A stretch of 64,000 nucleotides of DNA from contig OX637407.1 of NCBI GenBank assembly GCA_951799425.1, positions 24,853,191 through 24,917,190 on the forward strand, read 5' to 3'. Each line of letters opens with the position of its first letter. Positions within the stretch are counted from its first letter, which is position 1. The notes under the pieces are model-generated. The model was not told the DNA's origin, did not search any database, and saw only the letters and a program-made list of their open reading frames with translations. This document shows, in pieces, positions 1-64,000 of the stretch. A program made the translations under genes and the position numbers. The DNA comes from Ilex aquifolium (Eukaryota > Streptophyta > Magnoliopsida > Aquifoliales > Aquifoliaceae).

Positions 1-300
1 TTTGGTGCCAAGTCCTTGAGATTGGTGCGATCGGTTCTTACCAAAACTAAGAACCGAGCGCAGTTTAGAAGAAACCGTCGTGATTGGAAGTTTCTTCTTC
101 GGTGCTTTCAGTGAATGAGACACTGAAAGCACCGGGACTTTAAGGTCCCCAACTTTCAGCTCGTCGTCAAATACCTGTGACGATGAGCTGAAAGTTAAAA
201 TTTCTTCGTCATCTTCATCATCTTCAACCTTCTTTCTCCATTGGAAGTATCTCCTAGATAATGAGAAGGAGTCATGAGGCTTCGCCATGATTGTCTTCAT
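1..300 (-). CDS. MIZU-KUSSEI1-like (DUF617) protein, N-terminal 100 codons, cut by window edge
   Basis: The minus strand reads openly from an ATG at 300 to the window edge, giving 100 codons with no stop. The product starts MKTIMAKPHDSFSLSRRYF, followed by WRKKVEDDEDDEEILTFSSS, a Lys-rich stretch and LRSVLSFGKNRSH. From memory this is the N-terminal layout of the MIZ1-like DUF617 family, whose conserved domain would begin just past the edge. MIZ1 of Arabidopsis is needed for root hydrotropism; other family members are little known. A second in-frame ATG lies four codons in (288), so the exact start is open. Upstream sequence (301-780) is GA-rich with no competing gene. The family call rests on remembered sequence, not on a search. 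Confidence 0.72.
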   Translation of the reverse strand, partial: MKTIMAKPHDSFSLSRRYFQWRKKVEDDEDDEEILTFSSSSQVFDDELKVGDLKVPVLSVSHSLKAPKKKLPITTVSSKLRSVLSFGKNRSHQSQGLGTK

Positions 301-1291
301 TTGCAAAAAAAGGTAAAGATTAACAAAGGGAAAGAAACAAACTCCTCAAAGATGGATGTGAGAGGGAAAGATACAAGAAAGAGGTTTTAATTCTGTTTTT
401 TCCTTCTATATTGTGGCTCTTTGGGGGGTGATTTATTCTTCTCTTCTAGCCCTTTCTGTGTCAGCCCCCCTCTGTGACTGAGGACTTTCAGGAGAATCCT
501 GACAAAAAGAAGGTGATCAACCCCACCTAACTACAACAGGAAAATGGATTACAAAGAGGAGAGACAACAACTGCAGAGAGGAGAGAGAGAGAGAAAGACA
601 ATAACTCAAGAGTTTTTGAAATGGGAATAGACAATAGTGGAATCTGAGGAGACAAACTTTTGTGTTCAATCTTTATCTCGGTAGGGGGCCTAGCTGAGAA
701 CAAGGAGACTATGTAGGGCAAGGTTAGACTAATAATTTTTTTTTTGTGGCCCTTTTGAATCATTTCTTGTCCTGATTTAATTAGTGTATGAGTTGATAAA
801 TTGATTCATGCAACCGGTGTTTGTTATTGATTCTATTCACACTCACGAGTTTGAGCGATATAAAAACGTCTCTACTCCCTGAAGATATACTAGGAATTTT
901 TCCCATTACCCAAAAACAAAAAAAAATCAATTTTCAATGAAGTACTAAAAAATCAAATTTCTGGGCTTGACTAAACTATCCCAATTTGCATTGGAAAGTG
1001 TTAAGGGCAGGTAAAGGCACACCAATTCGTACCCACCAGCACTAGGCCCCAACCCCACACGGTCCTTTAGTCCTTTCAGATTACCACTAACCCACAGCAC
1101 CAGGGCACCAATGCACACATATCTATGAGCCTCCCAAAGCCACCATTGTGTTCTGTATCAATGCTTTTACTCGCTTTTAGAGTTGATCAGTGACATAATT
1201 GGTCTGATGATTCAGTAAATGTGCCCTAGCTTCTGTGTGCTTCTCTCTGGTGGCCACATTGTTCTGTAACTGCCTCTTGTGTTTATTTTTA
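301..1291. other. upstream region of the DUF617 gene, no gene seen
   Basis: This is the probable 5' UTR and promoter of the minus-strand DUF617 gene. It holds a GA-rich tract near 560-600. Short open frames here look like chance. No RNA gene or repeat boundary is visible. Confidence 0.5.
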
Positions 1292-1565
1292 GGGTAAGTC
1301 TCATAAATGTCCCCCCAATATGGTGTTTATTTTAAATTGTCTCAATTTAACTGTTAAAAGAGATAAAATTAACAATTAATTCAATAGAATTTATCTCATT
1401 TAATAATTAATTTTAACAGAATTTGTCTCAATTTTCGGTTAATTTTAACAGTTCGGGTCAATTGAAATAAATTACATAATTCATGAGGCAAATCGAGACA
1501 ATTAAAATTTTAATGGGCAATTTATAAAAAAGGTTATAGTTTAGGGGCATTTATGAGATTTACCC
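1292..1565. mobile_element. Mutator-like MITE with 9-bp target duplication
   Basis: The ends are inverted repeats: GGGTAAGTCTCATAAATG at the left and CATTTATGAGATTTACCC at the right. Flanking 9-mers TTATTTTTA (1283-1291) and TGATTTTTA (1566-1574) match at 8 of 9 positions, the target-site length of Mutator elements. The inside has no coding capacity. Confidence 0.75.
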
Positions 1566-2981
1566 TGATTTTTATTTTCACTTTCTTTACAGACATGAAG
1601 AAGAGCAGTACATGGACTTCACACTAACCAGAGATTTTGAGTGAAACATACAAGTTTCCCCAAATACTATCGCCATGTTTTTTTTTGGTGTAAAGGAATT
1701 TTTATTCCTTATACAAGAACATCATGTAGATTAGTGTGAAACCTGACTGTATTAGACATCTAGTCATGGTATACTTCGGATATCCTGAAAAAAAAAATTT
1801 TATATAATATTTTGTAGAGGGTACTCTTGAAATTTATTGACACTACTTGTGTTTGTAGCCCTAACTTTATTTTTAACAATGCGTAGGTAATCTATTCGCT
1901 GTTTTGCTTGTATTTTGCTCGTTTTATAATGGACTTGGTATAACTCTGTAATATTTTTACGTTTTTTTTTGGTTTTTTGAATGTAGAACCCCATTACCAA
2001 CTGCTACAAGCTGACTGCAAATAAACATAATCCTTGAACCTAAGCTGTGAATTACTTTCACTGAATCATCAATAGTTCACACCAAGCAGAAGAACAAAGT
2101 CAACATCCTTCAACCCCCCAAAAAAAAAAAAAAGAAAAAAAAATCCCATTAAGGAAAGACAGAGTAACTCTAATGTGAAGAGGGGTTCTAATCATTACAG
2201 TTAACATCGAGCCAAACAAACTTGCCTACAATAGAATGTGGTAGATATAGTGCATGCAGCTACCATAATCATACAACCTTAAAGTAAATACCCTTTGAAG
2301 ATTTTGTCCCACCGACCCACATACATGTGTCTGTAAATTCCTTTCCTTAAGGTCAAACAAGGTTGAATTTTGAGATGTACCACAAGTTTCATAAACCTAT
2401 ATTAATTATACATTAATATAGGACTCAAATATAATATTAGTTTATCATGTGACCTAACATAGTTCATGGATCAACTAATTATGATCAAACACCAACTACT
2501 ACTGCCAAAAACTAAAGCTGCTGTGTATCTCACTCTCACCTAAAACTGCTTAGGAGATGCAGAGATCATGACATGAAACCAACCACAAAGATTCCTGTAA
2601 TTAAGGTAGTTTTAGTTCTATATCCTAGGGATGAAGAATAATTGTGTGAAAATATATAGTCTAACAATTATATATAAGAACTTTATGGGTAAGTCAGTGA
2701 AGTATGTTCACACACTAATTAAGGAGTTGTTCAGGCGTCATTCCAAATAACGTTTTGAGAGATGAAAGTGTCATTTGGAATTATGTTTTTTTTTTTAAAA
2801 TGATTGGGTTTGATAAATAAGTTTGAAAATGACTGATTTTGAAAAATAAGTTTTTGAGATACATGGGTTTGGTAATATACATGTTCTCCAAGAAAGTGAT
2901 CTCTTGTGTGTTACAGGGTTTTTTCTTAATCAGATATTATTATAGAGGAAGAGACGGCGAATTTTGAATCTACGACATTCA
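1566..2981. other. AT-rich intergenic stretch, nothing recognised
   Basis: No exon-like sequence, tRNA or element border was found. The only frame (about 1800-2000, minus) is Lys/Ile-rich and has no support. Confidence 0.4.
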
Positions 2982-3846
2982 TGCTCCGTTTGGTAGAAAG
3001 AATGAAAAAATATGAAGGATAAAAAGTAAGAGGGATACACTTTTTATCTTTCAAGGAAGGAAAGTAGAAATGATACATTTTCCTTCATTTGTGTTTAGTC
3101 GGATGGATGGAAAATAAAAATTACTAAATTTTTTTTTGTGCCGACTAAGATTAGGGGTGACAATCGAGTCGTGTCGTGTCAAATTCGTGTTGAGTCATTA
3201 TGGGTTTATGTCGAACATTAGTGAAATCTAACTCAACTCATTTAACTAATTGTGTCGTGTTAAGTTGCGAGTTAACATGTTTATTTTCGTGTTGTGTTCG
3301 TGTTCGTATTCATATTGACCCACATAAACTTTAGAATAAAAAATTTAACTCTAATATTCTATTTTCAATTATATTTCTTGTTCGCGTGTCAGGTCATTTT
3401 CAAATTCGTGTTGAGTTATAGGCAAGTTCGTGTCATAAAATTCGTGTCGAGTTCGAGTCGTGTCATCGTGTTGAGTCGAAAATTTTCACCCCTATTTAAG
3501 ATAGAAAAAATATTTTTTTTAATTTAAAATTTTTATTTTTATTTTTATTTTTATTTTTATTTTTTTATTTTTAAAAAATATATATAAATACATATTTTAT
3601 CATTGTATTTTTATATAAAATTAATATGTATATATTAAAAGATATATAGACAAATAAGATACATCTCAACACAAATAATTAATTTTATATCCACTTTTCT
3701 TCCGATTTTGGAGGAATTGATTTTGGTGAGTTGGAATGAAAGTTAATTCATCCACTTTTTCATCATTCCTTCCTTATCAAATATGATATTTTATTTATCT
3801 TTCCATTTTTCTATCCTTTTATTTTTTCATCATACCAAACGGAGCA
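2982..3846. mobile_element. non-autonomous DNA transposon with TGCTCCGTTTGGTA ends, carrying a nested hAT MITE
   Basis: The left end TGCTCCGTTTGGTA is mirrored by TACCAAACGGAGCA at the right end, and the inverted similarity runs further inside (AATGAAAAAATATGAAGG against its complement). No clear target duplication is visible, so the superfamily is uncertain. A separate hAT MITE (3152-3494) sits inside it, so this element is the older of the two. Confidence 0.6.
3152..3494. mobile_element. hAT MITE, TAGGGGTGACAATC family
   Basis: The element begins TAGGGGTGACAATC and ends GATTTTCACCCCTA-like (TTTTCACCCCTA). The 8-mers ACTAAGAT (3144-3151) and TTTAAGAT (3495-3502) match at 6 of 8, consistent with an aged hAT target duplication. 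The inside is rich in GTGTCGTGTC / GAGTCG words. Longer relatives lie at 33079, 48831 and 61043. Confidence 0.7.
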
Positions 3847-4282
3847 TAAGTCCAACCGCTAATAACATGTTGCAGCAGGGTTGGAGGTCTTATAGTTTCC
3901 TAATAGCCAAACACAGCTCATCTGTTGTTGGACTATAGGCCCAACTTTTGTACTTCGCATTCCAGAGTTAAGCCCAAATTTACCCATAAGTTTTGTAGGC
4001 TTGAACTGGGCTTTTCTGGACCCTAGTGACTGTCCGAAACGAGTTTCTAATCCCTATGTAAGGCCCGTGTTGAGTGCCTAATTAAGCTGATTTCATGAAT
4101 CAAATAAAAACTAGTAAGTACCATTACCCATTTTTTATTTTCTTTTTTAATTTTATTGATAGAAATGGATTTTTTTTTTTTTAAAAATGAGTCAAGCCTA
4201 AGTAAATGTATCGAATGCTTATTACGTTATCGAGTTAAATTTGAGCCAAATTCAATAGTTTAACGGGCCTTAAAATATACTG
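3847..4282. other. intergenic, nothing recognised
   Basis: No gene or element border seen. Confidence 0.35.
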
Positions 4283-4446
4283 TAATGTTATGCTTAACAA
4301 GTTTCTTATCAAATTTTTCATTTCAAGTGATGTGGCACAATTTCCATAATTGAATATTAATGGGACCCACTTATTTGATAGTGAAAATTGTGTCACATCA
4401 CTTGATATGAAAAACTTAATAAAAAATATTAGTCAACATAACATTA
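4283..4446. mobile_element. foldback MITE
   Basis: The ends TAATGTTATG and CATAACATTA are inverted, and the inner arms (CAAGTGATGTGGCACAATTT against AAATTGTGTCACATCACTTG) continue the palindrome across most of the 164 bp. It has no coding capacity. The family was not identified. Confidence 0.6.
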
Positions 4447-4464
4447 TTAATAGATACTTAATTG

Positions 4465-4695
4465 AGCACCATCGAGTGGGGTGATCAAGTTGGGTACCAC
4501 CCTGAAATTGGAGGTTCGAGTATTGGAATCCATATTGGGACTCGGTGCTTGACTGTTATACTAGTCTAGTTAGGTGCGTTCCTAAGAGAAGTAATGGGCA
4601 CGGTCAAGAGCCTCATGATCTCACCAATGAAAACTTATCAGGATGGTCTCTAGGCGTTCTCCTTTACCCAAACCCTTTTTTTCAATAGCGAAAAA
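4465..4695 (+). mobile_element. probable tRNA-derived SINE
   Basis: The start resembles a tRNA: a box-A-like stretch (TGGGGTGATCAAGTTGGG) is followed about 35 bp later by a box-B-like GGTTCGAGT. A tRNA-unrelated body follows and ends in a T/A-rich tail. There is no complete cloverleaf, so it is not a tRNA gene. Confidence 0.45.
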
Positions 4696-7600
4696 AAAAA
4701 AACTCAATTGAGCCTTCAACCAAACCAATGGAAAGCCGAGCAGAGGTGCAATACTTATCAATTTGGGCCTCATACTTACCTTAGATTCCACGTTTGTAAG
4801 GTTGTACCATGTTCTATTTAAGTTCATGTTGGAAGTGCATTATACCAAAAAAAAAAAGTACATTATACCAAAGATGTACAATTAGAAACTAGAGATAATT
4901 TTATTTTCTTTCTCATATAGGAGGTTAAATACGTTTATATTGGGCCAAATGCCTCTCCAATCCATCGTAAAAAATAGTTATGCCAAACATTGGATTGAAA
5001 TCGTGTCGGTATGTGTATTGTCATCAGTCACTTGCTCGGTAGAGGTGGCCCGTGATATTTTGGGGCCTAAAACGGCAACTAAAAAAGAAATTTTTTTATT
5101 TTTAAAAATAATATTTTATTTAATATTTATTCTTCTCACTTTTTGAAATGTCCACTGACCAAGCTTAAAATGATAATGCTAATGGAAAATTATTAACTTT
5201 GTGAATTTTATGGTGTATAAAAATAACAAATAAACAAATAAAGGTAGACGGTAAAAAAAAAGGTAGATCAATTGTTCTTTGTTAACTAGAGAGAGAGAGC
5301 GAGAGAGATAGATAAATAAAGTGGAAGTGAGAATCTGTTGGTCTTTCAAACTCTTTTATCGTGCACACACACACACACACAATAGTTGGGAGAAAAATGT
5401 TGAAAAGTTCACTTTTTTACTATTACTTCTTCTTTTTGTGTTTTTAAATTTTTTTATGATATTTTTGGTGCTATAGGCCGGAGAAATATGTCCAAACTAT
5501 TCAATTTAAATTTAACTTTAATTTTATTATTGGGCTTAATTTTTATAAAAATTAAAATTTTTATTTAGGCTAGTGTTATAATTACAAAAATGGAGCTTAA
5601 CTAAAAAAATGGAACCTAAAGCCGAGGCTTTGATGGCCTTACAATAGAGTTGGCCCAGTTGCTTGGTCATTCATTTGCTAAGCTACTTTTAGAAATTGAA
5701 AGAGTTTCTTACTATATGAGCATGAATGTTCAATAATCAAAAGATGTTTTCTCGAACTAATAGCTCGTTTATTCTGTTCATTTACTATATTCGAATGAAA
5801 TTCAAAGTTTACTCTTGCATATTTCATTTGGCCTCGGCCAAAATTAGTGGGGGTCACTGTCGGGCTCCTTTCTCTCTCTCAAAAAAAAACAAAAAGAAAA
5901 ATAAAAACAAATTATACGTGACAGTTTCTCTCCATACAGCTCGAATTATTCTCAAATGTCCCAAGAGACATCCTTTTCTTGTTTGTTGGGTTGCTTCACG
6001 CGCGCATAAATGAGCACCGACTGCAACAACAAAAAATTATAACCAATAGAATCAAACACTTAACTAAATTCAATCAATTTGCGTGTTGGATGAAATTTAG
6101 TCCTACAGACCTTTCAATGTCGCAACTTTATTAATTGAGGCTGCTTGCACGCTTAAAAAACTATTCAAGGAGATCAAAATTCAAAAGTATGATTGTAACA
6201 TCACACAAAAGATAATAACTGAATTTTGATATTGCCAAGGAGATAAATACAAATGAACAAAGAGTGTTTGAATAATTATCAGATAATCCTTATCATAAGT
6301 TCGTCAATTTCGTTATAATAATGATGATTAGTGTACTTAATTAAATCTGTGGTCTGTGTGGGTCCCGGGGAAGATAAACGTACATATCTTGAGGTAGGTC
6401 TCATAATTGCATGTATGCACTCGTGTTGGTGTATACTTAATTTGTTGTCACATTACATAGATAAAGTCGGTCCAAATCCCCGACACCAATTACTTTCAGT
6501 GGCCAACCACTTCAGTGGAAGGTGGTGACGACACTGCCCATGGGGCTTGATTGAGAATGACCACTTGTGGAAAAACTTCCTTGCCTTGTCTTTTCCATAA
6601 GTTCGAATCTTGTCAGAAATATTTTTTGATTAATTAAATATTTGTAGTTGTATATATAATTATATATTTTTTAATACATGTATGTATACCCTTAATTGCT
6701 ACAAAACCGAAGAAATAAAGAAACGGACGACAATTTGGCACCAGATATCCTAGAAGTGTGAAAAGAGCAACTGTGAGAAGTGAAAAAACCATGGGAAAAA
6801 AAAAACGACGATTGTTCATGAAGGTTTCCATAGAAAGACTCCTTAGTTTTGGCAAACGAATCACAATTACAAGTAAATAGGAGCATAACGAGGGAATTAA
6901 CGAAATACGAACAATTAACATAATATGGTCATGGATTTTAAGTTGTAACTTGATCATGAGTGAATTTGTTGATGTTGCACCCATGAAGTATGAAAAGTGC
7001 CCAACATTGGGAACTACTTGAGGAGGAGTCAGGAATAAGAACAAAGAGAAGCGAGAACCACTTAGATGGAGGAATCAATTGTATTTCATCATTTGTTTCC
7101 CATAGCAACTGGGGATCAAAAAACACTAAATTTGATAGCTTATTAATGGTCTTTAGGATACTCGTAAAGTGGGATTTGGATCATTTTTAATATAATAGCA
7201 ATGCATTATATGCGTTGCACGTGAATAGTTTTCGTACATAAAAATTAATATAACATATTAGTATATGTGTATCTGAATTAAATATCATCACAAATTTAAC
7301 AAACTTAATTTTTTATTGCTCATATTTTATTATAGGATTATGAAAACTTTGTATATTCCTAAAATTTATTATTCTACCTATAAGAAAAAAGATAAAAAAA
7401 AAAAAAAATAGTTATAAGTTCTGTTTTTTTAGAATTTTGTGTACAAAAAAAAAAATAATAATTTGTGATTGAGAGTATTTTTTAGTGATGGTTGAGAAAT
7501 TAAATTTTTGAAGTTCATTTGATTAAAATTCTACTTATAATTCCTTGAACAAAATAAAACTAATTGTCAATCTACTGCTCATATTAGAACCCTACTGTAA

Positions 7601-7874
7601 TTAAGAATTAGTTAGGTCAATTAGGATAAAATTTAATATCTATATAATAAAGTAACTTATAATTCAAATTTCAAAAGATAAACAAAATGACTTTTGCTTT
7701 TCGCGGTTCAGATCGCTTTAAATTTTACTTTAAAGTTAATCTAACGGCTAATATTAACACCCTAAATTTAATAGGAAAAATAGGCCCCTAAGGGTGTGTT
7801 TGAGGTAACTTTTTAAAAATACTTCTAAAAATTATTTCTCATAAGTACTTTAAAAAAAAAAATAGTGTTTGAAA
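4696..7874. other. gene-poor AT-rich stretch
   Basis: It holds an (AC)n microsatellite at about 5363-5380, a GA tract near 5289-5310, and AT-rich filler. Open frames of 60-136 codons (for example on the minus strand at 6634-7044) overlap each other on both strands, lack splice or promoter context and are not credible genes. No RNA gene was seen. Confidence 0.4.
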
Positions 7875-8160
7875 CCGCCCCACCACTATCTCTACCACCA
7901 CCACCGCCACCACCACCTCTACCATTACCATCGCCGCCACCACCACTGCCACCGCTAGCACCACCGCCACCGCCACCGCCACCACCACCACTGTCGCCGT
8001 CGTCGCCACTGCCGCCTCCACCATCGCCGCCACTGCCGCCTCCACCATCGCCGCCACCACCACCACCACCACCGTCGCTGCCATCACCACCGTCGTCGCG
8101 GCCGCCACCACGGTCATTGCCACCCACCACAACTATCACCGTCTCCTACCACCACTACCT
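7875..8160. repeat. imperfect (CCA/CCG)n trinucleotide tract
   Basis: About 285 bp consist almost wholly of CCN triplets (CCA, CCG, with some TCA, TCG, CTA and GCC), in a neighbourhood that is otherwise very AT-rich. All frames are therefore open: poly-Pro on the plus strand, and Gly/Asp, Val/Ala or Trp/Val on the minus strand. Nothing outside the tract supports a gene. Best read as an expanded microsatellite. Confidence 0.85.
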
Positions 8161-10751
8161 CTCATCCTCACTACAACTGATGCTTAAATTCATTTATCTC
8201 TCATGTATATTTGTGATTTGATTTTGAATATGAATAAAAATATGTTTATTATTTACCATTTTTTATTACTATGTGCCTTCAGGTACAGATAATAACTAGT
8301 ACTACTCTATAATATATATATTTTAAAATATATTAAAATTTTAAAAAATTTAAGTTTTACTAAAAAATACACTACAAATTATTTTCACATAAAATCTTGA
8401 TATAACTTAAAAAGTTTATTGTGCTTGAAAAATTATATTGATGTAACATAAATTAATTTTAAAAAAATATATATACAATTATTTTTTATCTTACAAATGA
8501 AATGGTTAAATTTTATAATGAAAAAGAAAATAAACATATGTGTGGAGAGTATGACGTGTTTAGGTAAATATAGAGGAGTGAGTAAGAATCTAAAATTAGA
8601 TAGTTAATAGTCTACGAATTGTGAATTGATTAGAGAAAAGGTTGTTTTTTTAATTATGCGAATTTAGTGTTCGGGGATGCCGAGGAGGACCTACAAGTTA
8701 TCAAAGGTCCTTTTTTATAGTAATAGTGGTTGGTTCATATCATAAGCACATGGTCCCGCCGACTCATGTGACTTTGTTTTGTTTTTTAACGACAAAGAAC
8801 CATACAAAACTTGTATTGTTTTTAATGTTGTGCCAAAAATATAAAGTTAGAATACACCATCACTCTTATTTGATAAATTGCGATATCTCTTAAAATATTC
8901 CAATTTGAAACTTAGAGATAATGAGTATGTTTGGAGTTAGATTTTTTTAGGTGAAAAATTGCGGTTTGAAAAGTTTCGTAAAAAAATCAGAGTTAAAAAA
9001 GTTCTCAAAACCGATTGGGATATTCTTTAAAAAACTAGAAAAGTAGGGAAAGTCTGTTTAGAATGATTTTCTAATTTTTTTTGGCTTTTTTTTTGTTAAA
9101 ATAAAAAAATAATTACATATATGTATAAATTATGCACAATAGTTCCAACAATATGAATTTCATTTTTTTTATGTCACTAATAATTTTTATAAATATAATA
9201 AATTAAAAAGTTATATGAGAACCACGACAAAACTTAAAAAATTCAGAAGAAAAGCTCATAAAATTAATTTCTTGAATCAACCTAAATAAGTCTTTTAGGA
9301 TAAAAAACTACTGCATAAATTGATAAAAAACACAAGTTTCAAATGGACCTAACTTATTTTATTGCAAAATCTTTAAAAATTACTTATTTAAACTAGCTCT
9401 AACAGTCCTAATAACTCTGACGGATTTCAAGACACTAGAGGCTATTTGTTTGATGGGTATGGGAGGTTTTGAAAGGATGAATTTAAGTAAAATAATTTGA
9501 TAGACTATTTAATCTTATGTTTGCTAGGACTTAATCCATGCTAAAACATTTGGGTAGTCTATTCCAACCTGAACTATCCACTATCCATGCATTTAGGACT
9601 TCTTGTCGACATAAAAGGTAGGAGTAGGACACCTAATAAGAGATTTTTGAGAAATGTTAGAAGTGTACAATCATTAAAATTTTCGTAAACTACTCAAATT
9701 TTCCAAAAAATATAAAAAATCCAATCTGATTCCAATGATCAAGAATATGATGTTTGGATTTACATGGTTTGTTATGATCAAATAGTTGGATTTTTTTTTT
9801 AAAAAAAAAAAAATCCAACTTTGATGGGTTATTAATCATGTTTAGCTAATGTGCGCTTTCGTATAAAAGTTCTCACGATAGAGTGAGGGGCGCTATTCAT
9901 CTACCAATAGAGACGGCTTTTAGTAAAGATCTGCTCACATTTTGCACCATTAGAAGGGCATGTCGCGGCTCGACCCATTGCAGATCAGTCCACCCCATGG
10001 GTCGATTGGTTGTTGGATTTTAGGGCAATTCGTGGAGTAACTATTCAATTACAACAATAATTGCATATTATCAGGGACACATAATATTACTAATCAATAA
10101 TAATACACCATGTAGGATAAGGGAACCTATTGTTTCAAAGTGTTAATTAGTCTGGGTGGCAGTTATTGAAAGTTACTAAAATAATAAAATCCACTAAACA
10201 TGTGATATTATTGATGACGTGATATTGTCGTTGCAATGAATATTTTCTCCAATTCGTGGGTCACGAGCGATTTTCAAAATTTATATTTCTTTTTTTCAAT
10301 TCAAAAAAAATGAGTTATACTTATTTAATGGACACACTAGTAAAAAATTATAATATAATGTGGTTTAGTGGTGATTATAACTCCATCTTTCCGTATAGTA
10401 TTAAAATTTTCTTACCAGCATTGATAGAGGATATTAAAATCAAATGCATAAGAATATGACTTGGGTTAGCCAGAATATTTGGGTATAGAGTCGGAATTTC
10501 GGGGCAGCTAGATCACATAAGTTCCTCTTAAATTTATGGTGAGAATCCAGATATTAAAATTCTCTCTTTATCTTCGGTGGTGCTGTGGTGACGTGCTCGA
10601 CTATTTCAGATCAATAATAATGACTTAAACCAAACATTCTATAACGGGTGAAAATTTTAAGGTAATGTCCTGAGAAGGTTATTATGTCTAATCACCCTTG
10701 ATCACCATTTTTAACCAACAAAAAATAAAAAGTAGAATGGCTATAGAGAAG
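8161..10751. other. AT-rich intergenic stretch, nothing recognised
   Basis: No exons, RNA genes or clean element borders were found. A short poly-A/poly-T inverted pair lies near 9789-9811. Confidence 0.35.
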
Positions 10752-11654
10752 TGTTGGGTCATGTTTAGGTCGTATTTGTTATCAAAAACCAATGTGTATA
10801 TAATTAGATTTAAGAAATTTAATAACTGTTGCAAATCTAAATTAGAAAGCCTACTGTTTAAAAGAAAATAATGTACTTACATGGACGCAAAACAACAACA
10901 ATAATCAGAACTAGAAAACCAGAATAAATAAAGAATAAATCCGAGTCCTATATCAACAGTCTCCTTAAGACAAATTTGTTCCCTCTCGATGCTCAAAGTT
11001 GATGAGCAATTGTCTCTTCTTGAACGTATTTACGTTCTTGGATAAACAGTACTTCAATCTCTAAATTCTAGCGAACACAACTTTGTGCCTTGTACTTGAA
11101 CCAACGAAGAAGAACAACGATGCAACAATATGTATGCAAAGAGAGAAAAGTATGAAAGTCAAGAAGAATTGTTCCTGAATTTCGATGTGTCTCAAATGGC
11201 ACTAGAGGTCGCCCTTTTATAAACTCCAAGCACCTGTTTAATTAAACTAAACAGGCAAGGAATGTCATTGTTTGTCACGCGACAATTATATGACACGTAT
11301 TTTAAAATTAATTTAAAAGATGGTTGGGTCAGGCACTGAAAGGTGAAGGCAACAGATCGCGAAGCGAGGTGAGACGACCACGGGAAGGGGCGTTCCAAGG
11401 CAAGGCGCCAAAAGCCTTGGGCGCCACTTGTGGGCTCTATTGCTTGCTTCGTCCACTGTTCCGATCTGATTCATTTTTGACCTAATTCTAAATCCAAAAA
11501 TTCAGTCTATTATACAAATAAAAATTGGTAATTTTTGAGACATAATTTCTCATTCAAATATTAATAGTTCTAAATAAATAATTAAATCATAGTCCCATTA
11601 ATTTCGATGTGTGAGTGCCATTTTAATTTATTTTTCACAACCATTTTTCCAACA
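10752..11654 (-). mobile_element. LTR-like fossil, probably a solo LTR of a Copia-type element
   Basis: Read on the minus strand, it starts TGTTGGAAAAATGG and ends in GACCCAACA. It has a TATAAAAG box near 11216 and, downstream of that, phrases typical of plant Copia LTR R-U5 regions. No matching target duplication is visible and no inner domain follows, so the borders are tentative. It looks old. Confidence 0.4.
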
Positions 11655-14029
11655 GTATTATTCTGTATTCTAATTCAATTAAACCCATTTAATAAATCTT
11701 ATCATATACTCTTGACACTAACCCAATTTATTTATTATTGTGTAATATTAGAATTGACCCATATAACCTTTAAATAAAAAGTTTAATATTGAGATCCCAT
11801 TATTTCTCAATTAAACCGTCACTCATATTTTTTTTTTATTTTAAAAGTCTAGTTAAGTCCATATAATAGCCCAAAAAAAAAAAAATCTCTTCATTTACAA
11901 TAATCCATGTCAATAAATGATAGAAACGATAAAAATTATTTATTTTATTCATATTTGAGTTACAACTTACAACTCGATTAGAGGAAAGGTTTGCAACTGG
12001 CTTTCTAGTTGATATTGATCAATTTAACATTCTGAGTATTAGATAAAGCTGCAGTAAGAGCCTATTCTAAAACCGAGAGGACAGTTCTTTATTATATGCT
12101 TTTTTTCAGAAAGCAATTTCGGCTTAAGAGAGGGTTTCTTGATTATTTTGATAAACACAAATTTTAACCTATTTATTATACGTATTAGAAAATCATATCA
12201 TTTTTAAGTTTATGTTGATAATTATTTAGCCCCAACTCACTAAATTTATATGATGTTTGAGTCATATTAACGTACTAGTCATTGTCTGTGCCTAAATGCA
12301 CTGTACAACAAATAAAAAAATCTTCAACAATTGCCCAAATTGAAAAAGAATAATCTAAAAAAATCTTATACAAATGCCTCCGAAAAAAAAATACTAACAT
12401 AACCCATTGAATTTATAATTTTTAAGTAATAAATAAAATAAATAAAATTTTATTCATTTATAAGACAGATGAATTTATCACCTCTACTATTACTCAATCC
12501 AATAACACAACATAATTATAAATTTTTCAATCCACCCTATTCTCATGTAATAAATACCTCAACTAAAAAAATAATAATACTGACGTAACACAATTAAATT
12601 CACAATCTTTAAGCGATAAATAAAATCAACAAAATTTTACTCATTTATAAAACTCGTGAATTTATCACAATTATTACCATTCAACCCCAAATGACACAAC
12701 ATAATTATAAATTTAATCACTAAATGGCTAATCCTCCACATATAAATATATACAAAAACACACCCACACATATTTCTTTTTTGGTTTCCAGCAAACCCTC
12801 GTAACCAATAATTATTTTTATTAGAAATATAATAATTCAAGTTTTTAAGATAAACTAATAATAAATTAATGTCTAATTAAAAAAAGGGTAAAAATCACGG
12901 ACATTCTCTGAATTTTGACAATATTATACGGATACCTTCTGACATTTTATAAATAACATGGAGACTTCTAAGGTTTGAAATTCATTAAACGAAAACCCCC
13001 TCTGTCTCCCTTCCATCAATGTTACTAACAAAAATTGGTGATTTCATCTCAAAAATCTTTATTATTTTATAATTGTCATTCTCTAAATTTAGCATCAAAA
13101 AAATTAAAAATTTAATAAAATCAAATAAAATTTGACTTCGTACCAAAAAAATTGATATAATTTAGTACCCAAAAAAATTAATTAAATTAATTTCAATATT
13201 AATTTGATAACAATAAAAAATAATTTGATATTAATTCGACAAAGTTGAATGTAAATTGAACAAAATTAGATGTCAATTTTTGATAAAATTATATATTAAT
13301 TTATAATCTAAGGTTCATTTCATGTTGAATATTATTTAGTGCTTATAGTCAATGTGCTATTTTTTATTTACATTAAATGTTATTTATAAATTAAGAAATA
13401 AGTGACAAAATACATGCCGTCAGATATATAAAAATTTTGAATTAATTTTATGAAATAAATAATTACATAGCACGTAGTTTCATCTGTTTTATAGAGTAAA
13501 TAATAATAAAAACAACATATGAGAAGTAAAAAAAAAAAGATAATAATATGAGAAAGAGAGTTATATGAGAGATGAAAGTCTTAGAGTTTTAAAAAAAATG
13601 AAAGTCTAATTATGACTATCAGATTAAAACGATCTGACCAACGAAAAACTAGCTATTTTATTATATAGATAATTGTGTGTAAAATTATCAATGTTACCTC
13701 TACGACTTTCTATACTGTAATGTAGATCCCACTCTCAAAACAAAAAAAATAAAATAAAATGGAGTAATGTAATTGAATCTAATGTTTTAATCACTTCATT
13801 ATTGTTATGAAATTAATTAAATAAATTTATTATTAATCCAATGATATATAATAAAGTAAAATATTAAAAATAAATTAAATTTACATATAATTATTGAAAA
13901 ATTAGCGATTGTGCACATAAAAGCAGCCCTAACGAAACTGTCCCATTGATTCCGCTGTAATTGACACTTGTCACCATCACCTTCGCAGTTTGTACGGTAA
14001 AATATTAGCCCCATGAAGTTCTTCACCTC
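11655..14029. other. AT-rich intergenic stretch before the PEPC gene
   Basis: No gene seen. The part from about 12400 to 13900 is extremely AT-rich. The right end grades into the PEPC promoter. Confidence 0.35.
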
Positions 14030-14239
14030 ACACATTCTCTCTCTCTCTCTCTCTTCCGGTCTTCCCTCTACAAACACTCCTCTTCTCTTACAACTCCTCC
14101 GTTAACACACAGCACCCGCTTCTCTCTAGACCTCTTCTCTTTCTTTATCTCTCTTTCTATATATACACAAACAGACACCCCCACCTAGAGGATTCATCTT
14201 GTGGTGCTCTGTTTCTTGCTCTGTTTTTCTAAGTGTACA
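14030..14239 (+). promoter_or_regulatory. promoter and 5' UTR of the PEPC gene
   Basis: A (CT)n run lies at about 14035-14054 and a TATA-like TATATATAC at 14158-14166. The coding ATG is at 14240, so the expected transcript start (about 25-35 bp past the TATA) would leave a CT-rich leader of roughly 45-55 nt. CT-rich leaders are common in plants. Confidence 0.5.
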
Positions 14240-17200
14240 ATGACGGACATAACAGACGACATAGCGGAGGAAATCTCATTTCAGAGCTTCGATGATGACT
14301 GTAGACTACTGGAAAACCTTCTTAACGACGTCCTCCGAGGGGAAGTAGGACCCAAATTCATGGAAAAACTTGAAAGAACTAAAATCCTCGCTCAGGTCCT
14401 CTGTTCTTCTTCTCTGTTTTTCAGCTTTGTCATTGAAGTCTTTCTTTCCCAAATACCCTCATACAATTCTTCAAATACTTCTTGATATCGTCTATTTTTG
14501 AGTCCGTGATTTTTCGGGTATTGGTATTTTATCATATATTCAAAACTACAGGCATTAGTTCAAATCATCGTGCATATATTACATGTATTTGTTTTATTTT
14601 AATGTGCATTTTGTTATTTGGGTTTGTGGGTTTTTATTATTGTTCATGTACATGCATGTGCTCATCATAATGTTTATTAGGTCGTGATCTGTGATTCGTT
14701 TATGCTATTTGTTTTTTGTGTTTTTTATCTTTTGGGCTTTCTTATTTATTCAGTTACATGCATGGGTTGATCTTATTTATTTCCATACATACATGCCATA
14801 AATTTATGAACACTCTGATTTTAGTTGCTTTTAGAAAGTTTTTATGCTGTGATTCAAGGAGATAATTCCTTTTCTGATCTTGTTTATATATGTATGTGTA
14901 TGTGTGTGTGTTTATATAAATGATACTTGGAAGATGGTAAGGACAACAAATTCTAATGGACATTTTGGGTACAGAGTGCATGTAACATGAGAATGGCGGG
15001 GATTGAGGATACGGCAGAGTTGCTTGAGAAGCAATTGGCATCAGAGTTATCAAAAATGACATTAGAGGAAGCCTTGACGCTTGCTAGGGCATTCAGTCAT
15101 TATCTCAATTTGATGGGTATAGCCGAAACCCATCACAGGTAAATCTGAACTCTCTTATCCTTTTGTTGATATGTCATAAGTTCAATTAGTCAGCTTTCAT
15201 TTCAATGGTTGGTAGTTGGTACTATAGAGATTTGAATTAAATTTGAAGTCCAATGATTATGAATGTTCTGTATTCATCTAGATGCTACAATAGTTCTGTC
15301 ATTGATTTTTAAATTCTTTGAAAGTGATAATAATCCTGAATTGATACTTTATTTCTGGATTGCTACACTTCTTTATGTTTATTCTCATGCATAGCTTCCC
15401 TTAGTGGCCTCTTGGTTACGGGTTTTTTTTTCCCCATTTCGTTTTGAAAACAATACTCAGCACTTTTTCCTGTCTAAAAAATGACCATGAAATTCCTTTA
15501 TATAATTCAAAATCCGAAAAAGTTGTATTTTAGTGGACTGTTTCAATTTAGACGGTGTTATAAATCCCTCAAAATGTTTTACAGAGTAATGTTCACTTAT
15601 GCAGCAGAGTACGTAAGGCACGGGATGTGGTATATTTATCAAAATCTTGTGATGATACGTTCAATCAGCTGGTGCAGGGTGGAGTTTCCACGGATGAGCT
15701 TTACAACACTGTTTGCAAGCAGGTCTAGTATTATTTTCTCGTGTCCTTTTAGTTTTATTTGCTCATATATATCATTTCATTGCAGCATACGAGGAGTTGT
15801 GGGATTTTATTTGTTACTTTGACGAGTTGGTTTCTTTCTGTTGCAGGAGGTTGAGATTGTTCTCACTGCGCATCCCACACAAATAAATCGAAGAACATTA
15901 CAATATAAACACCTTAGACTTGCTGTAAGTTTTTTTGTAATGATCTTTCATGCATGTGTAAAACTCTGTTATTTAGCTGTCTGCGGTGGACATGGCTTAC
16001 ATTCTGAGTTTTTTTACAGCATCTTTTAGAGTATCGTGACAGAAAAGATCTTGGGAGCGAAGATAAAGAAATGCTAATAGAAGATCTGGTGCTGTCTCTT
16101 ACTAATAAAGTATGAGAAATTTCTCCCAGAGTTCCTTAGGATCCTTAATTCTTTCTGGATTTTGTAGGTCAGAGAGATCACTTCATTGTGGCAAACAGAT
16201 GAGCTTAGGCGCCATAAACCTACACCAGTAGATGAAGCTAGGGCTGGTAAATTCATCGAGTTTTAGTTACACAAAAACATCAATCCTTTGGTTCTATCAA
16301 AACACCATGTATATTATTCTTTCAGGATTACACATCGTGGAGCAGTCCCTTTGGAAAGCTGTACCTCACTATTTACGCCGTGTCAGCAGTGCTCTGAAGA
16401 AGGTTTCTTTCAATCTCAATTTCCTGGTTCTTTTAATTCATATACCATATTTTTTGGCTTTTCACTGTTCTCTCACGATTTTCTCTGCATTTCTTTTTCT
16501 AGCATACTGGAAGGCCACTCCCATTGACATGCACACCAATAAAATTTGGATCTTGGATGGGTGGTGATAGAGATGGGAATCCAAATGTAACAGCAAAGGT
16601 TGGTTACCAACATTTACTTAATTTCGTTGTTTGCGTCTCACTGGTACAGTTGTATGGAAGGAACTCTCCCCAACAATTCAAAAGATTATATATCTTTCTA
16701 GAAGCATGCAATCTTTTATTTGCAAATTGATCTCTGATATTGATAGATGATCCATGTGATACAATAGTGGGGTGTGTCTCACAAAGAGTAACTTGTGTAC
16801 ATTTGGAAATGGAATGGGGCATGTGACACGGATGAGCTAAACTATGTTCTGAAAATGCCATTTTCCCAGACTCTATTGCAAAAATTGAACAGCCCAAACA
16901 AGATTCTGTTTCCCATCCAATTCATGTCCTCCTTTACAGAAATTTTACTAGTATATAAATAGTAACAGTTAAGATTTGAGCCTTGATTAACAACTTCAGA
17001 GGAAAGCATGGAATTTTGGGTCATACTTTAATTCCAAAGTTGCCAAAGTGAGTAGCAATTTTAGAATCCTTACTGGAAGAACATTCTTGAGCATGTGGTC
17101 TTAGTTTCACACAGTATGTTGTATTAATTGTCCATGTAGTATCATGTCCATTAAGCCATCATCTCATTGCGAGGTAAATTCTCAATTGTTTCAGGTGACA

Positions 17201-20200
17201 AAAGATGTCTCCCTTTTATCCAGGTGGATGGCTATTGATCTCTACATACGGGAAATTGATAGCCTCAGATTTGAACTGTCAATGAATCAGTGCAGTGATA
17301 GATTGTCAAGACTGGCACATGAGATTTTGGAAAAAGGTCTGGCATGTCCATGTTCTTTCAAACTTTCTCAGGAACTTCTTCTGAATATAGCTGTTGATGT
17401 CTATCAGTCTCTGTACACATATCAATTCATGACTTCTAACTGGCTTATATTTCTCACCTTAAATAATTAACAACAAAATTACAAATAAAAAATTGCCAAG
17501 ATAAAAATCAAGTCAGCTGGCCGTCCATTATACATGTGTGTGTGTGTGTGCGCATGTGTGTCAATGATTACTGGTTAAGTTGTCAACTGAAACAAGTACA
17601 CTAATGTGATAATTCCCATTTCTACTTGCATTTTTTTGGCCCAAACTTCAATTGATCATCTTGAACGGTAATTGAATTGATAGCTTAGAGTGATCAACTG
17701 GAAACTGATATTTCATCTCAAAGATCATAATTGTTAAAACATGTGAGGTCAGGTATGTGATGGCATGAATAAACAAAAATAATGACATATCTAAATAGGG
17801 GACTATGGGATTAGAAAGTGACCAATGTTTTGGAATTAAAGAATGATTGAATAGTGATTTTGCAAGGAATACTACTTGAGTCTATGAGGTGGCAAGGTTA
17901 TTGTGTGATGATTTCCTTATTAATTTTCGGTTGATTGATTTTATTGAAATATTTGATCCTTGAAAACTTACCCAATTTGACATTCTTGTGCAAACTCATA
18001 TTTTCTGGCATTTTTTGATTTAATACCTTGTTATGATAATCTGTATGTGATCTCTCTGGAAATGAAACACGTGTTCCTGATTGCCAAATCATCTATATCC
18101 TAGTTCTATTTCTTCCTTACCTAGGTGCTTGTCTTCCTGCATGAAAATACTTTTGCTTGCAGTACTTGTATAGCTCAATTCATGTTTATATTTTCTTCAT
18201 GGTCCACAAATTAAGCATGCTACATAGTTGATGAAAGAAGGAACTAATTGGAGATACAGAATGTGGTATTTACATGAAATCTTCTATGTTTAGTGTCTCT
18301 CTTCTCACAGTAATCAAGTGCATTCTGACATTGGTTCTGCTAAGCTATCCGTCCTAAAGTATGAATGCACTATCTCTTTTGAATATCACAAAGCTCCAGC
18401 TGCAACACTAGGGAGCTACACTTTCCCAAAGGAAAAAAAAAAACTAGCTATCTACTTCTTTGGTTTGATGGTGGCTCAAATTTTCTCCAGAAGCTCTATC
18501 AGAGGATCGACACGAGAGTTGGAACCAAACACTAAGCTGGAATCAATCGAAGCATCACAGCCAACAAGCTCCCTCGCTTCCTACACAACTTCCTGCTCGA
18601 GCTGATCTACCCTCTTGCACAGGTTGAACTCTTTGTGCTGGCACTCTTCTGTTTCTCTATCTGAGGCATATTCACACTTTGTTTTGTTTCTTTCTCTTTT
18701 CGGTCTTTAATGGAATCTCTGAGTTGGTTATATGACAAATTGCCACCAGTGGGCACAAAACTCCCACCTTTTTTTACTTTGTTTCCATGATGCTTGTAAA
18801 ATTTTCATTTATTTGTCCTTGGGATTGTTCCAGTCACCCAAGATTCCTGTATCTGCCACAGTTATTTTAGCAATTTTCTTACACTGTTTTATTGATCTCT
18901 TTAATTATGAAAATCTAAAGCCTTTTGGCTTTAGTGTGTAATGTCAGAAGGCTTTCTGTTGTAAAGTACTACTACTCTCAATGACTAAAGTTCAGCTTAC
19001 ATGTTGCTTCAAGGATATGTTGGTTCAGTGCCTCGAACTTCCTAACTAATGGTTCCTTGTATTTTCTAGCAGTTTCCATTACTAGTTTGCCAACATCCTT
19101 ATCATGAACCTTAATGTAATGTGTTGATCTAATATTTATTTGATCTGGTATTTATGTTGCTGAATATGAATCATAATTAGCAGTTGTTAAGAACATTATT
19201 GTTCTTTTGTAGAATGCAATAATGTGGAATCTCACTATCCTCTACTAGATCTTCCTGGAACAGAGTACAAGCCATTGAATCGTCAGGTGAAGCTAGTTCT
19301 AAGACTTCTAATATTTTTGTGGCAGTTCATTACATGTTCTGTCCCATGCTAGTCCAGCATTTCGTTATATATTTTAAGTTAGAAAACTTTTTCTGTTCTT
19401 TGCAGGATGGTCAAACTTCATCAAGGCTGGATTCTTCATTCCAGGATTCGCATAGACATCTTCCGAAAACTTTTGCAAATGGAAATATAGCTAATTCTAG
19501 CAATGCTCAGTCAAAAACGGGAGCACGTGCCGCTTCTTTCAGCTCTAGTCATCTCCTTGCTCAGAGGAAACTTTTCGCTGAATCTCAGATTGGAAGGACC
19601 AGCTTCCAGAAGCTTCTGGAACCAAGCATTCAGCGGCCTGGAATTGCTCCATATAGAATTATTCTTGGGAACGTAAAAGAAAAGGTACTCTTCTATATTT
19701 GTGCTGCACCAATGATGATAACTATGCAGTGGTGAGCTATCTGTGACTGTGGCTTTTGTAAAATTCACATTTCACTGGTTTCGAGAATTGATAACATTGC
19801 CTCTGACCAGAAAAAAGGGTGCACCAATTTTATAAAGAAAATTGCCCATTGTAAGTCCTCTATGTTGCGTGTAGATTGAATTTTGATGGAAGGCTTCAGG
19901 GATAGAGCCAGAATTTCGGTTCAGGGTGGGCCAAAACATGGACAAAGAAATTTCACCAATTAATATAAGCTATTAAAGTTTTGGACATATCTTAAGTGCA
20001 TATATAAGAAATATATCAATAATTAAAACTAACACCATTCAACCTTAACTAGTACGGAACAAAAGAAAAGATGCAATATTTGTGCCTTAATGTGTTACAC
20101 CTCCATCATCGACTTGACGTTATTTTATGTCCCGAGGGTAATCTATAACTGATTTTCTGTTTAAAATTTTTGAGCGATTTATTTTTTAATATACATATCA

Positions 20201-23200
20201 AAGAGTCCACAAATAAATTATCATTTATTTTATTCAAAATCCTATTTTTGAGAACATACATAGCCAAAAATGATCTCCATACCTAACAGGTATCAATGCT
20301 TTCAATTATCACTGAAATTACGACATAACTTAATGTATTTTTTAACTTGTTCAAGAAATGGGTGAATAAGAGGTGGATGAAGTTAGACTTTTTATGGCAA
20401 TTACCAAACACTTCCACATGCATGGGTCACCAAAAGAAAGGTAAAAATTAAAGGGGGCACTAACTGAAAATATCATTAGTGTCTTGTATATGCAATACCA
20501 CTTATAGGGGTTAATCCAAAATGGCAGGGGGCACGTGCCCACCTTGGACTAATAGTGGCTCCGCCACTGGAAGGCTTTCAAGAACAAACGTCTTTGGGAC
20601 ATACTTTACTAACTTATTATTACGTTGTATGATCTACTAGGCTGTAGCTGATCATACTTCTAATGGAACATAGATTGATACAAAAATATGTTATTTGTTA
20701 ATACATCAAGGTCAGCCGTTTGTTAGGTTGTATTTGTGTGGAAAGATGAAATGCTATGGTTATTGGAATCATTTTGCATCCAATAAGCTTTGTTTAGTTG
20801 AATTTTTGTGATATAAGCAATTCATCCAGTGGAGCTTATCAGATGAGAATTCAGTTGTCAACATGTCAAATGTGAGAATGTGCTTTTTAAGAAGTCCACC
20901 TCTTGAAGTGGGCTCTTGGCCATTTTGTCTACTCCTTGATATTTTTCAATTTGCTTCTTATTATCTTTGTTAAGACAGCTTGTATCTCATATTGAGTAAT
21001 TAGGACATAAATGTTGGTTTATATACTTGAGGGGTTATCTCATCCGTTAGTAATTGGTCTTGGGTTGGATGTTCTAACATGGTATTAGAGCCAGACTTTG
21101 AATGGTCAGTGGACCAAGTCCCCATTTGAATTTTCTGGTATGCATAGTTGTTTGTTTGTTGAGCGCATGTTTGAGCCTGGGTCCCACGTGAGAGAGGGTG
21201 TTAAGAGAGCTTGTATCCCACATCGAATAATTAGGACTGCAAAGGTTGGTTTACATGGCCACTCCACTATTGCCAATTGGTTTGGGGTTGGATGCTCTAA
21301 CAATCTTCACTTGATGATTAGTCGAAATGACGGAGTAATGTAAGTGTAACAAACCATTCAAACTAATGAAAGTTATAGAACTCAAAACTACAATTTGGAG
21401 AAGCTCAGACTAATAAATGTTGCAAAACCAAAGACTATAATTAGCTTTTGTTTTAGGAAAAGCACATGCTGCTGGACTGAAAAGATTTTTCCAAATGTGA
21501 ATGTATAAATGGGTAATAAGCTTGAGGATGCTGATATAGATGAACAGAAAGAGCAGGGAAGCTAAATTTAGACCAGAAATGCATAGAACGTAAACTGAAG
21601 GAGCATCCAGTCTTGCAGCTGCAAATGGCTGATAAACAATGCTGATGAGAGGTGAGTTCTTGTTGTTGACTTTGTGGAGGAGGAAGGACATGGAATGCTA
21701 TATGAATCAAAATTGTGTATTGTGTTGGGAGAAAGACCTGTGATCCAGGAAGATAGTGTCAACGCTTTTCTTATGGGTGACTCAGATACTTAGGAAGCAA
21801 CACCTATAGATTGCTTTTTTTTTTTTTTTCTTTTTTTTTATTCCCATTGTTACCTCACTTCCTTTGCCTGTAATTCAGCTTATGAAGACACGGAAGCGGC
21901 TGGAGCTTCTTCTAGAGGATCTTCCTTGTGAACAGGATCCTTGTGATTATTATGAAACATCAGATCAACTTTTGGATCCACTTCTTCTATGCTATGATTC
22001 TCTGGTATGCAATAAAATCTATCTCATATTACAGCTAGCAATTTGAATTGCACAGTCATAAACGCACAACAACGGTTGAAATTACTACAATCTTCCTCCA
22101 ATTTCATCTAATGACATAGAATTCATTCCAAAAAAAAATTTCCCGCCCAAAAACATATTTTTTGCACAGCTCCCAATGTTAGACAATTCAACCAACACAC
22201 TTTTGAATATCAGACAACCCCACTAATCCAAACCTATATTTCTCTTCTCTCTTCCCTCCCTCCCTCTTATTTTCTTTCTATTTACTTTAATTTTAAATTG
22301 TGTAATTAAAGAAAATAATAAATTACAATTTAAAATATAATTGTTGCACGATCAATGCCCAATTTTTGGTATTACAGGCTGTCTTCAGACATGGGGTTAT
22401 TTTTAGTGTATATATATATATATATATATACACCAACATATTCTTGCACATATAGCCTGTTCCTCCCCTCTGTATCTAACCCCAGCCCAGCCCCCATGGA
22501 CACCCACCACACACTCAAACATGCAGCAAAAGAAAGAAAAACAAAAGATTTATGAAGAATAACAACATTTTTTGCCAATGTGATACCCTGATATTTTGCA
22601 GCGATCATGTGGGTCTGGGGTTTTGGCTGATGGTCGGCTTGCTGACCTAATCAGAAGAGTGGCTACGTTTGGGATGGTTTTACTGAAGCTTGACTTGCGT
22701 CAGGTGTGTTTTAAACTGCAGGCTGTAACTTGTTCAGGTAATTTGTTATGACTAATTTTGCTATTTACCAGGAATCTGGTAGACACTCTGAAGCACTTGA
22801 TGCAATTACCAGATATCTGGATATGGGTACATACAGTGAGTGGGATGAAGAAAGAAGACTGGAATTTCTAACAAGAGAGCTGAAAGGGAAGAGGCCTCTG
22901 GTTCCTCCAACGATAGAGGTAAGGTTATACTGTCATATTAGACTAATTGTGAATTGTGAAAACGTTGACTTGTTATCCTTTGTAGGATGAAACACTATTA
23001 AGGATTTCTGCTTTTAGCATCACAATTATGACAACCGTGGTGAAAGTTCTTCGGTTTACAACTATCCTCCCCCCTCCTCCCCCCTTCTTTTATTTAGATG
23101 GAAAGGAACAACTGCCTTTTTCCCCCTTCTTATCATTAAAGGGTCCAACTAGATCCAGTGTAGTACCTATCAATCAAAGTCATTAAGTGGCTCTGGCGGT

Positions 23201-26200
23201 GAAGAGGTGCAATGGGTTATGGGTAGCGTTCCAGTTTGAAGAGGGAAGTAAATCTTATATTTCTTTTCAGCCTTTGTGCGAGCAATGCAACAAGTTTAGG
23301 TGTGTATGTACTCCCTGTCTTAGCAGAGCAAATCTAGGTGACAGTCTTCTGCCTTTTGTTGCACACTTCGGCTTCCAAAGAGTAGGATTTAGTCCAAAAG
23401 AGTCTAGAACTGAATTTAATTCCATGGTCAGTTGTTATATAGGGACGTAAGTTGATACCAGAAAGGATGATGCGAAAAGCTAAAGGTGGATTCCTGGATG
23501 CATTAATTGCATAATGGGTTCGATCACAATTTGTGTCACCCTGTTCAATGCAGTAGACGTATTAGGATAGCAAAATGATGTGCTTATGGTTGCTAGTACC
23601 TCCTTCCTTTGTTTTCCTCGAGCCAGTATTCTCCTTGATAGCATGGTGACACCATTTGGAAATCATGCTAAGAAATTTCATAAAATGAGTTGAGAATGGT
23701 GTAGGTGATAATTTCTTATGAAATTTCCACATTTTTCTAAATGTCTCTGGGTTGGATTATGGTAGTTCCTTGCTGTGCATTTTCTGCACTCCATGGTGTC
23801 GTGAAAGTTGTTTGTTATATTTTCTAGATCAACTTTATCTTATTTTCCCCCTCATCTTCTCGAATGGATTTTTCCAGGTTGCCGCTGATGTTAGAGAAGT
23901 CCTGGATACCTTCCGAGTGGCTGCTGAGTTGGGAAGTGATTCCCTAGGAGCATATGTGATTTCTATGGCCTCGAATGTATGATCAATTAAAATTTACATA
24001 GTTGATATTTCATGTAGCTTTTCCCACACATTATTGTTTTCTTTTTGTCTTATGCAATTACCAGTAATATTGCCTATGCTTGCTAATTGGCAGGCAAGTG
24101 ATGTCCTTGCTGTGGAGCTTCTCCAGAAAGATGCCCGTCTTGCGATCTGTGGGGAGCTAGGTAGACCATGCCCCGGTGGAATGTAAGATTGCACCCCGTA
24201 TCTCTTTTGAAGTATGCAATGACAATGCTTGAAGCAACTTTGTCTGCTTTGGGATCTCTGTTAGGTGTTCTAAAGTGACATATGTGGCAGCACGCACACA
24301 CACACACACACATATAGATATAGTACATCCTGTTCACATCTAATAATTAATACCGCCAAGGTTGGTTTATATACTTGAGGTGTCACTCCACCCATAGTCA
24401 ATTGATTATGGGTTGGATGCTCTTACACATGTATATACGTAATATAGAAAGGGTTGGAGTTTAGGAACGGGTATAAGTTTTGTAGCTTTTGGAATGAATT
24501 TGTCTTGCTCACTTTATGTGATTGTTAGTTGGTGTTTTGAAGTTTCATGTTTTTATTAAGGGATTGAATTATTCATGGCTTACACGTAAACTAGGAAGTT
24601 TACTGGCATCCACTTACCATTTAACACCTCAGCAAAGTGGGCTACAATTAATTTTTTTTTCCAAGTCTCTTTTCTATTCTCTTCTCTCTCAGTATCTTCT
24701 TGCCCTTCTATCTTCTCGGTCTTCATCACAGTCACAAACATTCACCCAAACTCAGTTTCACACATTCACCCACCCCCACCCCCACAGTCACACACACAAA
24801 CAAACCCAGCAGAAGTCCCCTTCACAAACCCACCCAGCTGCCTCCTCACCAAACCCAACACAGGACCACCACCTGACCCACCCGAACCTCAACTCGGACC
24901 CACTGTCTTCATTGCACCAAATACCCATCGAAATTCCCCTTCCAATTCGTCCATTTTTGTGGGTGCTGGTGCGCGTGTGTTTTTAGTCTGGAGAGAGAAG
25001 ATAGAAAAGAGCGAGAAAATGGTGGGAGAAGAAAAAGTTGGAAGAGAGAAAACACAGTGAAGAAAAGACTCGATAGGGGTCCAAATGATGTGTCAGTTTT
25101 TAACTGATTTTTCGTAAATCAGATGTTTTACGATTAAGTCATAAATAATTTAATCTCTTCTGTTAAAGCTGATAATTATGATTTTAATGCATCCAAATAA
25201 ATGCATGGCACATTTTTAAGGCCACCGGCTCGGTTCTCAATAATCAATGCCTTCAAGTGTCACTAAAGGAGTGGAATGATCATATTTGTGGTGCCAATTC
25301 ACTTCTCCAGATTGGCCATATTAATGTCTGGCTTACTTTCTAGTAACCTGGCAAAGAAAGGGTGAAGTACTTTCTTTTTGCCTGCTTGGTATTGAACCAG
25401 TTGATTCGCATTGCACAAACAACATATCATACTCACCCACTCTGTGCATATCTTGGAATAGGCTGCGAGTGGTTCCTCTTTTTGAAACTGTGAAGGACTT
25501 GAGAGGAGCTGGCTCAGTGATCAGGAAATTATTGTCGATTGATTGGTACCGGGAGCATATCATAAAGAACCATAACGGGCACCAGGAGGTATATAAAACA
25601 AATACTTTTGGGGAAGGATATTATTGACATTTTAGTGAGGCTCTTGAGCTTATGCAGTATTCGTGGACAGGTTATGGTTGGATATTCTGACTCTGGTAAA
25701 GATGCTGGGCGCTTCACTGCTGCGTGGGAACTGTACAAAGCTCAAGAGGATGTTGTAGCTGCATGCAAAGAATATGGTATCAAAGTCACTCTGTTTCATG
25801 GGCGTGGAGGAAGCATAGGTCGTGGTGGTGGACCTACACATGTTGCCATCCAATCTCAACCGCCTGGTTCTGTAATGGTGAGTTTTTGGTCGTAGTATGC
25901 AATTGATGGATTTATTATGTGGTTAAGTTACAATGACACCCTTGACACTTGCATTAGTTATCCAGCCATTCCTTACACGTCAATTTTGGCACAAAATGCC
26001 CGTCCATTTTAAAGTTGTAATGCCAAGACCCCCTATGTCACCGAGAAAGACGACATTAGCATAAAAATACAATAAATTCCCTATATTACTTTCCTGTTTT
26101 AGTTTTCTTATTTTTGACCAATTTGATTTAATTTTGATGGTTAAATAAGTCATTTCTCATTAAGAATACTGATTAGGATCATATAGGAAATCTCAGTGGT

Positions 26201-27551
26201 GGACGAAAGAGATCCATTTGTCAGGGGGTGAAATTGTAATTTACCCTTAATTATTTATCTGTTAGTTTTGAATTTACCCTTAATATTTTATCTGTCACTC
26301 TGTTAATTGTTCCTAGTTTTTGGTTTTTCTACCATCCAACCAGGAAAATGTGGATATCTTAGTGTACTTAAATCTCCAACAAAATATGATGTAAAATCTG
26401 AGTGTCCGTGCACTGATTTGAACTTTTATAAATCCGAGCGACATTAGTAAGTTATTTTTGGTTACATAGTGCAGATGTTTTAGCATGAATTTTGAGTGAA
26501 ATGGTCTCATGCTACTTAAGTTTGCGTGTTTTGGGTCTTAATGTGTAACATACCATCAAAATTTCATTGATGGAAGTTAATTTTAATATTGCATCTGACA
26601 GTTGACAGAAATGTAGTAATCGTGAAAACAACTTTCCTATAAAACTCGTTGAAATGGCATTGAGCTTTCCTATGAAAACTTGCATTTTATTTAAAATGGC
26701 ATTGAAAATTTACTTGAATTTTGCAGGGTACTCTGAGATCAACGGAACAGGGAGAAATGGTGCAGGCAAAGTTTGGGCTACCACAAACAGCAGTTCGACA
26801 ACTAGAGATCTACACAACAGCAGTGCTTCTTGCTACCTTACGCCCTCCACTTCCACCTAGAGAAGAAAAATGGCGTAATCTCATGGACGAAATCTCACAA
26901 ATCAGTTGCCAGAGTTATCGAAGCACTGTCTATGAAAACCCTGAATTCCTTGCATACTTCCATGAAGCTACACCACAGGCTGAGCTTGGCTTCCTTAATA
27001 TAGGGAGCCGACCCACAAGAAGAAAGAGTTCAGTAGGGATTGGCCACCTTCGTGCAATTCCATGGGTATTTGCATGGACCCAAACCAGATTTGTTCTTCC
27101 TGCTTGGCTTGGAGTTGGAGCAGGCTTAAAGGGTGTTTGTGAGAAGGGACATACTGAAGACTTAAGATCAATTTACAAAGAATGGCCTTTCTTTCAATCT
27201 ACCATAGACCTTATAGAAATGGTTTTGGGTAAAGCGGACACTCCCATAGCCAAGCATTACGATGAAGTTCTTGTGTCGGAGAGCAGACGAGAGCTTGGTG
27301 CTGAACTGAGGAGGGAGCTTTTGACAACAGAGAAGTTTGTATTGGTGGTTACTGGGCATGAGAAGCTATCTGAAAATAATCGGAGCTTGCGGAGGTTGAT
27401 TGAGAGCAGGCTTCCTTATCTCAACCCCATGAACGTGTTGCAGGTGGAGATATTGAGGAGGCTGAGATGTGACGATGATAACCATAAACTTAGAGATGCA
27501 TTGCTCATTACTATTAATGGGATTGCAGCTGGGATGAGGAACACTGGTTAA
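14240..27551 (+). CDS. PPC4: bacterial-type phosphoenolpyruvate carboxylase, 20 exons, 1060 residues
   Basis: PEPC adds bicarbonate to phosphoenolpyruvate to give oxaloacetate and phosphate. Exons: 14240-14395, 14975-15138, 15608-15722, 15847-15924, 16020-16088, 16168-16246, 16326-16402, 16503-16598, 17195-17336, 18491-18622, 19213-19286, 19406-19684, 21879-22004, 22602-22703, 22772-22918, 23878-23976, 24094-24182, 25462-25588, 25671-25877, 26727-27551. All junctions are GT..AG and every phase closes. Visible motifs: TAHPTQ with catalytic His154, GGDRDGNP in exon 8, [11 protein letters not shown] (721-731), [14 protein letters not shown] (759-772) and the C-terminal tetrapeptide RNTG. RNTG rather than QNTG, the missing N-terminal phosphoserine segment, and a Ser/Gln-rich disordered insert (about 326-470, exons 10-12) mark the bacterial-type class. 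In castor bean that class forms a hetero-octamer with plant-type PEPC as catalytic and regulatory subunit. The length fits the family. The gene looks intact. Confidence 0.95.
15601..15607 (+). promoter_or_regulatory. NAGNAG tandem splice acceptor before PEPC exon 3
   Basis: The intron ends GCAGCAG. Using the second AG gives HHRVRKA, the sequence expected from the family. Using the first AG would turn Arg into Ser-Arg, still in frame, adding one residue. Tandem acceptors of this kind are often spliced both ways. Confidence 0.55.
17337..18490 (+). other. PEPC intron 9
   Basis: A 1.15-kb intron with a (TG)n microsatellite near 17533-17550. The open frame on the plus strand at 18318-18605 is only the intron end read into exon 10 in the wrong frame. 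Confidence 0.7.
19897..20569. mobile_element. hAT element in PEPC intron 12
   Basis: The termini are CAGGGATAGAGCC and GGCTCCGCCACTG, imperfect inverted repeats. They are flanked by a perfect 8-bp target duplication GAAGGCTT (19889-19896 and 20570-20577). At 673 bp with no coding frame it is non-autonomous. The element reads neutrally in an intron and does not touch an exon. Confidence 0.88.
20968..21302 (+). mobile_element. TRIM (miniature LTR element) in PEPC intron 12
   Basis: Two direct repeats (20968-21079 and 21199-21302), each starting TGTTAAGA and ending CTAACA, flank a 119-bp middle. Right after the left repeat comes TGGTATTAGAGC, a primer site for initiator Met-tRNA. A purine run precedes the right repeat. 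The 5-bp target duplication ATCTT flanks the whole. It has no coding part, as expected of TRIMs, and is structurally complete. The repeats have drifted noticeably, so it is not recent. Confidence 0.85.
22005..22601 (+). other. PEPC intron 13
   Basis: Contains a (TA)n run near 22411-22431. No gene inside. Confidence 0.6.
22919..23877 (+). other. PEPC intron 15
   Basis: A 959-bp intron without a recognisable element. The open frame at 23187-23450 has no support. Confidence 0.55.
24340..24430 (+). mobile_element. fragment of the same TRIM LTR in PEPC intron 17
   Basis: The words GGTTGGTTTATATACTTGAGG, GTCAATTG and GGGTTGGATGCTCTTACA match the TRIM repeat at 20968-21302. Only one partial LTR is present. 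Fossil fragment. Confidence 0.6.
24640..25080. other. C-rich, gene-like island inside PEPC intron 17
   Basis: About 440 bp switch abruptly to C-rich sequence (ACACACACCC, CCCACCCCCAC words), then to a GAGA-rich stretch. This looks like the leader and first exon of an unrelated gene, on either strand. The plus-strand frame (24522-24986) is Ser/Thr/Pro/His-rich and has no recognisable domain. It may be a captured gene scrap or a low-complexity expansion. No terminal inverted repeats were confirmed. Confidence 0.35.
25920..26255. mobile_element. Mutator-like MITE in PEPC intron 19
   Basis: The left end GTTACAATGACACCCTTGACA is mirrored by TGTCAGGGGGTGAAATTGTAA at the right. No coding capacity. 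Possible 9-bp flanks match only in part, so the borders are approximate. Confidence 0.55.
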
Positions 27552-28281
27552 ATCGCGCCACCCCTCCTTGAAGTACAAATTTTTGATGCAAATTACAAAT
27601 ATATAGTTGAGTTTAAATGTGTTTGACATTAAGTTTTGTTTTAGACATAGAAAAATTGCATGGAACCTTGAGTGCTTGGTCTCTAAAACGGTGAAAGTGT
27701 TTCTGTTTTATCAGATATTTAGTCTGAACCAGTATGTATGATCAGCATAGTCTACTGAATATAGCTGAAGGTTTGCCATGTTGGCTGTCTTGTTAAGTTA
27801 TGGTTGTGAAAAATAGTTGGGGGACAAGTCTCTTGACATGTCACTGTACAAATTTAGTGGCTTGCTACAGGCCCTTCTTCTTACCAAAAGCAGTTCCTCT
27901 TCTGTAACTGCTAGGATTTGGTCCCACAAGTTCTACTTTACTATAAGTTCATGCAGCCGACTTAAAAAATGTTCGAATAATGTTTTGTTTTGTTCAGTTG
28001 AGTTTATATATGTGAAAAAATGATAGTTCAAGACTCGGACACTTGTGGTTCAAATTGAGCTGTAGAATATGTGCTTTGGCCTAGTGGCTCAGGTCTTAAA
28101 AGTATCTATGCAAGAATTTATTATATGCCTTGATATTGACAGCAAAGGAAGAGCATCCGATACGTCGACTTTGAGGCTTCCAGATCAATTATTCCATTCC
28201 CTCCAAATGCTATCATCTTTTTAGTTCACAATCTAATACAAGCAGTGTTTCTAGTTACATTCACAGCTTTCAAAACTGAAC
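27552..28281. other. PEPC 3' UTR and spacer
   Basis: Follows the TAA stop at 27549-27551. No canonical AATAAA was spotted close to the stop, which is usual for plant genes. No other gene was seen. Confidence 0.5.
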
Positions 28282-28289
28282 TATAAATA
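28282..28289 (+). promoter_or_regulatory. TATA box of the 55-residue protein gene
   Basis: TATAAATA lies 81 bp before the ATG at 28370. A transcript start about 30 bp further on would leave a leader of about 50 nt. Confidence 0.5.
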
Positions 28290-28369
28290 CATGTGTTTTG
28301 AAGGGGCTGAGACTCAGGCTAGCAAGGTAGACAAGCTTTTGATCTATAGTTCTGAGAATATCAAAAAGA

Positions 28370-28808
28370 ATGGCATCACTCAAGGCTGAGAAACCTGCTG
28401 GCTCTCAACCACTTGGGCAGGTGAAGAAAGAGCCTGCCAAAGCTCCAGCCTCCAAGCAGGCTCCTAAGAAGGCCGAGCCGAAGCCTCGAGAGCCTAAGAA
28501 GAAGGTACTTGTATAAGCATTTCCACTTGGTACATATTTTTGCAACGTTTTTTCACCTTAATACTGTACTTTTTAACCTATTTTTCAAACTACCATTGTT
28601 TTCATACAAACGTGATTCAAACCCATGTTTTCTAATGTAAAAGCACGTTTGTAATATAAAGTTGAAAAATTACTGTAGACTGGGAAAAAAATCTTCACGA
28701 TCTTATGTATTGAAGCCAAAATTTGTGCTTATCATTTGTATAACTATTCTGCTTGATATTTTGATAATTTTCTAGACATCAGGAGGCAAGTCAGCAGGAA
28801 AGAACTAG
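28370..28808 (+). CDS. small basic Lys/Pro/Ala-rich protein, two exons, 55 residues
   Basis: Exon 1 (28370-28504, 45 codons) joins exon 2 (28776-28808, 10 codons plus stop) across a 271-bp GT..AG intron in phase 0. The product starts MASLKAEKPAGSQ, is built of KKEPAKAP / APKKAEPKPREPKKK type stretches and ends TSGGKSAGKN. It has no signal peptide, membrane span or cysteine, and would be unstructured and strongly basic, much like tails of nucleic-acid-binding proteins. A TATA box sits upstream (28282) and AATAAA downstream (28952). I do not recognise the family; a nuclear or ribosome-associated role is only a guess from composition. The clean splice sites, flanking signals and lack of stops argue for a real gene. 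Confidence 0.65.
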
Positions 28809-28951
28809 GAAGAACAAGGATGAGTAGTAGTATGGTGATATGCTATATCATCTTGAGTAGCTGCCTACTGTCCTGTTACTTTTATCAATATCATGAAAGC
28901 TCTGGCTTGTGATCTGTTTCTATGTATCTCTTCTTAGGCTTGGCCTAAGTA

Positions 28952-28957
28952 AATAAA
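28952..28957 (+). terminator. AATAAA poly(A) signal of the 55-residue protein gene
   Basis: AATAAA lies 144 bp past the stop codon, within the AT-rich 3' UTR. Confidence 0.45.
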
Positions 28958-29149
28958 AACTACATATTTAAAGGATGATCTTGTTATTACCCACTTTATT
29001 ATGGTATGAACTCTGGAAAAATAAGGAGATCATTCTCTTGGCATGGTGGAAATCAACTAGAAAGAAAGTTCAAGTGGCCAAAGACTGAAAGGCACATGCT
29101 TGATGGGTTTATGGGGAAAAATTGAGCAGAAAAGTAGGCTGATAATTGA

Positions 29150-29480
29150 GCCGAGCTATTCAAATTCTGGTCAGGCAGGACTCGACTCGAGCTCGATTCG
29201 TATACTAAACGAGTCAAATTTAAACAATTTTTTAGACTTGTTTAAAAAACGAGCATAAAAGGCTTGACTCAAGCTCCCAAAGTTCGGCTTGTTTATATGT
29301 AAAATAGTCGAGCTACTCAAGTCTAACTTGGGTTCAGCTCGTTTTGGGCTTAACTCGAGTTCAACTCGTTTTGGGCTTAACTTTAGCTCAACTCGTTTTG
29401 GGCTTGACTCGGATTCGGCTTTAAATGAGCTTAACTTGAACAATTTATTAAGTTTGTTTAAAAAAATGAGCTCGATAAGT
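29150..29480. repeat. repeat with CTCG/GAGCT words and a 27-bp tandem core
   Basis: The stretch is rich in CTCGA and GCTCG words, like interspersed plant hAT/MITE bodies. Its core has three copies of a 27-bp unit beginning GTTTTGGGCTTAACTCGAG (29341, 29368 and 29395). The SPKR/VEL-repeat frame on the minus strand is just this tandem repeat translated. Confidence 0.6.
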
Positions 29481-29579
29481 TTGCCTCAAAATTGCAAAGC
29501 TTGGCTCTATTGTTAGCACTACATAAAAGTGTTATGAATGTACAATGCAGTGAAGGGATAACGAGAAAGAAAATCAATC

Positions 29580-29746
29580 GAAACATAGAACACGCAAATT
29601 TAAATGATTTTTCAATATTTCCTTACATTCACATGAGTGGGGGCTATTTTTCACTATATTGTTGAAACATAGAACACGCAAATTTAAGTGATTTTTCAAT
29701 ATTTCCTTAAATTCACATGAGTGGGGCTATTTTTCACTATATTGTT
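29580..29746. repeat. two-copy tandem duplication, period 84 bp
   Basis: GAAACATAGAACACGCAAAT and the following 60-odd bases occur at 29580 and again at 29664, with only a few differences. No gene is involved. Confidence 0.9.
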
Positions 29747-31115
29747 GATAATAATAAGGTTATAATTTACATACCGACACCAGTCAAAAATCCCAACTAT
29801 GTTAACATTATAAATACTCAACATTCCCATATTGTACCATGGCGTCATTGGACTCCTAAAGCTAGTGAATATGAGCCATACACTATCAACAACAAAAAGA
29901 AAATGGCAACTCTCACATTTCAATCTTAAGTAGCTTAAAGATGATAGAAAACAGAAAGTTGCAGTTCATGTTTATCCACTATCTGTAGTCTTCCACTTGG
30001 GAAATATTGTTAGAAATTCTGATACTTGTACCGGAGCCCCAAAAATCCCAAGGACCAAATTCCCAAAAAAAATAAAAAATAAAATAGATAACAAGTGCTT
30101 TATCGAAAAAATAAAAAAAATTGAGCAAAATAGGGTAACTAGCAAGCACTACACCAAAAAATATGACGTTCAAAAAAAAAAAAAAAAACCCCATAGAAAA
30201 ATATGACTCACATGTGGTTGTAATCGAATTAAATCCCACATCGGTGAGATATAGAAACCAAATTGGGTTAATAACTTAATATATAAATTTTCGGAGAAAC
30301 CCGTCTGAGTTTAGGCAAAAATATTTTGGGTGAACTTTGTATCCAACTTATATATTAGCCTAGACAAATATTTTATATTTTTTTTTGACATAATAGAAAT
30401 TACTTGAGGCACATGTAAGATGACTTGAACATATCTGACCATTAAAAAAAAAAAATATTCAAAAACTCCACTAACTCATAAAATATCAAATTGTGGCAGG
30501 AGAGAGGAGACAAATTTCAGAGGCACATTTTAGATTTAGACAGAATGAAATCAATGGCTCCATTAGGATATGCTTCAAGAATCAAGATGGGCTTGCAATA
30601 ATTTTGTCAATCTGGAATGCTAAGCAAAGCATCTATCAAATAGTGTATCTTTTAGGTGTTGGCCTTATAAATTATTCATTCTCTCTCCCACCCCCCATCA
30701 TCATCTGTTCATAATTTGTAGCTTGTGATTCCCTTTCTTTTTAATTTGTTGGGGGTGGGGGGAACTCTTTGATTTTTAAATTACAATAATATTATTAAAA
30801 CTATATATATACCAGCTAGATTCATTCACATCCATGTAATTGCATGACCATATCAACCTACGGCTTCACCCTTCCACAACCATACTGGTAGAAGCACGGG
30901 TCTTCAGGCGGGTCGGTAAGGGACCTTCATACGCCAATGCCAAACCTCGTATCGGTGGCTGAGGCAGGAGGACTTTGGCCAGTAACAGAAGGGACTGTAG
31001 ATGAGGGACTTCCATGCAGTAGGTAGTCCCATTTTACTAGACTCATCTGCAAAACCCCACGAACTTGAAGCATCACACACACTCACAGAGAGAGAGAGAT
31101 TTTCACATCCCCTCA
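29747..31115. other. intergenic; one GC-richer island, no firm gene
   Basis: Mostly AT-rich. A more gene-like island at 30860-31110 (minus strand: TTTTGCAG followed by a GA-bordered open stretch) could be an exon scrap. No continuous model could be built. Confidence 0.35.
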
Positions 31116-31345
31116 ATTACCTCTTCCCTTCAATTCGTTCCAATATAGTGTTTTAGATTGGTGACATGTGTAAGATTTTAATTTCAATGGACAAGATTTT
31201 TTCCTTATTAGAAAACTCTTTAACCATGATTAACACTCCACCAACAATAAAATGAATAAGGAAACATCTTGTCCATTAAAATTAAAATCTTACACATGTC
31301 ATCCATCTAACACTGTATTAAAGAAAATTGAAGGGAAAAGGTAAT
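31116..31345. mobile_element. foldback MITE
   Basis: The left arm (ATTACCTCTTCCCTTCAATT, then GTGACATGTGTAAGATTTTA) is mirrored by the right arm (TAAAATCTTACACATGTCAT, then AATTGAAGGGAAAAGGTAAT). Near-complete palindrome with no coding part. Confidence 0.75.
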
Positions 31346-31602
31346 AGAGAGGATCTAGATCCTCCAACTAGATATCTGCAGTTTAAAATTTATAAAATAG
31401 AAAGTTCTCAACCTAATGAATCTTTTTGGTCGATTGGTATTTTTTTGAATTTGAATTTTTTGAATCAGAATAATGATGGATTGAAGCGTTAATCGATTCA
31501 ACTGAGTGAAAGTTGAATTATACTTCATGGAAGTTGTTTTTGACCTTTTAGGAAGACGTGAAACAGTTATTTTCAATTTATCTGTCACTTTTGTCATTGA
31601 AA

Positions 31603-31768
31603 CAACTAAAAAGGACGACTTAGTGCACGAGACTCTCTTACTACATGGTTTGAGAAAGGTTAAATACACACAACTTTATTCCCGCGTGCAGAGAGCCTAT
31701 TTCTGACACTCCAACACGTGACGCCTAGATTAGAATAACTTTATCCTTGCGCCAAGACCCACCCTTGA
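31603..31768 (-). mobile_element. tRNA-derived SINE, copy in peptide-gene unit A
   Basis: On the minus strand it starts with a tRNA-like head (GGCGCAAGGATAAAGTTA as box A; CACGTGTTGGAGTGTC as a worn box B). The body has CTCTCTGCACGCGGGAATAAAG and CTCGTGCACTAAGTCGTCC, ending in a T-rich tail. The same SINE sits at the same place in units C, E and H, so it predates the duplications. Confidence 0.75.
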
Positions 31769-32277
31769 AAGATATCAAACAAATAATTTCAAATAAAAGT
31801 TCTTCTGAAGAAAAAGGTAAAATCCCTTTTTGCCCCTAAAAGATACAAAAATTCTCAATTTTACCCCTGCACTAAGAGCCACCCTTTGTCATTGAAACAA
31901 CTCAAACACATAATTTCAAACAAAAGTTCTGAAGAAAAAATTTTGGAATTCTTGTCTGGTGATTTTAGTATTATCCTAGAGATGGACAAAAAATTAGAAA
32001 TGAATGGGTACAATTATGACCTTAAAAATTGTTCCTTTATGCACCTCAGTGTCACATCCTTAATATCCATATAGATTTCCTCCATTTTTGGCATTACAGG
32101 GAGCTGAATAAACTGATTGAAAATTCGAAGGAAGCACAGAACTTTATTGCAACTTTTAAACTATTTTACATAATAAAACAAAATGCAACAAAAGCAAAAA
32201 AAAAAATACAGTAGAGTAAGCTTATGATTTTGTTGCTTCAAAAATATATAGAACCACTTAACCAAACAGCTCCACTT

Positions 32278-32475
32278 TTACTGTTTCTTATCCTGTATTG
32301 GTGCAAAGCCAGAAGGGGATGGAGGTGAGGGATTTCCACCCACTAGGGAGAGAGTTCTTCTGTTATGTGTGGTGGCTAATATTAGCGCAGACATGACCGA
32401 TAAGACGTTGATGATCAAGATCATGAACAAGCAACATACTACGAGAGCAGAGAAAGAAACAACTTTGTTTAACAT
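32278..32475 (-). CDS. secreted signalling-peptide precursor, copy A, 65 residues
   Basis: From ATG at 32475 the frame gives MLNKVVSFSALVVCCLFMIL, a further hydrophobic run (to about residue 30) that makes a signal peptide, then THNRRTLSLVGGNPSPPSPS and GFAPIQDKKQ. No cysteine follows the signal peptide. The layout (signal peptide, short basic Arg-Arg step, Pro/Ser/Gly-rich tail) is that of a secreted peptide-hormone precursor. The tail aligns with copies B, C, E and H, and with the SPPAGSGH end of B, but lacks the final GxGH. A 14-codon upstream frame starts 44 nt earlier and overlaps the start codon at ATGTTAA. Unlike its sisters, A has no TATATAAGC of its own: the 3' end of copy B lies where the promoter should be. 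It is therefore either expressed from the B promoter or silent. Confidence 0.6.
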   Translation of the reverse strand: MLNKVVSFSALVVCCLFMILIINVLSVMSALILATTHNRRTLSLVGGNPSPPSPSGFAPIQDKKQ

Positions 32476-32540
32476 ATTTGTATGCACCTGAGGAGAGGAT
32501 GGCAGACAGACATGAAAGTATATATGCTTCACTTCGTAAG

Positions 32541-32714
32541 TTAATGGCCAGAACCGGCTGGTGGAGAGTCTCTTGCTTTCACTTCGTAAGTTCTTCTGGT
32601 AGGTGTATTGGCTGCTATCGACTCAGACACGCCACCCGATAGGACCGTGATGATCCAAATCATGAACAAGCAGCATATTATGAAAGTAGAGCCAGAAGAA
32701 GATTTGTACGACAT
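32541..32714 (-). CDS. secreted signalling-peptide precursor, copy B, 57 residues, ends SPPAGSGH
   Basis: ATG at 32714, TAA at 32541-32543. The product starts MSYKSSSGSTFIICCLFMIW, continues hydrophobic to about residue 29, then has NTPTRRTYEVKARDSPPAGS and GH at the very C terminus. A signal peptide plus a Pro-rich tail ending GxGH is the mark of the plant PIP/PIPL (SGPSxxGxGH) and CEP (ending GxGH) peptide hormones, which are cut from the C terminus and bind leucine-rich-repeat receptor kinases. A TATATAAGC box lies about 50-60 bp upstream (32765-32776). Only 65 bp separate its stop from the A start codon. The frame is short but fully open and keeps the family CCLFMI core. Family assignment is by motif and layout, not by search. 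Confidence 0.62.
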   Translation of the reverse strand: MSYKSSSGSTFIICCLFMIWIITVLSGGVSESIAANTPTRRTYEVKARDSPPAGSGH

Positions 32715-33078
32715 TTTACAATATTCCTGAAGAGAGGATGACCAACATATATCAAATTATATATGCTTATATAAGCTATGCTCTTCCACCAAATGCAAAG
32801 AGTAAATGGAAGACTTGGATGACTTCCATTTATTTCAAAGGCAGGAAAATTGGGTTATGCAGACTTTGAAACCCCAATAGTTGAACTAACATGACAATTG
32901 GCAAATATTTTCCTGACTGGCAGCTTCATGGAAAAATCCCTTGCAACGATTTTTGATGGTCAGGCATTTAATGACATAAAAAAATGACGTAGGTCTTAGT
33001 CTACTTTGAAGAAAAAGGTGAATCGATTCAAATTATGATGCATGCCAAAATTTTCAAATTGTTTTGAATCCGTCCAAG

Positions 33079-33663
33079 TAGGGGTGATAATCAAGTCGTG
33101 TCGTGTTGGGTCATTGTGAGTTTGTATCGAACATTAGTCAACCAAAACCCAATCTATTTAACTAATCGTGTTGTGCTTGTATTCGTATTCGTATTGACCA
33201 ACATAAACTTTAAATAAAAAAACTAACGTTAAAATTCTATTTTCACTCAATTGAATTCATGTTTAAACTTTTTCTACAAATTAAAAATTAACTTAATAAT
33301 AATAATAATAAAAAAATAATAATAATAAGTAAAAATATATTTTTATACAATAATTATGTCAGTGCTTAATAAATAGTTACATATAATTAATATTTTATTT
33401 TTATAATACTAATTAAATATACTGATCGTGTTAATTTTGTGTTACCAAACAAACGATAAAATAAAAAAAGTGTCAATTCTTAAATAAACGGGTTGATCGT
33501 GTCAATTTCGAGTTTGGCGGGTTGAACCCGAACATGACCCGTTTATATGTCGTGTTCGCGTGTTGTGTCATTTTCGAATGCGTGTCGAGTTATAATTGAG
33601 TTCATGTCATAAAATTTGTGTTTACTAGTTCGAGTCGTGTTGAGTCGAAAATTGTCAACCCTA
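33079..33663. mobile_element. hAT element, TAGGGGTG..CAATC family, in the peptide-gene array
   Basis: Starts TAGGGGTGATAATC and ends TTGTCAACCCTA. The flanking 8-mers CGTCCAAG and TGTCCAAG match at 7 of 8. Non-autonomous. The copy at 61043 has the same TGTCCAAG flanks, so both descend from one insertion that was later duplicated with the unit. Confidence 0.85.
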
Positions 33664-33848
33664 TGTCCAAGTTTCTCTCAATCGACATATAGAAATAGAA
33701 GTCTTTGTATTATAAAATTTCTACTAGTATGAATTGTTTTGGTTTATTGGTACTTTTTTGAAATTGAATTTTTTGAAGATGAATAGTCTTGGATTGAAGT
33801 GAAAGTTGAAGTTTACTTTTTTTTTTTTTTTTAACAGTTGAATTTTTA

Positions 33849-34012
33849 ACTGAAAAAGGCGACTCAATACACGAAACTCCTCCACTGCATGGTTTGAAAA
33901 GGGTCAGATGTATTCAGCTTTATCCCGGCATATGGAGAACCTATTTTCGAGACTTGAACACGTGACACCCAGATTAAAATAACTTTACCCTGTGCTAAGA
34001 GTCACACCCTTT
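33849..34012 (-). mobile_element. tRNA-derived SINE, copy in unit C
   Basis: Same SINE as at 31603, same position relative to the peptide gene, minus strand. The T-rich tail (33817-33833) is longer here. Confidence 0.7.
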
Positions 34013-34335
34013 GTCATTGAAACAACTCAAACACATAATATCAAACAAAAGTTCTGGAGAAAAATATTTGGAACTGTTGTCTGGTGATTTTAGTATCAAT
34101 TATATTATAACCTTAAAAATTGTTCGTTAATACACCTTAGTGTCACATTAATATTTATTCCAAATCTCCACTATTTTTGGCATTACAAGGAGCTGAATAA
34201 ACTGATTGAAAATTTGAGAGAAGCACGCAGCTTTATTGCAACTTCTAAACTATTTTACATAATAAAACAAAGTGTAACAAAAGAAAAAAAATAATATAGT
34301 AGAGTAAGCTTAGCTTTTTCTTGCTTCAAACATAT

Positions 34336-34509
34336 TTAGGAATTAGGAGTAAGAGAATGGGATCCAGATGAGGGATTTCCACCCACTAGGGAGAGAGCTC
34401 TTCTGCTAGGTGCAGTGGCTAATATCGGCGCAGACATGACTGGTTGGACAGTGATGATCAAGATCATGAACAAGCAGAATGTTACGAAAACAGAGAGGAT
34501 GACAAACAT
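34336..34509 (-). CDS. secreted signalling-peptide precursor, copy C, 57 residues, rearranged start
   Basis: ATG at 34509 and TAA at 34336-34338 enclose an open frame: MFVILSVFVTFCLFMILIIT, then VQPVMSAPILATAPSRRALS and LVGGNPSSGSHSLTPNS. The tail matches copies A and E (SRR-L-LVGGNPS). Compared with E, about 50 bp around the usual start have been lost, which by chance joins the leader ATG to the signal-peptide frame. The TATA-like GTTATATAAGC (34526-34536) is only about 20 bp above this ATG. If transcription starts 25-35 bp below the TATA, the ATG would be missed and translation would begin at Met15 with a shortened signal peptide. It may be a young gene variant or a decaying copy. Confidence 0.5.
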   Translation of the reverse strand: MFVILSVFVTFCLFMILIITVQPVMSAPILATAPSRRALSLVGGNPSSGSHSLTPNS

Positions 34510-34773
34510 ACATGAAAATATATATGTTATATAAGCTATGCTCTTCCACCAATTGTAAAGAGTAAATGGAAGACTTGGAGTTGGATGACTTACATTTATT
34601 TCAAAGGCAGGAAAATTAGGTTAAAATCCCACTAGCTTGACTAACATGATAGTGGCAAAGCTTCATGGAGAAATACCTTACTATGGTTGTTGATGATCAC
34701 ACATTTAATGACCTAGTAAAACCAAGGATGTAATTAGACTACTTTGAAGGAGGTGATGGACACAGTATATGAG

Positions 34774-34949
34774 TAATGCTATTGAGATTTAAAAAATTGA
34801 TCAGATTTGTTAACATAATGATTTGTCAAATGATAGAGTTCTAATGAAAAAAGTTTAAAAATTATCGTCACGACAAATCTATTGGATCACATCATTGTCA
34901 CATCATTAGGTTAACAAATTGAATCAGTTTATTAGGTCCCAATAACATT
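34774..34949. mobile_element. foldback MITE
   Basis: The left end AATGCTATTGAGA and GATCAGATTTGTTAAC are mirrored by GTTAACAAATTGAATC and CCCAATAACATT at the right. No coding part. Confidence 0.6.
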
Positions 34950-35007
34950 GAACTTGTTTTCATCAATGTATGTGATTTTTGAACTTGATATCTTCGTGAA
35001 GCTTAGT

Positions 35008-35967
35008 CAGGGTGGCCCTAGGCATAGGTCACTAACGTCGTTTTCTAGGGCCCCCAAATAAATAGTAATATTTGGAGTCTCTAAAATTATTTTTTAAGAT
35101 TCAATGAAATAATTTTAGGGTCCCTAATTTTAACTAGTATTATAATTTTAGGTACAATCTAAGAACCAATAAAAAATTGACACGACATTTTATGAGTTTG
35201 AATCTATCCTTAATAGATTTGGACAATGAATAGATGAAATTATTTGACCCCTCAAATCAGCAGATCGACATGACACGAACGAAACGCGACACAAATCCAT
35301 TAAACTATACATGATTATAAGTAGGACGGACATAAATAAAATTTTGATATTACTTATATTACTACGATACGATCAAATGATTATTTTTATATTACTTTTA
35401 TATTTTTCAGTCTTATTTATGTTTATGGAAATATCGAAAAAATTAGTATCCACAATCAATACTTTTAATACAATCAAAGTCAATTGGTTGATTAATTATT
35501 TATCACCTAATTTTTATAAATTATAATTTTGTCTTAACTTAAATTCATTTTTTAATCTGGATCCATTTTTTGCTCAAATATTTTTTTAAATACATAAGAA
35601 ACACACATAGAATACCAGAAAAATATATTGAGTTTAAGCAGTTTACTATTTTAAATTCTTACTGACATTTGTTTTTTGAAAAATAATTTAATTGTATTAA
35701 TAAATTTCAATTCTCTTTTTCTATATTTTCAATTGACAGCAGATTTAATTTTATTTTAGTTTCCAAATTCAACTTCAATTAATGATTTTTTTTATAAGTA
35801 AAGCTTGAATGCAAAACTAATAGTTTTACCTCTTAAATACAAGAAAATAATTTTTAAATGAATATATTAATATTTATTTTGTCGTTTATATATTATTATA
35901 TTTCATTGCACTAGGACCCCACTGAGAATTTTTGTCTAGGGCCTCCATATTGATTGGGCCGCCCCTA
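35008..35967. mobile_element. hAT element, 960 bp, non-autonomous
   Basis: It begins CAGGGTGGCCCTAGGC and ends TTGGGCCGCCCCTA, flanked by a perfect 8-bp target duplication AGCTTAGT (35000-35007 and 35968-35975). The inside is AT-rich without a transposase frame. Similar hAT ends with other body sequences occur at 19897 and 56614. Confidence 0.88.
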
Positions 35968-36700
35968 AGCTTAGTGTAACTCGGCCTTACATTGCACAAT
36001 ATCGTCCGCCAAGCAATTTTGAATTCAGTCATCGCAATCCAATGGTACTAAGCTCAAATAGTTTGTACGCAGCCGCGCGGTGAACACAAAGCTCAAATAG
36101 TTTGTGTCTCGTCACGACCCAATTAATGTGGGCTTTCGGGCATGACTTCCACCACACCAATTGCCAACATTCCAAGCCACTGCCCTGTCAAACCGGGTTG
36201 CACCAAGAGATACACATCCTTATATGGCTCCCATACCATTAGATTGAATGACTCTTGATACTAATTTGTAATGTTTCAAACACGCATTGTATAGTGTATA
36301 CTATTTCTTTCTTTAAGTTAGGTATAGTGTATATTATTTTTTTTTTTAAGTTAGGTGTGTAACTTTAAAATGCGTGATGTGATACTCTCTGTCTCTCAAC
36401 TATCAATTTTGTTTCAATTAAGTTTTTTTTTTTTTTATCTATTTTCACCGTTAGAGTAACACTGAAATGGATCATATTGAACTAGTCTTCAGTTAATTTA
36501 ACAATGAAAATTGAGGGAATGACTTAATTAAGACAATTGATAGCTGATGTTTAAATTAGGACAATGGGGTTTCTATGTGTTCTTGGAGTATTGAATATAT
36601 TTTTATGTGGTCCCTCTTGAAGACAACGTCCAGGTTGCTAACGATTTTTGACTACTTGTCACGTAATACCTAAATATAGATAAAAAAATAATTTGGATAA
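35968..36700. other. spacer with an LTR-element scrap
   Basis: At about 36085-36280 there is a stretch like the junk next to plant LTRs, including an inverted primer-site-like CTTGATACTAATTTG (minus strand CAAATTAGTATCAAG). It is worn and partial. The rest is AT-rich with no gene. Confidence 0.3.
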
Positions 36701-36853
36701 TTCTTGACCAATTTCTACCCAAATTTTGGTCGGATTACCATTGATCACTCTTCGCTTATGGGTGCATTACTATGTCTTCTATAAACAGGTTCAAACCACC
36801 TTAATCGATTATCTTAATTTATCTCATATTGGTGTTACTTCAATTGTTTTACG
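36700..36853 (-). mobile_element. 3' part of a degenerate LINE, cut off from its main body by later insertions
   Basis: The minus strand encodes DNRLRWFEPVYRRHSNAPIS, close to the phrase RENRLRWFGHVQRRP..AP found near the C terminus of many plant LINE (RTE-like) polymerases. The main body continues at 42347. Between them lie a hAT element and a Helitron. Confidence 0.7.
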
Positions 36854-37248
36854 TAGGGGTGTTTACCCTACCCTACGGGTAGAAAATATGGTCTTCCTTC
36901 TTCTTACCCAATACTTTGCGGAAGAATTTTTTCTTGGTCTACCCTACCCGATCAAGTATGGTATTCCTACCCAACTTAATCAGGCAGAAAGTCGGGGAGG
37001 AAATCGGGTGAACACTTTTGTAGTTATTAATTTTTAGATTATTTTAACAATTCAATTAAATAACATGCACCAATTTAATAACACAATAAACCAATATCAC
37101 TAAAACTTAAAACAATTACAACAACAATTACAATAAAACACAATAAAGCATAAACATTAATCCATCATAACTGTTGGACAAATACAATAACAATTATTTT
37201 AAGTTTAAACCAAATGATTAGAGAATTAGGGTTTTTAGTTTATATATA
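36854..37248. mobile_element. hAT element (CCTACCC-rich family), left part
   Basis: It starts TAGGGGTGTTTACCCTACCC with flank GTTTTACG (36846-36853) and breaks off at 37248, where a Helitron begins. The right part is 42133-42338 and ends GAACATCCCTA with flank ATTTTACG (7 of 8 match). The two parts add to about 600 bp, the length of its sister at 46684. Confidence 0.85.
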
Positions 37249-37284
37249 TCTATACTACTTTAAAATATCAGTGTACATGAAAAA

Positions 37285-37773
37285 CATTTATCGTCGACTT
37301 TGATTTTGAAATCTCCTGATAACACACACTAATATTGCATGAGTTGATTGTATCCACCTCTCCGTTATAAAAATGAGAGCCAGTAGATGAAGGGATATTG
37401 AGAATTTATTGTGAGAATTGGTAGCATCACACTGTTGGTTTGCAGCCGGTCTGGAAGATGTAAAGTTGGATCAAAACATTTTTTTTCATTTTTACCCTCC
37501 AATACTACAACTATACCATGTTTATCCTCCAAATTTATCCTAATATATACTGTACATTGAATAGACCAATTATCAGTTAGAATTTGATCCAACTTTACAT
37601 CTTCCAGACCGGCTGCAAACCAACAGTGTGATGCTACTAATTCTCACAATAAATTCTCAATATCCCTTCATCTACTGGCTCTCATTTTTATAACGGAGAG
37701 GTGGATACAATCAACTCATGCAATATTAGTGTGTGTTATCAGGAGATTTCAAAATCAAAGTCGACGATAAATG
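37285..37773. repeat. 191-bp near-perfect inverted repeat with 107-bp spacer
   Basis: The left arm 37285-37475 and right arm 37583-37773 are reverse complements with about one mismatch seen. A transcript across it would fold into a very long hairpin. The right arm runs into the ATG at 37771 of a short open stretch, so the left arm looks like an inverted copy of the captured gene's leader. Confidence 0.92.
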
Positions 37774-38376
37774 ACGGCGACAGCGAATATTGTTGTGCCC
37801 GACAGTGGAGCAGAAGCACAGTTCATTATATTGAAGGAATTGTGTTTGCTGAAAATTTACAGTTTTCCCAGAATTGTGACTTTCACGTCGTAATGTATCT
37901 GAATGTTATTAAGTGAGAATTTATGGCAAATCTCCGATTTGGTGGTTAATTTTTGTTTTTTATTTTGGGATTTTGGGGAGGGGTTTGTGTGATTTGTTGT
38001 GGAATATGGGGTTTGTGTGATTTTGGCAGGTGAATTACATATTTTAATCCTCTGTTTAAGAGTCTCTTCAGAGTATGACATGTTACTCAAGAAAAATTGG
38101 GTGCTTGATATTTAGAAAAAATGTTCCAGTCTATTTTTCCTCTTTTCTTATATCTTTTCAGCAATTAAATACAACATTGAGGCTATAATAGGAGGTCAGT
38201 GAATCATTTTACAGTCAACCAATGTATTGTTTGTTGCTCTATTTTTTAATTGGATGTTAGGATGCTAGAGTTGAGCTGCAATTTATATAATTCGGTGTGT
38301 ATACCATCTTATGCAGAATTGTTTCTTAGGTTGATGCATACCCTCCCTAATGCTTATTTCATGTTGGTTGTGGCAG

Positions 38377-38997
38377 ACTTATCCAAACCCATTGCAAGAC
38401 AATCATGCATACTCTGTTGTTAAGTAAGTAATTTTGGATATGATGTAATTGTATGTTAAACAGCTTTAGCATTTGCCACATAAGAATTTTGATTTGCATT
38501 GATTAATGGGAATAAACTTGTTTTTGCCAGGCAGTATTTTGTCAATGACGATGATACTGATGCCCAAAAGGTCAGTTTTTTCCACATATGTTTGGGTTGA
38601 AAGAATTCTTTTATCTTTTCAAGCATCGGGAAGTAGAATTCTTAATGTGATTTCACTGTAAAATTAGTTGTTTTTCTATCAGCACAAATGTGTTTGGTGA
38701 GGGTCGACTTGAACATTTATGCTATCATGGGCCTGGAGGTTACCTATGGATTTAATTTTGTTAAAAAGTTGGTGTTTACATGACCAAGGGTGGCTTCCCT
38801 CTATTTCTTACAAAAAGAAAGGAGATTGTTTATGATGAGTCTTCAACAACTGGATTTTTTGGGTTAGAAGGGGCTATAGGCCAGTGCAAAAATGATAATT
38901 GACCCTTATTTAAATATTCATACCTTCATTGCAGATCATTGTTCACAAGAGCAGTCCAAGAGGAACACATTTTAGACGTGTTGGACCCCGTCAAAGG
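38377..38997 (+). pseudogene. ATP-dependent 6-phosphofructokinase gene fragment (three exons)
   Basis: Three exons with GT..AG borders and compatible phases (38377-38423, 38531-38570, 38935-38997) encode 50 residues: [20 protein letters not shown], then NDDDTDAQK, then [21 protein letters not shown]. From memory this matches the segment just before the catalytic core of plant cytosolic ATP-PFKs ([37 protein letters not shown]). The core, which should follow as VYFESD, is absent: the next acceptor (39985) gives Gly-Arg-Cys and a stop. It lies wholly inside the Helitron and is best read as a captured fragment, possibly still spliced. PFK phosphorylates fructose 6-phosphate in glycolysis; this piece cannot. 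Confidence 0.85.
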
Positions 38998-39390
38998 GTA
39001 AGTTTTAATTTGGTTAGTTTTAATCTTTGCCCGTGTCTATTAGTAAATTGTAAGCATTGACTCAAATTTTTCCTCAAATATGAGTTAGCATTTGAGGAAA
39101 AAATTTTGATTTGATATAAAACACTCAAATGGAAAAACTTAAATATAAAGGGGGACAAACCCAAATTTAAAGGAACATAGAATATGACTATTAGATATTT
39201 AAAAGATAATGAAATCTAATCATTCGAGATTTGAGTAAAGGTTTGAGTCTCTCTTGATTTAAATATAAATTTAAGTTCCCTTAATTTAGTATGGATTTGG
39301 GTATAAAATTGGAGAAATTTTTTAAGAGTTTTTAACCCAAATTTAAATTTGAGTTTAAAAAAAGGGAAGGCCTGGAGATGCTCTTATGAG

Positions 39391-39950
39391 TAGGGGTGTT
39401 CAAATTTCCGACTAGCCGCAAGTTCCTACCCTACTCGACCCTACCCTACCCTACTGAACGGTTAGCCGCAAAAAGCGGGTAGGAATGCGGAAGAGTTTTT
39501 GGTCTTCCGATTAAATCGGGTAGGAATGCGGAAGAGCTATCCATTTCCGCATTCCTACCCTACCCTACCCGCATTAATTAATTAATATGATTTTAATGTA
39601 TTTCATATGGTTTAAACTTAAATTAATTGTTATTGTATTTGTGTAACAATTATGGTGGATTGATGTTCATACTTTCTTGTGTGTTTATTATAATTGTTGT
39701 TGTAGTTTATTTATATTTTAGTGTTATTAATTTATTGTGTTGTTAAATTGGTGTATTCAAAAATTAATAGTTACAAAAGTGTTTATCCGATTTCCTACCC
39801 GACTTCCTACCCGATTAATCGGGTAGGAAGTCGGGTAGGAATACCACACGTGTCGGGTAGGGTAGGCCAAGAAAAAATTCTTCCGCAAAGTATCGGGTAG
39901 GAAGACGGAAGAGCATATTTCCTACCCGTAGGGTAGGGTGAACACCCCTA
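39391..39950. mobile_element. hAT element (CCTACCC-rich family) inside the captured PFK fragment
   Basis: TAGGGGTGTTCA at the left and TGAACACCCCTA at the right are a perfect 12-bp inverted repeat. The target duplication CTTATGAG is perfect (39383-39390 and 39951-39958). It lies in what would be the intron after PFK exon 38935-38997, so it arrived after or with the capture. The inside is full of GGGTAGG / CCTACCC words. Non-autonomous, 560 bp. Confidence 0.93.
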
Positions 39951-40409
39951 CTTATGAGTATCATTTGTGTTGTTTGATATGCAGGGCAGGTGCTGAAGAT
40001 GCAAATGGCTAGAAGAGTTTAGTTGATATGCTGCATTTGGCCTTGGTCAACCTGTCCCTGCAAATTATTTGCTGCCTAATTCTTAGAAAGTAGGGAAAAA
40101 TGCTTAGAAATACTTGCATGGAGTACACTGAATTATCAATTTTTTTTTTGAACAAATAGTAGCTGCCCATTGTTACCGCCTATTGTTCAATTAGAACCCC
40201 ATGTATGTGCATAATTGTGAATTTGTTTTGAATTTGAAGTGTGTACAAGTTTCTGAAAATTTCATTAAAACATGTTGCATGGCTTTGATGAATATACTTA
40301 TTGATTATATGGCTTCATGAGGACCAAAAGATGGCTTAAACACATCCAGCAATGATAGCTGTGCAGAGCATGAATCAAGTTGAATTCAACAAGGTATTGG
40401 AGAACAAGC

Positions 40410-40571
40410 AATGCTACAAAATCCAAATGAAACCCAACTCAAATGCATATCATCTCTTGGATGAGTGAGTCTCATCAACTTTTTCAGTGAGATCCCCTCG
40501 TCCCACACTCATCCAAGAGATGATATGCATTTGAGTTTTAATTTTGGGTTTTATTTGGATTATATAGCATT
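40410..40571. repeat. foldback of about 60-bp arms inside the Helitron
   Basis: AATGCTAC..CAAATGCATATCATCTCTTGG is mirrored by CCAAGAGATGATATGCATTTG..AGCATT. The right arm has a few extra bases. Probably a MITE; no target duplication seen. Confidence 0.75.
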
Positions 40572-42132
40572 TTCCTTGGAGAATTCACAGGCTTATATTG
40601 TGGGCACTCTAAACTGGTATTGTATCTGATCCTGTTTTACATGTATATATGTTGGTGATCTCCTTTCGAGATTTACTCCATGCTTTGTAGTCCATGAATT
40701 TTTCCCATCAAGAGAGATATATTCATGAAAAACAACATAATAATTTTATCAAATTGGTAAACATCCTAACGATATTGTTTTTCCAAAGTGCAATTGAACA
40801 TTGATGCCCGAAGCCATACTTTAAATTAATAGTTTTCACTGTTTAGTTTGATATTTGTGTAGCTTATCATTTTAGAAATATTTTCGTTACCCAAAAGAAA
40901 AAAAAGTTTCTAGACGTGTCATTAAGCTTTAACTTTTTTTGGCAAACATCTAACAACATTGAAATTAAAAATTAACTTTTGCTAATTTATTAATCACCAA
41001 ATCCTTGCTTAATTATCATGATTTTAATTAATTTATGATTATTGATTTGTTTAGGAAATTCACTTAGCCGGTCAAGTGAGAAAATACAATGCAAATCAGT
41101 TATAAGTTACATGAAAACATGGCTGCCAAGTTTGTCGTGTAAATACAATAGACAACCCTTGTCGGCTTATTTCGTCTCAATGGAAATTGAAAAAGTATGA
41201 CAGAAGATGTCGAGAATTGTACATCCGCTTATTCATGATCAATCAAAAGACCTTTGTGCTTTTCCCAACTTATTTCCTTCCCTCAATAATATGGGAACGC
41301 TATGCTATGATTATAACATATTCTATTGCTTGTACATATATGATTAGTCATTCAGGGAAGCTTTTTTTTTTTTTTTTATAATTGAGGGCTGTTCTTTGAT
41401 GGTTTATTTTAGGTCTTTTAATACGTTGTGTATTTGCATTGAGATTATTATATTATATGCTTTAACGGATGTGCACTCACTGATGATGTGTTCTTGTGTG
41501 CAGCAATGTATTAAAACATTGCATCTTTTTTAAGTCAATTTTTTTGTCTTCTCAGTTTTTGTTGTAGTGTGATTTGTTGGGTTAAGTGGACCATAATTGG
41601 CTTGATGGTAGAGTCATGGAAATGCATAAATTTGTATTTTCCATGCATTAATCAAGTGATAATCAATTATTTTTCATACATAAATTTGTCATTGTTTTTA
41701 CATTTGAATTGACACTTTTGAATTCCAACTTTCTGTAATCTATATTGCGCTCTTATAAATTATTTCTCATCTTGCAAGAGCAAATTTGCACTCTTTCTAT
41801 ATTTCTAGGTTTATGGTTTGTTTTTCTCTTGTACTTGACTTTCATATTGTAAACTTATTATCCCTATCATCCAACTTCTTTCTCTATTTTGCAAACAGGT
41901 ATATCTGAATCTACAAAAACTTTAGCAACAAGGCCGAAATGGTGATGGATGTGTATACACCTAAAACTTTAAAATAGTTTGTCCCATATCATTTTAAGAA
42001 TATGGGACGTGGTTCTAGATTGTTTGTTAATCATTAAGGTTATGAGTTTAGAGAAAGTATTCAACAAATTTAGTGTATTTTTTATATTTAAAATAAAATG
42101 ATCCATGTGCAACGCACGTGTGCAATACCTAG

Positions 42133-42338
42133 TATATATATATAAATAAATTAATGCGGGTAAGATAGGGTAGGAATACGGAAATTAATGGTTATTCCGC
42201 ATTCCTACCCGATTTAATCGGAAGACTAAAAATTCTTCTGCATTCCTACTCAATTTTTTTCGGCTAACCGTTCAATAGGATCGAGTAAGGTCGGATAGGG
42301 TAAGAAATTGTAGCTAATCGAAAATTTGAACATCCCTA
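42133..42338. mobile_element. hAT element (CCTACCC-rich family), right part
   Basis: Continues the element that starts at 36854. It ends TTGAACATCCCTA with flank ATTTTACG (42339-42346). Confidence 0.85.
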
Positions 42339-42346
42339 ATTTTACG

Positions 42347-43960
42347 AATAAACTCATTTCTAGTTCTTTATTTTCTCATTTTACCACACATTCATCTTAA
42401 CATTCTCATTTCTATAACACTAAGCTTTTGAACGTATTGTTTCTTAATTATCCAACATTCGATCCAATGCATTAAGCATTAATTGCTGGTCTAATGGCCA
42501 GCCTATAAAACTTATCTTTTAACTTAAGGGAAATATGTTGATTACACAACACAGTAGATTCAGTCCTCCATTTGATCCATCATGCTTTATTTTTATAATT
42601 AACATTTTCTCCAATCTCTCCCCCTCTATGAATAATTGACCAAATAGTGAAGATATTCGTTCTTGGGTATCTCTTAATCTTCAATTTTTATTACATCCCT
42701 ATTTTGATATCTACTATTACTGAAACTACATTCCATATATTCAATTTTATTCCTGCTTATCCTAAATTATTTTGATTCTAAAGTTTTTCTCCAAACTTTC
42801 TCTTTGTTGTTAACTCCTACTTTAGTTTCATCAATTAATACTATATTATCGGCAAATACTAGACAGCATGGAACCTCATCTTGAATATGTCTAGTCAATA
42901 TTCATCCATAATTAAGGTAAAGAGATACATACTTAAAGTGGAATCCTGATGTAGGCTTAATGTGATTGAAAATTCACTACTTTCTCCTGTACGTGTTATA
43001 ACTACATCCTCATACATATCTTTAATCATATCAGCAAATTTGTTTATAACTTTCTTCTTCTGTAAAACTCTGTGTTATGTCTCTTGATACTCTATCATAT
43101 GTTTTCTCTAAGCCTATTAACATCATCTAAGATCTTTATTTTCTCTATATATCTTTCCATTAGTCTTCTAAGTACATAGCTTCCATAGTTGACCTTCCGA
43201 ACATAAACTCAAATTAATTCTTAGATACAGTTGTTTCAAGTCCTAATCATTGCTTGATCACTCTCTCCCAAAGTTTCATTGTATGACTCATTGACTTAAT
43301 ACATCGATAGTTTGTGCAACTTAAAATATCCCCTTTAAAAAATATTTTTCCTCCATTCATCTGTCATCTTTTTAATTGTTATAATCTTATTAAATAATTT
43401 AGTTAACCAAAATACGCCGATATCTTCTAAACACTTTTAAACCTCAATTAGTATACTATTTGGTCTTAAAAAAATTTCAAATTTTATTTTATTTAAAACA
43501 TTTTTACTTCAAACACCTTAATTCTACGAAAAAAAAAAAACTATTTTCATTAGTCTCCTTTGGTTATTATTTTGTTCAACCCCCAGGTTCCATATGGTGT
43601 TTCATTTAATAAATTCTCAAAATAATTTTTCCACATGTCTTTAATCTCATTTGGTTCTTGAATTCTCATTTTAATACACATAATATGATTAACATCCCTA
43701 GTTTTTTTTTCTTTTTATTCAGCAAGTCTATATATATTTCTCTACCCATTCTTTGTATTTAACTTAGAATAAAAATCATCAGATGTTTCATACTTAATTT
43801 CTCTTACCACTCTATTAACTTATTTATTTGCAAGCTTGTATTGTTTAAAATTTTCTTCGTTTATAGACTTTTGTCGTATTTTATAACATGTTCTTTTTGT
43901 TTTTACTCTCGCTTAGTTTCTTCTTTACTTGCATTCATCCAAAGGGACACGAGAACCCTT
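42347..43960 (-). mobile_element. degenerate LINE (RTE-like), reverse-transcriptase body
   Basis: Many stops and shifts, but the minus strand still shows phrases of plant LINE polymerases in the right order. From right to left: REIYIDLLNKK-like, MRIQEPNEIKDMWKNYFENL, then KLFNKIITIKKMTDEWRKN, then [20 protein letters not shown] (the FADD box, here FADN), then [16 protein letters not shown], and SLKLKDKFYRLAIRPAINA. The 3' end continues at 36700-36853. Dead, and clearly older than the hAT and Helitron inside it. Confidence 0.85.
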
Positions 43961-44360
43961 GCACATTTTCCACCGCATTTGGTTGACTTCAATGTGGCGC
44001 CCCTCGCCCATTTTTCGAAACACCAGGTAGTGGTGCAACACATCGCTTCAGGAGAATGCCCTTGCATTTACACGTATATTTTTTGGATTTATGTTTATTT
44101 TGGATCTGACAAAATTTTACTCCAGATGTTAGCTACCTAAACGCAACCCTCATTCTTTATCTAGACATGGGACAGACTGTGTAAAAGATAGACACTAAAA
44201 CTCGACAAGGATGAAGTTTACATGGAGTCAGAATAAATTGATTGAAAATTCGAGGTAAACACAACTTTATTTTCAACTTTTAAACCAGAATAAAACGAAG
44301 TGCAACAAAAAAAAAAAAAAAAATACAGTAGAGTAAGTTTAGCTATTTCTTGCTTCAAAC

Positions 44361-44535
44361 TTATTGACGGAGAATTTTGCCAGGGGCTATATGTGATAAC
44401 CTTCCACCCACTCTGAAGAGAATTCTTCTGCTAGGTGTGGTGTCTAATATCGGCATAGACAACTTGTAGAATAGTGATGATCATGAACAAGCAGCATGTT
44501 ATGAGAATAGAGAAAGAAACAACTTTGTTAAACAT
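44361..44535 (-). pseudogene. peptide-precursor pseudogene, copy D
   Basis: It starts at ATG 44535 with MFNKVVSFSILITCCLFMI, nearly identical to copies E and H. A loss of 8 nt (6 plus a frame-breaking 2) in the signal-peptide region moves the frame, so translation stops before the mature peptide. In the other frame the tail is still readable: SRRILFRVGGRLSHIAPGKI and LRQ, then TAA at 44361-44363. The TATATAAGC promoter motif is lost too. Confidence 0.75.
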
Positions 44536-46059
44536 TTTTCCTGTGCACCTGTGGAGAGGATGGCTAACAGATATGAAAGTATATGTGCTTTACATATATC
44601 AAATTATTCATAAGTTAATTGACATTTCTATATTTAAATATGGTCATTCGAGCGCTCCACATAAAATTCAAGGGTCTAGATCTTACGATCATGTTAAAAT
44701 TCAAGGGTTTAATTATTATATACCTCTTCAAAATATTTTTTAATGAAGAAAAATATTATTCGAACTTATTTTGCTGACCTTATTTACTAAGATAATGCAT
44801 CACAATTATTGAATTTGTAAATAGTCACAACTGATATTAGAGTCCACTATCAATTCAATGTTACGTTTGGTATCACCATGTGAACAACTAATATTAGTAA
44901 ATTTAGTTTGACAGTGGATTGAAGAACACAGTAACAAACTAAATTTTATTTCCAAAAAAAAAAACAAAAGATATTACAATGAAACTCAAAACACATCTCG
45001 AGAGAAAATGTTAAAGTAGCACACACCATGCATCCAACTTGGGGTTTGAACTTAGAAATTATAATATTATAATTGAAATTAGAATGCAAGAATTATAAAT
45101 TAAGATTCAAATTATTTTAAATAACTTTTTAATTTAATTGTACTATATATTAGAATCTGTCTACTATGAATTATATTTTTAATTAAATTATTCAAACAAT
45201 TGGACTTTAACAATTTGCCTGTGATCAAGCAAAGTATTCTTATATATAAGTTTTAATAAAGTTATGACAAATAAATTTTTTCTATTAAGTTTGTCTATAA
45301 ATCCTAATAAGTTGTTTGTTAAAAGCTCAATAATAAATTGTTGAGTTTATGTTTAAAAAAAAAAAATATGGAGTTTGAGTCAAATCAAACATATTGATTT
45401 TGATTTATTATGGGTAACTATTCTAAAAGAAAAACAATATTGAATTAGTTCTAAGTTGCCCCCACTATGAATAATTTCTGGCTCTGTCTCTGGCTATATG
45501 TGTATGTGTGTGTGTGTGTGAGACTAACATGACAGTGGCAAATCTATAATATAAAATAGGGTGGGCTTCAAAAAGCTCATCCGACGGTTTCAAATAGACT
45601 CATCCAACGACCACCAACATCCATCTCAAAACTATTCATATTGAATTCTTTCCCTTCCTGAAATCCATTAATTCTTACTTACGTTACACCGTGTCTTCAG
45701 ACATGAGTTACCTTAGTATTTAATGGGCTCGTTTGGTAGACGTATTATGAGGGGATTAAATATTGGATTGTACTATTTTTAATTTAATCGGGTCTAATAC
45801 TTTGTTTGATAAGCAAATTTGATACCATATTAATTTCATTAACTACTACTAAAACTAATCTAAAATTACTCTAAATTAATGCCTAGATAATGCTTTTTTG
45901 GGGGGTTTGAGTGTATCTTCATCTTCTTGACTACATGCTCTTTTATAGTCATTATCTTCGACGGTTTTGCTTCGGTTGACAGTTACTTACTGATAACTCT
46001 CAGTTAGTTATTTCTTTCTTTTCAGATATAGGTCTAACTAATCATCTCCCCCCTTTCTA

Positions 46060-46390
46060 CAAATTCTGTCACGTAGTACTCATTAGGGATATGATAGGAT
46101 CGGGAAGAATCTATCAATATCCAAATAGAGATACGATAGGATCCAAAGAGATCCATCGATATCTAAGTTAGTTTGGATAAGTAAAGATGATGATAGACAT
46201 GTGTGACTTATCTTTATCTTGTGTAATTCTAACCCTATAAATAGAGTTGAATCTCATGTTATCAATTATCTTGAATAATAAATCGATGTAGCCCATAAGA
46301 GATTAGGTCCATGAATGTAGGTAATTTGCCGAACCACGTTAATTTTTGTGTCTTATTTTTCCTGTATTTTATTATCTCCAATCTCATATT
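46060..46390 (+). mobile_element. LTR-like fossil in duplicated block 1
   Basis: It contains a CCCTATAAATAGAG promoter-like box and the phrase TTTGCCGAACCACGTTAATT, which resembles the R-U5 part of plant Copia LTRs. No inner domains. Borders uncertain. Its duplicate is at about 58600-58925. Confidence 0.35.
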
Positions 46391-46683
46391 CAGAAATTCT
46401 TCATATGAAGGAATGTATTTAGTCTATGGACAAGAAGATGATGGACACCATATAAAAGCTAGTGAGATCTGATCCTTGATTGTGCTCGGCAAAGGACGGT
46501 TTTTGAATCACTCACACAAACCCACTTTATAACAAATATGGATTCATATTTTTTCCATTCTTTTATTGAAGACAACAAATTTGTGACCTTCAAAAAAGAA
46601 TTACTAGCTAGAAGTACCCAAAAAACACAAATTTGTGCCAATTAAGGAAAGAAAACAAACTCATTATAAAAGTACATTACACA

Positions 46684-47293
46684 TAGGGGTGTTCATCCTA
46701 CCCTATAGGTAGAAATTATGATATTTTATTTTTTTATTAGATATTTTACGGAAGAATTTTTTCTTGAGCTATCCTACCCGATCAAATGTACTATTCCTAT
46801 CTAAATTCCGTCCAAAACAATCGGGTAAGAAGTCGGGTAGAAAATTGGATGAGCACAATTTTTTTTGTTATTAATTTTTGGATTATTTTAACAATCTAAT
46901 TAAATTGCACCAATTAATTAACATAATAAGTCAATAACACTAAAGAAAATACAATAAAGTAGATAATACATAAACAATTACAATAAAACACAGCAAGAAA
47001 ACCATAAATATCAATATATCATATATAAGAAAGTCATAAACATCAATACAATATTAGAGTTTCTAGATTTTTAGATTTTAATTTTTAGGGATTAATATAA
47101 ATATGCGGGTAAGGAAGGGTAGGAATACGAAAATTTTGTAGGTATTCCGCATTCCTACCCGATTTTTTTCGGAATACCAAAAAATCTTATGTTGGCCTAC
47201 CCAATTCTTTCGGGTAGCCGATCAATAGAGTCAGGTAGGGTAGGGTATGGTAGGGTCGGAATTTGCGGATAATCGAAAATTTAAACACCCCCA
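46684..47293. mobile_element. hAT element (CCTACCC-rich family), complete copy in block 1
   Basis: Starts TAGGGGTGTTCATCC and ends AAACACCCCCA. The target duplication ATTACACA is perfect (46676-46683 and 47294-47301). 610 bp, non-autonomous. Confidence 0.9.
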
Positions 47294-47761
47294 ATTACAC
47301 AAAAGAAAAAAAAAGGATGCTACCGGTTACTCCTAAAAGATTTACAATTAATAATTTCATAAATTACAATTAATTTACAAATAATATCATCCAACACTCG
47401 AAAATGTTTTTGTCCATGAAAAAAAATAAATTCCAACAAAAAAAACGTGATAAAAAAGTGGCTTACTACTTAAAATTTTAGTTTTTTTTAAGAGGTACTT
47501 AAATTTTAAGTGGCATGGTTTTTTTTTATCAAACATATTTAATTTAAAAAAACAAAATATTTTCAATTAAGTGTTGAATTAAGTTAAAACTACCCTAGTT
47601 TAAAAGAGAATGAGAGATATCCTCGGTTATGAATCTTATGATTCAGTAAAAACATGGAAGTTGGATCGATCCAAGAAATGTTGAATTGATTCAAACCATT
47701 ACGCAGTCGAATTTTATCAAAACAATCTAACTTTATATCTGTCACTTCTGTCAGTGAAACA

Positions 47762-47910
47762 ATTAAAATGAGCGACTTAGTGCACGAGACTCTCTTAGTA
47801 CGGGATTTGGGGAGGGTGAGATGTACCAAACTTTACTCTCACATGCAAAGAGTCTATTCCTCCGAGACTCGAAGACGTAACACCCAGATTAAAACAACTT
47901 TATCCATGTA
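47762..47910 (-). mobile_element. tRNA-derived SINE, copy in unit E
   Basis: Same SINE as at 31603. Here CTCGTGCACTAAGTCG and the box-B region are well kept, but the tRNA head is shortened. Confidence 0.7.
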
Positions 47911-48303
47911 AGAAAAATATTTGGAATTGTTTTTGATGATTTTAATATATCCTAGAGACGAATTGCTATTTAACACGATGGATTGGGACAATTATCACCT
48001 TAAAAACTGTCCCTTAATGCACATCTCAGTGTCACACGAGTATTCGTCCAGATTTCCACTATTTTCGGCATTACAGGGAGCTGAATAAACTGATTGAAAA
48101 TTCGAGGGAAGCACAAAGCTTTATTGCAACTTTTAATCGATTTTACATAATAAAACAAAGTGCAACAAAAGAGAAAAAAGATACAGTAGAGTAAGCTTAG
48201 CTTTTTCTTGCTTCAAATATGTATATAGAACCCACTCAACCAAACAGCTCCACTTTTTTTCTTTTTTCTTTTTTACTGTTTCTGCCTACAGGCCTTGTTG
48301 TTG

Positions 48304-48501
48304 TTATATGGGGCTGCGGGGTGGTGGTACGGCAGAGGAATGGGATCGAGGTGAGGGATTTCCACCCACTGGGTGGAGAATTCTTCTGCTAGGTGTGGTG
48401 GCTAATATCGGCGCAGACATGATTGATAGGACAGTAATGATCAAGATCATGAACAAGCAGCATGTTTTGAGAACAGAGAAAGAAACAACTTTGTTAAACA
48501 T
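48304..48501 (-). CDS. secreted signalling-peptide precursor, copy E, 65 residues
   Basis: From ATG at 48501: MFNKVVSFSVLKTCCLFMIL, then a hydrophobic run ending near Ala34 (signal peptide, likely cut around SAPILA), then TTPSRRILHPVGGNPSPRSH and SSAVPPPRSPI. An earlier in-frame ATG (48540) would add 13 residues. However, the TATATAAGC box (48553-48561) is only about 15 bp above that ATG, so transcription should begin below it and the ATG at 48501 is preferred. The tail is Pro/Ser-rich, cysteine-free, and follows a dibasic step, as in plant hormone precursors. The 3' UTR keeps an AATAAA on the minus strand (near 48121). The identical signal peptide and leader of copy H point to recent duplication or gene conversion. 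Confidence 0.62.
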   Translation of the reverse strand: MFNKVVSFSVLKTCCLFMILIITVLSIMSAPILATTPSRRILHPVGGNPSPRSHSSAVPPPRSPI

Positions 48502-48552
48502 TCTTCCTATGCACCTGTGGAGAGGATGGCAAACAGACATGAAAGTATATAT

Positions 48553-48561
48553 GCTTATATA
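48553..48561 (-). promoter_or_regulatory. TATA box shared by the peptide-gene copies
   Basis: TATATAAGC lies about 50-55 bp above the ATG of copy E. The same box precedes B (32765), F (56595) and H (62611). It lies in the near-palindrome GCTTATATAAGC. Confidence 0.6.
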
Positions 48562-48830
48562 AGCTATGCTCTTCCACCAAATGCAAATAGTAAATGGAAA
48601 ATTGGGTTATACAGACTTTAAAACCCCCAATAGTTTGACTAACATGACAATGGCAAATATTTTCCTGACTGGCAGCTTCATGGAAAAATCCCTTACAATG
48701 ATATTTGATGGTCAGGCATTTAATGACATAGAAAAATGAGGTATGTGTTAGTCTAATTTGAAGAAAAAGGTGAATCGATTCAGATTATGATGGGGTCCAA
48801 ATTTATCAAATTGTTTTGAATCAGTCCAAG

Positions 48831-49325
48831 TAAAGGGTGACAATCAAGTCGTGTCGGGTTTGTGTCGAGTCAATGTGGGTTCATGTCGAACATTAGTCAA
48901 CCCTAATCCAATCTATTTAACTAATCATGTCGTGTCGAGTTGACCTATTCATTTTTGTATCGTGCTCGTATTTGTATTCGTATTGACCTAGATAGATTTT
49001 AAATAAAAAATTTAACGCTAAGATTCTATTTCCACTTAATTGAATTTATGCTCATACTTTTTCTACAAACTAAAAATTAACTTAATAAACATAATAATAA
49101 TAATAATTAGTAAAAATATTTTTTTATACAATAATTATGTCAGTGATTAATAAACAGTTACAGATAATTAAAATTTTATTTTTATAATACTAATTAAACA
49201 TGTTGATCATATTAATTTCGTATTACCAAACAAACGAGAAAATAGAGAAAGTGTTAATTTTTCAATAAATGGGTTGATCGTGTCAATTTCAGGTTTGACG
49301 GTTGAACCCGAACATGACCCGTTTA
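48831..49325. mobile_element. truncated hAT element in unit E
   Basis: Begins TAAAGGGTGACAATC after the same GTCCAAG flank as the copies at 33079 and 61043, but the right end is missing. It descends from the same insertion. Confidence 0.7.
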
Positions 49326-50762
49326 TAAATTTGGTTTTAGTAGCTGTCAAATTGCGTTATGAAGGCTGAACTCCCACGAGCTTCCCCAACTGGACGTGGC
49401 AAATACTCTTACTATGATTTTTTGATGGTCAACCATTTAATGACTTAGAAAAACGGGGATGCATTTAATCTAACTCGGAAGAATGAGGTAACGGGAACTG
49501 TTATACGGACACACGTGAGACTCGCATGTGAAAATTATTTAATAATTATGGTAAAGACGAGATTCGAATATATAGAATATCTTGTTCTGACATCATATTA
49601 AATAATCATTTACTTTAAAAACTAAATTGTAGCTGAAACTTGATTCCTAATAGTGCTTAGCGACGGACAACTCTTTAATCATTCAGACCAACCCATTTTA
49701 TTTCTTGAATTCTACGAGGCCCCATGTTTATTCAAGTACCACTGAGAACAATATTCAGTATAACAGTGACACCACGTTATTACTATCACGTGGTTTAACA
49801 AAAATGGGGTTCACTGTCCATAATCATACGAAACTACAAGAATATCATCGTACATCATGCCTCTTGTGATAATCTTGCACTTCTTTTTAACATCTCTAAC
49901 CTTTGTCCTCTCATTGATAAAAGTTCAACACATAATCGAACAGGAGTTCTGAAGGAAAATGCTCATAATTGTTGTGTACAGATTGTTGGTCAAGTGCATT
50001 TTCGATAGATGAAGGTAAAATGCTTCAAGCTCGGTAATTGCCTCTAACAACTCTGAAAATCATTGGACACCGGGTTATAGAAAATTTGCCATTCAAATCG
50101 CTTGGCTATGTTATCCGTACACAAAGCCAAACCAAGAATACGTTGGGATTTCTTCAATCTGCCAAGATAAAGATTCCAACAAGATGAAAATGAGGAATCA
50201 AATTCTTAGCGAGAGGGCTTGAGAAGCATGCCCTCCTATTTTTCTAATTTTTAAGAATTTTGAATTAATAAATTCCTCATCCTCCCGTCATATTGTACCA
50301 AATGCTTCCAATATCTATCCTAAATAACTACTCATAAACTAACTCTTACCACCATTTATTTAACTTTTTTTTTTTTTAAATATCAAATTTTGTAATTCAA
50401 TAATTATTAAAATATTTTTGGTAACATATAAAATAATGGGTGAGAGAGGGTAAATGATGAAGAAATGAATTGGGAAGAGAAAAGGATGACGAGTACACCG
50501 CACGGGATCGGATGCTAGTATAAATATAAAATTAACTGTTGGATGGGAAATAATCTAAAAATCAGTAGTCATAATATAATCATTAGTTGCTACAGTATTT
50601 ATATGCCAAGAGAGAGCGCCTCTAAAGCGCTACAATGCTCCTCTAGTGCTTCACTTTCCATTCCGTGCGCGCAAATGTTGCTCACACCATCCTGGTGGTG
50701 CACCGTCATAAATTCTAGTAGTTGTTGGTTTTGTACGGCGAATAATTAACACAAATAATACT
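49326..50762. other. decayed scraps of peptide-gene units, no gene
   Basis: Around 49370-49470 the unit's upstream flank (TGATGGTCA..CATTTAATGAC) reappears in worn form, and around 49918-49990 the downstream flank (AACACATAAT..GAGTTCTGAAG). The gene itself is not recognisable between them. The rest holds no gene. Confidence 0.45.
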
Positions 50763-51106
50763 TGTTGAAAAGTAGGATTTTAAAGATAGGAAAACAATAA
50801 AAACATGACACAAAGATATAACTTGGTTCGATACAGCATACCCTTCCGGTACATAGTACCTGCATCTACAGACCAAGAATCTACATCGATGTATTATTTA
50901 CTGAAATCTGATTATCTGGTAACTGATTACATAATACTCAACCTTATTTATAGGGATAAAATACTGTAACTCAAACCTATTCAGATACAATTTAATCTTT
51001 ATGTTTCCTATCACACGTACATGTCTAATATACATATTCATGGTATATTAAAATTCTTCCAATATAATCCTATTCCATATAGGATTCTCACATTAATTAT
51101 CCAACA
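50763..51106 (-). mobile_element. solo-LTR-like fossil
   Basis: On the minus strand it starts TGTTGGATAATTAATG and ends TTTTCAACA, with CCCTATAAATAAGG as a promoter box and GTATCGAACCAAGTTATAT near the end. No inner domain and no clean 5-bp target duplication. Probably an old Copia solo LTR. Confidence 0.55.
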
Positions 51107-51651
51107 AACTCTCATTTATGAGAATTAGAGAGTTTGTGTCAAATTTCAACAGTAAGGGTGTCAATATATGACACGATTCGTTAACACGACACGAATACGA
51201 TAAGAAGTTAGAGAGTCTGTCTTTTTTAAGCTACCTATTTCGTAAATGAATAGATCCGAAACGATTAATAAACGAATCGAGTATGAGTGAAGCGAATAAA
51301 AAAAATACACAACACGACTCATTTATATACCGGTTATACATGATTAATACACGACACGAACTCGATATAATACGACTCATTAGACAACAATTAATAAACG
51401 AATTGGGTATTAGTGAAGTACTTTTTAACACAAATCCGTTAAGACCTGACACGAACCCGCTTCACTCGATACAATTAACAGGCCTAAATGCTAGCATTCT
51501 TAGCAGGTATATAATAGCAAGAAATAGGTGTCTAGTTATTGGGACAAATTGCTACTAATTTGAGAAATTTATTGTTCAACATAAGAATTATAGACTTTGA
51601 GGAGGCAAAATAAAAATTTGACGAACATTCAGAGGATAAAGCTTAGCTTTT
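51107..51651. other. spacer with a hAT-like scrap
   Basis: ACACGAC / GAACTCGAT words at about 51170-51485 resemble the inside of the GTGTCG-rich hAT family. The last 20 bp (AAGCTTAGCTTTT) match the 3' UTR of the peptide-gene units and belong to copy F. Confidence 0.4.
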
Positions 51652-54600
51652 TGTAGGTTTTGATAGAAACGAAAGTGTAGAAACTCTCAGGAAGCAACAG
51701 AATATTGAGTGATCTGGAGTAATAATTTATTAAGCTTCAAAGCACTTATTTATACAGCTAGCTTAAAACAGAAAAACATAAAAAGTGCAGCTTAATCTGC
51801 TACCTGCAGATACCTCCTAAAAAATAGCAACAAACCTGCTACCTATAGATACTTCCTAAAGAATAGAAACAAACCAACAAATACTTCCTAAGGAATAGGT
51901 AAATCTTCCACATGACTAACTTATTTGACTACTTCCACTTCAATCTACTCAGCTCCATGTCAGCAGCTCCTAGGACGTGTCATTCAACACTCCTCCTTGT
52001 CTCTGGAGCTGCAGACTCCAAGCCTTTTGCCTCAAGAACTCATATCTAGCTTTGGGAAGTGGCTTGGTTAAGATATCAGCATTCTGACTTTCTGTTTTGC
52101 AGTAGACCAGCTGTATTTCTCCCTCCTTCTGTACCTCTCTTAGGAAATAGAGTTTCAGCTTGAAATGTTTTGTTTTGCCATGGAAAACCGGATTATTTGC
52201 AATTGAAATTGCAACTTGGTTGTCTACGAGTATTTGTGTGCTTTCCTTTTGCTCCATAAACAAGTCAGCCATCAATTTCCTAATCCAGAGAGCCTGATTC
52301 ACAACAGCAGCAGCAGCTACATTTTCTGCTTCTGCTGTGGATTGAGCTATGACTTCTTGCTTTTTTTAACACCATGAAAAAATAGCAGAACCAAAGCTGA
52401 AACAATAACCTGAAGTACTTCTCATGTCATCAACACAACCTGCCCAATCACTATCTGAATAACCATGGAGAGTGAAATTTTTAACTTGACAAAACCTCAG
52501 ACCATAGTTAATTGTACCCTTGACATATCTAACAATTTTTTTTGCAGCTTGAAAGTGAATTTCACTAGCACAATGCATGTACCTTGAGAGTAAACTTACA
52601 ACATTCATAATATCTGGTCTAGTTGCCGTTAGGTACATCAAGCACCTGATAATGGTCCTGTAAAGCCTTTCATCAGCTTTTGCAGCTTCATCTTCTTTGC
52701 AAAACTTCTCATTTTGATTAATTGGAGTTGCACTTGGATTGCACTCTTCCATCTTGAACTTTTTCAGGATTTCCTTGGCATATTTCCGTTGACATATGAA
52801 GATCTCATTCTGCTTTTGTTGTACCTCCATGCCAAGAAAGAATGTCATCCTCCCAAGATCAGTCATCTCAAAAACATCCTTCATTTCCTTTTTGAAATTG
52901 TCAATTTGCTCCATACTGCTTCCTGTCACAAGTAGATCATCAACGTATAAAGATACCACAAGTGTTTCATCACAAACCTTCCTGAAGTATAGAGTAAATT
53001 CACTTAGGCTTTTTGTAAAGCCTAAGCCTAACAAATGTGAATCAATCCTGCTATACCAGGCCCTTGGTGCCTGTTTTAAACCGTACAAGGCCTTTTTCAG
53101 CAAATATACTTTCTCCTCCATTCCTTGAACAATAAAACCTTCAGGCTATCCACAAAAATTTCTTCCTCCAAGTATCCATTCAAGAAGGATGATTTGACAT
53201 CCATCTGATGTATATTCCAGCCCTTTTGAGCAGCAAGAGCCAGCAACATTCTTATAGTGTCCAATCTAGCAACTGGGGCAAAAGTCTCAGAGAAATCCAC
53301 CCCAAACATCTGAGCATATCCTTTGACAACCAGTCTTGCCTTGTGTTTGTTTATAGAACCATCAGAATTGAGTTTGGTTCTATAAACCCACTTGACTCCA
53401 ATTGCCCTTTTGTGTGTCGGTTTGTCCACTAGCTCCCAAGTCTGATTTTTTTCAATCATTTTAAGCTCCTCCTTCATTGCATCCATCCATTTTTTATCAG
53501 CTGCAGCTTCTTTATACCCTGCAGGCTCTATTATAGCAACATTGCACATCTGATAGATGTCAGAGAGTGATCTGGTTCCCCTGACAGGTTCATCATCAAT
53601 ATTGTCATTCTCCTCCTGAAACTCAAGGTCCTTTTGGAACTCAAGATTCTCTTTAAACTCAAGCTTCTTATCATTCTCCCAACTCTAGCTTTCTGATTCG
53701 AAGAATTTGACATCTCTGCTAACTATTACTTTGTTGTTTTCTGGAAGGTAGATTCTATAGGCCTTTGATATTGAGCTGTAGCCTATAAAAATCCCTGCTT
53801 CTGCTTTCTTATCCAATTTGTCTCTCTTAACATGTGGAATATAAGAGAAACAAAGACAACCAAATATTTTTAAATTTTGCAGCCTTGGTTTATAGCCATA
53901 CCATGCTTCAAATGGAGTCTTTTGTTGCAAAGCTTTTGTTGGTAGTCTATTCATCAGAAAGACTGATGTATGTGCAGCCTCAGCCCAGAATTTCTTTGGC
54001 AGCCCTTTGTCATGCATCAAACACCTTGTCATTTCCATAAGTGTTCTATTTTTCCTCTCAACGACTCCATTCTGTTGAGGGGTATAAGGTGCTGTAAGCT
54101 AGTGCTCAATGCTTGCATCCTCACAAAATTTGTTAAATTTCTCCGAGGTGTATTTAGTTCCATTATCAGACCTGATCACTTGCATTTTACATTTACTTTG
54201 ATTTTCAGCCCAAGCTTTAAACTTCCAGAAGATGTCAGCAACTTCATATTTAAATTTCATGAAATAAATCCAGCACATTCTTGTGTGATTATCAATGAAA
54301 GCAATATAGAACTTACTGCCATTCAGTGATGGTGTTCTCTGAGGTCCTCCCACATCAGTGTGTACTAACTGCAGCTTCTGAGTAGCTCTCCAGGCCTTGT
54401 TTTGTGGGAAACGAAGTCTTGTTTGTTTCCCGTACTGACAGGCTACACAAGTAGGAGGCTTCACTTCTAATTCGGGCAAGCCTTCTCCAAGATTGTTCTT
54501 CTTCATAAAGAGAAGGGCGGTATGATGAAAGTGCCCCAAACGCCTATGCCAAAGCATTGTATTGCTTTCTTCTTTGTGAATTGCAGCCTGCTCTTCTTGC

Positions 54601-56326
54601 ATCAAATCCAAGGCAAAACTTTTGCCTTTCATTTGGACTATAAATACCTCTCTGCCTTGTGCATCAGCAATCATGCAATGATTGTCCTCAAACAACACCT
54701 TATAGCCTTTTTCCAGCAACTGACCAACACTCAACAAATTTTGATTAATCTCAGGAACATATAAGACATTAGAGATTAATTTCAAACCTGTGTGGCTTTC
54801 AATTGCCACTGTTCCTTTGCCTTTTACTGCAAGATATGCTCCATTTCCAATTCTAACTTTGGAAGTAACAGTTTTGTCAAGTTCCTTAAAGAGCCCTTGA
54901 TCATAAGTCATATGGTTTGTACAACCACTGTCTATAAGCCAAGTTTCTGGGGAGCTGCTAGTGGCAAAGCATGATACCACAAACAGTTGCTCATCTTGAG
55001 GTTCTTCCATAGCAGCCTTGGCTTCTCCTTGCTGCTGATGAGATTTTCATATCCTTTCCACATGCCCTAGTTGACCACACTTGTGACATTTTACATCCGG
55101 CCTCCACCAACACCTTTTTGTGGATGGTTGGATTTTTTACAGTAAGGACATGGTGGAAACTTTTGAGTGTTGTTGCTACTGTTATTGTTGCTTTGCATCT
55201 CTTTCTTGTACTGAGATATGGCCTGAAATGCACCCTCCACAGATCCTTCTTGTCTCATAAGCCTCCTTTGTTCTTGAGCCTGTAAGGCATTCAACAGCTC
55301 TGCCAAGGTGATACTTGACACATCTTTTGAGTTTTCTAGAGATGATATTGCAGTCTCAAACTTTTCAGGAACTATTATAAAAATTTTCTGAACTATTCTA
55401 GAATCAGAAAAGTCAATACCAAGAAGTCTTACTTTGTTAACAATACTAAGAAGTCTGTCTGAGTAATCCTTGATTGTTTCTGATTCTTTCATCCTTTGCA
55501 TCTCAAATTCTCTAATCAGGTTCAACACTTGCATACCTTTGACTCGTTCATTTCCTTCATATTCCTTCTTCAGGAAGTTCCATATTTCATTTGATGTCTT
55601 CAGTGTCATGATTCTGGTGAAAATTGTAGATGAGACAGTTGCAAATAGACTAGCTTTTGCCTTTGATTTCCTTTGCCTCCTCTCATTGTGTTGTTTTATC
55701 TGAGCCATAGTTGGATTGTCGGACAGGGAAGGAACTTCATATTCCTCACTAACAGCTTCCCACAGATCACTAGCATCAAGGTAGGCTTCCATACGGACAA
55801 CCCACACTTGATAATTTATTCCATCAAACACTGGAGGTGCCAGTGCATTCAGTGAAGCTTCTGAGGTCATTCTGGATATTGTTTGTAGGTTTTTTTTTTT
55901 TTTTTGTGTGTGTTTTGGATAGGGTAGATGGTGGTGTATAGGCTCACTCACCTCACAGGTTGCTCAAGAACCAGGCTCTGATACCAATTTGTAGGTTTTG
56001 ATAGAAACAAAGTGTAGAAACTCTCAGGAAGCAACAGAATATTGAGTGATCTGGAGTAATAATTTATTAAGCTTCAAAGCACTTATTTATACAGCTAGCT
56101 TAAAACAGAAAAACATAAAAAGTGCAGCTTAATCTGCTACCTGCAGATACCTCCTAAAAAATAGCAACAAACCTGCTACCTATAGATACTTCCTAAAGAA
56201 TAGAAACAAACCAACAAATACTTCCTAAGGAATAGGTAAATCTTCCACATGACTAACTTATTTGACTACTTCCACTTCAATCTACTCAGCTCCATGTCAG
56301 CAGCTCCTAGGACATGTCATTCAACA
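51652..56326 (-). mobile_element. Copia LTR retrotransposon, young but broken
   Basis: LTRs 51652-51989 and 55990-56326 start TGTAGGTTTT and end TTCAACA; they differ by only about one substitution and one indel. The target duplication CTTTT flanks the whole. The primer site TGGTATCAGAGC (minus strand, 55975-55986) matches initiator Met-tRNA, and a purine run lies beside the other LTR (51990-51998). Parts in order on the minus strand: gag (about 55.1-55.95 kb), protease with the DSG box and integrase (about 53.7-55.0 kb), reverse transcriptase with YVDD (about 52.4-53.5 kb), RNase H ending NADILTKPLP (about 52.0-52.3 kb). The coding part is broken, with roughly five interruptions. The LTR match suggests insertion well under a million years ago. 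It landed in the 3' flank of peptide-gene copy F. Confidence 0.95.
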
Positions 56327-56391
56327 CTTTTCCTGTTTCAAATATGTATAAACCAATTAGCCAAACAACTCATTTTTAACAATCGAATGAA

Positions 56392-56541
56392 TACCATTAA
56401 TTATAATGGAAGCGGCTGTATGTGAGGGATTTGCACGCACTAAAGAGAGAGCTCTTCTGCTGGGGGTGAGACAACGATGATCAAGATCATGAGCAAGCAG
56501 CATATTGTAAGAGAAGAGGAAGAAGTAGAACTATATAACAT
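56392..56541 (-). pseudogene. peptide-precursor pseudogene, copy F
   Basis: From ATG at 56541: MLYSSTSSSSLTICCLLMIL, then the frame runs into SPPAEELSL and stops at 56440. Compared with E, about 35 nt after the signal peptide are lost, which shifts the frame. In the old frame the tail would read SRRALSLVRANPSHTAASII. The TATATAAGC box survives (56595-56607). The 3' flank is separated from the gene by the Copia element. Confidence 0.7.
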
Positions 56542-56613
56542 TTTCGTATATACTTGTACAGAGGATCGATTGCAAGAAATATAAATGTATGCATGCTTTA
56601 TATAAGCTATATG

Positions 56614-57823
56614 CAGGGGCAGATGCAGCATGGGGTAGCTGCCCTCACTGGAATTTTGAAAAGTTTTGGGTATTATTTGAAATTTTAGAATTTTTTTGAA
56701 AAAAATTGAAATTTGCCCCGTTAAAAATTTTATAAGAAAATTAAGTTTGTTAGAGTAACACTATTGGAATCTAATTTGGGAAGTTAAATTATTGTTATCA
56801 TTCGATTATTAGTGGATTTCAATATTTAATGGGATCCAATACGTGCTAATTCAATGACAATAATGGATTAAATTTTTAAATTAAATTAAATACATATAGT
56901 GGTATTGCTAGTTTATATTTTAGATATGTAGTATTCTTTCATAAAAAAGAAAAAATAGACTTACACTCTTCTCCTACGACTTAAATTAAAATTACTACGA
57001 TAAGGTTTTTTTTTTTTTTATAAACATTGATAAATCACTATTAGAACATAAATAATTAGCCTGATACATCTTTTGAATAACACCTCAATAGAAAATGAGC
57101 AAACACCTTATAAAAAATCAATCTTGAACCTTAGCAAGTGTTAACTCATTCAAATACTAGTTTATAGAATTAAGACTAACCAATAATACTATATTTGATC
57201 GGTTATTGTTGCAATGAGTTTTAGTGATTCTTAAACGATTATTCTCCTTAACTTGACTTTCTTGGTTAGTGCTCTATTTTTTTAAAAAAAATTTGTCTCC
57301 TCCCATCTATTACATTTGTCAATGTGAATTGAAATTGGATCTTGATATTTGAAATCGTAATAAATTGGGATTTGAACTTAGAAATTATAATATTATAATT
57401 GAAATTAGAATGCAAGAATTATAATTTAAGATTCAAATTATTTTAAATAATTTTTTAATTTAATTGTACTATATATTAGAATCTATCTACTATGAATTAT
57501 ATTTTTAATTAAATTATTCAAACAATTTGACTTTAACAATTTGCTTGTGATCAATCAAATTATTCTAATATATAAGTTTTAATAAAGTTGTGACAAATAA
57601 ATTTTTTTCTATTAAGTTTGTCTATAAATCCTAATAAGTTGTTTGTTAAAAAATCAATAATAAATTGTTGAGTTTATATTAAAAAAGAAAAAAAAATATG
57701 GAGTTTGAGTCAAATCAAACATATTGATTTTGAATTAATTATGGGTAAATATTCTAAAAAAAAAACAATATTGAAATAGTTCTAAATTGCCCCCACTATG
57801 AATATTTTCTAGCTCCGTCCCTA
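56614..57823. mobile_element. hAT element, about 1.2 kb, upstream of copy F
   Basis: Starts CAGGGGCAGATGCAG and ends AGCTCCGTCCCTA. The 8-mers GCTATATG (56606-56613) and ACTATGTG (57824-57831) match at 6 of 8; its duplicate in block 1 still has GCTATATG after its right end (45493-45500). A small foldback lies inside at about 56745-56905. No transposase frame. Confidence 0.7.
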
Positions 57824-58599
57824 ACTATGTGTTTGTGTGTGAGAGTGACTAACAAGACAGTGACAAATTTAAAATATAAAATAGGGTAGGCTTCAAAAAG
57901 CTCATCTGACGGTCTCAAATAGACTCATTCAACGACCACCAACATTCATCTCAAAACTATTCATATTGAATTCTCTCCCTCCCTGAAATCCATCAATTCT
58001 CACTTACGTTACACTGTGTCTTCAGACACGAGTTACCCTAGTATTTAATAAGTTTTAACTATAGGTTGCTTCATGGAAAAATCCCTTACTATAATGTTTG
58101 GTGGTCAGGCATTTAATGGTTTTTGATGGTGTTGCTCTAAAATCTGCTGGGATCGATAGAGATATTCCAACCTACAGATAATTTTCAGTTGACTGTTTGG
58201 AATGGGTTCAAATGTCTTATTTGAGGACTTCTTTGGATAAAAACAATGGATAATCACACTGTGCAAAGGCGAAATGAAATAACAAAAAACTAATAAAAAA
58301 TAATTCTTTTATTAATTCAATCGAAGGGACTTCGGTTACAAAAAATAAAAAACTGAATGAAAGAACCTTGATTAAAACATTAACTACTCCTAAAACTAAT
58401 ATAAAATTACTCCAAATTAATGCTTAGATCATGCGTTTTTTGGGGGTCTGAGTGTATCTTCATCTTCTTGACTACATGCTCTTTTATAGTCATTATCTTC
58501 AACGGTTTTGGACAGTTACTTAGTGATAACTCCTAGTTAATTATTTCTTTCTTTGTAGATATAGCTGTGACTAATCATCTCCCACCTTTTTTCAAATTC

Positions 58600-58925
58600 T
58601 ATCATATAGTACTTATTAGAGATATGATAGGATCGGGAAGAATCTATCGATATCCAAATAGAGATACTATATGATCCAAAGAGATCCATCGATATCTAAG
58701 TTGATTTAGATAAGTAAAGATGATGATAGACATGTGTGACTTATCTTTATCTTGTGTAATTCTAACCCTATAAATAGAGTTGAATCTCATGTTATCAATT
58801 ATCTTGAATAATACATCAATGTAGCCCATAAGAGATTAGGTCCATGAATGTAGGTAATTTGCCGAACCACGTTAATTTTCTGTGTCTTATTTTTCCTTTA
58901 TTTTATTATCTCCAATCTCATATTC
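58600..58925 (+). mobile_element. LTR-like fossil in duplicated block 2
   Basis: Duplicate of the relic at about 46060-46390, with the same CCCTATAAATAGAG box. Borders uncertain. Confidence 0.35.
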
Positions 58926-59156
58926 AGAAATTCTTCATATGAAGGAATGTATTTAGTCTATGGACAAGAAGATGATGGACACCATATAAAAGCTAGTGAG
59001 ATCTGATCCTTGATTGTGCTCGGCAAAGGACGGTTTTTTAATCACTCACACAAACCCACTTTATAACAAAATATGGATTCATATAAAACACAAATTTGTG
59101 CCAATTAAGGAAATAAAACAAACTCATTATAAAAGTACATTACACATAGGGGTGTT

Positions 59157-59755
59157 TGATGATGCACAAAATAAACTTATACAAGATCAACAGTCGAGTG
59201 TGTGATAAAGTGTAATTAATGGACAATTAATAGAACAATCAATAACAATAATGTAAATATTGGGTCAATACAAAGATATATAGTGGTTCGGTCCGAGTGA
59301 CCTACTCCACTCCGGAAAACGGTAATGGTGGCCGAGGGACATTTATTGATAAAGTAAGGTGAACGAGAGAGAGAGAGAGAAATAGTTAGCTCCGGGAGAG
59401 GTACAATAGCTATAAGTGAGAAAAGCTATGTGTAGGGTGTGTACAGATAGATCAAGAGGTATCTTCTTCATATAGAGAGAGCTTACAATTTATAAGCACA
59501 GAACTTTAGTTGAGGCGGTGACGTGAGGGTAAAGGTACTAGATATTCGGGGAGCTACAAAAAGTAAGTACAATTAAATGTTGCCTTGATCTTCGAGAGTG
59601 AGTATCCCGATAATTGCTCCCCACGTGCTCTAATCCTTTTGGACTCCTTGAACTCTGGACTGGGCCAAATCCATGAATTGGGTTTGACCCGCCTTGTAGC
59701 TGATTTGGGCCTAACTCATTAATTGGGCTTGGCCCAGTTAAATCTGCGCTCGCCA
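59157..59755 (+). mobile_element. solo LTR, 599 bp, inside a hAT element
   Basis: Starts TGATGATGCACAAAAT and ends TCTGCGCTCGCCA. The 5-bp target duplication GTGTT is perfect (59152-59156 and 59756-59760). No inner domains, as expected after LTR-LTR recombination. Since the twin block lacks it, it arrived after the segmental duplication. Confidence 0.82.
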
Positions 59756-60118
59756 GTGTTCACCCTACCCTATAGGTAGAAATTATGATATTTTATCTGT
59801 TTTTTCGATACTTTACAGAAGAATTTTTTCCTTACCTACTTTATCCGATCAAGTGTATTATTCATACCCAAATTCCGTCCAAAATAATCGGATAGGAAGT
59901 CGGGTAGAAAATTGGATGAGCACAAATTTTTTAGTTATTAATTTTTAAATCATTTTAACAATTTAATTAACCTTAACTAACATAATAAGCCAATAACACT
60001 AAATAAAACACAATAAATTAGATAATACATAAACAATTACAATAAAACACAACAAGAAAGCCATAAACATCAATAAAACATTAGAGTTTCTAGATTTTTA
60101 GATTTTAATTTTTAGGGA

Positions 60119-60121
<3 letters not shown>

Positions 60122-60172
<51 letters not shown>
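60122..60172. repeat. (TA)n microsatellite
   Basis: About 25 TA units, with a second shorter run at about 60212-60227. Confidence 0.9.
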
Positions 60173-60177
<5 letters not shown>

Positions 60178-60597
60178 TTTCTAGATTTTTAGATTTTAAT
60201 TTTTAGGGATTAATATATATATATATATGCGGGTAGGGTAGGGTAGGAATACAAAATTTTTGTAGGTATTCCGCATTCCTACACAATTTTTTGCGGAATA
60301 CCAAAAACTCTTCCGTTGGCATACTCGATTTTTTTGGGTAGCCGATCAATAGAGTCGGGTAGGGTAAGATATGGTAGGGTCGGAATTTGCGGATAATCAA
60401 AAATTTGAACATCTCTAATTACACAGAAGGAAAAAAAGGGATGCTAATGGTTACTCCTAAAAGATTTACAAAGTTAATAATTTCATAAATTACAATTAAT
60501 TTACAAATAATATCATCTAACACTCGAAAATGTTTTTGTCCATGAAAAAAATAAATTCCAACAAAAAAATGTGATAAAAAAGAGAGTTGATAAGACG

Positions 60598-60679
60598 TGA
60601 CCGATAAGACGTTGATGATCAAGATCATGAACAAGCAACATACTATGAGAGCAGAGAAAGAAGCAGTTTTGTTTAACAT
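60598..60679 (-). pseudogene. peptide-precursor pseudogene, copy G (3' end lost)
   Basis: From ATG at 60679: MLNKTASFSALIVCCLFMIL, very close to copy A, then INVLSVTS. Here the sequence leaves the family at the boundary of duplicated block 2, so the whole mature peptide is missing. The upstream TATA region and flank remain. Confidence 0.75.
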
Positions 60680-61042
60680 ATTTGTATGCACCTGAGGAGA
60701 GGATGGCAGACAGACATGAAAGTATATATGCTTATATAAGCTATGCTCTTCCACCAAATGCAAAGAGTAAATGGAAGACTTGGATGACTTACATTTATTT
60801 CAAAGGCAGGAAAATTGGGTTATGCAGACTTTGAAACCCCAATAGTTTGGCTAACATGACAATGGAAAATATTTTCCCGACTGGCAGCTTCATGGAAAAA
60901 TCCCTTACAATGATTTTTGATGGTCAGGCATTTAATGACATAGAAAAATGAGGTATGTATTAGTCTACTTTGAAGAAAAAGGTGAATCGATTCAGATTAT
61001 GATGCGGTCCAAATTTGTCAAACTGTTTTGAATCTGTCCAAG

Positions 61043-61654
61043 TAGGGGTGGCAATCAAGTAGTCGTGTTGTGTCGGATTCGTGTCGGGTCATTGTGGGTT
61101 CGTGTCGAACATTAGTCAACTTTAATCCAATCTATTTAACTAATCATGTCGTGTCGAGTTGACCTATCCATTTTCTCATCGTGCTCGTATTCGTATTGAC
61201 CTACATAGACTTCAAATAAAAAATTTAATGCTAAGATTCTATTTTCACTTAATTGAATTCATGCTCATACTTTTTTTACAAACTAAAAATTAATTAAATA
61301 ACCATAATAATAATAATAAGTAAAAATATCTTTTTATACAATAATTATATCAGTGTTTAATAAACAGTTACAAATAATTAATATTTTATTTTTATAATAC
61401 AAATTGAACATGCTGATTGTGTTAATTTTGTGTTACCAAACAAATGAGAAAATAGAGAAAATGTCAATTCTTAAATAAACGGGTCGATCGTGTCAATTTC
61501 GGGTTTGACGGGTTGAACCCGAACATGACTCGTTTATATTTCGTGTTTGCGTGTTGAGTCATTTTCGAATTCGTGTCGAGTTATAATCGAGTTCATGTCA
61601 TAAAATTCGTGTCTACTAATTCAAGTCGTGTTGAGTCAAAAATTGCCAACCCTA
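61043..61654. mobile_element. hAT element, TAGGGGTGGCAATC family, complete
   Basis: Starts TAGGGGTGGCAATC and ends ATTGCCAACCCTA, with a perfect target duplication TGTCCAAG (61035-61042 and 61655-61662). 612 bp, non-autonomous. Twin of 33079-33663. Confidence 0.9.
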
Positions 61655-61828
61655 TGTCCAAGATTCTTTCAATCGACATATAGAAGTCTCTGTATTATAA
61701 AATTTCTACCAGTATGAATTGTTTTGGTTTATTGGTACTTTTTTAAAATTGAATTTTTTGCAGTAGAATAGTGTTGGATTGAAGTGAAAGTTGAAGTTTA
61801 GTTTATTTTTTGAACAGTTGATTTTTTA

Positions 61829-61990
61829 ACTAAAAAAGACGACTCAATACACGAAACTCCTCCACTGCATGGTTTGAAGAGGATCAGATATACGCAACTT
61901 TATCCTCATATGTGGAGAAGCTATTTTTGAGACTCGAACACATGACGCCAAGATTAGAACAACTTTACCCCTGTACTTATAGTCACACCC
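61829..61990 (-). mobile_element. tRNA-derived SINE, copy in unit H
   Basis: Same SINE at the same place as in units A, C and E. Confidence 0.7.
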
Positions 61991-62382
61991 TTTGTCATTG
62001 AAACAACTCAAACACATAATTTCAAACAAAAGTTCTGAAGAAAAATATTTGGAATTGTTGTCTGGTGATTTTAGTATTATCCCAGATATGAATTGATATT
62101 CAACCGACAAAAACGTACAAATGAATGGGGACAATTATATTATAACCTTAAAAATTGTTCGTTAATACACATCAGTGTCACATAAATATTCATCCAGATT
62201 TCCATTGGTTTTGGCATTACAAGGAGATGAATAAACTGATTGAAAATTCCAAGGAAGCACAGAGCTTTATTGCAACTTTTAAACTATTTTACATAATAAA
62301 ACAAAATGCAACAAAAGATTAAAAAAAAAAATACAGTAGAGTAAGCTTATGATTTTGTTGCTTCAAAAATATATAGAACCAC

Positions 62383-62559
62383 TTAACCAGAACCAGAACC
62401 GGATTGACCTGAGGGATTTGGATGCACTCCGATGAGAGCTCTTCTGCTAGGTGTGGTGGCTAATATCGGCGCAGACATGATTGATAGGACAGTAATGATC
62501 AAGATCATGAACAAGCAGCATGTTTTGAGAACAGAGAAAGAAACAACTTTGTTAAACAT
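62383..62559 (-). CDS. secreted signalling-peptide precursor, copy H, 58 residues
   Basis: From ATG at 62559 the first 40 residues (to PSRR) are identical to copy E. Then the tail changes completely to ALIGVHPNPSGQSGSGSG and stops. The Gly/Ser-rich end NPSGQSGSGSG recalls the GxGH end of copy B and of PIP peptides, but lacks the last His. TATATAAGC lies above (62611-62622), and an earlier in-frame ATG (62598) is too near it to be in the transcript. The 3' UTR (ATATATTTTTGAAGCAACAA on the minus strand) is like that of copy A, whereas leader and signal peptide are like E: H looks like a mosaic of the two. Function is inferred from layout only. Confidence 0.6.
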   Translation of the reverse strand: MFNKVVSFSVLKTCCLFMILIITVLSIMSAPILATTPSRRALIGVHPNPSGQSGSGSG

Positions 62560-63045
62560 TCTTCCTATGCACCTGTGGAGAGGATGGCAAACAGACATGA
62601 AAGTATATATGCTTATATAAGCTATTCTCTTCCACCAAATGCAAAGTGTAAATGGAAGACTTGGATGACTTACATTTATTTCGAAGGCATGAAAATTGGG
62701 TTATGCAGACTTTGAAACCCCAATAGTTTGACTAACATGACAATGGCAAGTATTTTCCTGGCTGGCAGCTTCATGGAAAAATCCCTTACCATGTTTTTTC
62801 ATGGTCAGGCCTTTAATGACATAGAAAAATGAGGTATGTCAAGGTGAATCGATTCAGACTATGACGCGGTACAGATTTATCAAAACTAATTGTTCCGAAT
62901 CTATCCAAGTTTCTCTCATTCGACATATTGTAAGATTTCTATCAGTATGAGTTGTTTTGGTTTATTGGTACTTTTTTGAAATTGAATTTTTTGAAGAAGA
63001 ATAGTCTTGGATTGAAGTGAAAGTTGAAGTTTACTTTTTTTTTTT

Positions 63046-63959
63046 GGTAAAATTTCAGTCATACCCCTCCTAGTTTACTATATCTTCAAGGACACCTCCT
63101 CTATTATCAAAAACATCACTGATACCCTTTTTAGTTTATATTTAAACATCACTAACACCCCTTACCATTAAACTTCCATTTCTAACAAAAAAAAATTCAT
63201 TTAAAATACCAAAAATGTCCCTACATAAATCTCAAGTAATTTTTCTGCATAAAATTTTATTAAAATTCGAGCCGATTAAAATTTATTTTTCTACATATTA
63301 AAATTTGAACTAATTAAAATTCGATTGAAACTGATTAAATTTCTTTTTTTAACCTATTAAAATTCGAGCTTATTAAATTTTTTTTTTTACGTATTAAAAT
63401 TTGAGCTGATTTGAACTCTACTCGAGTTATTAGCGCCGATTAAAATTCGCTTTCGAGTTGATTAAAATTTATATTTTTTTACTTATTAAATTTCGTGTCA
63501 ATTAAAATTCGATTTATTAAAATTTAAGTCAATTAAAATTTATATTTTTTTATGTATTAAAATTTGGGTTGATTAAAATTCAATGCGAGTTGATTAAAAT
63601 TTGATTTGAGTAGATTAAAAATAATTTTTAATTGGTTCAAATAGAATTTTAATTAGCCCAAATTTTAAAACGTAAAAAATATAATTTTTAATCGGCTCAA
63701 ATTTTAATATGTAAAAAAAAAATTTTAATTAGTTTGAATCGAATTTTAATCGGTCCGAATGTTTATACGTAAAAAAAATTAGAAAACAGAGGGGGTCTCA
63801 TTGAAGATATGTTTATCTAGAGGGGGTGTGGATGAAGTTTGTCCTCAAATATATCATGGTCAATTTAGTAAAATTACATTCTAGTTAATATTTTTAATCT
63901 GACAAGGGGTGTCTTTGAAGATATAGTAAACTATAGCGGGTGTGGTTGAAATTTTTTCC
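63046..63959. mobile_element. Mutator-like element in the SINE tail of the next unit
   Basis: The ends are about 50-bp imperfect inverted repeats: GGTAAAATTTCAGTCATACC and TAGTTTACTATATCTTCAAG at the left, mirrored by CTTTGAAGATATAGTAAACT and GGTTGAAATTTTTTCC at the right. Both flanks are runs of T (at least 9), the poly-T that sits at this point of the unit. The inside (63180-63760) is a string of worn short repeats around ATTAAAATTCGAG. No transposase. Confidence 0.72.
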
Positions 63960-64000
63960 TTTTTTTTTTTGTAACAGTTGAATTTTTGTACAATGCGACT
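63960..64000 (-). mobile_element. start of the next SINE and peptide-gene unit, cut by window edge
   Basis: AACAGTTGAATTTTTGTACA and then ATGCGACT match the SINE tail of units C and H (AACAGTTGAATTTTTAACTG, then GGCGACT). The array therefore goes on to the right. Confidence 0.6.

What the first reader, a model, noticed from the sequence alone, without database searches (positions are those of the whole stretch)
31350..64000. Array of at least eight small secreted-peptide genes with conserved signal peptide and diverging mature ends
Seen directly: eight related units on the minus strand (A 32278, B 32541, C 34336, D 44361, E 48304, F 56392, G 60598, H 62383). Most keep a TATATAAGC box, all keep a CCL(F/L)MI-type hydrophobic core, and the open ones have Arg-Arg followed by a cysteine-free Pro/Ser/Gly tail. 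Known: plant peptide hormones (PIP/PIPL, CEP, CLE, IDA) are made this way and often lie in tandem families. Inferred: this is a lineage-specific PIP-like family under birth-and-death evolution.
Basis: partly seen in the sequence, partly recalled or inferred. Interest (0 to 1): 0.88.

Follow-up and report, generated by a model that had tools for sequence, protein, structure and literature searches.

The report
Plant peptide genes with diverging tails
A stretch of a plant chromosome carries eight copies of a small secreted-peptide gene, five still readable, whose front halves are kept alike by copying between genes while the tail that would become the released signal shows an excess of amino-acid changes, as expected of a fast-evolving defence or recognition signal.

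Summary
In detail: eight related minus-strand units lie at 32.3-62.6 kb. Five are open (A, B, C, E, H), three broken (D, F, G). Of 168 ORFs of 40-120 aa on both strands, only these five combine a signal-peptide-like core with Arg-Arg. (1) Likeness of the front halves reflects copying, not shown constraint: E and H are identical for 186 bp, from 66 bp before ATG to the last base of Arg-Arg, with flanks 79-82% identical; signal-peptide omega does not differ from 1. (2) The tail is diversifying: over 15 gap-free codons omega is 5-15 (p 5e-5 to 9e-4), much of it due to H. The cleavage site reads RRxL, an SBT6.1/S1P motif, in six of seven copies. Four of five open tails share NPSxxSxS. PIP membership fails: 0 of 5 have S(G/A/V)PS; only B ends in GxGH. 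Most likely a young, locally amplified family of cysteine-free phytocytokine precursors with a positively selected mature peptide. Expression, receptor, species and homologues elsewhere could not be tested.

The parts
32278..32475 (-). Unit A, open precursor, 65 aa, tail TLSLVGGNPSPPSPSGFAPIQDKKQ; no TATATAAGC of its own
32541..32714 (-). Unit B, open precursor, 57 aa, tail TYEVKARDSPPAGSGH: the only open copy ending in GxGH
34336..34509 (-). Unit C, open precursor, 57 aa, tail ALSLVGGNPSSGSHSLTPNS; usual start region deleted, another in-frame ATG serves
44361..44574 (-). Unit D, broken copy (two deletions, frameshift); tail reads RRILFRVGGRLSHI in its own frame
48304..48501 (-). Unit E, open precursor, 65 aa (78 aa from the upstream ATG at 48540), tail ILHPVGGNPSPRSHSSAVPPPRSPI
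56392..56631 (-). Unit F, broken copy (deletion before Arg-Arg puts RRALSL out of frame); an LTR element lies just past its end
60590..60717 (-). Unit G, broken copy: signal peptide followed by other sequence
62383..62559 (-). Unit H, open precursor, 58 aa (71 aa from the upstream ATG at 62598), tail ALIGVHPNPSGQSGSGSG
48382..48567 (-). 186-bp tract in E identical to H, from just before the TATA box to the last base of Arg-Arg: read as a conversion tract
62440..62625 (-). The same 186-bp tract in H
48376..48387 (-). RRIL motif in E (RRTL in A 32350-32361, RRAL in C 34393-34404 and H 62434-62445, RRTY in B 32586-32597)
   Evidence: for the sequence; PMC13082318 passages for the motif
62386..62439 (-). 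Tail of H: 14 nonsynonymous and 0 synonymous differences from A over 15 codons
62611..62619 (-). TATATAAGC box of H (others at 60730-60738, 48553-48561, 32765-32773)

Best explanation
A young, locally amplified family of plant genes for short cysteine-free signal peptides of the phytocytokine kind. Shown from sequence: each open copy has a hydrophobic N-terminus, a dibasic site (RRxL in A, C, E and H, RRTY in B) and a Ser/Pro/Gly-rich tail of 16-25 residues, behind a short leader and a TATA-type box (lost in A). The promoter-to-RR part is homogenised between copies (E = H over 186 bp). The tail changes amino acids at codon positions 1 and 2 while position 3 hardly changes, with omega above 1. 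L, V and NPS are kept in A, C, E, F and H, and NPSxxSxS in the open A, C, E and H. Inferred: the signal peptide is removed in the ER, an SBT6.1/S1P-type subtilase cuts at RRxL, prolines may be hydroxylated, and the released tail is read by a cell-surface receptor. Selection for new tail sequences (a pathogen- or recognition-driven arms race) keeps altering what the peptide says while conversion keeps the delivery part uniform. D, F and G are dead copies.
For: Five of 168 small ORFs have the architecture and all are family members. Tail omega: 15.4 for A, C, E, H (p=1.0e-4), 5.1 with F (p=9e-4), 5.7 with F and D (p=5e-5); signal-peptide omega 1.1-1.5, p 0.26-0.78. Extra alleles by codon position in the tail of A, C, E, H: 10/12/1; none of 97 overlapping flank windows is as phase-biased by a matched test. 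A-H: 14 of 45 tail bases differ, against 33 of 396 downstream. Doublet changes at positions 1+2: 7 of 7 changed codons between C and H (P about 1e-5 against random placement). E/H tract of 186 bp ending exactly at RR; A and G identical for 54 bp before ATG although G's far upstream is B-like (32 of 377 differ). RxxL/RxLx is the motif cut by SBT6.1 and SBT3.5 (PMC13082318, passages).
Against: No expression data. No signal-peptide predictor was run; hydropathy only. Signal-peptide omega does not differ from 1, so constraint there is not shown. The tail signal leans on H: A, C, E alone give omega 5.4 with p=0.055, and the total differences of A-C, A-E and C-E in the tail are about what the flank shows (by windows, 77 of 139, 24 of 113 and 4 of 97 flank windows reach the tail count). 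Counted as variable sites without naming the phase, the tail bias for A, C, E, H has P 0.029 only. The test was made after I saw the pattern, on 15 codons, with related and partly converted copies. A has lost its TATATAAGC box.
Confidence: 0.6

Rival explanations
1. True members of the PIP/PIPL family: B keeps the ancestral GSGH end and the others are PIP genes with eroded ends, read by an RLK7-type receptor. (This concerns the family label and overlaps with the best explanation.)
For: B ends in GSGH, and by codon the B end lines up with PSGF in A and GSGS in H (sequences, aligned by eye with a one-codon gap). Precursors are Ser/Gly/Pro-rich, with Arg after the signal peptide as in PIP/PIPL.
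Against: S(G/A/V)PS absent in 5 of 5 open copies; GxGH absent in 4 of 5. In PIPs the C-terminus is the conserved part (purifying selection reported for 128 members, PMC10704477, passages); here it is the fastest-changing part. No Pfam match above cut-off for 5 of 5.
Confidence: 0.2
2. Decaying repeats: local duplicates of a former gene in which some reading frames are open by chance and nothing is selected.
For: 3 of 8 copies are broken; signal-peptide omega is not different from 1. A neutral simulation from E leaves 37-71% of such ORFs open at 5-15% divergence, counting substitutions only. Units lie among repeated elements.
Against: Phase-locked changes in the tail are not expected without selection on the protein; apart from C's lost start region, the one indel between open copies inside the signal-peptide part is a codon-sized one in B; C still has an open frame after losing its start region.
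Confidence: 0.15
3. Directly acting antimicrobial peptides diversified against microbes, rather than receptor ligands.
For: Positive selection on a secreted short tail and clustering suit an antimicrobial arms race.
Against: Net charge of the open tails is 0 to +2 and they have no cysteine, unlike most cationic or cysteine-rich plant antimicrobial peptides (recalled).
Confidence: 0.1
4. Recognition ligands in reproduction (pollen-pistil or similar), diversified by mate-recognition selection.
For: A species-specific cluster of secreted peptides serves such a role in Arabidopsis (AtLURE1, PMC3525529, passages).
Against: AtLURE1 peptides are cysteine-rich and showed no positive selection; nothing here points to reproductive tissue.
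Confidence: 0.07

Closest known systems
SCOOP / PROSCOOP phytocytokines (Brassicales)
   Same: Signal peptide, cysteine-free Ser/Gly/Pro-rich tail, RxxL-type subtilase site in many members, SxS in the tail, tandem arrays with transposon remnants, divergent motifs (PMC6382344, PMC8448819, PMC11331138, PMC13082318; passages).
   Different: The first 14 SCOOP genes have two or three exons; these look single-exon. SCOOPs are reported as exclusive to Brassicales; the species here is unknown. B lacks SxS. NPSxxSxS is not named as a SCOOP motif in the passages I saw.
PIP / PIPL peptides
   Same: Secreted, cysteine-free, Arg after the signal peptide, Ser/Gly/Pro-rich end; B ends in GxGH.
   Different: No S(G/A/V)PS in 5 of 5; 4 of 5 open copies lack GxGH; the mature end is diversifying rather than conserved.
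RALF23 and GLV1/CLEL6 precursors
   Same: RRIL and RRAL sites cut by SBT6.1 (INRRIL|ATRRY, ERRRA|L|GG) match SRRIL in E and SRRAL in C and H.
   Different: Mature peptides look unrelated: RALF is cysteine-containing (recalled), and I saw no CLEL-like core in these tails (by eye, not searched).
AtLURE1 and other defensin-like clusters
   Same: Recent local clusters of secreted-peptide genes, possibly shaped by gene conversion (PMC3525529, passages); a study of Arabidopsis defensins and NLRs covers positive selection and recombination (PMC5731061, start of abstract in the listing only).
   Different: Cysteine-rich; no positive selection found in AtLURE1.

Membership tests
PIP/PIPL | N-terminal signal peptide followed by a conserved Arg | tested here: met
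   Hydrophobic core and RR in 5 of 5 open copies; crude hydropathy, no SignalP
PIP/PIPL | S(G/A/V)PS core | tested here: not met
   0 of 5 open tails
PIP/PIPL | GxGH at the extreme C-terminus | tested here: not met
   1 of 5 open tails (B only)
PIP/PIPL | Perception by RLK7 | not testable with these tools
   needs bench work
CEP | SPG(I/V)GH C-terminal motif | tested here: not met
   0 of 5
IDA/IDL | SGPS followed by (R/K)(R/K)HN | tested here: not met
   No S(G/A/V)PS in 5 of 5; no HN in the tails by eye
SCOOP | SxS motif in the tail | tested here: inconclusive
   Present at the same position in 4 of 5 open tails (A, C, E, H), absent in B; Ser-rich tails make chance matches likely
SCOOP | RxLx/RxxL subtilase site (many members) | tested here: met
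   RRxL in 6 of 7 copies with a tail (A, C, E, H open; D, F broken), RRTY in B
SCOOP | Two- or three-exon gene | tested here: inconclusive
   Complete single-exon ORFs; introns in UTR not excluded without RNA
SCOOP | Occurs in Brassicales; perceived by MIK2 | not testable with these tools
   species not given; no plant collection offered
Defensin-like / cysteine-rich peptides | Cysteines in the mature part | tested here: not met
   0 Cys in 5 of 5 open tails
Any Pfam family | Match above the curated cut-off | tested here: not met
   0 of 5 precursors; best weak hit E 0.094, below cut-off

The most novel reading that the evidence does not exclude
A cassette locus for a hypervariable phytocytokine: gene conversion homogenises the unit from TATA box to Arg-Arg cleavage site and stops at the cleavage site, while the released tail behind it is driven through codon-phase-locked, often double-base replacements around an NPSxxSxS frame. 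That would be a cysteine-free plant counterpart of the 'fixed delivery part, variable payload' toxin and defensin families. If the host lies outside Brassicales, it would be an independent origin of SxS-type immune peptides.
Probability: 0.25. Interest if true: 0.85.

Novelty: new variant of a known kind. Interest (0 to 1): 0.6.

Why it matters
In most plant signal-peptide families described in the passages I read (PMC4526919, PMC10704477, PMC11331138) the short mature end is the conserved part; SCOOPs are a partial exception. Here that end is the fastest-changing part and shows a positive-selection signal among copies of a single genome, while the delivery half is kept alike by conversion. 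If the peptides are made and secreted, the locus would let one test directly whether plants run arms-race diversification on their own immune signals and whether one receptor follows the changing tails.

Tried and rejected
Rejected or weak: (a) Pfam on five precursors: no match above cut-off. (b) viral-contig scan with E: 44 pattern hits, none confirmed. Genome contigs (bacteria and archaea) was not scanned; the tools offer no plant genome collection, so homologues elsewhere are untested. (c) Openness of the frames as evidence of selection: weak, 37-71% stay open neutrally, substitutions only. (d) My first phase-bias control was too loose: windows with as few as 6 changes gave 36 of 86 (A, C, E, H), 25 of 81 (A, C, H), 10 of 53 (A, E, H) and 35 of 85 (C, E, H) downstream windows as lopsided as the tail by smallest-phase share. 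With a significance-matched test 0 of 97, 0 of 139, 0 of 106 and 0 of 97 reach it; these windows overlap, so few are independent. (e) A shuffle of codons does not make the NPS block special (P 0.43 for A, C, E, H and 0.24 with F; P 0.065 and 0.024 under random placement of changes; with D the block is not invariant), so NPS constraint is suggestive only. (f) Fragment 30969-31026 (74% over 58 bp to C's tail, E 5e-4): possible old relic, not counted. (g) Antisense ORFs of 60 aa or more lie over D, E and H only and would not explain changes at two of three positions. (h) Antifungal RISP-type peptides of poplar: recalled lead, search empty. (i) Literature searches for a plant peptide family with conversion plus positive selection: in the listings (3, 12 of 492, 2 and 5 papers) I saw no cysteine-free family; the nearest were defensin and AtLURE1 papers. 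The library is partial, so this is not proof of absence. (j) The Fisher test printed (p 4e-5) used 32 of 396 for the A-H flank, while one search counts 33 of 396.
Full report
What is there. Eight related units lie on the minus strand between 32.3 and 62.6 kb. Five are open: A (65 aa), B (57 aa), C (57 aa), E (65 or 78 aa) and H (58 or 71 aa). D, F and G are broken by deletions or by replacement of the 3' half. Among all 168 ORFs of 40-120 aa starting at the first ATG on both strands of the window, five have a hydrophobic 12-mer near the N-terminus followed by Arg-Arg, and these are A, B, C, E and H. The neighbour to the left is a phosphoenolpyruvate carboxylase gene in several pieces from about 16.5 to 27.5 kb (Pfam PF00311, six of ten ORFs given, E 2.6e-110 for the last exon). 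With what looks by eye like a Copia-type element (ORFs) this marks the window as plant nuclear DNA (inference); the species is not given and no whole genome is held.

How the array was built. Blocks are repeated: 60601-62829 matches 32636-34721 at 80%; 60593-61538 matches 48415-49327 at 86%; 57362-59084 matches 45036-46549 at 92-94% in two pieces. Identity is a mosaic along each unit. E and H differ at 71 of 339 sites upstream of the TATA box, 0 of 180 from there to Arg-Arg, 16 of the first 45 tail bases and 61 of 347 downstream. The identical tract is 186 bp: 66 bp before ATG and 120 bp from ATG, ending on the last base of the second Arg codon. G is B-like far upstream (32 of 377 differ) but identical to A for the 54 bp before ATG and differs from A at 6 of 88 signal-peptide bases. 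I read this as gene conversion or unequal exchange inside the array. B's stop runs into A's leader, and A has lost TATATAAGC.

Selection. Pairwise dN/dS over the signal-peptide-to-RR part is 0.51-0.57 (A against C, E, H), 0.94 (C against E, H) and 1.07-1.62 (B against the others); E and H do not differ. A codon model of my own on star trees gives omega 1.44 (A, B, C, E, H), 1.13 (A, C, E, H) and 1.49 (A, B, C, E), none different from 1 (p 0.28, 0.78, 0.26). The likeness of the front halves is therefore not evidence of constraint. For the first 15 tail codons, which align without gaps in A, C, D, E, F and H (B needs gaps and was left out; G has no tail), omega is 15.4 (A, C, E, H; p 1.0e-4), 5.1 (with F; p 9e-4) and 5.7 (with F and D; p 5e-5; 6.8 on a resolved tree). 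Without H it is 5.4 (A, C, E; p 0.055) and 3.6 (A, C, E, F, D; p 0.006), so H carries much of the signal. Summed over the 15 pairs, pN is 0.38 and pS 0.12. In A, C, E, H the numbers of extra alleles at codon positions 1, 2, 3 are 10, 12, 1; the chance that position 3 is so quiet is 0.0013 by within-codon permutation. Without naming the phase it is 0.0033 by alleles and 0.029 by variable sites, and of 97 overlapping gap-free 45-column windows in the downstream flank none is as phase-biased; a looser first control, by smallest-phase share with 6 or more changes, had 36 of 86 windows as lopsided. Against the flank as neutral yardstick, A-H differ at 14 of 45 tail bases and 33 of 396 downstream bases, and C-H at 14 of 45 and 38 of 359. 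A-C (5 of 45 against 47 of 353), A-E (7 of 45 against 62 of 333) and C-E (8 of 45 against 55 of 303) are not faster in total. Between C and H all 7 changed codons differ at positions 1 and 2 together and never at 3; 6 of 8 for A-H and 7 of 9 for E-H (P about 1e-5, 1e-5 and 2e-5 against random placement). In the other 12 pairs P runs from 0.0074 (H-D) and 0.012 (E-F) to 1 (A-F). These comparisons share copies and are not independent. Repeated replacement of the same codons under diversifying selection explains the doublets; a templated or multi-base mutation process is not excluded.

What the tails keep. In A, C, E, F and H codons 2 (L), 5 (V) and 8-10 (NPS) do not vary; in A, C, E, H codon 13 (S) does not vary either and codon 15 stays Ser, giving NPSxxSxS. 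The site after the signal peptide reads RRTL (A), RRAL (C, F, H), RRIL (D, E) and RRTY (B). A review gives RRxL/RxxL/RxLx as the site of SBT6.1 (RALF23 INRRIL|ATRRY; CLEL6 ERRRA|L|GG) and SBT3.5 (PROSCOOP12) (PMC13082318, passages). I infer a cut at or just after this site. The five open tails have no Cys, net charge 0 to +2 and 38-61% Ser+Pro+Gly.

Family membership. PMC4526919 (passages) defines PIP/PIPL by S(G/A/V)PS and C-terminal GxGH, CEP by SPG(I/V)GH, IDL by SGPS plus (R/K)(R/K)HN. None of the five open tails has S(G/A/V)PS or SPG(I/V)GH; only B has GxGH. PMC10704477 (passages) reports purifying selection in the PIP region of 128 members, the reverse of what is seen here. SCOOPs share more of the working parts (RxxL site, SxS, Ser-rich cysteine-free tail, tandem array with transposon remnants; PMC6382344, PMC8448819, PMC11331138, passages). 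They are reported as exclusive to Brassicales, the first 14 have two or three exons, and they are perceived by MIK2; the host order and receptor cannot be checked here. I therefore file the array under no named family: it works like a phytocytokine family of the PIP/SCOOP kind.

Verdict. Expression, secretion, processing, receptor and biological role are inferred, not shown.

Noticed in passing
51650-56334: LTR element that looks Copia-type from its ORFs (by eye, no family search); LTRs 51650-51997 and 55988-56334 are 98.9% identical; apparent 5-bp target duplication CTTTT by eye; it sits just past unit F.
   Followed up: partly
16503-27548: Phosphoenolpyruvate carboxylase gene on the plus strand in several exons, ending MRNTG; probably the bacterial-type (PPC4-like) form, a label recalled rather than tested.
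   Followed up: partly
30927-31046: Minus-strand ORF MSLVKWDYLLHGSPSSTVPSVTGQSPPASATDTRFGIGV containing a 58-bp stretch 74% like C's tail; possible relic of a ninth unit or an exon of another gene.
   Followed up: partly
45036-46549 and 57362-59084: Duplicated blocks 92-94% identical lie beside the D/E and F/G pairs, yet D and F themselves are about 71% alike over the signal peptide although they sit at similar places.
   Followed up: partly
32528-32593: The motif ACTTACGAAGTGAA occurs both in B's tail and in A's leader, at the B-A junction: perhaps a trace of the rearrangement that fused the two units.
   Followed up: no
60122-60174: Perfect AT dinucleotide repeat, 26.5 copies, inside a repeated element that has relatives at 46.7-47.5 kb, 39.4-40.0 kb and 36.9-37.2 kb.
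   Followed up: no
37285-37773: Long near-palindrome: the stretch matches its own reverse complement at 88% over 492 bp.
   Followed up: no
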